Positions 1-64,000 of a stretch of 64,000 nucleotides of DNA are shown here, one piece after another. Source of the stretch: Sabellastarte sp. h YS-2021 (Eukaryota; Annelida; Polychaeta; Sabellida; Sabellidae); assembly GCA_964017235.1 (NCBI GenBank), contig OZ024938.1, positions 7,679,454-7,743,453 of the forward strand, given 5' to 3'. The position numbers and the translations under genes are program-made. Under the pieces are notes generated by a model, which worked only from the letters and a program-made list of their open reading frames with translations, searched no databases and was not told where the DNA came from. Positions within the stretch are counted from its first letter, which is position 1. The number at the start of each line of letters is the position of its first letter.

Positions 1-27
1 ACCCCCCCTTCAGCCTTGTTTTTGGTT
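1..27 (+). repeat. 3' end of a 5S-rRNA-derived SINE, cut by window edge
   Basis: The first bases (cccccttcagccttgttt) match the last part of the 5S-derived SINE at 4372-4592 (ccctttcagccttgtttg). Only the 3' terminus lies in the window. This rests on similarity to one other copy. Confidence 0.5.
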
Positions 28-1090
28 AACCTTACTCTACATGTTCTGAGAAGATCTTCCTAAAAGTTTTAATCTGAATAGAACCTCGCCAAAGTAAGAT
101 GTCATTACATTTGGGGGAAGATTCAGATCAATATTTCTGGATAAACAAAAGAAGTTTCCAGAAATGTACTCTGGTGGATGTCTGTGATCTATGAGTGCTT
201 CCCAGCACTTATACATAGCATAGGAAATAGGTCTTAAATTAACAGTACACCAATCATTTTAATGGCTTATAAAATACCTCCTACGACTTTCTTCATGAAA
301 TCTATGAACTCAGATCTTTTGTACTAAGAACAGAAAATACCTTTTTATGGACGTATTTAATGAAAACAGTAAAAACTTGTTTAATGTAAACTTAAATCTT
401 CAATGATTCCAGAGGATATTTGTGTACCCTACATCAGTACACAGAACTCTCTATATTTAATTTCTCGGGGGGCAGTGTCAAGGCATTGGCCCAGTCAGTC
501 CTCCTCCAACAAAATCTTATTTTAAAATCTTGGGATACCAGTCTACTTACATAATCAAAAATTTGGGTTACCAAGGGTCTCAATCTTCGAAAGCAGGGAG
601 TTTTTCAAACCTATTGGCTAAGAGGTTTGTTTCCTGGCATTTCCCACCAAAATTCGGGGAACACATCATTAATGAATTGGAATCTGAAGACTCTAGATGG
701 ACTTTTTGTTCCCACCCACCCTAGTCCCCTCTAACCTGGAGATTGTTTTGGGGGGCGGTCTGGTTCTCTAACTCAACACCCCTTCAGCGCAGGGGGGGGG
801 TCACGGCAGCGTGCGCCAAGGCTTGTTAACAATGGTGTTCACGGGTTTGTGCTCCTTGTTAGGCTCCAGGCTGTTCCTCACTGGCCTCCAGGTTTATCTA
901 AAATACTCTTATCTTCTTTTTAATCTATATAGTTGGGTCTCCTTGGACAATTTGATCCAAAATTGGGGTGCAATTTTATATATGTTTTAGGATTTCAATA
1001 ATTTTTGTTACATTCAATCTTACATTTAGGCATTGTCATAGCAATGCCAAGTATAACTTGCATAGGTAGCAAATGTTAAGTTACAGTAGT
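28..1090. other. Non-coding AT-rich stretch
   Basis: No exon with convincing splice sites was found. About 100-215 resembles the interspersed repeat family seen at 30345-30760 (words such as gattcagatca, tctggataaa). A G-rich tract (aggggggggg) lies near 790. The 64-codon open frame at 530-724 looks like chance. Confidence 0.5.
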
Positions 1091-1436
1091 AGGTGACCTC
1101 TCAAGGTCAGTAAATCAATTTTCAAAGTTCAGCAGTCATATGACCTCTCAAGGTCAACATTTCATCATATGTCACATGACCACAAGGTCACGGGCATGAC
1201 CTTTGAACGGGGTCATGCACGAGGTTAACATTTTCCATTACTAGTAGGTGACCTCTTAAGGTCAGTAAATCAACTTTCAGTTAAGCAGTAATATGACCTC
1301 TCAGGTCAATATGTCATTATGGGTCACGTGACCACAAGGTTACGGGCATGACCTCGGAATTGGGGTCATACACGAGGTTAAGATCTTTCTTTGACCCCAG
1401 GGGTCAAGTGTGACCTTTTCAAGGTCATCTCACAGT
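1091..1436. promoter_or_regulatory. Tandemly duplicated cluster of nuclear-receptor-type half-sites
   Basis: Two ~150-bp units (1091-1243 and 1246-1388) plus a tail are packed with tgacct/aggtca half-sites. Everted pairs tgacct-N4-aggtca lie at 1094-1109, 1141-1156 and 1249-1264. Similar pairs with 3- or 5-bp spacers lie at 1294-1308 and near 1412-1428. A 17-bp perfect palindrome, ttgaccccaggggtcaa, lies around 1391-1407. AGGTCA is the core half-site of nuclear hormone receptors, so the block could be an enhancer about 2.8 kb upstream of gene 1. It could equally be a satellite-like repeat that happens to contain the motif. Function is inference. Confidence 0.45.
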
Positions 1437-3015
1437 TTTAAAGCATATTCTAGTCAGTAACTTTTACATTATGTTAAATTTTAAAGAATCAAACATTAAA
1501 TCTTGTGCAATATGTGTTATGTGTATCTCAGAGGTGTATATATATATAATTACTAGCTAGATTGTGTATTGGTTATACAGAATTGATGAATTGTATAATA
1601 AAATCTTTTAATCCTCTGTCTTTGTTTGTTGGAGTTGGGGACTGCCTTTTGTTGGGGCAAAACAGGCTCATAATTTATTGAGCGGCCAGAGGGTGTTACA
1701 GTACTTACATGAACATGTCAAGCATGAAGTACTTGATGTATTTCAGTCCTTGTCGAGTTTAGAAAATAGACTCATAAACCAACTGGAGCGTTTTCAGGAT
1801 TAAAATCACAAAAATGTAAGATTTTAAACGTTGTATAAATGTTAGGGGAATAATATCTGGTACACATATGGAATAACATTGAAAATATATTGAATACTGG
1901 TTGTATTTTGAGGTTCAAAAGATAAACCAAAAGTAGACCCATCAACTAACTAGAACATGACTGTAGAGTACTTAACGCCACCTAAGTATGTTTCTGAATA
2001 CTTTTTTTATTGGTATCCAGATTTGTTGTATATGGATCTTTTTCAAATATAATCACTTCTTCCTTTGGTGAGGTGCTATCAGAAAATTTCATGACGATCC
2101 ACTCGCTACTTGTGGATTGTGAACCGGAGTGCAGAAGTCATCGAAAATACATTAAAAATGTAACCCATGAAAATTCTGGATTTTGTTCATTACTTTAGGA
2201 GCTATCCCAAACACATACTAACAAACGGAAAGACGGACAGAAAAAAAAATGTCCTTGATTGAGGCAGTAAACACTTTCACCGAAATTTCACACCCAAAAC
2301 TCTCTGTTTGGGTCATGCACTAGCAACCATATAATAAGCAGACGTTTTGCCTTCAAATCTGCCGAGCCTTGTGTATCTCACCACCTGAAAAGGGCTTCTT
2401 TGGTTCTTATTTTGATGACCTTACATAATGTTGTTGTGCCTGATTCAGATGGCAAGTAACACTTGTAGAAATGGTCCATTATTTAAGCAAAAAAAAAAGG
2501 TTTCATCACATTTGGTATATTTGACCATTTGTCAGTTCATCATCCAATGATCAAGTATCAAATGTCCCATCAAAATAAAATATTTAAAATAGTTTAGCCT
2601 TCTATTCATGATGAATAGCTTGGGTGGATATTTAGTACATCACACTGAATCCCTGGCACTGTCTACAAATAGGCAGGGCTATGGTAGAATGGCAACACTC
2701 CACAAACAAATATGCAGAATTATTCAAGGGAAAGACCTTCTTTACGTGGGGAGAAGGAGGGAAGCCATATTGTTTGACTGGCCATTTTGTGGGAAAGTAT
2801 TAAAAAAGAGCAGTTACAGTTATTCAGGAATGACTTGTTTAAAGATAAAATCTGATTTTGTTCACAAAAGCGTGGCCTTATAGTAATATAACTTCAGCTT
2901 TTTCATTTGACAAGTTCTTATCCCTGAAATAAAATGAGATTATATAAGACTATTGAACTAAAATTGAGTGTTTGTCAGAATTAGGGGTGGGCCAGTAGGC
3001 CAGGTGTGCAAGTAA
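1437..3015. other. Non-coding stretch, includes tail of an interspersed repeat
   Basis: Mostly unique AT-rich sequence. About 2200-2275 (acaaacggaaagacggacag, then cttgattgaggcagtaa) resembles the end of repeat family H (see 24505-24945). The 91-codon open frame at 2608-2883 lacks a recognisable domain, and I see no acceptor/donor pair that would make it an exon. Confidence 0.4.
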
Positions 3016-3019
3016 TGAA

Positions 3020-3440
3020 AATACATTGACGAGATTCTACAACCTCCACTTTGCTTGTAGATCACGTGTAATAGAAGGAAAAGGTATAACACATTGGAAA
3101 CATAAACCAAATCTGAAGGAATTATGTTAGCGTTTTCCCACATTTAGTGCATTTGCAGACATTTTTAGTGATCGTGTTGAGCAGAACTGCCTTGTTTTGG
3201 TTACGACAATTTATAACCTCAATCTCACTTGTCAACACACAGAATGGAAGGAAAACGTAAAATATTGGAAACAAACCAGACATCTGAGGAAATTGTACAC
3301 ATTTATCTCATATTTTGTGCATTTTGGGACTTCTATTGTGATGTCGTTACCAGTGCAACGACAATGTCCAAGTTTTGGTTGGGCTGTACTGAAACCCAGA
3401 GTCTCAAAATTACTACGGTTTTGCATTGGCGACCCTCCCA
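3020..3440. repeat. Interspersed repeat family I, two diverged tandem units
   Basis: Two adjacent units share the order 'cttgt..', 'gaaggaaaa', 'attggaaac', 'ctgaggaaatt', 'cccatattttgtgcattt'. The same order recurs at 14335-14715. The open frames at 3197-3568 and 3229-3504 lie inside this repeat and are not genes. Family identity is unknown. Confidence 0.5.
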
Positions 3441-4150
3441 ATGTACACATTTGTGGTATCGACCCATCCCTGGTGAAAATACTGCTGGATCAGATCATTC
3501 CTAATAATGTCCACCTCTGCAATAACTTCAAACTTAATGAACAGTTCCTTCTAAAATCTTTTACGTAGGTAAGGTCTGACCAAAGGAAAAAGTGGTAAAA
3601 TTTTGGAAGATTCAAATCATATTCTGTATACCAGAAAATCCAGAATTTTCTGAAGCATACTCTAATGTAGGCCTGGGCTCAATGAGTAATTTCTACCTCT
3701 AGCATCATATCTTGCCATATCTTCTACATCAGGTCATGTATGTGTGACTGTACCTCCACTGTACCATCATCCACCCCCCAGAATAATGGGAACAGTTTCG
3801 CTTCCTCCAAATGTGTGCAAGGATGAAATTAACTTAACCAAAGAAGTAAGGCAACTGGTCATGCTCCTTGATTTAGATAAGTGGTATTTTGGCCAAAATG
3901 ACCTGTTATTCAAGGGAGACAAACATGTTTGGTGAAATGTAATATATTTTGAAACAAACTACCATTTAGCTGTTACTTCATTAAACTGAATAATGTATTT
4001 CCCAATAAACATTTTTACCAAGATAAAACAGCAGCATTTAGTGAACAAAAAGTCAAAATAGTTAACACTTTTAACCCTGTCATGCATTAGGAAGAATTTT
4101 TGTGAATTTCAGGTGGAGCAGATTTTATCACTGTTACGACTATGTTGCTG

Positions 4151-4158
4151 AATAAAAG
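4151..4158 (+). promoter_or_regulatory. Possible TATA-like box of gene 1
   Basis: The sequence aataaaag lies about 110 bp before the start codon of gene 1. A pyrimidine-rich tract (ttcttcttcttctttg, near 4217-4233) and presumed 5' leader follow. It is only a weak match and no transcript data are available. Confidence 0.2.
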
Positions 4159-4260
4159 ACAACCCCAGTAAGAAGGGGACTTCATACATTGTGAAGGAAC
4201 TCAACTGGCAAAGACTTCTTCTTCTTCTTTGCGTGTGTTTCCGCTTCTTGCTGAGTCATC

Positions 4261-4321
4261 ATGAAGTTTGTTCTGGTCTTCGCTGTACTGTGCGCTGCAA
4301 CTCTGCTGGAGGCAAAACCAG
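4261..4321 (+). CDS. Gene 1 coding exon 1 (signal peptide)
   Basis: ATG at 4261 follows a pyrimidine-rich leader and starts a hydrophobic 18-residue signal sequence. The exon ends in phase 1 at g/gtaaat (intron from 4322). A phase-1 intron just after the signal peptide is common in secreted proteins. Confidence 0.75.
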
Positions 4322-7300
4322 GTAAATATTTTGTTTTACAAAATACTTGAAACACTGCAGTATGTTTTTAATTGTGAGCTATAGCAAGGCTCACGCTTCT
4401 AGAGATCACATTTTTCTTTTTTTTTTTGTCTCTGAGTTTTCATGAATTGTGACGTTCCCACAATGACTGTCTACTAATGTTACATTAGTACTGGGATGGG
4501 TTACCACATCAGTGCACTACTAGTGTCTCTGATGGCTTTGCGCTCGCGCTAGTACATTGAAACCCCTTTCAGCCTTGTTTGTTAAAGAGATCACTGGTGC
4601 ACTTCTTATTTGAGATAACACAATATCAACCTAGTGTCTGTTTTGGACTTTGTATTCTAACTGATGGCTGGTATAATTTGGTAGGTGATGATGCCTGATA
4701 TTATTAAATAATTTGCCATTCTGAAATGCTGCAGTTATGCTGTCTTTTTTTTTGCTTTTTAAAAGTATATAAATAAGCTGAAGTAAATTGGGTATGATTT
4801 AAATCCTTCAAACTGGTCATCAATGCAAATATTGTATTACTCTTATCTTGTCAGATATTTTATAATTCGTAACTATTTTTCAAAAGTAATTACCTTGGCC
4901 AGTAAAAACGTATGTAGTGATTTTATTTAAATAGTATAACAAAAACTGTTGTAACTCAAAGATATTTAATACAAAATACATCATTGATTGTTTTATGATT
5001 ATTTACCTTCTATTTAGTTTTTTTTTCAAAACATATTTAGGATGATCAAAATGGTCATTTTATTATTTTTAAATGTTTGTGGTTATTGTCTAACATATAA
5101 TATTGTTTTTTCTTCAAAAGAACATTGAAAAAGATTTACTTCTTACAAACTTGTCATTGATACAGACAGTGTTTCGTGCTTATTTGAGTTAGATATGGGT
5201 ACTTTTCTGTACAGTTACACAATGATCAATAGACCATTCCATGGTGTCAACCAAAATACCGGAAATCAGCAAATATCCTGTTTACAAGTAGTTTACTACA
5301 ATGACAACAACCAGTCAAATTACAGTATTCTTTAGGTCAAGGACAGGCGCCATTTTGAAATAGAAAAATGTGACAATTTTTGGTTGAATATTTGTAAATA
5401 TATTATCTTCAGACTTGACAATAGCTAGTAGACACGACAATATTGGGTATAAAAATTCAATAATTAATCCTCACTATTTTGAAATATTAGGTATCAATGC
5501 AATGTCTAAAATTCGTCAAGATTTTCCATATTTGCCAAAACCTGGAAGTGTTTCTCAATAACGAAAATGTTAAAAAATATTGTTTTGTTATATTTGTCAC
5601 AGTAATACACAAACGTTTCTGTCATAATATATGATTTTTGCAACATTGATAACAATTATTAATTCTATATAATGTAATTTTTCTCAATTTTGACATTTTC
5701 ATTTCCCGCCATTTTTGCCCTTTTTGCCATTTTTGCCATTTTTGCACTAAAGTACCAAAATATAGCAAGTGGGTGGATCCTATGGAACTGTCCATATGGT
5801 ATTATTCTTTATCTTGTCAAATATTCAATAATGCTTGAATATTATAAAAGAAAAGGATAGTGTTTTAAACTATCTAAAATAATTAAAGGGAAAGATATTT
5901 TCTGCTGTGGTCAGTCCAAAAATAATGAAAAGATTCTTCTGTAATTTTTTATGAGGGTAGGGGGCCCGGTCAAAGAAAGAAATGATTACATTTAAGGGAG
6001 ATCTGAATCATATTGCAGAAATGAAAAAAGAAACCCCACACCCATTTGGGAAGTTTTTATTCCATTAGTTAATTTTATATTCCCAAAGCTTTCCACTCCA
6101 CATACAAAGGTCAGTGGAAAATATTGACAGTCGTTTGGGAGTATTATCACTTGTTGCTAAGATGGCATTAGTGATGGCTGAAATAAAGCAAACATTTAAA
6201 ATTTGTAGGTCACCAACACTGGTATTTTAAGTAAACACATCCACATAAATACCAGTTACACTCTTTCATAATATATTATCATGTCTAGCCAATGTGGGCA
6301 TCCAAGTTGAATAGCTTTTGACATCTTGCAAATAATGAGCAGCTGTTTTTATATATTACTTGTAGCACCAGATAAAGAGAGATTGCTCCAGGAACTGTTG
6401 GACACACTGGAAACTGATGACAAAAAAGTGAGTATATATATAAATATATATTTGGAACTAGGAGTAGATTTACTGTCTTCCAGATCCCTCTCATTATCTT
6501 ATAGTGTCAGTGACCAGATATCATGATATCCTGTATGTTGTTATAATATACCTTGGAGATTAAAATGTAGAAAGATTCCCACACACTTCACTGAGACCTT
6601 CATGCAACAACTTGTGTTTTAATAAATTATAATAGCTGTGTATATGCTAATGTCTGAATTAAAGAATTAGAATTAAACTTGCGTTTAATTGCAAAACATT
6701 GAGGTCCTCAGTCGATGAGCAGGTTTAGCAAGTTTAGGGATTCAATCACCGACCTGTCATTTCTGTGTTTGTGGGCTGAACTCCAACCAATGGCAAAATG
6801 CTATCAACCTTTTCAAATATCACCTAGACTGTTCAGTAAGAAAAAAAATCACCAAATTTGGCTTTGATTGCATGTGTGTCAAGTTTGTGAACAGAATAAT
6901 TATGTGACCTAATCAAATTATGAAAATGACTACAACAAGCTTTTTTATATATATAATACATTATAAAGACCGGAAGTGCGCAGACTACACAAACCAATGC
7001 AGTGTGCATATTTTCTGCCCGCTTATCTGACTATTATCCATCCATACACTTCAACAACTACCAGTAAACAACCTTTGCCGCCTAAATTCAATCAGAGGTT
7101 AACCCTGCCCCCTAGTGGCGTGAATGATAACTAAACCCAACTAAGGTAGTGGTCAGACAATCTTACTAGGCTTGCTGTGCATAGCACCTAGATGCCTAGC
7201 CTTGCCACAGGCGTTTATATGTATAAAGAAGACACAACTGTTTGACTGCATTATAAGTATTTTTCATAATGTTCTCATACACTTACTTAGCCTAGCTTGC

Positions 7301-10300
7301 TGAGGTGTCTCCCAGACTAGAAAGACCTTTGATACAGTGTGCATTATGGCAAAATATTTCACGTTTGCATTATGGTTCAGACAGCCTGGAAGGCCAGGCT
7401 ACTAGATGCCATGCCACCAGAAGCAATAAATGGATGCCAACAATAGAGAACAACAATACAGATAAAATATCGCCCATTATCCACCAGAAGTACCATCCTA
7501 TTATAGAGGTCATAAAGTACTCTCCCTCGGACTTTATTTCTACATGAAAGCAGTATCATAAGAAATCTTAGACAGACAGGCACACCTCTGAATGTATCAT
7601 TTAGCCTGCAATCAAATAACCTGTTCCCATATGCACGTCCTGTCACAAAGTCAACTTTATAAGGAACTAATAAATTTGATACATTACACAATATTTTAAC
7701 ATAGGCTATGTTATGGGGTACGTTTATTACTTTGCCAAATGTTTGCAAAGTATATTATTCATTCTGTTTGTTTACATCAGGGCCGGTATTCACAAAGATT
7801 CTTATTTTCAGAATTAGCCTTTTTTCTTAGAATTTTTCTTAGACTAAGCGTAATTTCAAATCAAATTCTAATAATAAATGTGATTCTAAGAAGAAGAATG
7901 TTTGTGAATAGGAAAATACTTATTCTTAGAATTTTTCTAAGAAAAATGACAATTCTAAGAAAAAATATAAGAATAAGACTAATTCTAAAGAATACAGATC
8001 CTTGTGAATACAGACCCAGGTCATTAATGTATTTGAGCAGAGTTTTCTGACTTGTTATATGTGGCCAAAATCTAACCAAATTAAGAAGTGGTCCATATTC
8101 TTGATAGAAAAAGTCCAAAAGTTTTACAAGTTTACCTTGGTGGTGTCCTGCAATCTTCAAGTTCACAATATTAATGTTAAAACAAGTGTTTTTCGTTACT
8201 TCTGACAAAAGTTAAGTAAAATTATTTTCCTGGTTGTATAATCTATCAGTTCATTATTTTAAAACATGACATACTTTTCATTAAAGCCAAAAATATCAGT
8301 ATTTATGACAGTGATTGGAAAAACACAAAATTAACTTAATGTGATGAATGTACAATGTTTTAACAGGAACTGAACATGGAAAATGAGGTTAATCAACGCA
8401 GGACGGGTGAGTATTTCTCAAATGACTCCTTACTTTACAAGATCTGTTGCCTTATTACCCAAAGAATCTAATCTAGTCTTATAAGAACTTTTATTACTCC
8501 TACTGTCCATCATCTGACAGGTTCTAAGTGGCAACTATGCATAAACATACTGAATAACAGTTGCTCCAGATTTTCTCTGTCTATCAGTTTGTCTGACTGT
8601 TGATTTGTTGATAACATAACTGAAAAGATAACACAATAGTTTGATAAACTTTTCAGGGAATGTGAGAAATGCCCTACATTATTGGCAAAATATCAACAAT
8701 GGAGTATAAATTGATCACTTTGACCAAGAAACCAGTAAAATTCCAGATCTGATGAGCCAAGAGGTTTATATGTAAGTAGTGCATAACATTTTGATGTCAA
8801 ACAACAAATGTAGACACAGACTTGGAACTAACAGGAAATAAGTATCCTAAAGAAGTTTATAAAGAGAATTGATGCTTCATTAATCACAGAATGGAGATTA
8901 AGATACCTTGAAGAAAGTTTCTGAAAACACTATTTCACACATTTCTTAATGGGACTCTCCAGCTGGAGAGATGTGGGGTTTTGCTTCATGTTAACTTCTT
9001 GTTCAGAGAGCCATGACCAGCTTCATTTATTCTCAGGACAAAGAGTGAAAGCTATTTTCGTTCATGAGTTCACAACTGTCTGAAAAACTCTCTTACAAAA
9101 TGTATTGCAACATTTACAACTTAACAACAATAAGGAAACATGTGAAAGAACATTATGTATCTAAAATTAAGTTCTTTGAGTGATGCCATAATATGTCTTC
9201 TTATGTTATATGCGTAAAATGTTATGACCACAACAAAAAGGTCAATGTATATATTCATCAATTTATGCTTCAATCTTTCAGAGCACAAGCGATACTATCA
9301 ATTCACCAATGACCTTGTTGCACTTTCACATGTAAGTTTTGCATTTCTAGTGTCAACATACCTAATTAACCATCAAATAAACTCTTATGCCTACATATAT
9401 GAATTTGAATATAGACTGTAAATTCAATTTCTACTGAATACAAGAAATAGACCAACTATGTTTCTTTATTGTAAAATGCACGTAATGGGGCTGTGGTAAT
9501 AAATTAACTTAGCATATATGAGGTTGTGATTTCTGAATACAGTTTAGACTGTAGATAATTAAAGCCTCTCTTACATCCCTTCGTACATGTCTTGGTAACA
9601 GCAAAAATCGGCTGATTTGCAAGGAGCACTTAAGCTACACTTGCGATTTTATGACAGAATTGTGAGGTTGCAGGGACCCCCACAATGAAAATTGGCATGC
9701 AATTTATTCTCTGCGTTCTCGCAGCATGGCTACAAATGCAACCATAGCTCAATGGGAATTTACGAGAGACTTGGGTACTTGCTTTTTCCTTGTTAGTGTT
9801 GCACGTCCTTCCCAGTCACTTAAAAGTTTGGCACTTGCTGTAAGATACACTCACATGTACCTTGCATATATATAAACCCACTGTGCAACCTGCAGCCAGT
9901 TGCAGTCTGTTCTTTGATATTCAAGAAGTGACACTCTTGTTGGGTAAATACACCTTGTTTGCACGTGCAAATCCTACTACCCCACTACCAGGCTATGCTC
10001 ATATTTTACAATATTTGTATATTATGTATATATTATGTATGTGTATTTTACCTTATTTATATATTCAACAATATTTGTAGCACACTTACGTGTGTATACA
10101 TATAGGATGGGATGTAAGAGATGCTTAAGTAATAGTTGGTTGTTGTTGATCAAGGATGGCGGTTTTCAGTGCAGGATCCTGTGTTACCTCTAAATGCCAT
10201 CATAGAACATCTGGGGTGGGTTTCTACAAAAAGGACTTAGCCACAGACTTACAGTTAAGAATTCTGTCTTAAACTGAGCAGATTTTACACAGCAGACATT

Positions 10301-10732
10301 TCTAAGCTCAGACTGGGTCTTGAGGTCAGAGTAGTTTACTAATGTAAACATATTAACATTTTGTAGTCATATAAGTGTTTGCCCACTATAAAATTAACAG
10401 TGCCTAGAAATAAATAAGAATACACCACCCTAAAACCAATTTTCCAAAAAATAAATACATACAACAATATGTGTCCTTGTCTGTATTTAAACCTATTTAG
10501 GATATATATGATTGGTCAATTATAAAATAAGATATACTTTAGAAATATATTTGATATAACTCTCAACATTTGTTCTGTGTAGTATAAATGATTAGGCATA
10601 AAAAGGTGTTTCTTAAAGGACTCTTGCCATAGCTATATCATGTGAAGTGTGTGGGTTTCAGTTTATTTTTATTATTTTCAGATATATGACTTACTGGATC
10701 AAACATTGACACTTCTAGAAGAGAAATTGTGA
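4261..10732 (+). CDS. Gene 1: five-exon predicted secreted peptide, 87 aa
   Basis: Joined exons 4261-4321, 6366-6427, 8367-8406, 9282-9331 and 10682-10732 give one uninterrupted frame ending in TGA. Phases match at every junction (1, 0, 1, 0). Residues 1-18 form a classical signal peptide (MKFVLVFAVLCAATL..., likely cut after LLEA). The mature part (about 69 residues) is acidic, has no cysteine, is rich in leucine heptad-like spacing (RLLQELLDTLE; LLDQTLTLLEEKL) and should be helical. Basic pairs KK (40-41), RR (51-52) and KR (57-58) could be prohormone-convertase sites, which would release short peptides; no amidation Gly precedes them. I recognise no family. It could be a neuropeptide-like precursor, a small secreted matrix or haemolymph protein, or a lineage-specific gene. 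No AATAAA follows within 400 bp. A donor-like ctg/gtaatg at 10747-10752 may lead to a further 3' UTR exon. Confidence 0.72.
4372..4592 (+). mobile_element. 5S-rRNA-derived SINE (copy in intron 1 of gene 1)
   Basis: The core ttagtactgggatgggttac is the C-box region of 5S rRNA (ttagtacttggatgggtgacc in most animals). It is followed by a family-specific body (tgtctctgatggctttgcg) and the tail ccctttcagccttgtttg. The copy at 31261-31590 also keeps the A-box-like tgaagttaagcgg, at about 5S spacing. Placement within intron 1 is in sense orientation. Confidence 0.65.
6366..6427 (+). CDS. Gene 1 coding exon 2
   Basis: Acceptor ttgtag at 6360-6365 and donor gtgagt at 6428. The G carried from exon 1 plus CA makes Ala, then the exon reads PDKERLLQELLDTLETDDKK. 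It ends in phase 0 on the KK pair. Confidence 0.75.
6702..6772 (+). repeat. SINE-B fragment (tRNA-like head)
   Basis: gaggtcctcagt and ttagcaagttt match the head of the full SINE-B at 12900-13050. The rest is lost or diverged. Confidence 0.5.
7780..8018. mobile_element. MITE family K, near-palindromic
   Basis: Terminal inverted repeats: gggccggtattcacaaag on the left, and cttgtgaatacagaccc (reverse complement gggtctgtattcacaag) on the right. The interior repeats ttcttag/ctaagaa and can fold back. Reading frames that cross it (7739-8050 and the reverse) are by-products of the palindrome. The copy lies in intron 2 of gene 1. Confidence 0.65.
8367..8406 (+). CDS. Gene 1 coding exon 3 (40 bp micro-exon)
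   Basis: Acceptor ttttaacag ends at 8366 and donor gtgagt starts at 8407. It reads ELNMENEVNQRRT plus one base (phase 1). It is short but has near-consensus splice sites and fits the phases on both sides. Confidence 0.68.
9282..9331 (+). CDS. Gene 1 coding exon 4
   Basis: Acceptor tctttcag ends at 9281 and donor gtaagt starts at 9332 (consensus). G plus AG makes Glu, then HKRYYQFTNDLVALSH, ending in phase 0. Confidence 0.75.
9560..10118 (+). mobile_element. MITE / small DNA transposon family F, copy 1
   Basis: Begins gcctctcttacatccc and ends gggatgtaagagatgc, an inverted terminal repeat. The interior contains atcggctgatttgcaag, tacgagagacttggg and ccaggctatgctcatat, which recur in the copies at 17112-17545 and 41855-42800. 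It has no transposase and sits in intron 4 of gene 1. Confidence 0.6.
10682..10732 (+). CDS. Gene 1 terminal coding exon 5
   Basis: Acceptor attattttcag ends at 10681. The exon reads IYDLLDQTLTLLEEKL and then TGA. The leucine spacing continues the amphipathic helix of exon 2. Confidence 0.72.
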   Translation: MYDLLDQTLTLLEEKL

Positions 10733-11139
10733 TCAACTGTTTTCTGGTAATGTATCTACAATATCTCTCTCAGACCTGTTACAGTACACCTGCCCTGTTA
10801 TCTATTGTCAAAAAATTAGTACAGAAAAAAATCAACACTTACCAGTTACAAATTAATGTTTGTTGGATTACAAAACACATTAGACAATAGTGATATATTA
10901 ATATTGAAATCGCTTAACTGTAGAAGTCAAGTTGTGATCTAATATAAATGACACCTGCACAATATAAAAGATGAAAAAAAATGGTTTTTCTTTTCTGATA
11001 ATAGAAGGTTGGCAAATTTGGTTTCTTGAATGTTAAGGTCATAGTTCAGTTCTGTGTATACCTGGCAGTACAAAATTTTAGTTCCGTTAGGTCCCCTCTT
11101 TTGACTGTAAAATTTCCAAATCATGTGAATAATTTTCTA

Positions 11140-11708
11140 ACTCCTTCTGTCATTATGAAACAGTCTTCAGTTTAATACCACCAAGTACTCACATATCACT
11201 CCTGTTAGAAAGAGTCTTCATTGGTTGCCTATCAAGCATCGCTCTATTTTCAAGGTTGCCCTTTTGGTGTACAAGTTTCTACATAGTGGCCATCCAAAAT
11301 ACTTCGAACCTTTCCTTAAACCTAGACACAGTATGTACAGAACGCGTAGAAGTCAATCTCAGGGTGTTTTGCTTGAGGTCCCACATTTTGCATCAATATA
11401 TAAGTCAAAAAAGCATTTTGGCCTTAGCTTTGCATACGATGCTCCGATAATTTGGAATGATCTCCCTGATGATGTATGCTCAGCTAAATCTCTCTCCTCA
11501 TTTAGGAAGAAGTTGAAAACTTACCTCTTTGAAAAAGCCTACCCACCCTAGTTTTTCCCTCAGTTTTCATTTCGTCTTTCTCCGTGGTGCTGACCCCTGC
11601 AATGTGTTTGATTTAATGATTACGATCTCTGATTTTTGGCTTTATGCATCTTAGAGTCTGTCAATAGATAGAGATTAAGCGCTATAAAAGTACTATTAGA
11701 ATTAGAAT
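11140..11708 (+). pseudogene. L2-like LINE 3' fragment
   Basis: Encodes the C-terminal part of an L2/CR1-type reverse transcriptase: SLHWLPIKHRSIFKVALL, then FAYDAPIIWNDLPDDVC and KLKTYLFEKAYPP, with a stop at the usual position (11549-11551). After it come ~150 bp of 3' UTR and the typical end gcgctataaaag plus (attaga)n. It is a 5'-truncated insertion. The open frame 11225-11551 is this remnant, not a host gene. Confidence 0.85.
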
Positions 11709-11838
11709 TCTGGTACACTCCTCCTTTTCCCATATGAAAAAGCCCCCCAGTTGTATCCTTTAGGAAACCTCTTTAGACTCACCTCTCTGATTACTACGCT
11801 AGACCATAGCTTGACTACCTGTTTTGTCATTTCCTGTA

Positions 11839-12056
11839 TGATTTAGATTTATTAGTTTTACGTCGCTTTCAACAGCCAGGGTCATATTGCAACAGGTAGT
11901 TTACAGGTGGAGGAAACCAGTGTATACTGCACTGTAAACCACCGGGCATCGGCAAGTAACTACCAACTTTCCAACATGAAGCACCCGGCCCGAGATTCGA
12001 ACCAGCGACCTGAGAGGTTGGAGGCGAGAACTCTAACCGCTACACCACCGAGCCCC
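11839..12056 (-). mobile_element. SINE-A-like element, divergent subfamily
   Basis: The tail (ttttacgtcgctttcaaca) and the reversed head (gagattcgaacc = B box; gctacaccaccgagcccc = A-box side) match SINE-A in order. The internal stretch cagccagggtcatat matches SINE-B (atatgaccctggctg). It looks like an intermediate or chimeric subfamily. Confidence 0.7.
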
Positions 12057-12334
12057 CTGTCATTTCCTGTATGAATTTTGTGCACTGTCTTCCCTATTCT
12101 GGGAAAGATATTGCACCTGCATCATCTGTTCCTCGTGCTGTTATCATAAGTTCCTGAAAATTTTAACAAGATCTCTCCTTTTTAGTTTACTTTGCCAAAC
12201 AAACAGTAAAACAAACGCCACCAAAACAATATCCTTGGCAGATGTAATTAGTCATATTAAGTAACCATTGAAGCTACCTCATGCTTGCAGGTATGTCATA
12301 TATTCGACCATTAGAATCCATCCAGGCATCTCAA

Positions 12335-12372
12335 CTTCAGTCCATGCAAAAAAAGCCTAAGCTGGACTGAAG
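12335..12372. repeat. Short perfect hairpin
   Basis: cttcagtcca (12335-12344) and tggactgaag (12363-12372) form a 10-bp perfect stem with an 18-base loop. I see no gene nearby that it would regulate. Confidence 0.45.
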
Positions 12373-12899
12373 TTCCGAGTTTTAGAAGTGAGCACTACTT
12401 GTTACATTATAACTAAACCTAAGGACCTGACTGGAGAATTGGTAACTCTTTTGCCTCCAGTCTCCTTGGTTCAACACCTTGAATTCAAGATAGTGTAATC
12501 CAAATACAGAAAGCTGGTGGCATACTTGCTGAAGGTAGTCGGTTTACAATGCAGGTGACCAACACAACCGCACTGGGTTCCTCCACCATCTAGTCAGCCA
12601 TAGTTCTATGATCTTTAATGTGTTGAATGTGATATTAAACTCAAAATACCAAATATGGTACAAACATGAATATTTCATGGTATTGTGTTTCATCTACAGG
12701 TTACCAACCCATGGGCAATGGCTGGCTCTACAACATGACCTATGATATGGATGATGTTTGCATTCTTATTAACATGATTTTGAACATTCCTTTTTACTTT
12801 TTTTTTACTTTATTGATACTCTCAATCTAACATTCGTTTACATTAATTCAAACTTATGACAAGTAATGAATGCAACATATAGCTTTTTATACTTTTATA

Positions 12900-13050
12900 A
12901 TGAGGTCCTCAGTGGCCTAGTGGTTAGCAAGTTTGGCATCTAATCATAGGCTGTCACCTCTGTGGGTTCGAGTCCCACAAGTGGCAATTCTGAGGACCTG
13001 TCCCCATATGACCCTGGCTGTTGAACGGGACGTAAAACCCCAACTTTGAC
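12900..13050 (+). mobile_element. SINE-B, complete, with 14-bp target-site duplication
   Basis: The tRNA-like head contains an A box (gtggcctagtgg) and a B box (gggttcgagtccc). The body ends ctgttgaacgggacgtaaaa plus ccccaac. The duplicated target tttatacttttata is at 12886-12899 and 13051-13064, which shows retrotransposition and a fairly recent insertion. Confidence 0.8.
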
Positions 13051-13584
13051 TTTATACTTTTATATGAATGGAGTATTAGACTAATGACTAAAATATAAAC
13101 TGTACTAGTTGATTATGGCATTGTTTTCTTCTTGTTGACTGTTAACCATAGGACTGGGGATGGGGTTAATGTTACGGCCTTCAGTTGCCAGGGGGTCTAG
13201 AGAAATGTTCGCCTTTGTGATATTTGGAGGCTTTCCCATACAATTAACTCCAGGCAACAATACTTATTTTGAAAAATGTATTTTCCTGCATTATCTTATC
13301 AAGATAATCTGTCACAATATTGCTTAGCAACCTTGATTGTGTATTGGGTATTCTCTTTTGCTGAGTAACAAAAAATCAGAATCAATCTGGACCAAATCCA
13401 AGAATTTAAAATTTTAAATGGTTCATTTTCCAACCTTTCATACATTTTCATAGTGTTATTAGAAGTTGGAAATAAACCCGATCTTACCTCTCTCCTGCTT
13501 GCAAAACAGATGTTATGCTTGTAATGTATATAATTAACTTCTATCTTAAATTAAACCTGAAAGTTTCTTTTGTTAAAGGTGTCC

Positions 13585-14078
13585 AGTATGTATAGGTTAA
13601 TGGCCAAGTAAGTGCCCAATATTTAAAAATAATAGACTATTTACTATGTCCTGAATGGACTGAGCCAATACTCCATTAATGTCAAATATTGGACACTTAT
13701 GAGGCTCTGAAGCTATTTAAATTACACCCCTACCTACATTTGTAATTTTAAAGATGTTTTTTATTTCCTAACTGTTTATTCGTATATTTCTGGTGTGTAT
13801 TTTGATTTTTTTTATGATTGAAATAAATGTAAAAGGGTTTTTCTTTCAAAATGTGTCCAAAAGGCTTCTGTATATGGCTCTAAAATCACAGGTCAGAACA
13901 ATTACCCATTAGTGAAAGATATTGGACACTTTTAACAAAAGAAAATCTCTCAGGTGTGATTTAACTTTCGCTAATGGGCAATTGTTCTGCTCTGTGATTT
14001 TGGCCCTTCATGACCTCGTAAACAGTTCATTATTTTCAAATATTGGACACTTACTTAGCCATTAACCTATACATACTT
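13585..14078. mobile_element. MITE family J with ~50-bp terminal inverted repeats
   Basis: The left end agtatgtataggttaatgg is mirrored by the right end ccattaacctatacatact. Homology extends inward over aagtaagtg and caatattt..aaaataat. There is no transposase. Related partial copies lie at 15308-15450 and 33375-33735. Confidence 0.75.
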
Positions 14079-14107
14079 GCTAAATTCCATATCAAAGTTT
14101 GGCTCAA

Positions 14108-14262
14108 AGTTGGGATTTTACATCCCGTTCAACAACCGGGTCATATTTGGCCAGGCCCTCAGTATTAGTATTGTGACTTGTGGGTGTGAAAACCACACAG
14201 AGTTCACAGCCTGTGATTTAATGCCAATCCTGCTAGCCCACTTGGTCACTGAGGAACTGCAT
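14108..14262 (-). repeat. SINE-B copy, reverse orientation
   Basis: gggattttacatcccgttcaa is the reversed SINE-B tail and cttggtcactgaggaac the reversed head. It is diverged and has no visible target duplication. The open frame 14077-14271 is this repeat. Confidence 0.65.
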
Positions 14263-14334
14263 GTGACCTAAACGTAGGGATTGGTCGATGAGTTGGGTGT
14301 GTGGGTAAAGAGAAAGAGAACATTTTACTGAAAT

Positions 14335-14715
14335 ATCATGCTGAAATTTTACAACTGCTGCTTTGCTTACCACAACATAGTGCACAAAAACACTCAATAT
14401 GAAGAAATTATAAGCTTTTATCCCATAGTGCAGACTTTTATAACAATTTTGTGATACAAGATGGATAACACTTCATAACCTCTATGTCACTTGTCAACGC
14501 GTATAATGGAAGGTCAATTGAATATACTGGAACGAAACCAGAAAGCTGAGGAAATTACACACTTTTTATCCCATATTTTTGTGCATTTGGAGATTTTTGA
14601 TGAGAATGCATTTACAGGAAAAGTCCATGTTTTGGTTTCACAAGTTTAACTTCTTCTGTTGGAATGAGGGTTTACTAAAACACGGAGTCCAAGAATCGGA
14701 ATGGTTTTACATTGG
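14335..14715. repeat. Interspersed repeat family I, second locus
   Basis: Shares the order of words with 3020-3440 (cttgtcaacgcg, aatggaaggtcaattgaata, ctgaggaaattacacac, cccatatttttgtgcattt). Class unknown. Confidence 0.5.
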
Positions 14716-14892
14716 TGACCTCTGAGCTACACATAAGAAACTAAACATTGTGTCACTTAGTATTGGTTTGGAAAAGCCCTCGTTATTATTCTTGGTGAAA
14801 ACATCAAAGATGAAAGATGAAAGTGTTTTGTGTCCAAAAAACATCCAGGGTCACACAGGACACTGACTAGTATTTTTCACTTATTAGAGTTG

Positions 14893-14975
14893 AAACTCAA
14901 TCCATTAAGGTGTCAGTCGGTGATTAGATGCCAAACTTGTTAAACCCACTTGGCCACAATAAGGTTCTCAGAGTG
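14893..14975 (-). repeat. SINE-B fragment
   Basis: gtcggtgattagatgccaaa and cccacttggccacaa match the reversed SINE-B head region; the rest is missing. Confidence 0.5.
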
Positions 14976-15307
14976 AATTCAGTTTTAGGAAACAAATATT
15001 ACCACACAATATTAAACAAAACTATTTTAGAACTGAGAAACAGCCATCTGAAAATTATTGAAAAAGAAAACAAAGATGCAGGAATGTAGAAAATACCAGT
15101 CTCACTATGATGGCTTACCAAGTAAACAAGGGAACAGTAATAAAACTCTTTCATTCTTAATCTTCCCTTAACCATAGCTTTAAGCAATTGCTGCTAGTAT
15201 TACCTCCATCCGTGGTAACGCACTAGCCTCCCATTGTAAAGGTCTCAAATTGAATCCTAGATTGGACAATCTCAAACGAAAAAAAAAATGTAGTATACTT
15301 GCTAAAG

Positions 15308-15450
15308 GCTAGTATGTCAAATGTCAAATATTGGACCTTAACAAGGCTATTAATCCATATAAATTACACCCGTCCTTAATTTGCAAAGTTAAAGTTTAAC
15401 AACTTTGCTTTTCGTTCCGATATTTTTGGCGTGTATTTTGGATTTTATGA
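15308..15450. repeat. MITE J internal fragment
   Basis: gtcaaatattgga, then aaattacacccgtcc and ggcgtgtattttggatttt, match the interior of the element at 13585-14078. Confidence 0.5.
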
Positions 15451-15810
15451 TCAGCTTGAACTCAGCATCAAAACCTTGCATAAATCTCAGAGACTGCAGC
15501 ACAGAAATTCCCGAAAATTTTAGTCTGTCATCACTTTTAGCATCCACCATTTTTACCTAATTTGGTAAAGTACACTCCACGTAAATGCACTTTGTTTCCC
15601 AGGATAACCTGTTGTCAATAAATATTTTCGGGTGTGCAAAGTTAAGGTAGAAGTATTAAGCAGTTTAATTTTGGTGATTTTTGGACCTTGAACCTTAATA
15701 ATACAAACAGTATTTCTAATATTTTAATGTTAATAGCTCAAATAAGGGGTGTGTTATGCCTTGACAACAGTGTCAGATAATGTTTCTCTTTGTATTATAT
15801 GCAAACATTA

Positions 15811-16040
15811 GGGGCCACGGTGGCAGAGTGGTAACACACTCGCCTCCCGCCTCTGAGGCCGGGGTTCGATTCCCGGCACGGCCTCAAGTGGGAAAGCTGG
15901 TAGTTGCTTGCCGTTGGTCAGCAGTTTACAGTACAGAACCCTAATGAACTGTATGTACTGGTTTCCTCTGCCCTTCCAACTACCCGTCGTGATATGACCT
16001 GTACAGTGTTGAAAGCGACGTAAAACCCCAAATAAATAAA
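15811..16040 (+). mobile_element. SINE-A, full length (230 bp), 15-bp target-site duplication
   Basis: The tRNA-like head (ggggccacggtggcagagtgg, A box side) has a near-perfect B box (ggggttcgattcc). The body and the tail gaaagcgacgtaaaa plus cccc(aaata)n follow. Perfect target duplication tatatgcaaacatta lies at 15796-15810 and 16041-16055. It is the best reference copy of the family in the window. The reverse open frame 15808-16098 is only this SINE. Confidence 0.88.
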
Positions 16041-16055
16041 TATATGCAAACATTA

Positions 16056-16589
16056 AAAATGTTACTATGTCTCTAAATGATGAAAAGCCTGTGATCATTT
16101 TATGGGTCTATTTTGAAAAAAAAACACTTGACTCAAACCCCAGCTCTTTAAAGTTCACCATACATGGACTGTAATCCATGGACAGGGATAAAAGTATGAA
16201 CCTATTTTGACCAAGTCCGTTGTAGGGGGTAGTGTTTGATTTATGATTGGATATGTAAACACAAATGTATGTATCGGGTGTTTCAATGCAATGTTTTTCT
16301 ATTTGTCACTCTTAATTAAATTTAACAAATGACAGAAAAGCATCAGAGATACCCCTATCCCACAGCCTCTTGAAATAGCATTGGACACCATTAGATATAA
16401 AACTGATATAAAGTATCAAACCAAAGCAATTTATTAGCAAGATTAAATTATTCATAAGTAAACTTAAAGTTATGAAGCTGTAAAAGGTATTAAAGTATGC
16501 CTGTCAATAGAAATGACATAACTAGGTAAAAGTGCATATCATAACAACACTCATTGAGTGCATGCCTCTCTCAATTCACGTAATAGTAA
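16056..16589. other. Non-coding stretch
   Basis: AT-rich sequence in which I see no exon, no repeat relation to the rest of the window and no strong secondary structure. Confidence 0.4.
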
Positions 16590-16785
16590 CTTAAATGGGA
16601 AAATAAATGGGATTTTTTTATCCAGATGATGACCCAGATCACCCTCAAAATCTAATGAGATCTAAGTTGGACCAGAACCAGTCTCTTCAGGGAGATCCAA
16701 CCAGCAGTATTTTTGCAGTCCTGCTAACAAACAAGTAAACAAATGATCATGAAAATGACACCTCCTTGGTGGAGGTAATACTCAG
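16590..16785 (+). repeat. Interspersed repeat family H
   Basis: gatgacccagatcaccctc, aatctaatgagatctaagt, agcagtatttttgcag, aacaaacaagtaaac and the end cctccttggtggaggtaat. This layout is of a kind widespread in invertebrate genomes. It recurs at 24505-24945, 30845-31045 and 49640-49912. Confidence 0.65.
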
Positions 16786-17111
16786 TTGCAGCAACCCATA
16801 TGTCTTTGCGATAAGAGAAATGTGTGTTAAATATGAATGTAGAGGCCGTTCTGGCAGAGTCAAGGTCAAAGGTCAGACTAAGAGATCACACCATGACATG
16901 GCTGGTGTCCAAGTCCTAACTAATATCCCTACCAAGTATCAACATCCCACAAATTACTGAGATGCTTTCTGAGATACATCCGAGATTACATATTTACCAC
17001 TGTCAACCTGCTTTGCCCAACCACCTACCCGCACAGCTAGACAGCATGGGTGAAAAACCAGACCTACATTTTGACAATGTAGAATCATAATTTGGTCACT
17101 CCTCAGTGATG

Positions 17112-17545
17112 ACAGGTAAAGCTTCTCCTACATCCCATCAAACGTGTGTATACGAGTAAGTGTGCTACAAATATTGTTGAAAAATATGAGGTAGCCTGGT
17201 AATGGGGTAGTAGAGATTTCCACATGAAACAAGTTGAATTCTCCCAACAACAGTGTCACTACTTGAATATCCAAGAATAGACTGTGACTTGCGAAGGGCT
17301 GCACATTTGGTTTATACACATACAAGGTACACACGTTAGTGTATCCTCGGGGTGGATGGGGAGCACCTGCAACACCAACAAGGAAAAGACACATGCCCAA
17401 GTCTCTCGTACATTATGCTTGGGACATAGATGCGTTTTTAGCCATCCTTTGTGCACACACAGAAAATGTGCATGCCATGATCAATATTTTCATCAAAAAC
17501 ACTTCATTTTCTAGAACAAGAAACATGCAGAGACACCACTTCACA
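17112..17545 (-). mobile_element. MITE family F, copy 2 (partial, reverse)
   Basis: Reverse of the 9560-10118 element in its shared parts (gtgtgctacaaatattgt, gaggtagcctggtaatggg, caagtctctcgtaca). It starts at a terminal repeat (agcttctcctacatccc) but lacks the far end. Four overlapping open frames here belong to it. Confidence 0.6.
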
Positions 17546-18050
17546 CTTAATTATTGCAAATAGGCTCATTATTTGATTACTGGCCACATGGCAATAATAA
17601 TATATATGGTACACTTCAAACAGTTTGGGCATTCATTTAGTGTTTAATTATTTTTCAAATAGACTCATAAACTGATTGCTGGGTTTTCATCAATTAAAGG
17701 CAGACAAAACAGTATATCTAATATTTGCATAAATACTATGGGAATGATATTTCTCACAGTGGTAAAGCAATAACGCACCTGTTATTTGAGTAATTAAAAG
17801 TTAAAAGTATATGAAATACTCTTTGGTTTATTGTTGGGTGATGCGTATGTAACCTTGGTGAAATATCACACTATGTAAGTTTGGGGAAGTGGATCAAAAA
17901 ATTGTATTCAAGTGGCCTGGTCAAAGTGCACTTTGAAGTTGGAAGTAGAAAGAAGTAGTTTACAAATGAACTTCTCTTGGAAATATGCAAATTAGGTGGG
18001 GTGACTCTGTCTGAAATGATAAAAATCCCGCCAAAAATTGGCTATATAAG

Positions 18051-18068
18051 CCCCCCCCCCCCCCCCCC
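18051..18068. repeat. Poly-C/G run of 18
   Basis: Uninterrupted C18 immediately upstream of a headless SINE-A. A run this long is unstable, so its length may be approximate in the assembly. Confidence 0.9.
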
Positions 18069-18084
18069 ATCTTTCTAGTTAACT

Positions 18085-18250
18085 GTTGTTAAGTGGGAAA
18101 GCTGGTAGTTGCTTGCCTTTGGTCGGCAGTTTACAGTACAGAACCCCAACGAACTGTATGTACTGGTTTCCTCTGCCCTTCCACCTACCCATCATGATAT
18201 GACCTGTACAGTGTTGAAAGTGACGTAAAACCCCAAATAAATAAATAAAT
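18085..18250 (+). repeat. SINE-A copy lacking the tRNA-like head
   Basis: Begins at aagtgggaaagctggtagtt, the body just past the tRNA part, and runs to the (aata)n tail. It is 5'-truncated, as expected from incomplete reverse transcription. The head is replaced by the C18 region. Confidence 0.8.
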
Positions 18251-18654
18251 TTGTTTGTAATTAAGTTTGTAATTAAGATTGTTTTCATGTTGTTATTGTC
18301 GTTGTTTGTCAACAAAAGATTCAAAAAACAAGCTACTGCATCAAGTTAGTATAGATCTGATTTACTTTGGGAATGATCTGCAAGTAATTCTAGATGCAGG
18401 ATTTTACTGAAGGATTTTTTATCATTTCCCTTTATAAGCAATAGCGGAGGTGTTGACCCTAAGCTGTGGTATGTGCTCTTTGAGAATTCTTATTAGTGTT
18501 CTGGGTTTTTTTCACAAAAAATATAAATATGGCTGCTTTGACATCCATGGTATTTTTATTTGAAGGTTCAAACAAGGCTTTTGTATTGCTGAATTACCAA
18601 GACCAGCAATGTAACAAAACATTGCCAAAATAAATTGTTGCATTTCACTTTATC

Positions 18655-19375
18655 GGAGCCAAATTCACGAAAGAACATAAGTCTCAGACTTAACCCCCTG
18701 ACTTAATCTTGTCCCTGACTTCAATATAAGATTTTTGACTGGGCTCAGTTTGAGCTTAAGTTAAAATTCACAAAAAAATAAAGCCAAAACTTAGCTTAGA
18801 AAAAAGATATAGCTATATGACGGGGGCCAGTTTCACAAAGGGTCTTAGACGCAGCCAAGTTTTGGCCAAGTCAGGGACTTAAATCTGAGCATTTTGTATT
18901 AGCTAAGTCTTAATATTTCACAAAAGGGCCTGAGCTAAGACCAAACTCAGATGGCTTTCTTGAAGAATTGACATTGCTTCTGTGTCACGTGTGTATTTAT
19001 TGCTACCCATAATACACTTCTGGTGACATATAACCTAGGTTTAACACATTTAATCTTGGCAAAATGCTGTGTTGCAATGGAAAACAATGTCATCAAATGT
19101 AACTGCCAAAGACTATTTTGTGGAGGTGTTCTATACATGTATAGCCCTTTTCAGTCATTCTAAATTTTAAAGCTTAGAAACATTTATGATAATCTTCCTT
19201 TACATTAATTAACCCATGGACTTAACGTGGAGCCCAAGACTTAGCCAAAGCTTAGACTTAGCTTGTTTTGTAAAATTTACAGTCTTGGACCACAAACGTA
19301 GTCTATGTTTAAGACAAATTTTTTAACTTTAACTCTAAGTGCAGGCCAAGTCATTCTGTGAAACCAGTTCGAGAA
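18655..19375. repeat. Degenerate repeats of the 'gtattcacaaag...gacttag' kind (MITE K group)
   Basis: Repeated phrases such as ttcacgaaag..cagactta, tttcacaaagggtcttaga, tttcacaaaagggcctgag and gtgaaaccag alternate with ctaagtct/agacttag. They resemble the ends of the elements at 7780-8018, 40005-40140 and 53915-54045, fused and decayed. Confidence 0.45.
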
Positions 19376-21395
19376 ACACCATCTGGAAACAAGCTCAACT
19401 ATTGAATTTAACAAAATTAATTTCAACTCGCAATTCAGGATCTAGGTGCCCTGGCCTTCTCTTGACATGGTACAATCAAAATTCTATCAAGTTAAATGTC
19501 TTATAGATTGAACTAAACCAGGGTTAATGTCTTGCAGCTAGCCGTCAGGAGTGTCTTTGAAGAACAATTATATATGTCAGCTTTAACAGGCTCTACCATT
19601 TAACTTTAATAGAAACTGGAACAAAAATTATCCAGGCCATAAAGTCATAACTAATTAATGACTAATTATTGACACAATCTGGTCACCGGCATTGTTTGTT
19701 TTGTGTCCATAGCTAAACTAGTAAGTACAATGAAATTCTGGACTGGGAATCTTGTTTTGTGCATCATCTCTTTTTGCTATGTTGAGTCAATGGAATGGTC
19801 ACACTGTTTCTCACAAGCTACTTATGAGTGTAAATTATATTACTCATCTGGACTCATTTGTGGCTCCCTGCATTTCATATTTGGGTAGTATCCAATAGAG
19901 TTCATAAGTGTACATACAGTGAGATTTGTATGTCGAACGGAGACGTTCGACAAAACACAGAGATTGTTTCCAGCACCTGACAGATTTGTATATTGTACTT
20001 GTTACATCCTCTTATGAGCTGTATTAAAATATACAGGAAGGAGGGGTGGAGAGAGGGGCAACTATTTCTAATACCCCATTTCATACTACAGGTGGTATGG
20101 CCACCACAGTTAGAAGTTTTACTAGGAGACAGAACCGTCTCCCTGGATGCCTCATATCTTCTGAGGTTTGGCGGAAACAGGAGGTATGACATGCATGGCC
20201 ACTGATGGGACACGGTGTGTAACAGACGGATGACAGCAACATGACAGTAGTACAAATTTCTATCACCAAAAGACAACCTCCATTTATCTCCAATCACCTT
20301 CTATCTCTTTCAGATAAACACCTACAACTGAAAGAAGAACAAATTACAACCTTATCAATAAGTTTCGACCCACCAGACATTTTGACCGTGTTTTTTCAGA
20401 CATTTCAACCTACTTTTATCAGACGGTTCGTACCCACGACTTGTACACAAACATTTTATAAGAGTAAACACTATTATGTTTCTTCCATGACCTTATGAAT
20501 ATTAATGAGTTAGGCCATCCGTGAAGTATTGAGCAGTCTTTAATATATTGTTAGGAAACCACACTGATTTCCGGACTTTCATATTTTATTTTCAGCATTT
20601 TTATTGAAATATTGTTTGAGTCTGTGGCCTCAAGAACAACCACCTTTTTAACTTCTATTTAGAAACTATTGCCAGGAAACTCCATAGAATTCTGTGACTT
20701 CATAATCTCCTTATTTGTATATTACATTTTAAAATATTTCCTAGGAAACCCCCAAGGAATTTTGTGACCTCATATTTTTTATTTGCACATTTCATTCGAC
20801 AATATTACCTTAAAATATTGGGTCAAATCGTAACAATCAGGACGAAACGTCCGGCGTTCGAAACGTCAGGTAATCAAACCGTGGACATGCCTCCAGTTAC
20901 TGTACGAAAAATTTATCCATGAAAGGTCACTGACAGGGATGGAGAGACACATATAAAGTGCTATTCATAGTGCAGAAAAGAAATGGAAACTGATGTTGTG
21001 AAACTTAGAGGCCTGGGGATGGGATGCTGAAGGAATGGGACAGTGGGCCACTGTATCACAAGTTTGCCAGGCCGGATGTCAGACAGCAGTTAAAGGACAC
21101 TGGTGTTTTGTCTAACAACTATAACTGTGGGTTATACCAGCAGTACTGTGAAATAGGTTTTAAACTACACTACACACATATGATGTTAAATACAAGTTGT
21201 CACACAGAACAGTGCAAATGGGATATAACCCAATACGTTGTGTGTATTGTGTATATTGTATTATCATTTTCTTGAATCATCAATGTTCCTTTGTCTGTTC
21301 GAAAAGAGCAATATATAAACAAGTCTCAAGTAACCAGTGCTAAGATTTATATAAAACTAATACAGTACTCAAATAACTCACAAAAGCTTTTATGT
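19376..21395. other. Non-coding stretch with weak family-D similarity
   Basis: About 20030-20215 (ccccatttcatactacaggt, ggtatggccaccac) resembles one end of the family-D element at 44726-45577. A GTCGAACG..CGTTCGAC hairpin lies at 19932-19951. Open frames 20241-20498 and 21024-21275 have no domain I recognise, and I could not join them by splicing. Confidence 0.4.
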
Positions 21396-21399
21396 CTCC

Positions 21400-21965
21400 G
21401 CAGGAAGCATGCTTCAAAATGTTTTATTTTGTATTGGACATTTTTCCTGGGATAAGACTCATGCGGCAACCTGTGTTTGGTCAAACATACCTGCCCTTGG
21501 ATCACACCGCCTGGTGTCTGTTTGCAAACATATGCATCCCTGTGAAGTTATGAAAAGTTTAAAATTTCCACCTCTTATTTCAGAACCTTTAGCATGCACA
21601 GATGATTCTGCATATGCGATTGTGAATTCCTTACTACATGTACTGAAGGCGTGATCCATGTATATACAAGGTTGTGACCTGGTCGTCCTTCGGTGTAACA
21701 AGGCGACACAAGGTGAGTGGAGGTATTGGTCATTTCACCATGTGTTTGTCTGACAGCTACCAAAGGTGAGTTGAGATTAATGGAGGTGGTTTCTCGGTGA
21801 CCAACATCATCCTACTGTTATTGATAGTTTAAAAAAACCATGTCCAATCAGTGACCATCCGCCTGTAGTCTGAACAACTCAGACGAAATGGGGTGACCTG
21901 AGAGGTGGTTCCGCCGCAGAGTAATACTTCTAACCATGGGACATACCACCTGTAGTGTGAAAGGG
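21400..21965 (+). mobile_element. Family D non-autonomous DNA element, copy
   Basis: Shares gttt(t)aaaatttcc(a/g)cctc, aaggcg(ac)...gagtgga and the end ccatgggacataccacctgt plus agtgtgaaa with 44726-45577. The left terminal repeat is not clear. The open frames 21409-21654 and 21459-21701 fall inside it. Confidence 0.5.
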
Positions 21966-21974
21966 GCCTTAGCA

Positions 21975-22200
21975 GGTAATCTCCCCTTTGTAAGTGAACT
22001 CAACCAGGGAGATATTAAGACTAATGTGGTTATGTTTTGGTTTAGAGATAGGACTAAAGCATCTTTCATAAAAAGGCACGAGAGAGGGATGCACAAATCT
22101 CATCAGGAAGAGCATTCCAAACAGTGGGATATTCAAAAGAAAGACAGACGTGTGAGCTGATGGATGAAACACTGGCACAACAGGAAATTACCAACACTCT
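21975..22200 (-). pseudogene. L2-like LINE 3' fragment, reverse
   Basis: Read in reverse it gives TVWNALPDEICASLS, the C-terminal signature of L2-like reverse transcriptase, followed after frameshifts by the tail attagtcttaatatc. The same tail occurs in the fragment at 25798-26010. Confidence 0.6.
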
Positions 22201-22627
22201 GGCTGTACCTGGTTCTGTAAGAACTAGTATAAGAAGAAGATATGGAGAAAAAGACTAAGCCAAATCAGTAAACAAGTGTAGCTGAATGATATCCAACAGG
22301 TAGCCAACAACAGAAAATCAAATATTCGATATTTACTGCAGATCCAGATAGGGATTGTCGATCTGGATCCAGTTTAGCTTTAATCAGGATGAAGCCACTG
22401 ATAGAAGCAAACTTGTGTAAAACCGTTACCTTAACTAGATGAACAATTTTTGAGCTGTACATGGGGATATTGTCAAGAAATGGCCAAAAAAATTCTGGAT
22501 TCTTACTTTGGATCTGGATAATCTTTGAGGACTGAGACACTACTTGGTGAAAATATGACAATGATTTGATGTAAATGTTTAGGTTTATGAACACAGATAA
22601 ACAAACACGCGTATGTAATTACAAGTG

Positions 22628-22853
22628 CCCTGCTTTTGAAAGTTGGAACTACATATGGGACAAATTTTACATTATTGTTGGGAAATATTAGTTCCTTCTC
22701 TGTTATAGTCTAATTTATATATACATTGTTTATCCATCAAACAATTTTATATTATAAATAAATATGCATTAATAAATTTAACATTAAGTATTTAAGGCCA
22801 GCTTAAGAGCAGGTTCTGAGTTTACACATGAAGCCTGTTCAGACAGTTAGTAC
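22628..22853. repeat. Direct repeat of ~220 bp, copy 1
   Basis: ccctgcttttgaaagttgga, ctacatatgggacaaat, ccat(c/t)aaacaat and acatgaagcctgttca recur in the same order at 24241-24455 with scattered differences. It is a segmental copy or an unclassified repeat. Confidence 0.7.
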
Positions 22854-24240
22854 TATGTGTTAGCAAGATGGAGTTAAGGTGGTCTTAAGAAGAGATTAAG
22901 AAGACGAAAAGGTTGAAGGTCAAGGTTAAACCCACACTAAATTTTGTGAGAGCTAATCTGCGGGCTATGTTAAGAAGTTGTTTTCATTATTAATTATTTT
23001 TAAAATTTCAAAAGGTTGTAGGTGTAAAAACCCCTTGTGATCAAGATTTTCAAAGGGGTTGTAGGTGTAAATATGAAAACGTACAAGTTACCAAAGTCAG
23101 AAAGTTATTTCCACACCAATTTTATGTATAATTTGTGACATAATTTACTTGAGATAAATTTAACTTATATCAGAGCTTAATTGAAGAGTGTAGACTTTTA
23201 GTGCCCTCTTATCATGTGACCATTGGCCCACCTAGCTCATTCAGATTGACCCTACTAAGTAGCCAGCACAATGTGGCCCCTACTCTCACAAAAAGAAAAA
23301 GCCCTAAGGACACACCAAGCTACAGTCACAGTGGAGCACAATATATAAAAGATTACTAAGGTCAAAGGTCATGTGGATTAAGAAAAATATAAGAGTAGTG
23401 TATGAGTGACCTTGAATCATTTTGATAAAATTTAATAGTGGATTGATTAAATAAAATAAAAAATTACAACAGTGTGGAGATACCCAGTTTTAAGGCCGAT
23501 GTAAATGTGAAATAAGGGTTAACATGTTGTAAAATAAGTGACACAATTAATATACATTAAACCATAGCAAAAGTGGCAATGTATATATGATTGTACGCCA
23601 CTGCAAAGTAACAACTTTAAAGTTCATAACTGACTGCCCAAAATATATTACTATATCAACAGTGCTTATGCACTGACATTCTCAAATAAGGTAGATTTTT
23701 ACGAACATATAGCAGTCTTGATGCTAAAAATATCTGGCCTGGTGATGTTTCACTGAATATCTTTGCCATTTGAGTTATCAGGGGTATGTCTGTCCCTGGT
23801 GATGTGGTTGTAACTTGCATGTGTATGACTGTAGTTGGGTTCACATCTATGAATGCTGTTCAGCTGGTGTTCACATATACATAAATCCAGACAGATGTGA
23901 ATATGGAACATAATCAGTGGTGTGTGAGAGTAGGCTGTCAATTCACATTATCTACCCTATCATGATCTACAACTACAAAGCAGATAATAATGGCAAGCAC
24001 CTGACGTTGGGGCATTTGGGTGGACTTCTGGAAAATACTTTTAAATCGAGAAGTTCATTTAAAAAGGTATGTCGCTAGCTTGAGATCAAAATTTAAAACG
24101 AATATAGCTTCCTATCATAGGAAAATTTCTTATAATTGGGTCAAGCTCATCCAATGACTTCTTAAGGTCAGTGCAGAAGAATGGGGTCACAAAATTGGCA
24201 CTGAAATTAGTGACACCCAACTTGTCACCCCTACGCAGTA
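22854..24240. other. Non-coding stretch
   Basis: AT-rich. I see only short open frames without domains (for example 23656-23844 reverse and 24086-24286 reverse). There is no convincing exon. Confidence 0.4.
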
Positions 24241-24455
24241 CCCTGCTTTTGAAAGTTGGAACTACATATGGGACAAATACATACATTATTGTTGGAAAAT
24301 ATTAGTTTATTCTATGTGATAGTCTAACTTTATACACACATGCTTTATCCATTAAACAATCGTATATTATTAATGAACATCCATTAATACATTTAACATT
24401 AAGCATTTAAGACCAGTTTAACAGCATACTTTGACTTTACATATGAAGCCTGTTT
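24241..24455. repeat. Direct repeat of ~220 bp, copy 2
   Basis: Partner of 22628-22853, same orientation, 1.6 kb apart. Confidence 0.7.
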
Positions 24456-24504
24456 ATATCAGAAGCTTATCTCTCTTTTCTAGAAAAAAGAACATCTCAG
24501 TAAT

Positions 24505-24945
24505 AAACTAATGGAAAATCCATATTTTTTTGTATATTTTGAGACAGTAACCCAGATCTGTGTCAAAATTTAATGGGATCTAAGTTGGAACAAGTCTCTT
24601 CTTCTCATTTTCAGGTTTAACATCATTTTAAGCATATTGCATAGGTCCCAACGGGTAGCTGAATACATGGAGCAAAGTGTAAACAACAACACTAAGAGAA
24701 TCCATACCTTTGCCAAGGCATGTATGATTAGAAAACACAGCTCAATCGTAAGTAAATGGGAAAATCCGGATCTTTGGTATATTTATGTTTAGACTGTGGT
24801 CCTGATCAATCTCAAAATTTAATGGCATCTAAGTTGGACCAAGATCTATCTTATAATTTTGATCTAACCAGTAGTATTTGTGTAATCCTACAAACAAACA
24901 GACAAACGGTCATGAATGTAATAGCTCCTTGGTTGGAGTAATAAG
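24505..24945 (+). repeat. Two interspersed repeat H copies in tandem
   Basis: A partial copy (gacagtaacccagatctgtg, aatttaatgggatctaagt) runs to about 24600. A fuller copy (accaaggcatg-like start near 24710, then gtaaatgggaaaatccgg, ctaagttggaccaagatc, acaaacagacaaacggtcat) ends in tccttggttggagtaat. Confidence 0.65.
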
Positions 24946-25797
24946 CAGTTTGTATCCAGCTAAAAAGCAGCTTTTTACTTCTTCTTTATGCCGATTTGTT
25001 ACATGTCTTAAATTACAAAGCAGAAGGGTAACTGATCAAAACTAATATAAAACTTGCTTTCCCTGGGCGAAAATAAAAACATGATGTTTGCAGAACATAT
25101 TATGGTACTTAATTAAATTCATTCATCCTAGCCAAATGCAAACGCCTACAGGCTAAAATAATTTATGAGCCATTGCAAATGGAAAAAAAATAGTAATTGA
25201 ATGAGATTTTAAAGGGGAATGATACTTCCATGTATTAGAGGACATGTAATTGAATCATTTTTATTATCCAGCACTAACTGTATTTGGTCTATATAGGGAG
25301 ACAAACAGAAAGGGATATATTTCTTCTGTTCACTGGTGCAACTTACTGTGCATAATTAGCATTACAAATTCGTCAATATTTCTGAAAATATGTAATTGAC
25401 CAAAAAGATATACGTGTATAATATTTTCATCTTCAAACATGGTACATACATATATTTGGTAAATATCATTGGGGAAGTTTCTCTGTTGCATAATAGTTTT
25501 TTTCTTTTTATCAGCCATTTAAAAATGCAGCCGGGAGATATTGTACAACTAGGGGCCTCCAATATACATAATATATGGTTCTGAAGACAAGCATATAGGC
25601 CGCCTGGCCCACTACATGTTCCAAATCTATTTTTGGAGAATATCATCTATCAAAGGTTCTTCTAAATAAGAACATTTTATTGATTTTTTTAGCAACGGGT
25701 TAAACAATTCTTATTCTAACTGAAGTTTATAGTCTTCAATCTCCCTCTACAAGCAGACTCTTTAAAGCATGTTTTGAATGTTCAACCAATATCAGTG

Positions 25798-26010
25798 TCC
25801 AGTGACAGAAAGGGTAAGCATCAAAGGTAACAACCGAGGGGATATTAAGACTAAGGTGGGTATGACTTGAAGTAGAGGTAGGAGTTTAACTTTTTTTCTG
25901 AAAGAGGCAATAAAAAGGGATATCTTCTGTCAATTGGTTCCACAACATGAAAACCCATAGAGAAAAAACAATCTGTTGTAAAACTAAAAAGTCCTGGGCC
26001 CGTATTTACC
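25798..26010 (-). pseudogene. L2-like LINE 3' fragment, reverse
   Basis: The reverse frame reads YPFLLPLSEKKLNSYLYF, a diverged copy of the LINE end (compare FRKKLKTYLF..AYPP), followed by the ttagtcttaatatcccc tail also seen at 21975-22200. A MITE-K-like word gggcccgtatttac follows on its upstream side. Confidence 0.6.
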
Positions 26011-26599
26011 AAAAATTTACGACATAGTAATGTACAGGAACAAAACCTTATAACTTTGAGCCCTGTATATCTGTTTATGAAAGTAGTAATAAGAAGGATA
26101 ATTTGGAGCAAAAATTATTCATCTAAACTTCATTGGTAGGACAGTATTGACAACATTTGGATGTGTAACAGTGAGATACATAAAACTTTTTATATCTGGA
26201 TCCAGAATCTTAAAAATGTCAATGTCTCACTACTGGTTTTAGAGGTTCCAGGTGATTACGAGGATAGGACATCTGGGTTTAGAAATCTGTATCAGGGGTT
26301 AGATTTAACCTTCAACCCATAACAGTGAAAACATAAACATAGATTTGTCTTAATTTTCACATTTCTATTAAATTTGTTCTTAATTTTTTCAGTATTCTTC
26401 AAAACAGCAAAGTAGATTATAATGCTAATGAATATGTCAGTAGGTTTAAAAACATCCAAATTCTTCTTAATTAACATTATTAGTTACACTATTAGTTACT
26501 AGTTAAAAGAGGGAAATTATCTAAAATATATAATAAAGTTAATGTGCTTTCCAAATAAATTTTATTTCACTTTTGGAACACATTGGAAATCCTCACATT

Positions 26600-26741
26600 A
26601 AAAATCACTGAATATTTGCAAAGACATCCACAGATGTGACATTGAAGATCCCCAAAATAAAAGAAATCCTAAAAATCACTGAATATCTGCACAGATATCT
26701 ACAGATGTGACATTGAAGATCCCCAAAATAACAGAATTCCT
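26600..26741. repeat. Tandem duplication, 2 x 71 bp
   Basis: Units 26600-26670 and 26671-26741 both run aaaaatcactgaatat..gca, cagatgtgacattgaagatc, cccaaaataa..gaa(a/t)tcct, with a few substitutions. It is a recent local duplication. Confidence 0.85.
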
Positions 26742-27007
26742 AAAAATGAGACAATAAAATAATAATAACATACAATACACTTTATTTGAAAGGTGTTTAA
26801 GTGGATTTTAGAGCATACACGTATACATTTAGTTGCTAAACTACTGAGTCAATCCTTTGACTAATCCTTCCTAAAGGCAATTATCAAAGAAAAAACAATC
26901 AGTAGGTTGACCTAATAGAGTTGTAGTTGGTTTTAATTTTCCAAAACCAGGTGTTGGTTTCCAAAAATTGAAATGGTATAAAAAATATTCTCAAAAAAAT
27001 ACAATTT

Positions 27008-27231
27008 AGTATTTATTTATGGTTTTATGTCTCTTTCAACACTGTACAGATCATAATTTTGTAGTTTTGTGGGCAGAGAAAACCAGTACATACAGTTGTA
27101 CAAGGTTCTGTACTGTTAACTGCTGACCATCGGTAAGCAACTACAAACTTTCCTACATAATGTCCAGGGTTTGAACCGCCAACCTCAGAGGTGGGAGGCA
27201 AGTGTCTTACCACTGCACCACAGTACCCCGC
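27008..27231 (-). mobile_element. SINE-A copy, reverse, diverged
   Basis: The reversed order of tail (tttatttatggttttatgtc), body (gttctgtactgttaactgc) and tRNA-like head (tttgaaccgcc; ttaccactgcaccacagtac) is complete. Confidence 0.8.
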
Positions 27232-27879
27232 AAAAAAGTACAAATGAAACATACAGTTTCATCAATTTGGAGAATCTATGATATAATTTGATGACTTTTT
27301 GAAAGGCAACAACTGGTTTTGAAAAGTTTATAACTCATTGTTGGTTTTTATAACAAAACCAACGCACAACCAAAGAAATCAGTTTCTTTTTTTGCTTCAC
27401 AACCTTATTATTAGGTTGTATACCTTTCACTGTACATTTTGTTAAACTTCTACATAGACAACAGGACAAATGAAGGCCATGAGAAAGAACAGAAATAATG
27501 TTTTCGGGAGCATATTAAACCTAAAACCTAAGTTTAAAACATATTAAGTTCAATTTTGAAAAGTTATTTCTTAACTTCAAATCTTTCTTCACTCACACAT
27601 TCATTCATTCATTCCTTTTTTTTTTTTTGCTTGTTTTTGCGTTTGCGGTGGAAATGTTTTGTGTGGGGCTGTTAAACGCTTCTTAATTTGGAATTTTTTC
27701 TGAACATTCAACTATTTATTGTTTTTGGAAGATTAGGGTGGTCCTGAAAAGGATCGTTAAATGTTTGACAGCAGTGGTCCCAAAAAGGATTGATTGGAGG
27801 CAAGTGCAGTGGTTCTACTGATGTTTTGGTGTTAGCTGACAGTGGAGGAGGCTAATCCTGGGCTAGTGGCTGGTGATTA
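27232..27879. other. Non-coding stretch
   Basis: No coding signal. Low-complexity T-rich and tca-rich tracts lie at 27590-27650 (cattcattcattcctttttt). Confidence 0.4.
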
Positions 27880-28200
27880 TTATTATTATTATGTATTAGT
27901 ACAATATCTCCATGTACTACAGGACTCAAAGCGCTATTTAACCAATCCAACTGTACAGGTACAGCCCCAACTCACAAGTAACTGACATTCCCCTAACTTG
28001 AAGATAGAGGCTCAAGGATGACCATTTATCAACGTCCTTGAGGTTCTGTAACCTGCCACTGGGGATAGGACCCAATGACAGAGGACCGCCATTTTAAGTG
28101 GTCATCCGAGCCACTATGTATCTGCCTGTACCTGGGATTGAACCCACGTCCTCTGAGTTCCTAGACAAGTGTGTTACCCGCTAGGCCACAGTGGCAGATG
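27880..28200 (-). mobile_element. SINE-C copy, reverse
   Basis: A third tRNA-derived SINE family, ~320 bp. Read in sense: head cactgtggcctagcgggtaa (A box), B box gggttcaatccc, body ggtcatccttgagcctcta, end ggagatattg-like plus an AT tail. The copies at 41288-41600, 44948-45265 and 54830-55142 confirm the limits. Confidence 0.8.
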
Positions 28201-28284
28201 TTGATGTTCTTGCTGAGCGGTGGTGGTGGTTGGAGGAGAGGCGGCTGGTGGTTGCATGTCGGGTGGTGAAATGTCTGTGGTGTG

Positions 28285-28545
28285 TCAATCTGTTATAATG
28301 CTCATTATAGATTGAAGATTTCTGAAGAAGCTTGAGAGTCTTGATATGTTGTGCTGACATTCTTGCGCAGCTTGACAGACAGCTTGCGACTGTTGGTGAA
28401 CCTCTCCCAGAGACACTCCTTTCTTGCCTTCTCCTTTAATGTCCATTAGTTTTGTCGTACAACTCCTCATGGTCCTTCACAAAGTCCACAATTGCCTCCT
28501 CATCTGAGTCTGTCAGGTAGATGTTTGTCATGTGCCTGTCTCTCC
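28285..28545 (-). pseudogene. Broken MADF-type domain fragment, probably from a PIF/Harbinger-like transposon
   Basis: On the reverse strand one frame reads TDSDEEAIVDFVKDHEELYD and KTNGH, then a stop. A second frame continues with ARKECLWERFTNSRKLSVK. Together they resemble the start of a MADF (Myb/SANT-like) domain, whose usual order is 'hydrophobic-acidic helix, YD, LW..I'. MADF proteins accompany PIF/Harbinger transposases in animals, and host MADF factors also exist. The fragment has at least one frameshift and no splice evidence, so I call it a remnant. The assignment is from pattern memory only. Confidence 0.45.
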
Positions 28546-30340
28546 TCCACCCTCTGTACATGTATCCATTTCATTGTAAATTTTGTCTGTCCTTGCACAG
28601 TTTTTTGCCACTCGCATGCTGTCAGATGTCTCCCTGAGATGTCTGATCAAACCGACTGTCCTTATATATAGATATAGATTTCATAACAGACAAGCCGTGG
28701 GTCGGAAAATGAGGTTGGTTTGTCCTACACACTTCCCGGCTTGTCTGTTGCTGTAACTGCCTTGCCGGTTTCTATTGCGGCTTGTCTATGTGTGTTCCCA
28801 GAGTGATGTTACCAACCCTACAGTTGAAGACTGGGAGATTTCTCATCTTGATGAGAAGTGCCCTCCAAGTCAGTTCGGTTATGTTTACGGCAGGCCTGTT
28901 TGCTTTCAAGTATGGTCAGTTTGTGTGTACAGCCTGTCGGGAGGTGGAGTCCTGGTAGTTAAGCACGAGAGGATGGCAAGTTTTTCAAGACTAGACATAA
29001 CAGGACAAAATGGGAAGTGTGACCTACAAGCCGAACACACTCCAAAATAAGGATGGTTTCCAGGTGGGCAGAGCCAAGGTCCGGATAAAGAGTTGGGCTG
29101 GGTCAGGGATATTTTTTCTGTTCCACCGCAACAAGTCAGGGAATCGCAACAGATCTTAACCGACTATGTTAAGAAAGCTCCCGACCCTCGAAAAATACCT
29201 AGTTACCAAGAGGACAGCTCCAGTGGAACACCCCCATAAATTTAAAACTCGCTATATTTCTTTAAAGAAAAAGCACATTATTGATACTACTGTATTTACA
29301 CTTCTGGAATAGCAATCCTTCCTCAATTTACTTAAGTTAAAAGTAATTTTATTTTTATGCTACATAACACTACATATATGCTACATAACACTACATATAA
29401 TCTCCACTGAGAGGCTTCAGTCTATTCAATATAACAGGTACTATTGTTTGAAAAAAAAAATTGACAAAATATTACTACACTCCTCCACTTCCGGAGGTAG
29501 AGAAGTGCAGTATAGCAATTCTACTTGATTTATTTTATCAATTTATATTTGGATAAACAAGAAATCACACAATACACATTACCACAATTATTTTTTTTAG
29601 ATGTTTTTTTGTTTTCTATTTTTTTTTTTTTTTTTTTTGGAGGGGGGGTAAATTATTTAATTTATAAGAATATTAATTGCACATATTTAGTGTCACTGCA
29701 CTTCTCTTCTCCCGAGACAGGAATCCTACCCCAAGTTATTTAATAATAAAAGAACTACATTTTTGTGAAAAACTGATATAATAAAATCACCATAATAAGC
29801 TATCATTTCCACATTAATATGTCTTAAGGGACCCTATCTTTTAAGAAGATGATATATGTGTTTCACTCCTGTGAACTTTGGGAATACTGAAATTAAAAGA
29901 ATGCTGTAAATATCATGAATAGCTATATTTTTGCATAGGAAAAAAAGTCATGTATTTGATATTGCTATTATTCTCTGCTACAGAAAGGTGAACACTGCAA
30001 ATCATTCCTTGATTTACAAATACAATACAGGATGTGTTAGTTTGTGTAAGCTTAACGGGTAACCTCTAATCCATTAACTGATAGAACATTCTGGTCACAA
30101 CTGTAGGAAGTGTAATAAATTTAACAGGGGAGTGGGGATAAATGAAACAAAGCCGCCAATAATTGAAGTAGTGTAACAGACCAACTGGTAAATCAATATG
30201 ACAAATAAATAGGGTCAACTGGAAAAGTATACCTGAGAGAAAAGGGTGTTAGCCTGGTGTAAGGCTCTGTTTTGCTTAGAGTCATAAATTTGCACATGCC
30301 TTAACTTGGAACAGAATAAAATATGGAACATTAATTTTCC
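28546..30340. other. Non-coding stretch, one relatively GC-rich patch
   Basis: 28660-29240 is richer in G+C than its surroundings and holds an unrecognised 91-codon open frame (28775-29050). It may belong to the same decayed element as the MADF remnant. A T(20) tract followed by G-rich ggagggggggt lies near 29616-29648. A short inverted pair lies at gtagagaagtgcag (about 29497) and ctgcacttctctt (about 29697). Confidence 0.35.
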
Positions 30341-30344
30341 TCAA

Positions 30345-30760
30345 CAGGAGATTATGTTATGGGGTGCATTTGTTTGTCCGTTTGTGTCTGTTTGTCATAG
30401 CTCCATATGTAATAGATCCTAATGAACTTATCTTTCTTAGATTTTTCTGTAGGGAGGGCCTGGCCAAGTGGAGAATTTAAATTTGGGGGAAAAGATCCAG
30501 ATCATATTCTGGATATAAAGAAATCCCTAATTTTCAAACATCCCAGTCTGACTGTATTTTTAAAGACTTTGGCCTTCTGGTTAACATTTCTCCAAAAGTA
30601 ACTAGTCAATTTTCATGATTTTTATGTCGGTATGGCCTGATGAAAGTGAATAGTTCTCACATGTTTAGAGAGATCAGTATCACATGCTTGAAATAAAATA
30701 ATACCGAATATTTTGAGAAACCCCCTTATGGTGGAGGTTTGTGTCCTATGAATGCTTTCT
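30345..30760 (+). repeat. Interspersed repeat family M
   Basis: gagattatgttatggggtgc, ttgtccgtttgtgtctgttt, gaaaagatccagatcat, then ggtggaggtttgtg. This layout of conserved phrases recurs at 45586-46060 and partly at 100-215, and is of the broadly distributed invertebrate type. Confidence 0.55.
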
Positions 30761-30844
30761 AGTTATTATTTTTTTTTTGCTGTTTGTTGTTGACAACATT
30801 TGTACATTTTAAATAAAATATAGATAGCAGTTAGAATGACAACG

Positions 30845-31045
30845 GAAATAAACTAAATATATTCAGGAATTTCCCAGTACAGATTCAGAATTTTGTGCCA
30901 ATTTGGCAAAATGTTATGGGATCCAAGTTTGACCAACACCCATCTTCTTATTCTTTTCATGAAGATCCAATCAGTAGTATTTGTGTAATCCCGCTATCAA
31001 ACAAATAGACAAATAAATGGCCATGCATTCAATGCCTGCCAGTCA
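30845..31045 (+). repeat. Interspersed repeat family H
   Basis: gttatgggatccaagtttga, gaagatccaatcagtagtat, ttgtgtaatcccgctatc and aacaaatagacaaataaatg match the other H copies. Confidence 0.65.
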
Positions 31046-31260
31046 GAGGTAGGTAACTAGTCAAGATTCTGCAATCAAAACCATCAGTTAAATGAAGCAA
31101 CTGTCATCTTTCTCACTTTATTTACTGGCCGGGCTTCAGACCCAGGCTTTAAGGGGAAGGAGGTGCGCCTATATCTCACGGTGCCCCCCCATGCTCCTCC
31201 CTACACCCATGAGAGGTGTGATGTATTTGCAATTTGTACTTACAGAAACATGTGAAAGCA

Positions 31261-31590
31261 AACAACAGCATTAACTAGAGCCGCACTCGGGCAAAGCAGA
31301 TCTCCTACAATGCCAAAAAAACCTTCACAGTGACTTTATGGGTGTGATGATAAACAAGGTCGAAAGGGGTTTTTGGTCTACTAGCACGAGATGCAAAGCT
31401 ATCAGAGACACGAGTAGTGCAATGAGATGGTCACCCATCCCAGTACTAACATAGCCCATTACCGCTTAACTTCAGTGAAGAGACAGATACTCATCATGCT
31501 ATGCCACAATTCATGAAAGTCCGGAGACAAAAAGAAAAGGAAGAAAAAAAGTGAAAAAAAGTAATCTCTACAAGCATGGGTCTAGCTAGG
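31261..31590 (-). mobile_element. 5S-rRNA-derived SINE, best-preserved copy
   Basis: In sense (reverse strand) it carries tgaagttaagcgg (5S A box), a spacer ggctatgttag, then tactgggatgggtgacc (5S C box). Order and spacing match the internal promoter of 5S rRNA. Downstream comes the family body (tgtctctgatagctttgc) and aacccctttcgaccttg. Upstream, 5'-extended sequence (ctttcatgaattgtgg) is shared with the two other copies, so the 5S part is internal rather than at the exact 5' end. Confidence 0.72.
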
Positions 31591-31874
31591 GCTTGTGCTT
31601 AATATTTCTTTCAAAACCTCCTTGACCCTGAGAGAGATCTGGAATAAAAAGATACAGCCATTAGTCATTTATCTTGGGGGAGTTTTGCATTAGGCCGGTG
31701 TAAGGGGAAAGTGGTCCAGTGGTCAGATACTACTTCTGAGGTCCTTGGTTGGAATCATGATCATCAATTAGTATATAACTGCTTTTTCCCGACTCTTAAA
31801 CTGCTTTTTTAGTTATAATAACAATTAAATAAATGGCAATAAAATCTGGCTACCTAATTTGACAAATGCCTTAA

Positions 31875-32290
31875 ATTAACTCCAAAATGACCTAAACAAT
31901 AGAGAGAGAATCACTTTCAAAACTGCAACCCTCATTTACAAACATTTGGATTCTGGTCTACCACAGTACTTTGATGCATATATAAATTATTACACATCCT
32001 CAGTTAATACCAGGCGAGCTGTTGCCACACATAAATACTTAGATGTTCCCGCCTTTAACCCTCGGATTCACAAGTCTAAAATTCATTTTGATAGATCCTT
32101 TGCTTATGATGGACCCAGACTATAGAGCAGTCTCCCACTGGCTGTACAGACTCACCTGTTCCATGAAGTCTATGCTCTTTAACACCCTCTCCTCCGGTAG
32201 CACAAGTGCTTCCTGGTTACCTCTTTTCTGTCCATGGACTTATGACATTCTCTTCAGGATTTATTGGGCCTTATTTGATTTAGATCAAAA
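31875..32290 (+). pseudogene. L2-like LINE 3' fragment
   Basis: Encodes RITFKTATLIYKHLDSGLP, YFDAYINYYTSS, ATHKYLDVPAFNPRIHKSK and HFDRSFAYDGPRLW, then a stop and frameshifts. These are the conserved blocks of the L2-like reverse transcriptase C-terminus. Confidence 0.8.
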
Positions 32291-33012
32291 TTAAGCACTT
32301 AACAAAGTTTGTTTTATTATTAACTATGAGACGTCTCTAGCCAATCAGAATTGTGGCTACAAAGAACTGGTTTGCATGTTATATGCTGATTGGTCTTGAT
32401 TTTACAGTTTGGTGTCCTGATTTTAAGTGGAGATTCTGCAATCACCCTCTGAAAAAAAATTATATTTAAAATACATTAATAAATTGCCCTTGTATCAATA
32501 TTTATTTTTTATCGAAGAATTTCGTTGAGAAATACACAAACAAGCCAAGGTGAGCAATCTGTGCTTCAATTGTGTCAATCCAATATGTAAATCATGAGAC
32601 TAGAGCTTTTGGTAGGCTAGGCCTAAAACCTCGGATACAATATGCTCAATGGAAAATGCTATTCTTTGCCATAATTCTAGACACCCACTGAAACACAATA
32701 CATTGAGTGTGCCAATCATTTATTTATGTTTTTTATTGTCCAATATTTTCAGTCCTTATATCATAAAAAGTCCAATAAATAATTTCACAATAATTGCAAG
32801 ATATTACTACAGAGTCCATTTAGGGACACAAGAGATATATTGCTTGGCACTGTAATTTGGCACAAACCTCAACTTGAGAAAAACTGAAAAACAGATTATT
32901 CGTTGACAATTAGATTTTATCGGTGTTGGTGCAATTTTTTAGCAGCTTTGGGGGATGCATCAGTATCCTGTAAGGCAACTGAAGTAAACAGAGATATAAA
33001 TTGTTTTGGGGG

Positions 33013-33113
33013 TTTCCATACAGTTGGCCAAGGTTCTGTACTCTAAACTGTACTGTTGACTGTCGAGCATTGGCTAGCAACTACCAGCTTTCCCACTTGA
33101 GGTAAGGCCGGGA
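33013..33113 (-). repeat. SINE-A partial copy
   Basis: catacagttggccaaggttc, ctagcaactaccagctttcc, cacttgaggtaaggccggga; the head and tail are lost. Confidence 0.7.
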
Positions 33114-33374
33114 TTATATACATGTATACTAATACAAACAAATCCACACAATTGTACTTGAAACAATTAAATATAAGCTTTTTGTGCCAAGTTATGGTGT
33201 GGAATAATGCCTAATATATCTGTCAGTGCAAGAAAAACTAAAGCCACAATTTGCATGTGGAAATTCCTGAAAAGATTTAATTCATTAAAGTCGTCACTTT
33301 GACTTTCTTATTTGGTTTGGGGAAGTGCGTGATTTTTACCTATGACATCCAATCTTTGAAGATATTAAATTATA

Positions 33375-33735
33375 CCTGAGAGTTTTTCTTTTATTAAAAG
33401 TGTCCAATATCTTTCATTAATGTACAATTATTCCACACAGTGTTTATGGCCATATATGCAAGCACTTTTAACACATTTCCAAAGTAACCCATTACTTTCT
33501 TTTAACTAAAATGGTCACAAAACTCCAAACCTACCAGGAACATAGAGATACGAAAGTAATGATGTTAAACAACATCTCTAAAATCACAAATTAAGGTAAG
33601 TGTGCAATTTTAATAGGTCAATAGCCTCGCAAGGATCTCATATTTGAAAATAACAAACTGCCGACTTGGAACGCATAAACAATCCACTATTTGCAAATAT
33701 TGGATACCTACTTTGCAATTAACCTATACTTCATT
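33375..33735. mobile_element. MITE J copy, diverged
   Basis: ttattaaaagtgtccaatat with catta..gtacaattatt on the left, and aaatattggatacctac, tttgcaattaacctatactt on the right, correspond to the right half and terminal repeat of 13585-14078. Confidence 0.55.
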
Positions 33736-33899
33736 TTTTCAAGTCTATTTATGGTTTGCATTTATGCCAATGCACTATTCATGCATAGAAAACAAATTAT
33801 TACATACAAAACAAATACCAGTAAGGGGTTTATCTTCAAGCTGAATCAAGTAAAAACTTGGAGCAATATTCTTATACCAAGGTCATACATTTCTGTGAA

Positions 33900-34082
33900 G
33901 GGGTCACTGTGGTGCAGTGGTAACACACTCGCCTCCCATCTCTGAGGTCTGTAGTTCAAATCCCAAACCTTATGTCCGAAAGTTGTCAGTTGCTTACCAG
34001 TAGTCGGCAGTTTTCAGTACAGAACCTTGACCAACTGTATGTACTGGTTTCCTCTGCCCATATAACTACCCGTTGTAATAGG
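33900..34082 (+). mobile_element. SINE-A copy
   Basis: The head gtcactgtggtgcagtggta has a degenerate B box (tagttcaaatccc). The body through ccgttgtaat is present and the tail is missing. Confidence 0.78.
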
Positions 34083-35529
34083 AGCCTTATGTCTTTGCGG
34101 CTGTGGATCATTGTACAAAAGCTCATTTGGGGTTTTGTAGGATATATTTGGGGTTCCCATTTTGGATAGGTATGTTCGGGACAGGTTTTGAAAATGTTTG
34201 AGATAGCTGTCATGCCATCTTACAAGCTGTACTGAAATGTAAACCCTGGAGGTAAGACGCAGGGGTAGGGGAGAGTGGGCTGGATACAGCAGACAGTTAA
34301 TTCTTCAGCGAGCACTACCCAGCCTCACTGTCTCTTATTTGGAGACATCTGGCTAGAACATGAAGTGAAAATCACATGCAAACAACAACTGCAAAGACAT
34401 GACTTCAATATTACTAGCAGAGATGACTGTGCATTTGTTAAAATGGTTATTGTGACATCTATGGTATCACAATATTTTCTGATCTATTTATTTGACATAA
34501 ATTTTGGAAAAAAATTCCAGTTCTAATGTTTAAAATCGCAAATCAATATTTCAATGTGCATTGAGGTAGCTGTAGGTGGGGTATACACGTGGAATGGTCC
34601 TCTCAAGGATGAATTATATTAGTTTTTGTCAATATCTGATTCTGGATCCACTGGTGAAGGCTCGTGATCGTTAATGCAATACTTGCTTAACTAAATAAAT
34701 CAAAACAAATATTTACTGCAGAATTTGTTGTAGGAAATGTACTTTTCAGTCTTCAAATATGAAGAGTATTTATTTATAAAAATATATTTACACTTTTGTT
34801 CAAATTAAAATACATCATAAAAATTTGTGTATTATTTGTACTTATATTTGCTATAAATGATCATAATTGTTTGGGAAATGGGTTTAAGATATATTGGATT
34901 TCCTTTCTTTTGTTGCACCTTTGAACCTGCAAGTGTAAGATTAAGATCCATTAAGAAATAGATTAGATTTCTTTTGGCAGGGAGAGGGTTTTACATACAA
35001 GAAATAAATCTTTTACACATACAGTTAATCCCATCACCAATATACAAATTTACGTTGTCCCCTCCAGGGCACTGTATAAGCAGCATTGGTTATTGTCTCT
35101 GTAAATTATTCAATACATTTTTGATACCTTCATTGTGTTCCTTTATATTTGGAGAAAAAGAGCCTGTCTTATCATCAAAACTGACATGTTCTTTGGACTG
35201 TTATATTTTCACAGTAAATATGTCATCAGCTGTGAAATGACGAGTTGGGTTTTTTTATCCGTGTACACTCTGTGACAGGATCCGCACACCTTTTTGTTGT
35301 TAGAAATTAATCATTTTAAGTGTTCATAATTTTTAATAGACATTGATCAATTTATACCAATTTAATGATTGCATCTGCTGGAGATATAACTAAGCAACCA
35401 TCATGTGTAAAATTTAACATTTCATTAGTATCATTCTGTAGATATGTTTAAAATAATTACATTTACAATCACACAGTACATGGAGAGAGTTTTGGTGGAT
35501 TTGTTAAATGCTTATGATTTATTTGGTAA
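34083..35529. other. Non-coding upstream region of gene 2
   Basis: No exon recognised. About 34200-34330 weakly resembles 19990-20060. AT-rich, with open frames 34275-34526 and 34974-35240 lacking domains. Any promoter or 5' UTR exon of gene 2 should lie in or before this region. Confidence 0.35.
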
Positions 35530-36030
35530 GTAGGGTTAATAATATTGCTAATAATATCATCAATGTGGCATGTTGGAAATATCATGACATGTTGTTAATA
35601 TGGTAAATGTGGCATGTTGCTAATAGCGTAAGTGTTAATAGATGATATTCTAAAATAGAAATGTTGACAATATTGTTAATGTGACTTTTTTATACTTTTA
35701 CCATAAGTGGCATGTTGATAATATCATAAATGTGGCATGTCGATATTGTAGTAAACTAAAGAGTTGATCATAACCTGGATATGAAATGCTGAAACACTAT
35801 ATTAACTAGAAAACATTGGCAATATCATACATATGGCATATCGGTACAGTAGTCAATATAATCTATGAAAATATCTTATACTTGGCATGTTCATAAATAT
35901 TACAGGGTTGCCATGTTGCTAAAATTTTTGTAAGTTTTTCATTGTGATAATATCCTATAATATTGTGATAAAAATATGGCACATTAATGACATCACGTGG
36001 CAGCCTGATAATTTTTGTAAGAAAAGGCAT
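35530..36030. repeat. Degenerate minisatellite (~25-bp unit)
   Basis: Phrases of the type aatatcataaatgtggcatg plus ttg recur at least eight times with substitutions and changing spacing (e.g. aatgtggcatgttg, taagtggcatgttgataat). It ends ~160 bp before the first coding exon of gene 2, within the presumed first intron. Confidence 0.65.
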
Positions 36031-36187
36031 GTTGATAGTGTTTTAAACATCACATCATTGGGAAGCATTCAATTTGTGGATAAATGATATTTGTGTGTAA
36101 AACACACAAAATGGCAAACTGTTTTCTATGTGTTTAGTAACATATTTTTGTGATCATTCCTTAGATTATTTTGTTTTATTATTTCAG

Positions 36188-36294
36188 TTTAAAATTCTGC
36201 TACTTGTAACTTTCCACAAATGCCATGATTTATAAAGGAGTCTTGGTGGGATATTTGATATTTCTGGGCATGGATTTGTATTACAACATAGCAG
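36188..36294 (+). CDS. Gene 2 first coding exon (5' UTR end, start codon, signal peptide)
   Basis: Acceptor ttatttcag ends at 36187, so a 5' UTR exon lies upstream. ATG at 36225 is chosen because an in-frame TAA at 36207-36209 excludes longer starts. It reads MIYKGVLVGYLIFLGM and continues to DLYYNIA, a signal peptide. An upstream mini-ORF atg-cca-tga (36220-36228) overlaps the start. The donor is g/gtaaga at 36295, phase 1. Confidence 0.68.
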
Positions 36295-39200
36295 GTAAGA
36301 TATTGCTGAGGGCAATATCAGGATTTGTGGCCCTGGGGTAGATCTGTAGCTATAGCTTAAGAGCCCTGGAGCAAGAGGCATATTATAGACTGGCATATGG
36401 GCAATAAATCATTACACCGCTCTCACACTCTCTCAAACATGTCACATAATTTGAAAATTACCCTAGTATCATATCGTTTTTAAGAATTTTCTAGAGTAAA
36501 GACTAAGAAAAAGTCTTATACAATCAGCTGCCTGTATTTGTGAGTGATAAAATTTTAAAATAAACTTCACAAGTATATACTTTCACTGCACTTGTTTATG
36601 ATAAATCAACTCCAAAGATATCCTCAGCCAATTGGACCAGCAGACAGGAAAGACTTTTTAGCTTGGAATTTTTAATCACTTCTACAACAAAAAGGAGCAA
36701 AAGCTCATTATTGTATGTCTAAACCTGTCAATAGATAAAATAATGTACTTCCGAAAATTCCAACCCCTTTCATATTTGGCATCAATTGCAATATTATAAA
36801 AATACTACCATGAATGTAGTTTTGCTTAAAGTATTTTAACTACTTACAACCAAAGTTCAAGTTGGGATTTTTACGGCCCGGGTCATATTAGGACAGGTCC
36901 TCAGCATTGCCACTTGTGGGAGGTCGAACCCACACAGGGGCTGACAGTCTATGATTAGATGCCAGACTTGCTAACTCACTAGGCCACTAAGGACCTCCAA
37001 CTACTTACGAGCATTAAATATGTAGAACATATCTTATTTCATTTTCAGAATAGTGGTCTGTAACAGGAGGTATATGATATTTTGTAATCAGAATTGCGTT
37101 TTTGGTTGATTAGTGATTATATATGTTTGAATATGCTTCATACTTATTGAAAAATCTGCACATGTTTGCTCATGTGTAAAGCTAATGGTCAACAGTAAAT
37201 ATAGTCAGGAAACAAAGGAAAATTCTTTGCTAGACATTACTTCTAGGGATAATAGTCAAATCAATAACATGGTGAATAATAAATTCTGTTAGAAGACTTA
37301 AACATATTTATTTGATGTTTATTTATATTTATGTATGTCATGACCAGTAATTTGCATCAGTTTAATTGTCACAGGTAGTTAGAGGGACAAAGGAGACCAG
37401 TACATGCAGCTGGTCAAGGTTCTGTACTGTAAACTGGCAGCCAATGACAAGCAGCTACCAGCTTTCCCACTTGAGGTCAGGCTGGGATTCAAACTCTGAC
37501 CTCAGAGGTGGGAGGCGAGTGTGTTACCACTGTGCCACCAGCACACCCTATCCTGAGATGCAATCTAATTATCTGATTAAAATTTCATTATCTTAATTAT
37601 ATAAAACACAGGCCTTTCCCGTAAGCCTTGAACCAGCAACAATAAAAAGTAAAAATTAAATTGTAAATTCTAACAAATCAGGACTAGTGAAAAAAAACAG
37701 ATACCCTTGTAAACTCTATTTTAATTGGGGGTTTTTGCTGATTTTTGACCATTTGAAAAGCATTGTTAAATGTCAGATGGCTAACTTTATGTAATGAATA
37801 TTCAGATATATTGAAATGAACCCTTGTGCACACAAAACTAGTACAATGTACAATTGAGTGTTCTTTCTGTACATAATTACCTTACCAAGCTGCATGAAGT
37901 AGAGCTTGGGGCTTTACATCAGGTTCATCAGACAGGGTCCTATTGGGACAGGCCCTCAGCCTTGTCGCTTGTGGGAGTCAACCCCACACAGAGGTGATGG
38001 CGTGTGATCAGATGTCTAACTGTGCCGCTAGGCCTTTAAAGATCTCTGCCAAGCTTTATAAATAGAAAGATATTTTTCTTTGAAATATAAATTGAAAGTA
38101 TATTTTAAGATGATGTTGTTTTTTTAAAGGTGCAGATTATGTGGAAGTTGAAATTCAATCGCTGGTCAGTGATGATGATGTAAACGGTCAAGAAGGATAC
38201 ATTAAACTTAATCAAATAGCCCTAGCTTACAAGAGCTCAGATGTGGAGAGTCACCTTGGTAGGACTTTTATTTATTTGTTAATTTTAATCTGTGAAATCT
38301 TATTAGTTCACTCTGAGGCCTGTGAGCCTCTTTAATAATGTTTCACACTTTTTCAAGAGTCACTGTGACTTATTGTGAAATTACATTAGCCCGGAGGAGG
38401 TTGTAATACCTATTTTTGAGACGTACAAATTATCATTGTCACTTTTCATTCTTCTCTCTACAAGTCAGTCTAACACTTTGGAAATAGTTTCAATGCTCCC
38501 AAGATTTGGAATGACCTTCCCGACAATGTATGCAATGGACCATCTATTGCCTCCTTTTGGGAAAAGCTCAAAATCTTCCTGTTTGCAAAAGCCTATCCCC
38601 CCATAGCCAGGTCTACCTCTGTGTGTTCTGGGTACCACCTGGCTATGTTCAATGGACCTATGACTATTCAATTACATTTGGAGTTTTACTAAGATATAAA
38701 ACTGTTAAATATACACATATTAATCTAACATTAGTTAATATTTAATTACTAACATCAAAGCACAATGTAGTTCAAACTTCAATCGTTCATTGCCCTGTAG
38801 CAAAGTGTATTATTTTTAAAATTAAGAACCATATTGTACCCTTAAGCAAATTTAGCAGAGCTACTACTTTTAGTACGTGTCTAAACGTGTTACTCTTAAA
38901 GCAGTCCTTTGTTACTATTCCAGTAATATATACAATAACAAAATTAGCAGAGCTACTACCCACAGTACGTCTATATCCGTGTTTCTCTATCAGTAGTCTT
39001 GTGCTACTATGCTACTATGTACAAGAGGGACATAGAATTGTTATAAATTTAAATTCGTGAGTACCTACTGCCCTGGATTGAATAAGAGAATCTAATACTT
39101 TACCAGGGTCAATGAAAAGTCAAAGTGCATGACCTAACCAAGGTGAGGAGAATAAAATGAAGATATAAGGTCACTCCTTAGGAGCATAGGCACATAGTGA

Positions 39201-42200
39201 AATTATCAATTTCGTTATTACTTGGGAGGGGGGGGGGGGGGAAGCTCTCATGTGCCCAGCACCATGAACTCCGCAACATTGATTCTTAGCCTGCATATGG
39301 TTTATATAATTAATTTTAAAAATATAAACTAACTATAAAATAACCCTGTTGACGTATATTTGATTTGTTTATATGGACACAAGACTGTCAGAAAACTTCA
39401 CGAATGATATGTAACGTTGTACAATATAATGAGTACTTTTATATAGTACTTAATCTCCATCAAGTCTACTTGGTACTAGAGCCATTAGGGAGAGTTAAAA
39501 ATCAGAATTCAGAGACATAGTAGCAGCATTAAAAATATTATGAATGAGATTACTATATTAGACTTTTGTTACACATATTCGTTTTTTGGCTACCTACTTG
39601 TTTTTTTTCGGGGGGGGGGGGGGGGGGGGTACAGACACCAGCAGAAGATATTCCTTTCCCTCGACTAAATGTGCAGGACTTGTCATTGCAGACAAATAAG
39701 GAGGTTCAACTTTAAGACTGGTTCGTAGAGGACTTAAATTTTGTAAAGATGACTTAAATATGGGCGCTATAAACTTTTCTCCATTTCAAAATTTGAAATG
39801 GCTGTAAATAAAGTATAATTATACAGAACACCTCACTAAAGCAGTCTTTGGAAGTTTATATGTGGTAACAAGGTTTTCCATTTAAAAACAGCACTTTTCC
39901 TTAGATAAAATGCATTAAATGAAGAATATATGTCACCAATAGTATAGTTTGAATAGAAAGGAAAGGTCACATGACACAGAAAACAACTGTGGTTATTTGA
40001 TAATCTTGGACTTAGCTAAGTCACCCTTTGTGAATACAGTTTTAAGACAAAACTGAGACAAAAGTCTTAACTTTAAGACTAGATTTAAGCCTAAGACCTG
40101 GCTTAGTCTAAGACCTTTCGTGAATACGGGCCCAGGTCATCCTTGGGTAGGACAGAGGAAGGGGTAGACCCTAAATTCTGTGAAAATATCACTTCAATCT
40201 GGTGCATTGCTTTTGAGTTAAGAGTACGGACAAAAAAACAAACAATAACCTGGCTCCTCCCATAAAGGAGGGCAATTGTAAACCTGTTTGTTTCTAATAG
40301 GGGACAGGATTTGATGACTGTTTTAACCTAATGTAAGATTCAACCAAATGTTTCCTATTTCCAGGTGTGCAAGTCATATTTCTGGACAATCATGCATGTA
40401 GAGTCCTAAATGAAACATTTATAACAACTACAAATCAGACTCTATGTCAGAACATGATTGACAGCATCGTGGATTCCTTGCCAGAAGATTTTATTTTGCT
40501 GCTGTCAACCATTGAGAGGTCAAAACTCTCAAAAACCTGTGTGGTGTTATTAATGGAAACATTGCTTAATAAAACAAAGCTTAACCATGGTTGCTCTGGA
40601 TTACAAGATTCCAGGTAATCAAATATCAATTTCACAAAACTACTTGTCAGAGATTTATAGTAATATATTAATAAATATTATTTTAATGCTTTTTTTGCAG
40701 ATTGCATAATTACATAATTTATCAATATATTTATACAGCGCCACGGTAGTGCAGTGGCAAGACACTTGCCTCCCACCCCCTGAGGTTTAAACCCCAGACC
40801 CTATGTGGGAAAGTTGTTAGTTGCTTACCTATGGTCGGCAGTTTACAGTACAGAACCCTCACCAAGTGTATGTACTGGTTTCCTCTGCCCATAAAACTAC
40901 CTGTCATTATATGACATGTACACTGTTGAAAGCAACATTAAAAGCCAAATAAATGCACACTCCTATGTAATAATCGATTTAAGGAACCTTGTCTTTTTTA
41001 CAATAAGTACCTCTAAAGAGCATTATGGCTTTGTAAAAGCTTGTTCTATCAACAACTTGTTTTGTATCACCCGACTTATTTATCAAATTTGGACTTATTT
41101 TGTGTCACTGACTTGTTTAGTGGTATAAGTACTTGTCGCAATATAAACAACAACAAACCAATCTTGTATAAACACTTACTCAGCTTTGCGAGAAATCTTG
41201 TTGGTACATGCTATGAATTTAAGAATGTGAAAAGCAAAGCTACCTCGTACACCATGCGGTTTCATAACATTACAATACAAAATATGTGCCTAACAGGTAG
41301 CACACTTATCTAGGAACTCAGAGGACGTGGGTTCAAACCAAGGTACAGGCAGATACATAGTGGCTCAGATGACCACTTAAAATGGCGGTCCTCTGTCATT
41401 GGGTTCTATCCCTGGTGGCAGGCTAAAGAACCTCAAGGACATTGATAAATGGTCATCCTTGAGCCTCTATCTTCCAGTTAGTGGAATGGCAGTTACTTGT
41501 GAGTTGGGACTGTACCTGTACAGTCACATGGGTTTAATAGTGCTTTGAGTCCTGTAGTATATGGAGACATTGCTCTGAGTATAAATACACAATACAATAC
41601 AAAAAAAATAAATCGATGATACAAACAAGTTGTCTGTAGAACAGTTTATTTTGTATTGTCAACCTGTTTCGTATCACCCCAAATCTGGTCCAAATGTTGT
41701 GCACCATTTTGTAACATAATAAGTCAACTGCTGACTTGAAATAAGTCTGACAAGTACCTGAAAATACAGAAGTTGGTGATAGAAAATAACTTGAAATTTG
41801 ATAAAAAAATAAGTTGACTGATACAAAGCAATTTGTTGATACAAAACAAGTGTACAGAACACACAAGTGTGCTACGAATATTGTCGAAATATGTGAGCGT
41901 AGCCTAGTAGTAGGTTAGTACAGATTTGCACTTCCCAACAAGAGTGGCCCTACTTGAATATCCAAGAACAGACCGTGACTAGCTACAGGCCTCACAATGG
42001 GTTTATGTACACGCAAGGTACACATAAGCATCTATAACACTATCATGGAAACACATGTGCCCAAGGCATGCACTTGTGGCTAAAGTCTCTTATAAATAAC
42101 CCTCGAGACATGGATGCCTGTTTAGCCATACTTTAATTTGCCAATTTTAATTGTGGGGTCTCTGTGACCTAGACAATCTGTTATAAAATTGCACGTGTCA

Positions 42201-45200
42201 CCTTAAACCTCTCTTACATCCCATCGTACGTGCACATACGTCCTGGTTACAGAGAAAAATCGGCTGATTTGCAAGGGACCCTCAAGGTACACTTGCGATT
42301 TTATAACAGAATTTCAAGGTTGCACAGACTCCACAATGGAAATTGACATGCACATTTTCTCTGTGTGCATGCAGTATGGCTATAAACGCATCCATGTCTC
42401 AAGGGTAACTTACGAGAGACTTGGGCACGTGCATTCTCCTTGCAAATGTTGTAGGTTCTCCCCATTTACTTACATTGTTTGCATGTGCTGTAAGATACAC
42501 TCACGTGTACCTTGCATGTATATAAACCTACTGTGCAACCTGTAGCTAGTCGCAGACTGTTCTTTGATCTTCAAGTTGTGATACTCTTGTTGTTAGAATA
42601 CACCTTGTTTGCACGTACAAATCTCTACTACCCCATTACCAGGCTACGTTCATATTTTTCAACAATATTTGCAGCACACTTACGTGTGTATGTACAATGG
42701 GATGTAAGAGAAGCTTTAGTGTCCCTTGCAAGTTAGCCCTATTTTCCCCATAACCGGGATATGCGTGCGAGTACAATGGGATGTTAGAGAGGCCTCACCA
42801 ATGCTTCCCACCATAACTTTGTACAACAATAAAACAAACACCTTTGCCTGTTCACAGTGTAGTTAGGTGGATTTCTTTTTATGCATACATGAATTTGGAC
42901 AAGTGCATGTTATAAATGTGTATTACTAACTTAAATTCAAAACATTAAGCCTTACAGAATCATTTTTATTGGTGACAATATAATGTCTACTGGAAACCAA
43001 CTTGACCCTCGCTGACCCAACTTGGCACGCGCTGCATACAGAAATTGCCTAAGATATTTCATTCATTTCTGTCATCGCTTTCTGTTTTTTCCATTTTTGG
43101 CAAATATTCGAAAATTCAAAATGGCCGCCATTTTTGGGGAGAGGAAATTTTTTTTTCAAAATTGCCAATAATACATTGATTACATACCCTGTGGGTCGAA
43201 AATTTCGACGAAAAAAAAACAAAAAAAAAAAACAAAAAAAATCTGCTTCAACTTCCTTTTAGTGATGACAATGAAATGTAAATAAAAAAGTCCAAGTTCC
43301 GGTTTTTGCAAAGTTAAGGTTGCTTCCATGATAGGATGCCAAGCAGGTTGATCTGTTGGACCACAAAACTTAAAGTATTGCAAAATGTAAAGTGTGTGTG
43401 CAAAGTGTAAAATGGGGAATAAAACTCATCCATATTACCATAAAAGTGCACCTCCACATAAATTGAGCTATGCTAGAAGAATAAAAAGTCATTTTCACAA
43501 AACAAATCATAACTTTAAACTGCAGTTGAAAAAATACTATTATATAGCTGTATTGCCGTAGGCTTTTACTTGTAATAACACCCCCTTTTTGCGATTTACG
43601 ATAATTAATGAATTTTTTTATTCAGTCATAATTATGATTCTTTGTAATCAGTGTGTTTAAACGTAGGCTGGTGAAGTGTTGAGAGAACCATTATTTCATG
43701 AGAAGCCTCTCCCAGTGTAATTTTGTTATATTTTTTCATATTTTTAGCTCAATGTGTGCAAAACTGAATGTCCTTCAACAGTTAAATAATCGTAGTTGAA
43801 TAATCAAAGTGCCTGTACTTTAAAGGCTAGTTTGAGTTCAGTTATATAGCAGCATACTCTTACTTTATTTATTTTATTTTATTTGGGGTTTTACGTCGCT
43901 TTCAACACTGTACAGGTCATATCACAACGGGTAGTTGGAGGGGCAGAGGAAACCAGTACATACAGTTCATTAGGGTTCTGTACTGTAAACTGCCAACCAA
44001 CGGCAAGCAACTACCAGCTTTCCCACTTGAGGCCGTGCCGGGAATCAAACCCCGGCCTCAGAGGTGGGAGGCGAGAGTGTTACCACTCTGCCACCATGGC
44101 CCCTCTTACTCTTACATTTTGTGAACTCCAACAGTTGATGACATTTTTAACTTTAGAGTTTAACTCCTCATTTTACACTTTGCAATTAATTTTACATTTT
44201 GTAACACTTTACATATTGCAAAAGGCCACTGTGCATGTAGTAGTAACATGCTTTCCTCCCACCTCTGAAGATCAGAGTTCGAATCCTGGCCCGAAATCAA
44301 GTATGAAACCTAGTAGTTGCTTACCATCGATTGGCAGATTTACAGTATAGAACCTTGACCATAAAACTTCCTGTCGTAATATGGCCCATACCATGTGTTG
44401 AAAACGATGTTAAAACCTAAATAAATAAATAAATTCACAACTCTACATTCCCCTTTGCAGCACTTTATGTTTTGCAGCTTTACGTTTTGTAACCCCACTT
44501 TACATTTTGTACAACTTACGTTTTGTGGTCCAACAGCTGTTCAGCAAAACAATGGTAAACGTATATTTCATTACGACTTCTTGTTTTCACATGTTTTTGC
44601 TTGTGTTCCAGTAAGGCTGTATCGATCATTGCTACAACAGAGAATGGGACCCTTTGTAAAGTTAAAGAAACACAATCTTATTTAAGATACAACATCACAA
44701 TTCCAGGTATAGTATTTATTTCTTTATACCCCATTTACAGTACAGGTGGTGGTATCCCCGTGGTAGTCCACATTTCGTAAAACTCCCCCGTCCTTTAACC
44801 ATCATCCGAGGTTCATAATGCCACCTTGTGACAAAATGGCGAAACATCCATTACCTTACACGGCCTATGGAAGTTTTAAAATGTTTAAAATTTCCGCCTC
44901 TGAATTTGGTACATGTGCAGATGAATCCAAGCATGTGCATTTTGTATTGTGTATTTATACTCAGCGCAATATCTCCATATACTACAGGACTCAAAGCGCT
45001 ATTTAACCAATCCCACTGTACAGGTACAGTCCCAACTCACACATAACTGACATTCCCCTAACTGGAAGATAGAGGCTCAAGGATGACCATTTATCAACGT
45101 CCTTGAGGTTCTTTAACCTGCCACTGGGGATAGGACCCAATGACAGAGGACTGCCATTTTAAGTGGTCATCCGAGCCACTATGTATCTGCCTGTACCTGG

Positions 45201-48200
45201 GTTTGAACCCACGTCCTCTGAGTTCCTAGACAAGTGTGTTACCCGCTAGGCCACAGTGGCAGATGAATTTCATGCTATGGTTACTGAAGGCATAGTCCAC
45301 AGTGTATATGAGCTTGTGATTCGGTTATATTTCGGTGATATGGCGACATAAGGCGAGTGGACGTGAATGGACATTTCCCCACTGTGTAACAAGGTCACAT
45401 ATACAAACCTTTGACGGTAGTTGAAGGACAGGGGCATTTTACCAAATACCAACTACTGCAGGGATCCCACCTGTAGTGTCAATGCTACACCATATCTCAG
45501 AAGATATTAGGTGTCCTTTCACTGCCTCGGGAGACCTGTAACCACGGGACATACCACCTGCAGTGTGAATGCGGTATTATTTATCCTCCACAAGGATATT
45601 ATGGTTTTGGGTGCAATTTATCTGTCTGTCTCTCTGATTGTATCTCATTTTGTATCTGTGTTCACGATTACCCTAAAACACACCCTTCTGAAATATGGGT
45701 ACAGCATGATCAATTGAATAACTGAGTAAATTTTGGGAAAGCTCTAGGTTATGTTCTGAATGCACAAAAAATCCCCAGTTTTTTTAGAGGTTCCATTTTC
45801 AATGTATTTTCAATAACTTTCTGGTTGATATTACTCCAAAACCAATGAGCCAATTATGATGAGTTTTTTTTGTTGGTAGGACCTGTCTTCAGTAAGAAAC
45901 TGTTAAATTTCTGTGAAGATTTGCATCAAATTCTCAACACAAAAAAAAAATCCCAAATCATACCAAGGTGGAGATTCAATCCATAGGTTTTGAGTTATGT
46001 GTGTAACAAACATACAAACTAGACTACTGCTTCAGTGGTTATCTCCTGCCTTAGGATTAGTAATAATGGACGGATAAGGAAGATATAAGGCCTTTGTAGT
46101 AAGATAACTCCACTTAACATTGAAGACGAGGTTAGCCTCGCTGAAGGCTCAAGTTTCCTTGTAGATAGGGATAATTTTAGTTCAAATAATGGAGCTTCAG
46201 TTTATATAATGTACTCATACATGTACTGACTTTTAGAGCAGCATACTGCTAAGAGAAAGACTCTGTCTGATAAGCTTCTATCTCATAACATGTATGAGTG
46301 CTTTGTGAATACCAAATATCTGTGTGCATGTTTGAAAAAAGATATCATGCAAATATGAGCCTTAAGCAAGGCTAAGAAGAGGTCAAAGGTCAAAGTCATT
46401 AATTGGAAAAGAGTCTCAGGCCATAACTTCCTATAAGTTGTTTTCACATTTGAACCCTATGGAGCAATCACATGGGAGATGTAATTATACATAAGGCCTT
46501 TTTAATAAAATTACCCCATGTGATATGATGATCATTTTGTTTTTGAAACTCGATCAAATTTATTACATGCTAGATTTCCCAGCCATATATCTTTTGTGCA
46601 AATTTGATGAAGATAGCTGACAATAATTCAAGATCTAGACTATCTTTATTATTTTCAAACAATCGGCTATGTGGACCATTTTGACGTGTTTTATAGCCAT
46701 AAACCTTTCCTGCAAATTTGGTGGAGATATCTTTATAAATGAATGAGATATTTAGGTTGATGTAAAAACGTGACAAACAGACGCACGCACTAACGGATGC
46801 ATGTACAGAAGGCATTTTATAATCTCCCAACCACAGCCTTCGGCGGCTGGACGGAGATAATAATATGGATGTAATTCTAATAGGGATTTACTGTTGCAGA
46901 TGTTCAAGATATGAAGTCAAACAGTACCTTGTTTGTCTTTCTTTGTATTTTTTATATTATTTTGGCGCTGTCTCATACAAGCAGTATAATACCATAGGTT
47001 GTAAAACCCCCTTGTATGAAACATTGTGTTTAAATAAATACTTTGGCATCAGTGTTTTAGAGACTACTAAAGAATCAGGATAATAGGTTTATTGTATCAT
47101 TTCTATGTTCTGTCTTTAATGCACTGTTCACACAGTTCTAACGACCTTGTCTTTGTAAATGGATCTCGTATGTGGGTCATAGTGCAAAATTATAAATTAG
47201 TTTCTTACGTATAGCCACTCCACTTTATAGCTTCACCTTTATGACATTGCATTTTAGTTTAGCATGTCACAGCTCGTGGTAGGTGTTCTTTAACTACATG
47301 CTGGAAATGTTGTCCCTGTTGTGTTAATCGCATTCTACCCTAATAGGAATTCGGACTTATGTACACTTATGAATCTGAACAGATACTACCAAAAGATTAA
47401 ATGCATCAAGCCGAAAACAAGCCCAGGTAATTTCAAAATTTTCTATTTGCACATAGCTTAGGAGGGCAACCTGGAACTGTGTGAACTACATTTAAACAGC
47501 TTGCATGTTTAAGAATTGCATTCTTTTGTCTAAGCTGGCACAATCTGGTGTCTAAACTGGCACACATCCAAATATAAATTCTAAATCCTTTTTAACATTA
47601 TTAAGCATGCATTACATGATTTTCTTCTTGATATTGGCCTTTTATCTTTCGTTGTTTGGGGACATTGATGATGTTAAAAGTGTCATATTGTTTGTATATA
47701 TGACTGGGCCGTTGGATTGTATCTCACAAACCGTAGATGGCAGAAGTTAATACTTTGCAAGGATATTGATTGGGGTACCTGTGCAGTGTCATTGTGTGAT
47801 CTTGATTTAACCTTTGAGCTTGGTATAATGTCCTTGACCTTTAAAATCTTCTCTAGGCCATATTACAGAATCTGTAATGTGCCGCAGGTTCATACTGGAT
47901 GTTGCTATGGGAGGTTACCTCTGTGGCATCACGATATTACCTCGGTGGACCTTTAATCTTGCTTGTTGACCTTGGTATAAACAGTCTTCTCTAGGACGTT
48001 CATACTGGGTAAGAATATTACCTTGGTTTAAGCCATATTGTCCACAACAGATCTTGGAAACCATAACGTGGAGGAAATTCAAACTTTGGAGTGATACTTA
48101 TTTTTGAGTGTAAATGTTCACCTTTATGTGTGACCTTTGATTTTGTCATAATGGTAATGGATGAAGCAGTTTAAAACTAGCTTTTTGGTTTCAGACATGC

Positions 48201-51200
48201 TATTTCTTGTATTACCCTATCAATGCTAGCTGTGGGGTTCTCGCGCCTCTGTTGACATTTTCTTTATGTTGACACTAGATCCAGGAGAATGCAGTTCCCT
48301 TAATGACAGCTGGACTGCTTGGTCTACGTGTACATGGTACAACTATGGGGACAAACAAGTCCGATACAGGTTGAATGGTACAGGTAAGTTACAACCCCCT
48401 TTCCGTACACATACACAAGCATCTCAAGGAAAAACATTGCACAATGCACAACATGCAAGGATGAACTAAAGTAAGGAATCTCCAGGAAGCATCTGTCAGG
48501 TGTTGTCTTGTGTTGTATCCCTTGTAGCAGTGCATACAGTACGTTGTAAGAAACACCACATAGAAGGTTCTTGGAGGTTCATCCCTGTGGTCCATCCTTC
48601 CACAAATTAAATAAAGCTATTTGGTTATAGATTCACTTTTGGTGCCTCTACAATCTGGAATGAATTGTCTGATGGTATTTCATTTAGCTTCCTCTGTTGC
48701 CTCCTACCGACAGAAACTTAAATCACATTTCTTCTCCAAGGCTTTTCATAGTTTCTCATTCAGCCTATGTTTATGTGATACCAACCATTGCTAGGCCCAT
48801 GGACTGATGACATTTACATTACTGCTTATTATTGTTGCCCCTTAGATATTGCTTAAATGCAAAATATAAAACTCTAGAATAAAATAGAAGGCTATATATT
48901 ATAGGAATAAAAGACATATCGACTGAATATTAAAGCCATGAAGCCACGAAGCCCGAAGGGCTGAGCGCTTTAATGCAGCAGATCGATAGTTTAAAACCAT
49001 CACAAAGCACGAGAATTTGTCTTTTATTCCTATTCTAAAATGGTTACATTGATATGATGGTCAAAATAAAGGGATAAATCTTATGCAAAAATCAAAACAA
49101 ATCCAATGCCAAGTTGGCTGTTCCATCAATGAAACATACGTGGTGATATATTGGGTAAAAATTAAGTATTTCTTGTTACTCTAATATCATACAATTAGTC
49201 GAAAAATATTGAGAGATTGTCATTGTAGAACTGATGTTTTTAATTTGTTGTGAGCTCTAAAATAATATGTAATTTGTTAAAATCAAGCAAAAAATGACAG
49301 TCTTATGAATATTTAAGCACTTATTTTACCGCGAGTCATTTGTTTACATTTGTACGCGAAGGGATGATCTACGCGGAATTCAACAGCATTGTTTTATTTA
49401 CCGTTCTATATTCGCGATTCCAGCATTGTGCAAAAGACGTGTCCACGTTCACTGCACAGCCTACCATTTTAGAATGCAAAATATAAAACTCTAGAATAAA
49501 ATAGAATACAGAAGGCTATTATATATATTGTCATATATTGTCATTAAATGAATGATTATGTAAAATCTGTTAAGGTCAAGTCACATTCAATGAAGATACA
49601 ATAAGCTCGATATGATAAAACACAACAAGAGTACTTAGACAGTGCATGCCTCTACCAAGGCATGTGTGGCTAAGTAATGAGTAAATGGGAAAATCTAGAT
49701 CTTTGATATATTTTTGTATCCAGGCAGTGATCCAGATCACTCTAAAACTTTAAAATGATCCAATTTGCACCAAGACCCATCTACTCAGTTTTATTCATGA
49801 AGATCGGATCAGTTGTATTTGTGTAATCCTGCTAACTAATCAACATATGGACAAACAGACAAAAAAACAGTCCTGACTGTAAAACCTCATTGGCTGAGAT
49901 AATAATATAGCTGGGGAACTGCTGTGACGTAACAGATCTAAACACACTGAGTATGACACGGTACAAGCTATAAGTTAGTACAGTTCTATTTTCATATATT
50001 TTAATGAATGAATGAAGCATTTACAAAGTGTAATAGCATTAATATAGAAATCCACCAAGGCAATGATAACCAAGAAGGAATAATCTAATTTCCAGAAAAG
50101 ACCCACATATCTATGTTATCATATGGGAGAGAAGACTTTGATGGAGAGTAGGATAATGTAAATAGGTAAGTCTTCAACTGCTGTCTAAATTCAGTGACAG
50201 TGTCCAGGGTTCTGATGGCTTGAAGGAGCATGTTCCATTTAGTAGGACCAGCTACTGCAAAACTGAGCATACCCATGCATTTATTGGATCTAGTCAGGGA
50301 AACTGAAAGGCTGTTGCCCAGTGTGAGGTCACCACGCTTAATTATAGATGGATTATTCTTCTGTCCAGCAAATCCGGGACCTTTCCTTCGTAAGTGAAAA
50401 CAAACCATTTCTGTGACAAAGAAACCAGGAAATTGCGAAAATTAATTTATGCAAATACTGTATATATTAACACATATATATTGTAAGAATTATTATTGTA
50501 AATAGAGGAATAAATTACTTTGTTCTGTTTTACCTTACCGATTTGACCTACTTCAAAGTAGGACATTTATGATGTCACTTTCTGGCTCTGTCTTTACTTT
50601 TTGCTGGTTGCTCGAGCAACCAATACCACCACTGACAACCCTTCTACAACACCAATTCCTGTTGCCTCAAGTCTGCCTTTTTCTTTCCCCACCTATTCAA
50701 CCATATATTTTGCTTCTGGCATTCACCCATGTCTCAATGGGGTCAATTATGCCTTTTTGGCTATACAAGGACATATTCGTAGGGTAACACATTCATATAA
50801 ACATGTCAGCCCATGGGTGTCCATCTTGTTGATCCTCTCAGGGGATGTCAGTATAAATCCTGGCCCAAATACTAGCCTTCTAACTGGGAGTCTAATAAAC
50901 ATTAGATCCATTAGAAACAAGTCTGTTGCTCTTGCAGAATTTATCAATAGCAATAAGTCTGATATTATTGCGGTCACTGAAACCTGGCTTCGACCAGACG
51001 ACACAGACAGCTTTATAGCAAGTGTCACTCCTCCGGGCTATAAATGTACTCATGTTCCACGCCAGCAGGGGAGAGGTGGTGGTGTCGGGTTTTTCATCCG
51101 TGATGATATTGATTTTAAGGTTCTGCCTCAACCGTGTTTCAATACCTTCGAGTCCATATCTGTTCACCTATCCACAGGCAATGCTCAGGATATTGTTTTC

Positions 51201-54200
51201 CATACTGTGTATAGGCCTCCCAATGTTTCCAAAGCCAATTTCATTGAGGATTTCAGTTCCTTTGTCGAAGGTGCTGCCTTATCATGTTGTGAAAATGTAA
51301 TATTAGGTGATTTAAATCTACACCTGGATAAACAGGACGGTTGGTCGCAGAAATTCAATGATTCCCTCTGCCAATATAATTTCACCCAAATTATTGATTC
51401 CCCAACACACATTCATGGCCATATATTAGATGTCATATGTGTGAGGGACACCTTTTCAAAGGCACTCTGCGCTAAGGTTATAGCTGGGTTATCTGACCAT
51501 TTTGCCATCACTTTTTCGGTCAATATACCTATTGAGGTTCCCTGCAAATTTAGACAAGTTAATACCCGGAAAATTCACAAGATAAACATCATGGATTTTA
51601 AAGAGGACATCCTGAATTCTGATCTAATCAAGCATCCTCACAGAACAGCCAGTTTGCTCAGTCACCAATATTTCAACACCTTGCGCAGCATTCTAGACAA
51701 GCATGCCCCAATAAAGAGGAAAATGGCTCCAGTGCACCCCGACAAAGGCTTTGTGAATTCAGACATCCTCTCAGCAAAGTGTCTGAAGCGCAAGTGTGAG
51801 CGAGTATGGCGCAGTAACAACTCTGCAATCAACCGGAGAAGATATCGAGCTGCTGTCAATCGCTACAATTTTCTACTGGAACAATCAAGACGCAGGCACT
51901 ATTCCACTGTCATTGCTGAAAATAATGGTAACCCCAAGGCTCTGTGGAACACTTTCAAGAAAATCTTGCACAAAACCTCAACTATCATCCTACCCGATCA
52001 TATTAGTCCTACTGATTTAGCTAACACTTTCGGTCATTTTTTCAGTGACAAAATTGTGAAAATCAGAGTTGCTTTAGAGTCATCAGTGCCTGTTTCCCTC
52101 ACAATACCGAAGAGTAATAGCAGTGCCCTGACCTCTTTTGAGCCTGTATCTGAGGATGACATCCTCAAAATCCTAAGGTCATCCAACACCAAATCATCCG
52201 ACCTGGACCCAATCCCTACCGCACTAGTCAAAGAGTGTGCGGACATTTTGGTCACTCCAATCACCAATATTATAAACTATTCACTCAAAGAAGGGAGTTT
52301 CCCAAACTGTTTCAAAACAGCATATGTCACCCCTCTTCTCAAGAAACCAAACTTAGACAGAAATCTCCTAAAAAACTATAGACCGGTATCCAACCTTAGT
52401 TTCTTGTCCAAACTGATCGAAAAAGTAGTTGCCAAACAGTTAAATAATTATATCGATAGCGAGGGGCTCTTCAATGTCAACCAATCCGCTTACAGGAGAC
52501 TCCATTCCACAGAAACAGCGCTGTTGAAAATCCAGAATGACATTGCTGCTTCGTTGGACTCTGGTAAGGCTGTTGCACTCACACTGCTAGACCTCTCAGC
52601 GGCATTCGACACTATCGACCATGACATTCTTTTTAATTCCCTAAGAGATTGGTTTGGGGTTGATGGCACTGTGTTGAGGTGGATCAGATCCTATCTCTCA
52701 AACCGGAAACAGAAGGTTAAATTAGGAAATAGCTTTTCAGATGTGTTCTCACTTCCGTATGGTGTGCCTCAGGGTTCTGTCCTGGGCCCCCTCCTTTTTA
52801 CCCTTTACACAACCCCTCTCAGTAATATCATTTCCAATTTCAATGTCACCCACCATCTATATGCTGATGACACCCAAATATATCTAGCATTGGACAATAG
52901 GAATTTTGATTCCAGTTTCGCTGAGCTTACAGAGTGTCTCACATGTATCCAAAACTGGATGGCTGGCGTGAAATTGAAACTCAATCCCGAGAAAACTGAA
53001 TTTATTATAATAGGTGATAGACAAGCCAGAGAGTCCCTCATAAATAAATTCCCTACTCAACTTCTCGGAAATTCTATTTCCCCTACTGATACAGTCAAGA
53101 ACCTGGGTGTAATTTTTGACTCTGGAAACACCTTTTCCAACCACATAACTAATATGTGTCGAGCCTGCTACTACCACCTTAAGGACCTAAGACGTATCCG
53201 TAAATTCCTCAGTGTGGAAACTGCAGCCTTGCTTGCAAACTCAATGATCAGTAGTCGACTTGACTACTGCAATTCCCTACTTTATGGCATCAGTAAGTAC
53301 AATGTTGCTAAACTCCAAAAGATACAAAATGCCCTTTGTAGAATTGTTTTTAGACTTGATAGAACTAGCCATGTCACTCCTTTTCTTCAAAAACTACACT
53401 GGCTTCCTATCACTTACCGTATATTGTTTAAGTACAATCTAATTACTTTCAAGGCTATAAATTTCTCTCAACCCATATACCTATCATCCTTGATCAAAAC
53501 CAGTTGTCTAACACGTGGAAATCGTCTTTCTCTTTCCTCAGCCTCTCACAAAAAGGCCATCGGTAGGAGAGGTTTTGTAGTGGCTTCCCCCATAGAATGG
53601 AACAGACTCCCACAATCAGTACGATCACAACAAACAATAACAGGTTTCCGTAGCCAGCTAAAGACCTACTTGTTTAGATTAGCATATCCTCCACCATAGT
53701 ACATCTCCCTGGCGGGCGCTAACCTTGGATCATGACCTCGAACGTCCCTCGACTTTCCCTTTTTGATTTCAAGCGCATTAGAGGATGTTGCATCAATTTT
53801 GCGCTATATAAATGTTTCTATTCTATGTGTTACCAGACAGAAGAATATGGGAAATGGTTGACAATTCAATATGATGTTAATTTACAGGCACACTTTAGAC
53901 ATGCAGCACATAAGCTATGGCCAGTCGACCTTAGCCCCTTTGTGAAAATGCTAAGTCTAAGACCACAGACTTAGCCTAAGTTGAAGACAAATATCTTAAC
54001 TTTCACTGCAGGCTTGGTTCCTTTGTGAAACCATTCCCAGGTGGATCTATGTGATAGTGAGATTTTCTATAAACCCTTGTATCTTGACAACGGGATTACT
54101 GCTTTTATATATATATATGATTATGTGTCGGTATGTGTCATTATGTGTTACATACAAATTCGGATGTCAGAAGCTGCGTCACATTTGACAGAGAGAGGAT

Positions 54201-57200
54201 GCCTTCTGACTTTCCTTTAACTGTAACTAAAGGTTTCAAATACTGAATTTATAGGTTAGATTTTTAGGTTGGCAATACACAATTATTCATACTAATGTCC
54301 AAAATTGTGGTTAAAGTAAATTTATAGAAAATTATATTTAAATCACTGAACATCCACTCTATTACACGTAAAACAAAATCCAACAAGCAATGTTGAGAAT
54401 GCCTCGCCCATCTGAATTATCGATCAGGACCATGAATTCATACTTATGGAGCACATAGCCACAGATATTCTAATTCTAATGTGACTATTATAGCATGTAA
54501 TCTCCATCAAAATACAAGCTGTAAGGTGCAACAGCACCAAGCAGTCCAAAAACAACAACCGAGAAATAAGTCCAAAAAATTTCATAGTTGAGCAACACAT
54601 AATTGGTCCACACCACGGAGACAGTTGGAAAATATGATAAACCTAGGATGTGTATTGTATTGTATTATGTATTTATACTCAGCGCAATATCTCCATATAC
54701 TACAGGACTCAAAGCGCTATTTAACCAATCCCACTGTACAGGTACAGCCCCAACTCACACATAACTGACATTCCCCTAACACACAGGTATATTTATAATT
54801 CTCAATTCTCTTTTTATTATTATTATTATTATGTATTTATTTATTATTTATTTATACCTCCATATACTACAGGATTCAAAGGGGCTATTTAACCAATCCG
54901 ACTGTACAGGTACAGCCCCAACTCACCAGTAACTGACATTCCCCTAACTTGAAGATAGAGGCTCAAGGATGACCATTTATCAACGTACTTGAGGTTCTTT
55001 AACCTGCCACTGGGGATAGGACCCAATGACAGAGGACCGCCATTTTAAGTGGTCATCCGAGCCACTATGTATCTGCCTGTACCTGGGTTTGAACCCACGT
55101 TCCTAGACAAGTGTGTTACCCGCTAGGCCACAGTGGCAGATGTGTAGGCTTTTGTGGAGACATAAGCTTTCAGTTTCTTCCGAAAAGATGGAAGAGATGT
55201 GGTAGAGCGGCTGTCATCTGGCAACTCATTTTATACCTCGGGAGGAAAAACTAAAGACAAATTGCTTTGTTGACTTTTGAGCAGATGGAATAAACTGCAA
55301 CACCTCAAGAACTTTTCCCTCCATCCAATTGCAACATTCCCTCCATCCTAGTATTACAACAACATTTTCTGGGATTCAGAAAAGCTCTGAAATATTTAGA
55401 ATAATCACTCTGGAGGAACTTATAGATTAGTGTAGCTGTTTGGAAAATTCAACTGTTGTTGAATATGCAACCAGTGCAATTTCTTTAAGTACTGGAATCA
55501 CATGTGAATATCTCTGGTTGTGTTGGTGACAACCCTAGCTAAGCTGTTTTGGACACTTTGGTGCAATAAATCCCAAAAGACTGTTAAACTAGGAATTATA
55601 ATTGTCAAGCCGACTACTCACAAGAGCATTTTCAGCATTTAGAGCCGCTTCCTGTATAACATGCTGTCTGAGTCTCCTCCGATCTTTAATTGGACAAAAC
55701 AGGCTTAATGGGCACTCTGAACATGCCCAGAAAATGAGAAATTAAAGTCAAACCATACGCCAATTTTTTTTATGTATTACCTGGAATATTGACTGGTAAG
55801 AAGGACTTCAGTTTTTCAGGATGCAACTTTGAACCAAAAATGATAAACTTGGTTTTTATCAGGAATGAATTTCAACTTATATGCTAATAGCTATTTTTAC
55901 ATCAATTTCCCCTATTTATTCTTTCAAATAACATGTTTATGAGTAAGGTGTATGAAGACCTGAGTGCCTGAGTAACTCATTGAACTAGTTCACATGTAAA
56001 GCACAATCTAGATACATGACAGTAATTCTTCATCCCATCACATGCAAAGAAGCCTTTTTTTATTTGGGGGGTGACAATCACCTTTTTGAAAAGTTCTAGA
56101 ACAAAACACTCAGACAAGAAGCAATTTACTAATTTATTGGTTATTGATGGAAGAAGAATATCTTTCACAAGAAGTTTTGGCTAGGGGTTCAACAATCAAT
56201 AGTTTGTGATAATTTTACGTATTTCTTCATCAGAATCATTCTTAAAAGCCGAAAGATCAGTTGGCTCAGGGGAGCAGACGTCTCAAAAGAATCAGCATTT
56301 GAGAGTGTTTTACGAATCTTAGAGATTTAGGTAGACCTGACCTAGAAATTCGACCCTGATCCAATATACAGTTTTTGAGTCATCCATGCAGATATTGCCA
56401 AAATATATGACCAAAATGATATTGGATTTGAAATCCAGAAACAGATCACCTTTGAGGACTAAACTGTGAGAACAAACAAATGTATAGTTTTTGAATTAAG
56501 CATGCAGACCAACAGACAGTTGAACATCAGCCTAATATAATGGCTTATCTTATTTTCATGCCCCATAAGCATTGGATGAAACACCCCTGTTCTTCAACTA
56601 ACGTTTGAGGTTTGTAGGCGAACTTGTAATACAGTGGCGAACTATCCAATTCCTCCACTTACCCTTATGTCACCGCATAACACTGAAACATGACCGAGTC
56701 ACCACTTTATACACACACCTTCAAGGCCAAAAGGGGTTTTGGTCCCCGAGCACAAGTGCAAAGCGATCAGAGACACGAGTAGTGCACTGAAGCGGTAGCC
56801 CATCCCAGTATTAACGTAGCCCATCACTGCTCAATTTCTGCTACGACAGTTATTGTGGCCAAAGCACAATTCATGAAAGTATGGAGACAAAAACAACCTG
56901 ATATCTAGAAGTGTAAGTCTCTCTACAGCTTGCGCTTAAAAATTTCATCTGAGTATGGTCACGGTGAGATGATCAGAGGGGGAAATTTTAAACTTTTAAA
57001 AACTTCTGTAGTACTCATGAGGAATTGGACATTTTGCCTCTGTGCCATAAGTTTCCATACAGACATGACACGGTAGTTGAATGACAGGGGCAATTCCTAC
57101 TACCACCCAGCACCTACTACATTGGGGTGTACTGCTTGTAGTGTGATTGGAGTATTGGGCCATAAGGGTAATAGGGATTTTTTTTTTGTTAAATATCTAT

Positions 57201-60200
57201 ACACAAAATAGTTGTTTTAATTACTGACTTACCAACGTATCCTCTGTATTTGTACAGTTACAACCACCAAGAAAGGTATTTATTTATTTATTTGGGGTTT
57301 TACGTCGCTTTCAACACTGTACAGGTCATATCACGATGGGTAGTTGGAAGGGAAGAGGAACCAGTACATACAGTTTGTCAGGGTTCTGTACTGTAAACTG
57401 CCAGCCAACGGCAAGCAACTACCAGCTTTCCCACTTGAGACCGTGCTGGGAACCAAACCCCGGCCTCAGATGTGGGAGGCGAGAGTGTTACCACTCTGCC
57501 ACCGTGCCCCCCCCCCCCAAGAAAGGTATTATTTTGGCAATGTATCTTTGTGTGTCGGTTTGCAAAATGCTTGTAAAACCTATGGACATACAATGATGAA
57601 ATTTTCAGAAAATGTCGACAATGGAGTAAAACACAGGTAGTTTTGGTGGTTATCCAGATTATTGTCTCAATCTAAGAATTTTTATCGTTCCACTCATGAG
57701 AAATGTTGGAGGTATTGGCTTTGCTTATTTACGTTCGTACGTTTAAACTTCTTCCCCAGTAGGGGAATGTTGCATTTTAAACAAAGTTAACAAAAATTAA
57801 ATACACTTTTTTCATGTAGTGCCAGTTGTGGATGAAAGAGATTGTGAAGAGAGAACTACGGTGGGTGAATTGACCAAGTGGGGTGAATGGTCCACCTGCA
57901 GTGAGACTTGTGGCGAGGGATTTCAGACAAGAATAAAGACTTGCTTTGGCTGGCGACAAGGCAGTAGTCGCCTAGTGTGCTACGGGTCTGTGACCGATAC
58001 AACAAAGTGTAAAAAAGGCCCGTGTCCAGGTAATGAAATAAGTCAGAATTGTGGTGAGGTAAAATGTTCTATAGTTGATATTTTGTTGTGTAGATATTGC
58101 CATACTCTGCCAAACTTTCTTTAGACTCAAGTAACAGAAGAGTTTGGAGGAGGGACAATAGGGGGGATAAACCATCATTCATTATTTCATAATGATAGGT
58201 TCACACCTTTCATTACACTGGTTTCTATGTTTTTCTTTTATGCTTGTCCTCATAGTTGCAAAAAGAGACCCGCATCTCTAGGTAGTATAGTGAAGTGAAG
58301 TATGAGATGCCCTGAATATCCATCCACAACCCCTCTTCACTACCCCCCTCCCCCATGCATAGCCCTGCACAGCTTCCAGGTTTATCAAACATTAAATAAA
58401 AGGAAAGCAAAACATTTTCCAAATTTTCAAATGGCAACATCCTACAGCCATCACACCCGAATGCAAATCCCAACAAAGATACTGTTCCAAAATACAAAAC
58501 AGAGGAAGCACCAACAAAAAATGCATGAGCCCATTCTGTAGTATGGAAAGGGCTCCAGTTAGGAAAGTGTGACATCCCTTAAATGACGATGACAATCCCA
58601 CTTATTAAATTAGTGGAATGGTATGAGTGACAAAAGTGGTGGGATGACATGAAGTCATCAACAAAAGTAATAGCCAGGGCAGTAGCAGCCAGACAGTAGA
58701 AGCAGTGACTAGCAGCCACCCCAAAAATAATTCCAAAAAAGCAGTTGCTCTTCACAGGTGGTTGCTCATGGCAGCTTCAATTATGAAGGCTATGAGACAA
58801 AGTATGTGTAGGTTTATTGTTGTTGTCATGTAAGTCACTTATGTAAGTAACCATTTTTTAATGTTCACTGTAAACAAATTGAATTTATTTGTATCACTAT
58901 TTGTATCATCTCTCTGTTCAGGAGTCTGTCCAGTTTTAACATCCGCAAACTGCAGTGTATTCAAAACACACTCGGTAGGATTGTCAGAAACTGTAATAGA
59001 TACTCACAGGCATCTTCTATTCACAAATACCTCCAATGGTTGCCATTTGAATTTCATTGTATTTTCAAGACTGCCACTTTGGTTTATGTGTTTCTTCGCA
59101 GTGGTTATCCAAGCTATTTCGGTCCTCTTTTGTTTTTCATTGTGGAAGATATGACATAATATATAACCATTCAGACAAAAGGTTCCTGGATGTTCCTCAG
59201 TATTGCTCATCTGCACACAAATCCAAAAACACTTTGGTCACAGTTTTGTTTTTTGATGCTCACACAGTTTGTAATGATTTACCTGATAATGATAATCATT
59301 CTGCCCCAATTCTTGCTTGTCTCAGAAAAAAAGCTAAAATCTTATCTCTTCGATAAGGCTTTTCCACCTTAGCATCTAAACTATCCGGCATCTCTGTTGT
59401 ATCAACCTGCCTATGTCTATGGAATTACAATTACTGAATTGGACCTGTTGTTGCACCTTAGACTCTACCTTGACAGAGATTATGCGCTATAAAAGTACAG
59501 AAAAGAATAGAATAACTGCATTTCAAAAGTGAAAGCAGGATTATCATTTAAACAAGAGAGGCTGTAATTCACTTTGATAGCTTTAGATTAACTGGTTGGT
59601 TACAGGCGTTATTAACATAAACGAGGTGGAAGCATTTGTCAGTTTTAAAGATCTAATTGTCATAAAAGTAAGACCAAATAATTGGTGTGATCGATCTTCA
59701 CAGGTTCGGGGTTCTCCTTGGATTTAAAAAGGTAATTGCTGGTTGCAGGTAGCAGATGGCTGATCTTTGCGGGTTATGATTAATGTAGAAAGTCACTCGC
59801 TTTTCGAAAGTGGTTACTTTCCCCAGGGTCTTTGGAGGTAGTTGCCTGAGAAGGCTTGACTGAACAACAAAATGCATGACACTGATGACACTCCCATGTC
59901 ACAGTTTTAATATTTTTTGTGGCAATGAAAAATAGGAAATCCTCTTGGCTAAAACATATCCTCACTGAATGAAGCTGTCAGACCATATGTGGGAATCTAC
60001 ACTGATCAGTTTATAACCAAATTGCCTTGTAGACACTACCCTAGGCATCCTCTCACAGAAAACACAAAGAATTCTGAGAATTTATCAGAATATTTTATAA
60101 TTGTTACATTACTGTGTATCTATTGATCGCATATTTATATAAATAACAATATAAGTGTGTTTCTCCCAGTATTAAAATGTACTTGTGATGTCATACTATC

Positions 60201-63200
60201 GTTAAAAGTGTCGATTATGTTTAAGAATCTACACTTTTCTGTAGATTATTTTAACCCAAACTGTGGATTCTTAAAAAGAAACCACACTTGGATTTCATGG
60301 CCAAGTAATTACCTCAGCCAAGTAATTACCTCAGCCAGTGCTATATAACATAATATATAACAGTAACCATGCTGAACAATTTGTTATTTTGTAATACAAT
60401 TTTTTTATAATTTAGTGACTCTTTTGGATTTCCATAGAATATATTGTACAATCTAGACATAATAAATTAACATAATGGTTATCACTCAGCACATCCTTAA
60501 CTGGTTTATGTGTTATGGTAATTCATATTAAACAATAATATTGAAAGGAATAATTAAATTAACCTTATTGCATTTTTCTATGCAAAATTATTATTTAAAA
60601 AGTTAACTTCCTGGTCACAATTCATAATATATTAGTTAAATGTTCCTGGTTAAATACATATATAGTTAAACATATATTAATAAACGTATGTATATATTAA
60701 GTTAGAGACTGGTGGCCTCAAGCTTTCAAATAAAAAAATCCACACTTTTTCGGGCATTCTCCATAACAGCATTTTTGTATTTTGTAAATGTTTGAAAGGA
60801 AGCGTTTGACAAAGGTTAAAAATGATGGGTACTTATTTATTTGGGGTTTTACGTTGCTTTCAACACTGTACAGGTCATATCACAACAGGTAGTTGGAAGG
60901 GCAGAGGAAACCAGTACATACAGTTCGTCAGGCTTCTGTACTGTAAACTGCCGACCAACAGTAAGCAACTACCAGCTTTCCCACTTGAGGGCGTGCCGGG
61001 AACCAAAACCTGGCCTCAGAGGTGGGAGGCGAGAGTGTTACCACTCTGCCACCATGGCCCCTATACTGGTTCAAAGTTACGATTTATTTATTTGGGGTTT
61101 TACGTCATTTTCAACACTGTACAGGTCATATCACGACGGGTAGTTGGAACGGCAGAGGAAACCAGTACATTCAGTTCGTTAGGGTTCTGTACTGTAAACT
61201 GCCGACCAACGGCAAGCAACTACCAGCTTTCCCACTTGAGGCCGCGTCGGGGATCGAACCCCGGTCTCAGAGGTGGGAGGCGAGAGTGTTACCACTCTGC
61301 CACCGTGGCCCCTTCAAAGTTACGAATCACTTTTATTATTTCAAAATTATTATTGGTTTTCATATTTGCTATATAGCATCTAAAATTGTTGTTCTGCAAC
61401 AGAAAAAAAAATACATTTTACATTGTACTTTCTAACAATGACTTTTATCTACAGTATCAAAAATAGTGTAGGGTTTTTAACCACAATTAAACGGGAGAAG
61501 CATATTTTGCTGGGAAATTGAAAAGTATCAAGAGTACAAAATGAAACACCAAGCAATTGTTATTTCTCTAACTTTTTACATTTTACACATCAGTGAAATA
61601 TGTAGCTCTATTATCTTTGAAATTCTGGAGTCCCAAACTTTATAATTGCACAAGTTATACTTTAAACCAGTGACCCCACACCCTGGGTGTATCACATTAT
61701 CAATTCAGTGTACCAGTACATCTAGCCTTGTCCATGGGCAGTACCAGAGCCTCTTGCCCATTGCATGAAAACACAAAAACTAGGTCTTTGACCTCAGACC
61801 TTAGCTCATAGGCTTTGGTTATAACTAAGTAAAATGTAACTAACTTTATACTTTTTCTTCTTTTGGAATCAAATTGTGGCCTGATGCCTGCTGATCACTA
61901 CAGTGTTGATCCCTTTTTAAAACTAAGCATGTTTTGATCAGGTCAGACAGTTTTTAAAAAGTCTAATTAAATAATTACATGTTTATTTTAGTCACACTTA
62001 CTTGTAGCATTCAATTTGCTGTATGCATATAGAGGGCCACGGTGGCACAGTGGTAACACACTCGCCTCCCACCTCTGAGGTCTGTGGTTCAAACCCTAGA
62101 TCCTATGTGGGAAATTTAGTAGTTGCTTAGGGATGGTTGGCAGTTTACTGTACAGAGCCTTGACCAACTGTATGTACTGGGTTCCTCTGTCCAGAAAACT
62201 ACCCATCGTGATGTTATCTAAAAAGTGTTAAAAGCGAGGTTAAAACCCAAATAAACAAATATATGCATATCATTGATATTTCATAATTGGAAAATATCTC
62301 AGAGCCTATAACAAGACTACCCCAAACCAAAAGGTATACAATACTATATCTACATGATCCCTTGAGTTAATCATTTGATCAGTTAAAAAAGACATATTTG
62401 GCCCCACTGTTGCTGAAAGGTGTACTTCATAATGGGTTCATATTAAAAATTTCTTAGTGAATGAGCATGCTTGTAAAATGATTTCATTGGTAATTCATAA
62501 ATAGGTCAGCGTACTACCCTGGGTAGAAATGTGCACTAGCGGATCCAGGGGGGGGGGGTTCAGGGGGTTCGAAACCCTTGAAAAATAATGTAAAGGGGTT
62601 CAACCCAAAGTACAAAATTATTTCTTGACAGTGGTGTTAAATTTACAGGAAATGCACTCTATTTTTACCAAAATTAATTTTTTTCCAGGGGGGCATGCCC
62701 CCCGACCCCCTTAGTTATAATATGTCTGATGTGAACCCCCACCTTACTCAATGTGAATCCCCACCTTACTCGATGTGAACCCCCACCTTACATAAAAGCT
62801 GGATCCGCTTCTGAATAGATACACAGTAATGTAACAATTGTAAAATAGTGACACTGTAAAAACTCTACTTGGAAACATTTAGTAACCCGAAAGGTAGGGT
62901 TTAAATAGGCCTTAAAAACATTTTTTGTAAATGTTTAAACCATTTAAAATGTCTTTAATGTTTACTTGCCTTGTATAGTATACAGTAAACTATTTTATGA
63001 TATAATGTTTTCAAAGCGTTTTATCTATAACCTTTAAAAATGTTTAATGACAAATATTTTAACATTACAATAATGCTTTGGCATTGCTTAGGAATATTAA
63101 CCTTAATTAGGGTTAGAGGTCAAATTCAATATCATTCAGTATCTTCAATATATTTTTGTTCACTACAGTAATGAAACTTTTAGTTTTATGTCTAAAATAG

Positions 63201-63399
63201 TAAGATGTTTTTTCTCCTTAATGAAAATTTTATTTCATGTCTAAGTTGTAAGATTGTGGCTTATAAATTGTGCCCCCATTCAATAATTACTTTTAGGGAT
63301 TGTATGTGGTCAATTTTTTTTTCAGTCCCCAAGACTCCCCCACCCAAGACATTAACACCAGCAAATGAGGATACAGTAATTTATTTAAAATATATATAA
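36188..63399 (+). CDS. Gene 2: predicted secreted glycoprotein with thrombospondin type-1 repeats, ~355 aa
   Basis: Coding exons: 36225-36294, 38130-38258, 40365-40614, 44612-44706, 48279-48383, 57820-58029, 60170-60304 (less sure) and 63326-63399. All junction phases agree (1,1,2,1,1,1,1) and one frame runs to TAA. Residues 1-23 are a hydrophobic signal sequence. Residues ~24-182 form an unrecognised extracellular region with five Cys. Residues 183-216 are a degenerate TSR (WTAWSTC; the CSxTCG part is lost). Residues 218-286 hold a canonical TSR: WGEWSTCSETCGEGF then R, with six cysteines, a WxxW C-mannosylation motif and a CSxTCG O-fucosylation motif. A proline/threonine-rich tail ends the protein. 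Eight N-X-S/T sequons spread over exons 3-5 and 7 support a secreted glycoprotein. TSR proteins act in adhesion, axon guidance and matrix, but I recognise no specific orthologue. Introns hold many mobile elements. Confidence 0.75.
36850..36998 (-). mobile_element. SINE-B copy, reverse
   Basis: gttgggatttttacggcccg is the reversed tail, and ggtcgaacccaca plus ctcactaggccactaagga the reversed B-box and head. Located in intron 1 of the coding part of gene 2. Confidence 0.7.
37371..37549 (-). mobile_element. SINE-A copy, reverse, tail missing
   Basis: gtagttagagggacaaagga, gttctgtactgtaaactg and the head gattcaaactctgacctcag plus taccactgtgccacc. Confidence 0.78.
37908..38042 (-). repeat. SINE-B copy, reverse, decayed
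   Basis: ggggctttacatcaggttc, gggacaggccctcagcctt and gtgccgctaggcctttaaag follow the order of SINE-B. It ends 87 bp before exon 2 of gene 2. Confidence 0.6.
38130..38258 (+). CDS. Gene 2 coding exon 2
   Basis: Acceptor ttttttaaag ends at 38129 and donor gtagga starts at 38259 (weaker). Phase 1-1, 129 bp. It reads ADYVEVEIQSLVSDDDVNG and onward to SSDVESHL: acidic, no Cys, no domain recognised. Confidence 0.68.
38465..38700 (+). pseudogene. L2-like LINE 3' fragment
   Basis: NSFNAPKIWNDLPDNVC, then FWEKLKIFLFAKAYPP, is the C-terminal end of the LINE protein; it is followed by gtacctggc..tatgttcaatg 3' UTR-like sequence. Confidence 0.75.
38848..39010. repeat. Direct repeat with 93-bp period
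   Basis: ttagcagagctactac starts at 38851 and again at 38944. Flanking phrases agtacgt, gtgtt(a/t)ctct and cagt(c/a)..ttgt(t/g)actat repeat too. Two diverged tandem copies. Confidence 0.65.
39228..39241. repeat. Poly-G run of 14
   Basis: Uninterrupted G14 in an intron of gene 2; preceded by gggagg. The exact length may be an assembly approximation. Confidence 0.9.
39610..39629. repeat. Poly-G run of 20
   Basis: tttttttttc followed by G20. It is long enough to form G-quadruplex structures on the + strand and is prone to length error. Confidence 0.9.
40005..40140. mobile_element. MITE family K, partial copy
   Basis: Ends in ggcttagtctaagaccttt followed by cgtgaatacgggccc, the same terminal word as 7780-8018. 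The left part (cttagctaagtcaccctttg plus tgaataca) is the inverted counterpart. Confidence 0.6.
40365..40614 (+). CDS. Gene 2 coding exon 3
   Basis: Acceptor ctatttccag ends at 40364 and donor gtaatc starts at 40615. It is 250 bp, phase 1 to 2. It contains VQVIFLDNHACRVLNETF, three sequons (NET, NQT, NKT), four Cys and two amphipathic helices (MIDSIVDSLPEDFILLL). The translated frame is open across the whole exon and stops right after the donor, as expected of a real exon. Confidence 0.75.
40738..40954 (+). mobile_element. SINE-A copy
   Basis: The head gccacggtagtgcagtggca has a degenerate B box (ggtttaaacccc). The body is complete and the tail decayed to gcaacattaaaagccaaata. Confidence 0.8.
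41040..41850. mobile_element. Foldback-type element L with ~95-bp inverted repeats, carrying a nested SINE-C
   Basis: The left arm 41040-41138 (acttgttttgtatcac, cgacttatttatcaaattt, agtacttgtc) mirrors the right arm 41749-41850 (gacaagtacc, aaatttgataaaaaaataag, gatacaaaacaag). The interior is AT-rich without transposase and is interrupted by a SINE-C. Several open frames here are by-products. Confidence 0.7.
41288..41600 (+). mobile_element. SINE-C, nested inside element L
   Basis: The head ctaacaggtagcacacttat carries the B box gggttcaaacc, and the body ggtcatccttgagcctctat. The 3' end gacattgctctgagtataaa plus tacacaatacaatacaaaaaaa keeps the tail intact. Confidence 0.8.
41855..42800. 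mobile_element. MITE family F: two head-to-head copies with compound inverted ends
   Basis: 41855-42120 is a partial reverse copy and 42205-42717 a forward copy (cctctcttacatcccatc ... gggatgtaagagaagc). After it, 42718-42800 repeats the left end in reverse (tcccttgcaagttagc ... gggatgttagagaggc), giving a second, longer inverted pair of ~70 bp around the whole forward copy. No coding capacity. Confidence 0.6.
42801..43864. other. Non-coding intron sequence
   Basis: No exon found. Contains low-complexity A-rich tract at 43207-43240 (gaaaaaaaaacaaaaaaaa) and words aaaatggccgccattttt near 43120. Confidence 0.4.
43865..44103 (-). mobile_element. SINE-A, full length, reverse
   Basis: Starts with (ttta)n tail, ggggttttacgtcgctttca, ends with the head taccactctgccaccatggc plus ccc. 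It is very close to the 15811-16040 copy. The 155-codon open frame 43883-44350 is SINE-derived. Lies ~500 bp upstream of exon 4. Confidence 0.85.
44222..44436 (+). mobile_element. SINE-A, diverged
   Basis: Head aggccactgtgcatgtagta, B box agagttcgaatcc, body ggtagttgc-like, tail gttaaaacctaaataaataaa. Opposite orientation to its neighbour at 43865-44103. Confidence 0.78.
44612..44706 (+). CDS. Gene 2 coding exon 4
   Basis: Acceptor gtgttccag ends at 44611 and donor gtatag starts at 44707 (weak). It is 95 bp, phase 2 to 1. Only this frame is open (KAVSIIATTENGTLCKV, then YNITIP), with two sequons and one Cys. Both neighbours demand exactly these phases, which raises confidence. Confidence 0.62.
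44726..45577 (+). mobile_element. Family D non-autonomous DNA element, interrupted by SINE-C
   Basis: The left end ataccccatttacagtacag plus gtggt and the right end accacctgcagtgtgaatgc plus ggtat are inverted copies of each other (~30 bp). It begins 20 bp after the donor of gene 2 exon 4. Without the SINE at 44948-45265 the element would be ~530 bp. No transposase. Confidence 0.62.
44948..45265 (-). mobile_element. SINE-C, nested in family D element
   Basis: gtatttatactcagcgcaat (3' end) through gctaggccacagtggcagat (head). Nearly the same sequence as 27880-28200 and 54830-55142. Confidence 0.82.
45586..46060 (+). repeat. Interspersed repeat family M
   Basis: cctccacaaggatattatgg, gggtgcaatttatctgtctg and ctttctggttgatattactc, with the end gtggttatctcctgcc; parallel to 30345-30760. 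Confidence 0.55.
46370..46862. repeat. Unclassified interspersed repeat (family N)
   Basis: gaggtcaaaggtcaaagtca, ccctatggagcaatcaca, then gcaaatttgatgaagatagc and gcaaatttggtggagatatc, ending in ttcggcggctggacggagat. These are stereotyped phrases of a dispersed family, but no second copy is in the window. Confidence 0.4.
46863..48278. other. Non-coding intron sequence before exon 5 of gene 2
   Basis: No additional exon or known repeat seen. Open frames 46865-47083 and 47717-47956 lack domains. Confidence 0.4.
48279..48383 (+). CDS. Gene 2 coding exon 5 (degenerate TSR)
   Basis: Acceptor gacactag ends at 48278 and consensus donor gtaagt starts at 48384. Phase 1-1, 105 bp. PGECSSLNDSWTAWSTCTW then YNYGDKQVRYR keeps the WxxWSxC start and the Arg layer of a TSR but not the CSxTCG motif or the C-terminal cysteines. 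Confidence 0.72.
48600..48892 (+). pseudogene. L2-like LINE 3' fragment
   Basis: FTFGASTIWNELSDGIS and, in another frame, YRQKLKSHFFSKAFHSF are the C-terminal signature. The tail is aaaatataaaactctagaat(aaaatagaa). Confidence 0.65.
48893..49506. mobile_element. Insertion with hairpin, flanked by duplicated LINE tail
   Basis: A perfect 34-bp copy of the LINE tail (aatgcaaaatataaaactct...) is at 48856-48889 and again at 49473-49506, bracketing ~580 bp. Just inside is ggaataaaagac, mirrored by gtcttttattcc at 49019-49030. A strong stem lies at 48929-48974 (attaaagc / agccc-gaa-gggct / gctttaat). The class is unknown. Confidence 0.5.
49640..49912 (+). repeat. Interspersed repeat family H
   Basis: tctaccaaggcatgtgtgg, gtaaatgggaaaatctagat, cagtgatccagatcactcta, gaagatcggatcagttgtat, ending cctcattggctgagataat. 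Confidence 0.65.
50085..50410 (-). pseudogene. L2-like LINE 3' fragment, reverse
   Basis: The reverse open frame 50408-50085 includes LSVSLTRSNKCMGMLSFAVA, GPTKWNMLL and FRQQLKTYLFTLSYSPS, the C-terminus of an L2-like polyprotein. It lies head-to-head with, and only ~150 bp from, the long LINE that follows. Confidence 0.8.
50562..53830 (+). mobile_element. L2/CR1-type non-LTR retrotransposon, near-complete coding part
   Basis: A ~3.1-kb open frame plus ~130 bp of 3' UTR ending tttgcgctatataaatg and (ttctat)n. That end is shared with the truncated LINE tails at 11140-11708 and 58920-59512. The 5' limit is uncertain: the frame is open from 50562 (TAG at 50559-50561). I found no target-site duplication. 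It lies in the intron between exons 5 and 6 of gene 2, in the sense orientation. Confidence 0.85.
50601..53699 (+). CDS. LINE polyprotein: APE endonuclease + reverse transcriptase, ~1032 aa
   Basis: Residues count from the TTG at 50601. Residues 70-89 carry a hydrophobic stretch and the 2A-like motif GDVSINPGP (82-89). Residues ~98-305 are an apurinic-type endonuclease: INIRS (N100), VTETWL (E127), LGDLNLH (D237, N239) and GLSDHF (D299, H300). Residues ~500-790 are a reverse transcriptase: LLDLSAAFDTID (Asp 664), YGVPQGSVLGP (721-), LYADDTQIY (YADD at 754-757). The C-terminal domain has LQKLHWLPITYR and ends FRSQLKTYLFRLAYPPP. The catalytic residues are intact and there is no internal stop. 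No in-frame ATG exists before codon 331; an ATG at 50569 is in another frame, so the N-terminus has a frameshift or uses an unusual start. It would copy its own RNA by target-primed reverse transcription. Confidence 0.92.
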   Translation: MLVARATNTTTDNPSTTPIPVASSLPFSFPTYSTIYFASGIHPCLNGVNYAFLAIQGHIRRVTHSYKHVSPWVSILLILSGDVSINPGPNTSLLTGSLINIRSIRNKSVALAEFINSNKSDIIAVTETWLRPDDTDSFIASVTPPGYKCTHVPRQQGRGGGVGFFIRDDIDFKVLPQPCFNTFESISVHLSTGNAQDIVFHTVYRPPNVSKANFIEDFSSFVEGAALSCCENVILGDLNLHLDKQDGWSQKFNDSLCQYNFTQIIDSPTHIHGHILDVICVRDTFSKALCAKVIAGLSDHFAITFSVNIPIEVPCKFRQVNTRKIHKINIMDFKEDILNSDLIKHPHRTASLLSHQYFNTLRSILDKHAPIKRKMAPVHPDKGFVNSDILSAKCLKRKCERVWRSNNSAINRRRYRAAVNRYNFLLEQSRRRHYSTVIAENNGNPKALWNTFKKILHKTSTIILPDHISPTDLANTFGHFFSDKIVKIRVALESSVPVSLTIPKSNSSALTSFEPVSEDDILKILRSSNTKSSDLDPIPTALVKECADILVTPITNIINYSLKEGSFPNCFKTAYVTPLLKKPNLDRNLLKNYRPVSNLSFLSKLIEKVVAKQLNNYIDSEGLFNVNQSAYRRLHSTETALLKIQNDIAASLDSGKAVALTLLDLSAAFDTIDHDILFNSLRDWFGVDGTVLRWIRSYLSNRKQKVKLGNSFSDVFSLPYGVPQGSVLGPLLFTLYTTPLSNIISNFNVTHHLYADDTQIYLALDNRNFDSSFAELTECLTCIQNWMAGVKLKLNPEKTEFIIIGDRQARESLINKFPTQLLGNSISPTDTVKNLGVIFDSGNTFSNHITNMCRACYYHLKDLRRIRKFLSVETAALLANSMISSRLDYCNSLLYGISKYNVAKLQKIQNALCRIVFRLDRTSHVTPFLQKLHWLPITYRILFKYNLITFKAINFSQPIYLSSLIKTSCLTRGNRLSLSSASHKKAIGRRGFVVASPIEWNRLPQSVRSQQTITGFRSQLKTYLFRLAYPPP
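53915..54045. repeat. MITE K-related remnant
   Basis: cccctttgtgaaaatgctaa, gtctaagaccacagacttag, ggttcctttgtgaaaccatt is the same alternation of 'tttgtgaa' and 'ctaagac' as in the K group. Confidence 0.45.
54046..54655. other. Non-coding intron sequence
   Basis: No exon, SINE or LINE seen; (at)n tract near 54105. Confidence 0.4.
54660..54782 (-). repeat. SINE-C, truncated (3' half only)
   Basis: tgtatttatactcagcgcaa to ctgacattcccctaac, then the sequence breaks off. Same orientation as the next copy. Confidence 0.75.
54830..55142 (-). mobile_element. SINE-C copy
   Basis: Complete body and head (gctaggccacagtggcagat) with an expanded (tta)n tract at its 3' end (54812-54850). The LINE remnant starts directly at its head. 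Confidence 0.82.
55141..56265 (-). pseudogene. L2-like LINE, internally deleted, reverse
   Basis: Reading the reverse strand from 56265 down gives the reverse-transcriptase N-terminal block (DEEIRKIITN, DILLPSITNKLVNCFLSE, LFKKVIVTPQIKK, MKNYCHVS). A jump follows to KLKFIPDKNQVYHFW (after the YADD region), RRLRQHVIQEAALNAENALV, LKKLHWLHIQQ and the end SFRKKLKAYVSTKAY. The catalytic core between them is missing and there are several frameshifts. The element is dead. Confidence 0.75.
56575..57165. mobile_element. Family D element, rearranged, interrupted by 5S-SINE
   Basis: The left part (gtaatacagtggcgaact, tgtcaccgcataacactgaa) is the reverse of the 45300-45400 region. The right part (ggacattttgcctctgtg, acggtagttgaatgacaggg, ttgtagtgtgattggagtat) is forward. 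The 5S-derived SINE lies between them. Confidence 0.5.
56721..56945 (-). mobile_element. 5S-rRNA-derived SINE, reverse
   Basis: ggtagcccatcccagtatta is the reversed 5S C box. Also shared are aaaaggggttttggtcc, gatcagagacacgagtagtg and aattcatgaaagtatggaga, all in the same order as 31261-31590. Confidence 0.68.
57281..57516 (-). mobile_element. SINE-A, full length, reverse, with 14-bp target-site duplication
   Basis: Target ccaagaaaggtatt lies at 57267-57280 and 57517-57530. The tail (ttta)n is at the left and the head ends in a C run at the right. It sits 304 bp upstream of the TSR exon 57820-58029. The open frames 57336-57596 and 57344-57640 are SINE-derived. Confidence 0.88.
57820..58029 (+). 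CDS. Gene 2 coding exon 6 (canonical thrombospondin type-1 repeat)
   Basis: Acceptor tttttcatgtag ends at 57819 and donor gtaatg starts at 58030. Phase 1-1, 210 bp, encodes one whole TSR. The core is LTKWGEWSTCSETCGEG, then Arg-Ile-Lys-Thr-Cys, and four downstream residues LVC, TKC and GPC complete the disulphide set. A symmetrical phase-1 exon holding exactly one domain is typical of shuffled extracellular modules. Confidence 0.88.
58135..58919. other. Non-coding intron sequence
   Basis: No domain or repeat recognised. Open frames on both strands (58225-58575 reverse, 58302-58541) show no coding pattern I can support. Confidence 0.4.
58920..59512 (+). pseudogene. L2-like LINE 3' fragment with frameshifts
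   Basis: IRKLQCIQNTLGRIVRN, then SSIHKYLQWLPFEFHCIFK, TATLVYVFLRSGYPSYF and finally EKKLKSYLFDKAFPP in another frame. It ends tatgcgctataaaagtacag plus (aagaat)n, the family 3' terminus. Confidence 0.82.
59513..60169. other. Non-coding intron sequence
   Basis: Nothing recognised besides AT-rich sequence before the candidate exon 60170-60304. Confidence 0.4.
60170..60304 (+). CDS. Gene 2 possible coding exon 7
   Basis: Acceptor gtttctcccag ends at 60169 and donor aa/gtaatt at 60305. Phase 1-1, 135 bp. It reads LKCTCDVILSLKVSIM and ends NPNCGFLKRNHTWISWP, with three Cys and one sequon. The same frame is open through to 60348. It may be alternative or spurious: skipping it keeps the frame (310-residue product). 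Confidence 0.45.
60833..61062 (-). mobile_element. SINE-A, full length, reverse
   Basis: ttatttggggttttacgttgc to ccactctgccaccatggccc. First of two tandem copies in the same orientation, 20 bp apart. No clear target duplication. Confidence 0.85.
61083..61312 (-). mobile_element. SINE-A, full length, reverse, 13-bp target-site duplication
   Basis: Target ttcaaagttacga at 61070-61082 and 61313-61325. The B box (ggatcgaacccc in reverse) is well preserved. The 184- and 137-codon open frames covering this pair are SINE-derived, not proteins. Confidence 0.9.
61326..62031. other. Non-coding intron sequence
   Basis: No feature recognised. Confidence 0.4.
62032..62261 (+). mobile_element. SINE-A, diverged, with 9-bp flanking repeat
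   Basis: The head gggccacggtggcacagtgg has B box gtggttcaaaccc and tail gcgaggttaaaacccaaata. Flanks tatgcatat at 62022-62030 and 62262-62270 may be the target duplication. Confidence 0.8.
62538..62811. mobile_element. MITE with inverted ends agcggatccag and an internal 24-bp tandem repeat
   Basis: Ends agcggatccag (62538-62548) and ctggatccgct (62801-62811) are a perfect inverted pair. The left part is G-rich, ggggcatgccccccgacccc lies inside, and three units of gatgtgaacccccaccttac type lie at about 62727-62795. Confidence 0.7.
63326..63399 (+). CDS. Gene 2 terminal coding exon
   Basis: Strong acceptor aatttttttttcag ends at 63325. In phase 1 it reads PKTPPPKTLTPANEDT and stops at TAA 63397-63399. 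It is a short Pro/Thr-rich tail with no membrane segment. Other phases hit stops quickly. Confidence 0.6.
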
Positions 63400-63662
63400 A
63401 GTTAAATACATCTAACACTACTATATATGTACAAATCGAACTGTGTTACACATAAAATAAGGTTTTAATTAAAAGTCACATGATGCACCAATTACATAAC
63501 ACCATGTTACACAACCACAAAGACAAGCTTGGTTAAAATTAGAGTCCCGACAGAAAACTGTACAAGCTTGTCAACAATACGTAATGAGCTTCAACAACAC
63601 ATCATGTGACCCATAGCCATACAACCAGAGATGTGACCATTAATTACTTGAAAGTACGTAAG

Positions 63663-63809
63663 TATCACTTTACTCAATATTCATCACAATGTGATGTGAC
63701 AGTCAACCAAATACGACTTTACTCAACAAACATGACAATGTGATATGACAATCAACTCAGTATCACTTTACTCAATAAACCTCACAATGTGATGTGACAA
63801 ACAAGTATG
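63663..63809. repeat. Minisatellite, 3 x 49 bp
   Basis: Units start at 63663, 63712 and 63761 (tatcactttactcaat, tacgactttactcaac, tatcactttactcaat), each with cacaatgtgatgtgac-like middle. It lies in the 3' flank or 3' UTR of gene 2. Confidence 0.85.
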
Positions 63810-63934
63810 AATTTGATCAAGTACAAATTACTAAAAGGTTAAGGCCATCATAAGCCATCACTGAAGTAATAACACAATTAAAAACCTAAAAGTTACGTGT
63901 AAACAAAGTGTAAACTACCATAGGCATTGGATAA

Positions 63935-63940
63935 AATAAA
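63935..63940 (+). terminator. Possible polyadenylation signal of gene 2
   Basis: AATAAA, 536 bp after the stop codon at 63397-63399. It is the first exact hexamer I see downstream. If used, the minisatellite would be in the 3' UTR. Confidence 0.3.
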
Positions 63941-64000
63941 TTACAGACACACACTCCAAGGCCTGGCATTACTGCAGCAGTGACCCAACTGACAAACAAA

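Follow-up and report, generated by a model that had tools for sequence, protein, structure and literature searches.

The 64,000-nucleotide stretch analysed here (referred to as the window; C19:7679454-7743453 of a 1.786-Gb genome that its genes mark as that of an animal) is best explained as containing a gene, present in one copy, whose product is a secreted glycoprotein with a signal peptide, a highly diverged ILEI/FAM3 domain (residues ~24-182), a degenerate half thrombospondin type 1 repeat (TSR) and an intact TSR, a reading to which a probability of about 0.65 is assigned. On the best reading, the gene would represent an ILEI-TSR variant within a known class of secreted module proteins.

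Analysis of the window yielded six credible exons, all located on the plus strand (Table 1). They exhibit AG/GT borders wherever they are spliced, and their phases (0>1, 1>1, 1>2, 2>1, 1>1 and 1>1 for exons 1-6) are compatible throughout, in agreement with the phase chaining originally described. The original prediction had counted eight exons and eight sequons. The chain could be rebuilt with seven exons, 310 residues and seven sequons, and this count includes a proposed last exon (63326-63399) that was subsequently rejected. A scan of positions 28000-38050 for hydrophobic exons that start with ATG and end at a phase-1 donor returned two candidates, of which exon 1 is the better. Comparison of the spliced protein with the whole 1.79-Gb genome revealed no close second copy of exons 2-6, each of which had itself as its sole close match, and a whole-genome search identified exons 1 and 4 together with their borders as single-match DNA. 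A candidate paralogue of exon 3 (C18:39634223, E = 4.2) was discarded, as its translation was judged by eye to be unrelated. The gene is presumably expressed, and the proposal of a secreted, N-glycosylated TSR protein is supported.

Two further coding features were observed in the window. Intron 5 contains a complete LINE open reading frame (ORF; 50562-53699, plus strand) of 1045 amino acids with endonuclease and reverse transcriptase, in which the endonuclease is preceded by the sequence GDVSINPGP, which we take to be a 2A-like motif. Far upstream, an exon that encodes a strong signal peptide, MKFVLVFAVLCAATLLEAKP, and ends at a phase-1 donor (4261-4321, plus strand) is followed by a charged exon APDKERLLQELLDTLETDDKK (~6366-6427, plus strand), and the two could possibly form the start of another small secreted-protein gene.

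Table 1. Exons of the ILEI-TSR gene model and repeats located downstream of it (window coordinates).
Feature	Position	Strand	Description
Exon 1	36225-36294	+	ATG and signal peptide MIYKGVLVGYLIFLGMDLYYNIA; phase-1 donor CAG|GTAAGA
Exon 2	38130-38258	+	N-terminal strands of the ILEI-like domain (ADYVEVEIQ...ESHL)
Exon 3	40365-40614	+	Core of the ILEI-like domain (GVQVIFLDNHACRVLNETF...GLQDS)
Exon 4	44612-44706	+	Probably the final strands of the ILEI-like domain (SKAVSIIATTENGTLC...YNITIP); phase-1 donor at domain end
Exon 5	48279-48383	+	Apparent degenerate half TSR (SWTAWSTCTWYNYGDKQVRYR)
Exon 6	57820-58029	+	Intact TSR; contains the motifs WxxW and CSxTCG
Dispersed repeat	60165-60320		39 other places scored, 89-94%; outside the gene
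Older dispersed repeat	63211-63322		25 other places, 82-89%; directly upstream of the retrotransposon end
DIRS-like retrotransposon end	63323-64000	-	Continues past the window, perhaps to ~69236

The short tail assigned to the protein proved to be an artefact of a retrotransposon terminus. From position 63323 onward, the DNA recurs at 12 other genomic places with 96-99% identity (and at two more with 69%), and this similarity begins exactly at window base 63323 in 11 of the 12 cases and at 63321 in the remaining one. Likewise, when the spliced protein was searched against the genome, its tail gave matches of 89-95% on other chromosomes. Four other copies that were read (L052, L053/L054, L055) share the same start, CAGTCCCC, and differ in the sequence upstream of it. 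Since the CAG acceptor of the proposed last exon corresponds to the first three bases of the transposon, and the exon thus lies inside a dispersed repeat and not in unique genic sequence, it was rejected. The similarity to two other copies is unbroken to 65200, where the copies compared end, and a further shared piece spans 68957-69236. Three minus-strand ORFs putatively encode gag, reverse transcriptase and tyrosine recombinase, and on this assignment the element is a DIRS-like retrotransposon. Copies of it were also observed in tandem, 1091-1092 bases apart, at four places on other contigs. The older repeat that abuts it may resemble its first bases, with five of its 25 copies aligning on to 63340-63341, ~18 bases beyond the boundary. 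An additional candidate exon with a sequon (60170-60304) was discarded, as it is covered by the dispersed repeat at 60165-60320. With the loss of the tail exon, the credible part of the gene reaches to 58029; candidate ends past exon 6 are a read-through stop codon at 58122-58124 and an AATAAA/ATTAAA signal at 58391.

The TSR identity of exon 6 is certain. The exon matches Pfam TSP_1 (PF00090) with 42 bits (E = 1.1e-10; gathering cut-off 21.6) and contains both of the motifs attributed to the protein, WxxW as WGEW and CSxTCG as CSETCGEG (CSETCG). It also matches other TSRs of the genome, at identities of ~40% or less. Exon 5 looks like a degenerate half TSR: it ranks second among 5373 ORFs (11.6 bits, E = 0.084) against a profile built from nine TSR sequences, one of which is the intact TSR of the window itself. 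When joined, exons 5 and 6 match TSP_1 with E = 3.7e-10 and show two additional Spondin-like TSP1 stretches under the cut-off of that family. The proposal of one half-lost and one intact TSR is supported. An intact repeat with WxxW, CSxTCG and six cysteines is shared with TSR proteins (PF00090) in general; unlike in these, only one intact and one half repeat were found in the present protein, and no other module of the TSR family was recognised. WxxW motifs undergo C-mannosylation and CSxTCG motifs (CxxS/TC) undergo O-fucosylation, and the exon 6 TSR would probably carry both modifications. Elsewhere in the genome, TSR exons occur in arrays, with at least 35 in a row at C18:69163402-69220737, mostly spaced by ~1141 bases and often identical in score, and seven at C2:138842728-138847247, ~728 bases apart. 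Such arrays would be either very large TSR genes amplified in recent times or duplicates produced by the assembly.

Relatives of the putative N-terminal domain were sought in the same genome. A search with the Pfam ILEI model returned six stretches, four of which exceeded the cut-off, among them a 257-residue frame (L012; 28.7 against a cut-off of 27) whose ILEI domain precedes a weak match to PAN (E 0.04). As a query, this frame yielded 30 matches, of which all except two lie on C20 (between 7.46 and 8.27 Mb) or on C8 (86.05-86.10 Mb), and a C20 member used in the same way yielded 33. Secreted ILEI genes thus occur in tandem clusters at C20:7.46-8.29 Mb and C8:86.05-86.10 Mb, which amounts to a large expansion of the FAM3-type domain. 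Twenty ILEI exon pieces from the two clusters were read, giving ten joined pairs; for four of these ten compared with Pfam, ILEI was the sole match, below its cut-off. Each of the ten C8/C20 second exons read closes the domain with a phase-1 G|GT, and the same holds for the window. Two of the genes, one on C8 and the other on C20, have a PAN exon downstream (PAN_1 17.8 bits, below the cut-off; PAN_3 21.5 bits, just above it), which is presumably spliced to the ILEI exons of these genes. No PAN-like ORF stands out within the window, and TSR matches on C2, C8 and C20 are situated megabases from the ILEI genes among the best 150 and 136 matches listed. The architecture had been noted as seemingly unusual, and for this genome the combination of ILEI and TSR does appear so: in the three relatives followed, a PAN or PAN-like module comes next, and as far as seen, ILEI with TSR is peculiar to the window's gene. 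The ILEI genes on C2, C8 and C20 share with it a signal-peptide-like start, the phase-1 domain end (in the ten C8/C20 second exons read), a further extracellular module and one cysteine. They differ from it in the PAN module found in the three followed in place of a TSR, in their clustered rather than single occurrence and in other internal intron positions.

These relatives allowed the construction of a profile of 11 ILEI sequences, i.e., L012 and the ten C8/C20 exon pairs, the latter paired by nearness alone. Residues 24-182 score 26.9 over 140 columns against this profile in hhalign. None of 300 shuffled sequences scored as high (mean 12.3, standard deviation 2.5, maximum 21.9), and the reversed sequence reached 10.1. 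In hmmsearch, the region obtained 13.3 bits, a score surpassed by five of 20,000 shuffles. The profile row C20_7469 contains four out-of-frame junction letters; their removal changed the hhalign score to 26.7 and omission of the row raised it to 30.1, with program probabilities of 19.9% and 40.4%, respectively. In both reruns, none of 300 shuffles and none of 300 unrelated chains scored as high. As a control for exon choice, exon chains matching the gene model in shape, 3000 in all, were drawn at random from both strands of the window. A single chain exceeded the hmmsearch score (13.4), and this chain contained exons 2 and 3; its hhalign score was 27.15. Among 1000 chains sampled for hhalign, one, at 27.15, equalled or exceeded the window's score. 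Chains lacking the exon 2 and exon 3 cores numbered 2841; of the 1200 of these that were scored, none reached 26.9, the maximum being 21.35. Based on the 11-sequence profile, which places the region above both shuffles and unrelated chains, its description as new or unrecognised is probably wrong; residues 24-182 most likely form a very diverged ILEI/FAM3 domain of the POMGnT1-stem type. With the same profile, POMGnT1 scores 44.2 and FAM3B 37.0, and the window's domain, which scores lowest, is consequently the most distant of the three.

The hhalign signal stems from exon 2 (18.8) and exon 3 (14.8), which together score 26.8, and exon 4 adds 0.1. Ten of 14 alternatives for exon 4 score slightly above 44612-44706, and its ORF gained no support from a profile of the C-terminal part of ILEI (-1.7 bits). 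The exon was retained because of its single copy, the full domain length that it provides and its phase-1 end as in the C8/C20 relatives, and it presumably belongs to the gene. The sole other ORF of similar coverage, an alternative exon 4 ending at 41296 (three variants), was discarded as a dispersed repeat. Regarding structure, an AF2 model of exon 3 alone, obtained from the single sequence (pLDDT 62), shows the order strand-strand-short helix-long helix-strand-helix, as would be expected for the core of an ILEI domain; VIA-align of this model found no match among 40 PDB chains. The fold of ILEI/FAM3 domains is a three-layer beta-beta-alpha arrangement. One of the five cysteines in the window region aligns with a cysteine of the relatives, which is aligned in all eleven. 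With the ILEI/FAM3 proteins and the POMGnT1 stem (PF15711), the region shares its length, its apparent strand/helix order, a core in which GVQVIFLD is comparable to GIHVIVLN, and a secreted or lumenal setting; unlike them, it lies below Pfam detection, lacks the FDTY motif and is linked to a TSR.

In the POMGnT1 stem, the residues that contact GlcNAc are given as R129, D179 and R207, and sugar binding is reported for FAM3A and FAM3C as well as for a FAM3-like domain from a nematode (PMC9802357). By spacing, these residues correspond to R31, D81 and R109 of a POMGnT1/FAM3 alignment (A1), in which all three are invariant. Among the eleven ILEI relatives, a counterpart is present in six for R129, in ten for D179 (the eleventh row has a letter from outside the exon's frame) and in all eleven for R207. 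Unlike the POMGnT1 stem, the window's domain does not appear to keep these residues: the joint alignment, which is uncertain at the last two positions, places L, a gap and K there, so that the sugar-binding residues would have been lost. Lectin activity of this kind is therefore unlikely and protein binding is the better guess. Five sequons are situated within the ILEI-like domain.

Two alternative explanations have to be considered. Residues 24-182 might constitute a genuinely new extracellular domain whose likeness to ILEI reflects a weak resemblance in the alternation of strands and helices. Consistent with this, Pfam ILEI (PF15711) did not match the spliced region, its gathering score not being reached. 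The sole Pfam model returned for the N-terminal part was KOW6_SPT5, below its cut-off (E 0.012 to 0.098). A phmmer search of the region against PDB returned nothing, and the window was not among the matches of the genome searches with Pfam ILEI, L012 or the C20 member. Identity to the seven other sequences of alignment A3 is 13-24%, the POMGnT1 motif residues are absent, and the probability that hhalign itself gives for the region is low (20.7%). Comparisons with smaller sets gave lower values still: 0.5%, in the same register, with four POMGnT1/FAM3 sequences and 1.75% with seven ILEI sequences (score 18.9 over just 47 columns; 0 of 100 shuffles as high), in a comparison that drew on FAM3B/FAM3C stretches and two joined exon pieces of a POMGnT1-like gene on C3. 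In a pattern scan of viral contigs, 52 matches were obtained and none was a relative. A new domain is nevertheless considered unlikely, as the collinear alignment over the full length is equalled by none of 300 shuffles and none of 1200 unrelated chains, and the domain end and its intron phase are the same as in the C8/C20 relatives.

The chain might also join two neighboring genes, with exons 1-4 belonging to an ILEI-like gene and exons 5 and 6 to a TSR gene, as its 5' or its 3' part, a scenario that would fit the 9.4-kb intron with its complete LINE ORF between exons 5 and 6. It is the more doubtful of the two alternatives: a scan between 44706 and 57819 found no signal-peptide exon with a phase-1 donor, the phases chain throughout, and exon 5, which follows directly after exon 4, is itself TSR-like. 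A single gene with a diverged ILEI/FAM3 domain followed by one half and one intact TSR thus remains the preferred reading.

This single ILEI-TSR gene most likely originated in a family of ILEI module proteins that are secreted and specific to the lineage. The phase-1 introns would have allowed the C-terminal module to vary, giving PAN in the relatives that were followed and TSR here. A tentative scenario, held with somewhat less than even confidence, is that PAN was exchanged for TSR by phase-1 exon shuffling in the tandemly expanded family and that the sugar-binding residues were lost afterwards, resulting in a heavily N-glycosylated, protein-binding scaffold. Independently of this scenario, the protein would likely serve an extracellular binding or scaffold role, in which the TSR would contact glycosaminoglycan or matrix partners and the ILEI domain, apparently without its three sugar-binding residues and with its five sequons, would engage in protein contacts instead of GlcNAc binding.

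FAM3/ILEI proteins have been studied as secreted signals in mammals, where their mechanism is unclear. In the literature searched, which covered few of the subscription journals, no published description of an ILEI domain combined with a thrombospondin type 1 repeat was found. PMC9802357 places the origin of FAM3 early in the chordate lineage and describes FAM3-like domains of nematodes that are joined to a POMGnT1-like part. For genome annotation, the rejected tail illustrates that the end of a transposon can mimic a terminal exon. If the proposed scenario is true, the exchange of PAN for TSR would represent a new domain architecture for FAM3-type proteins. The clustered secreted ILEI genes and the diverged ILEI-TSR gene together suggest that sugar binding may be dispensable and that ILEI serves as a general extracellular module in the lineage of this animal.
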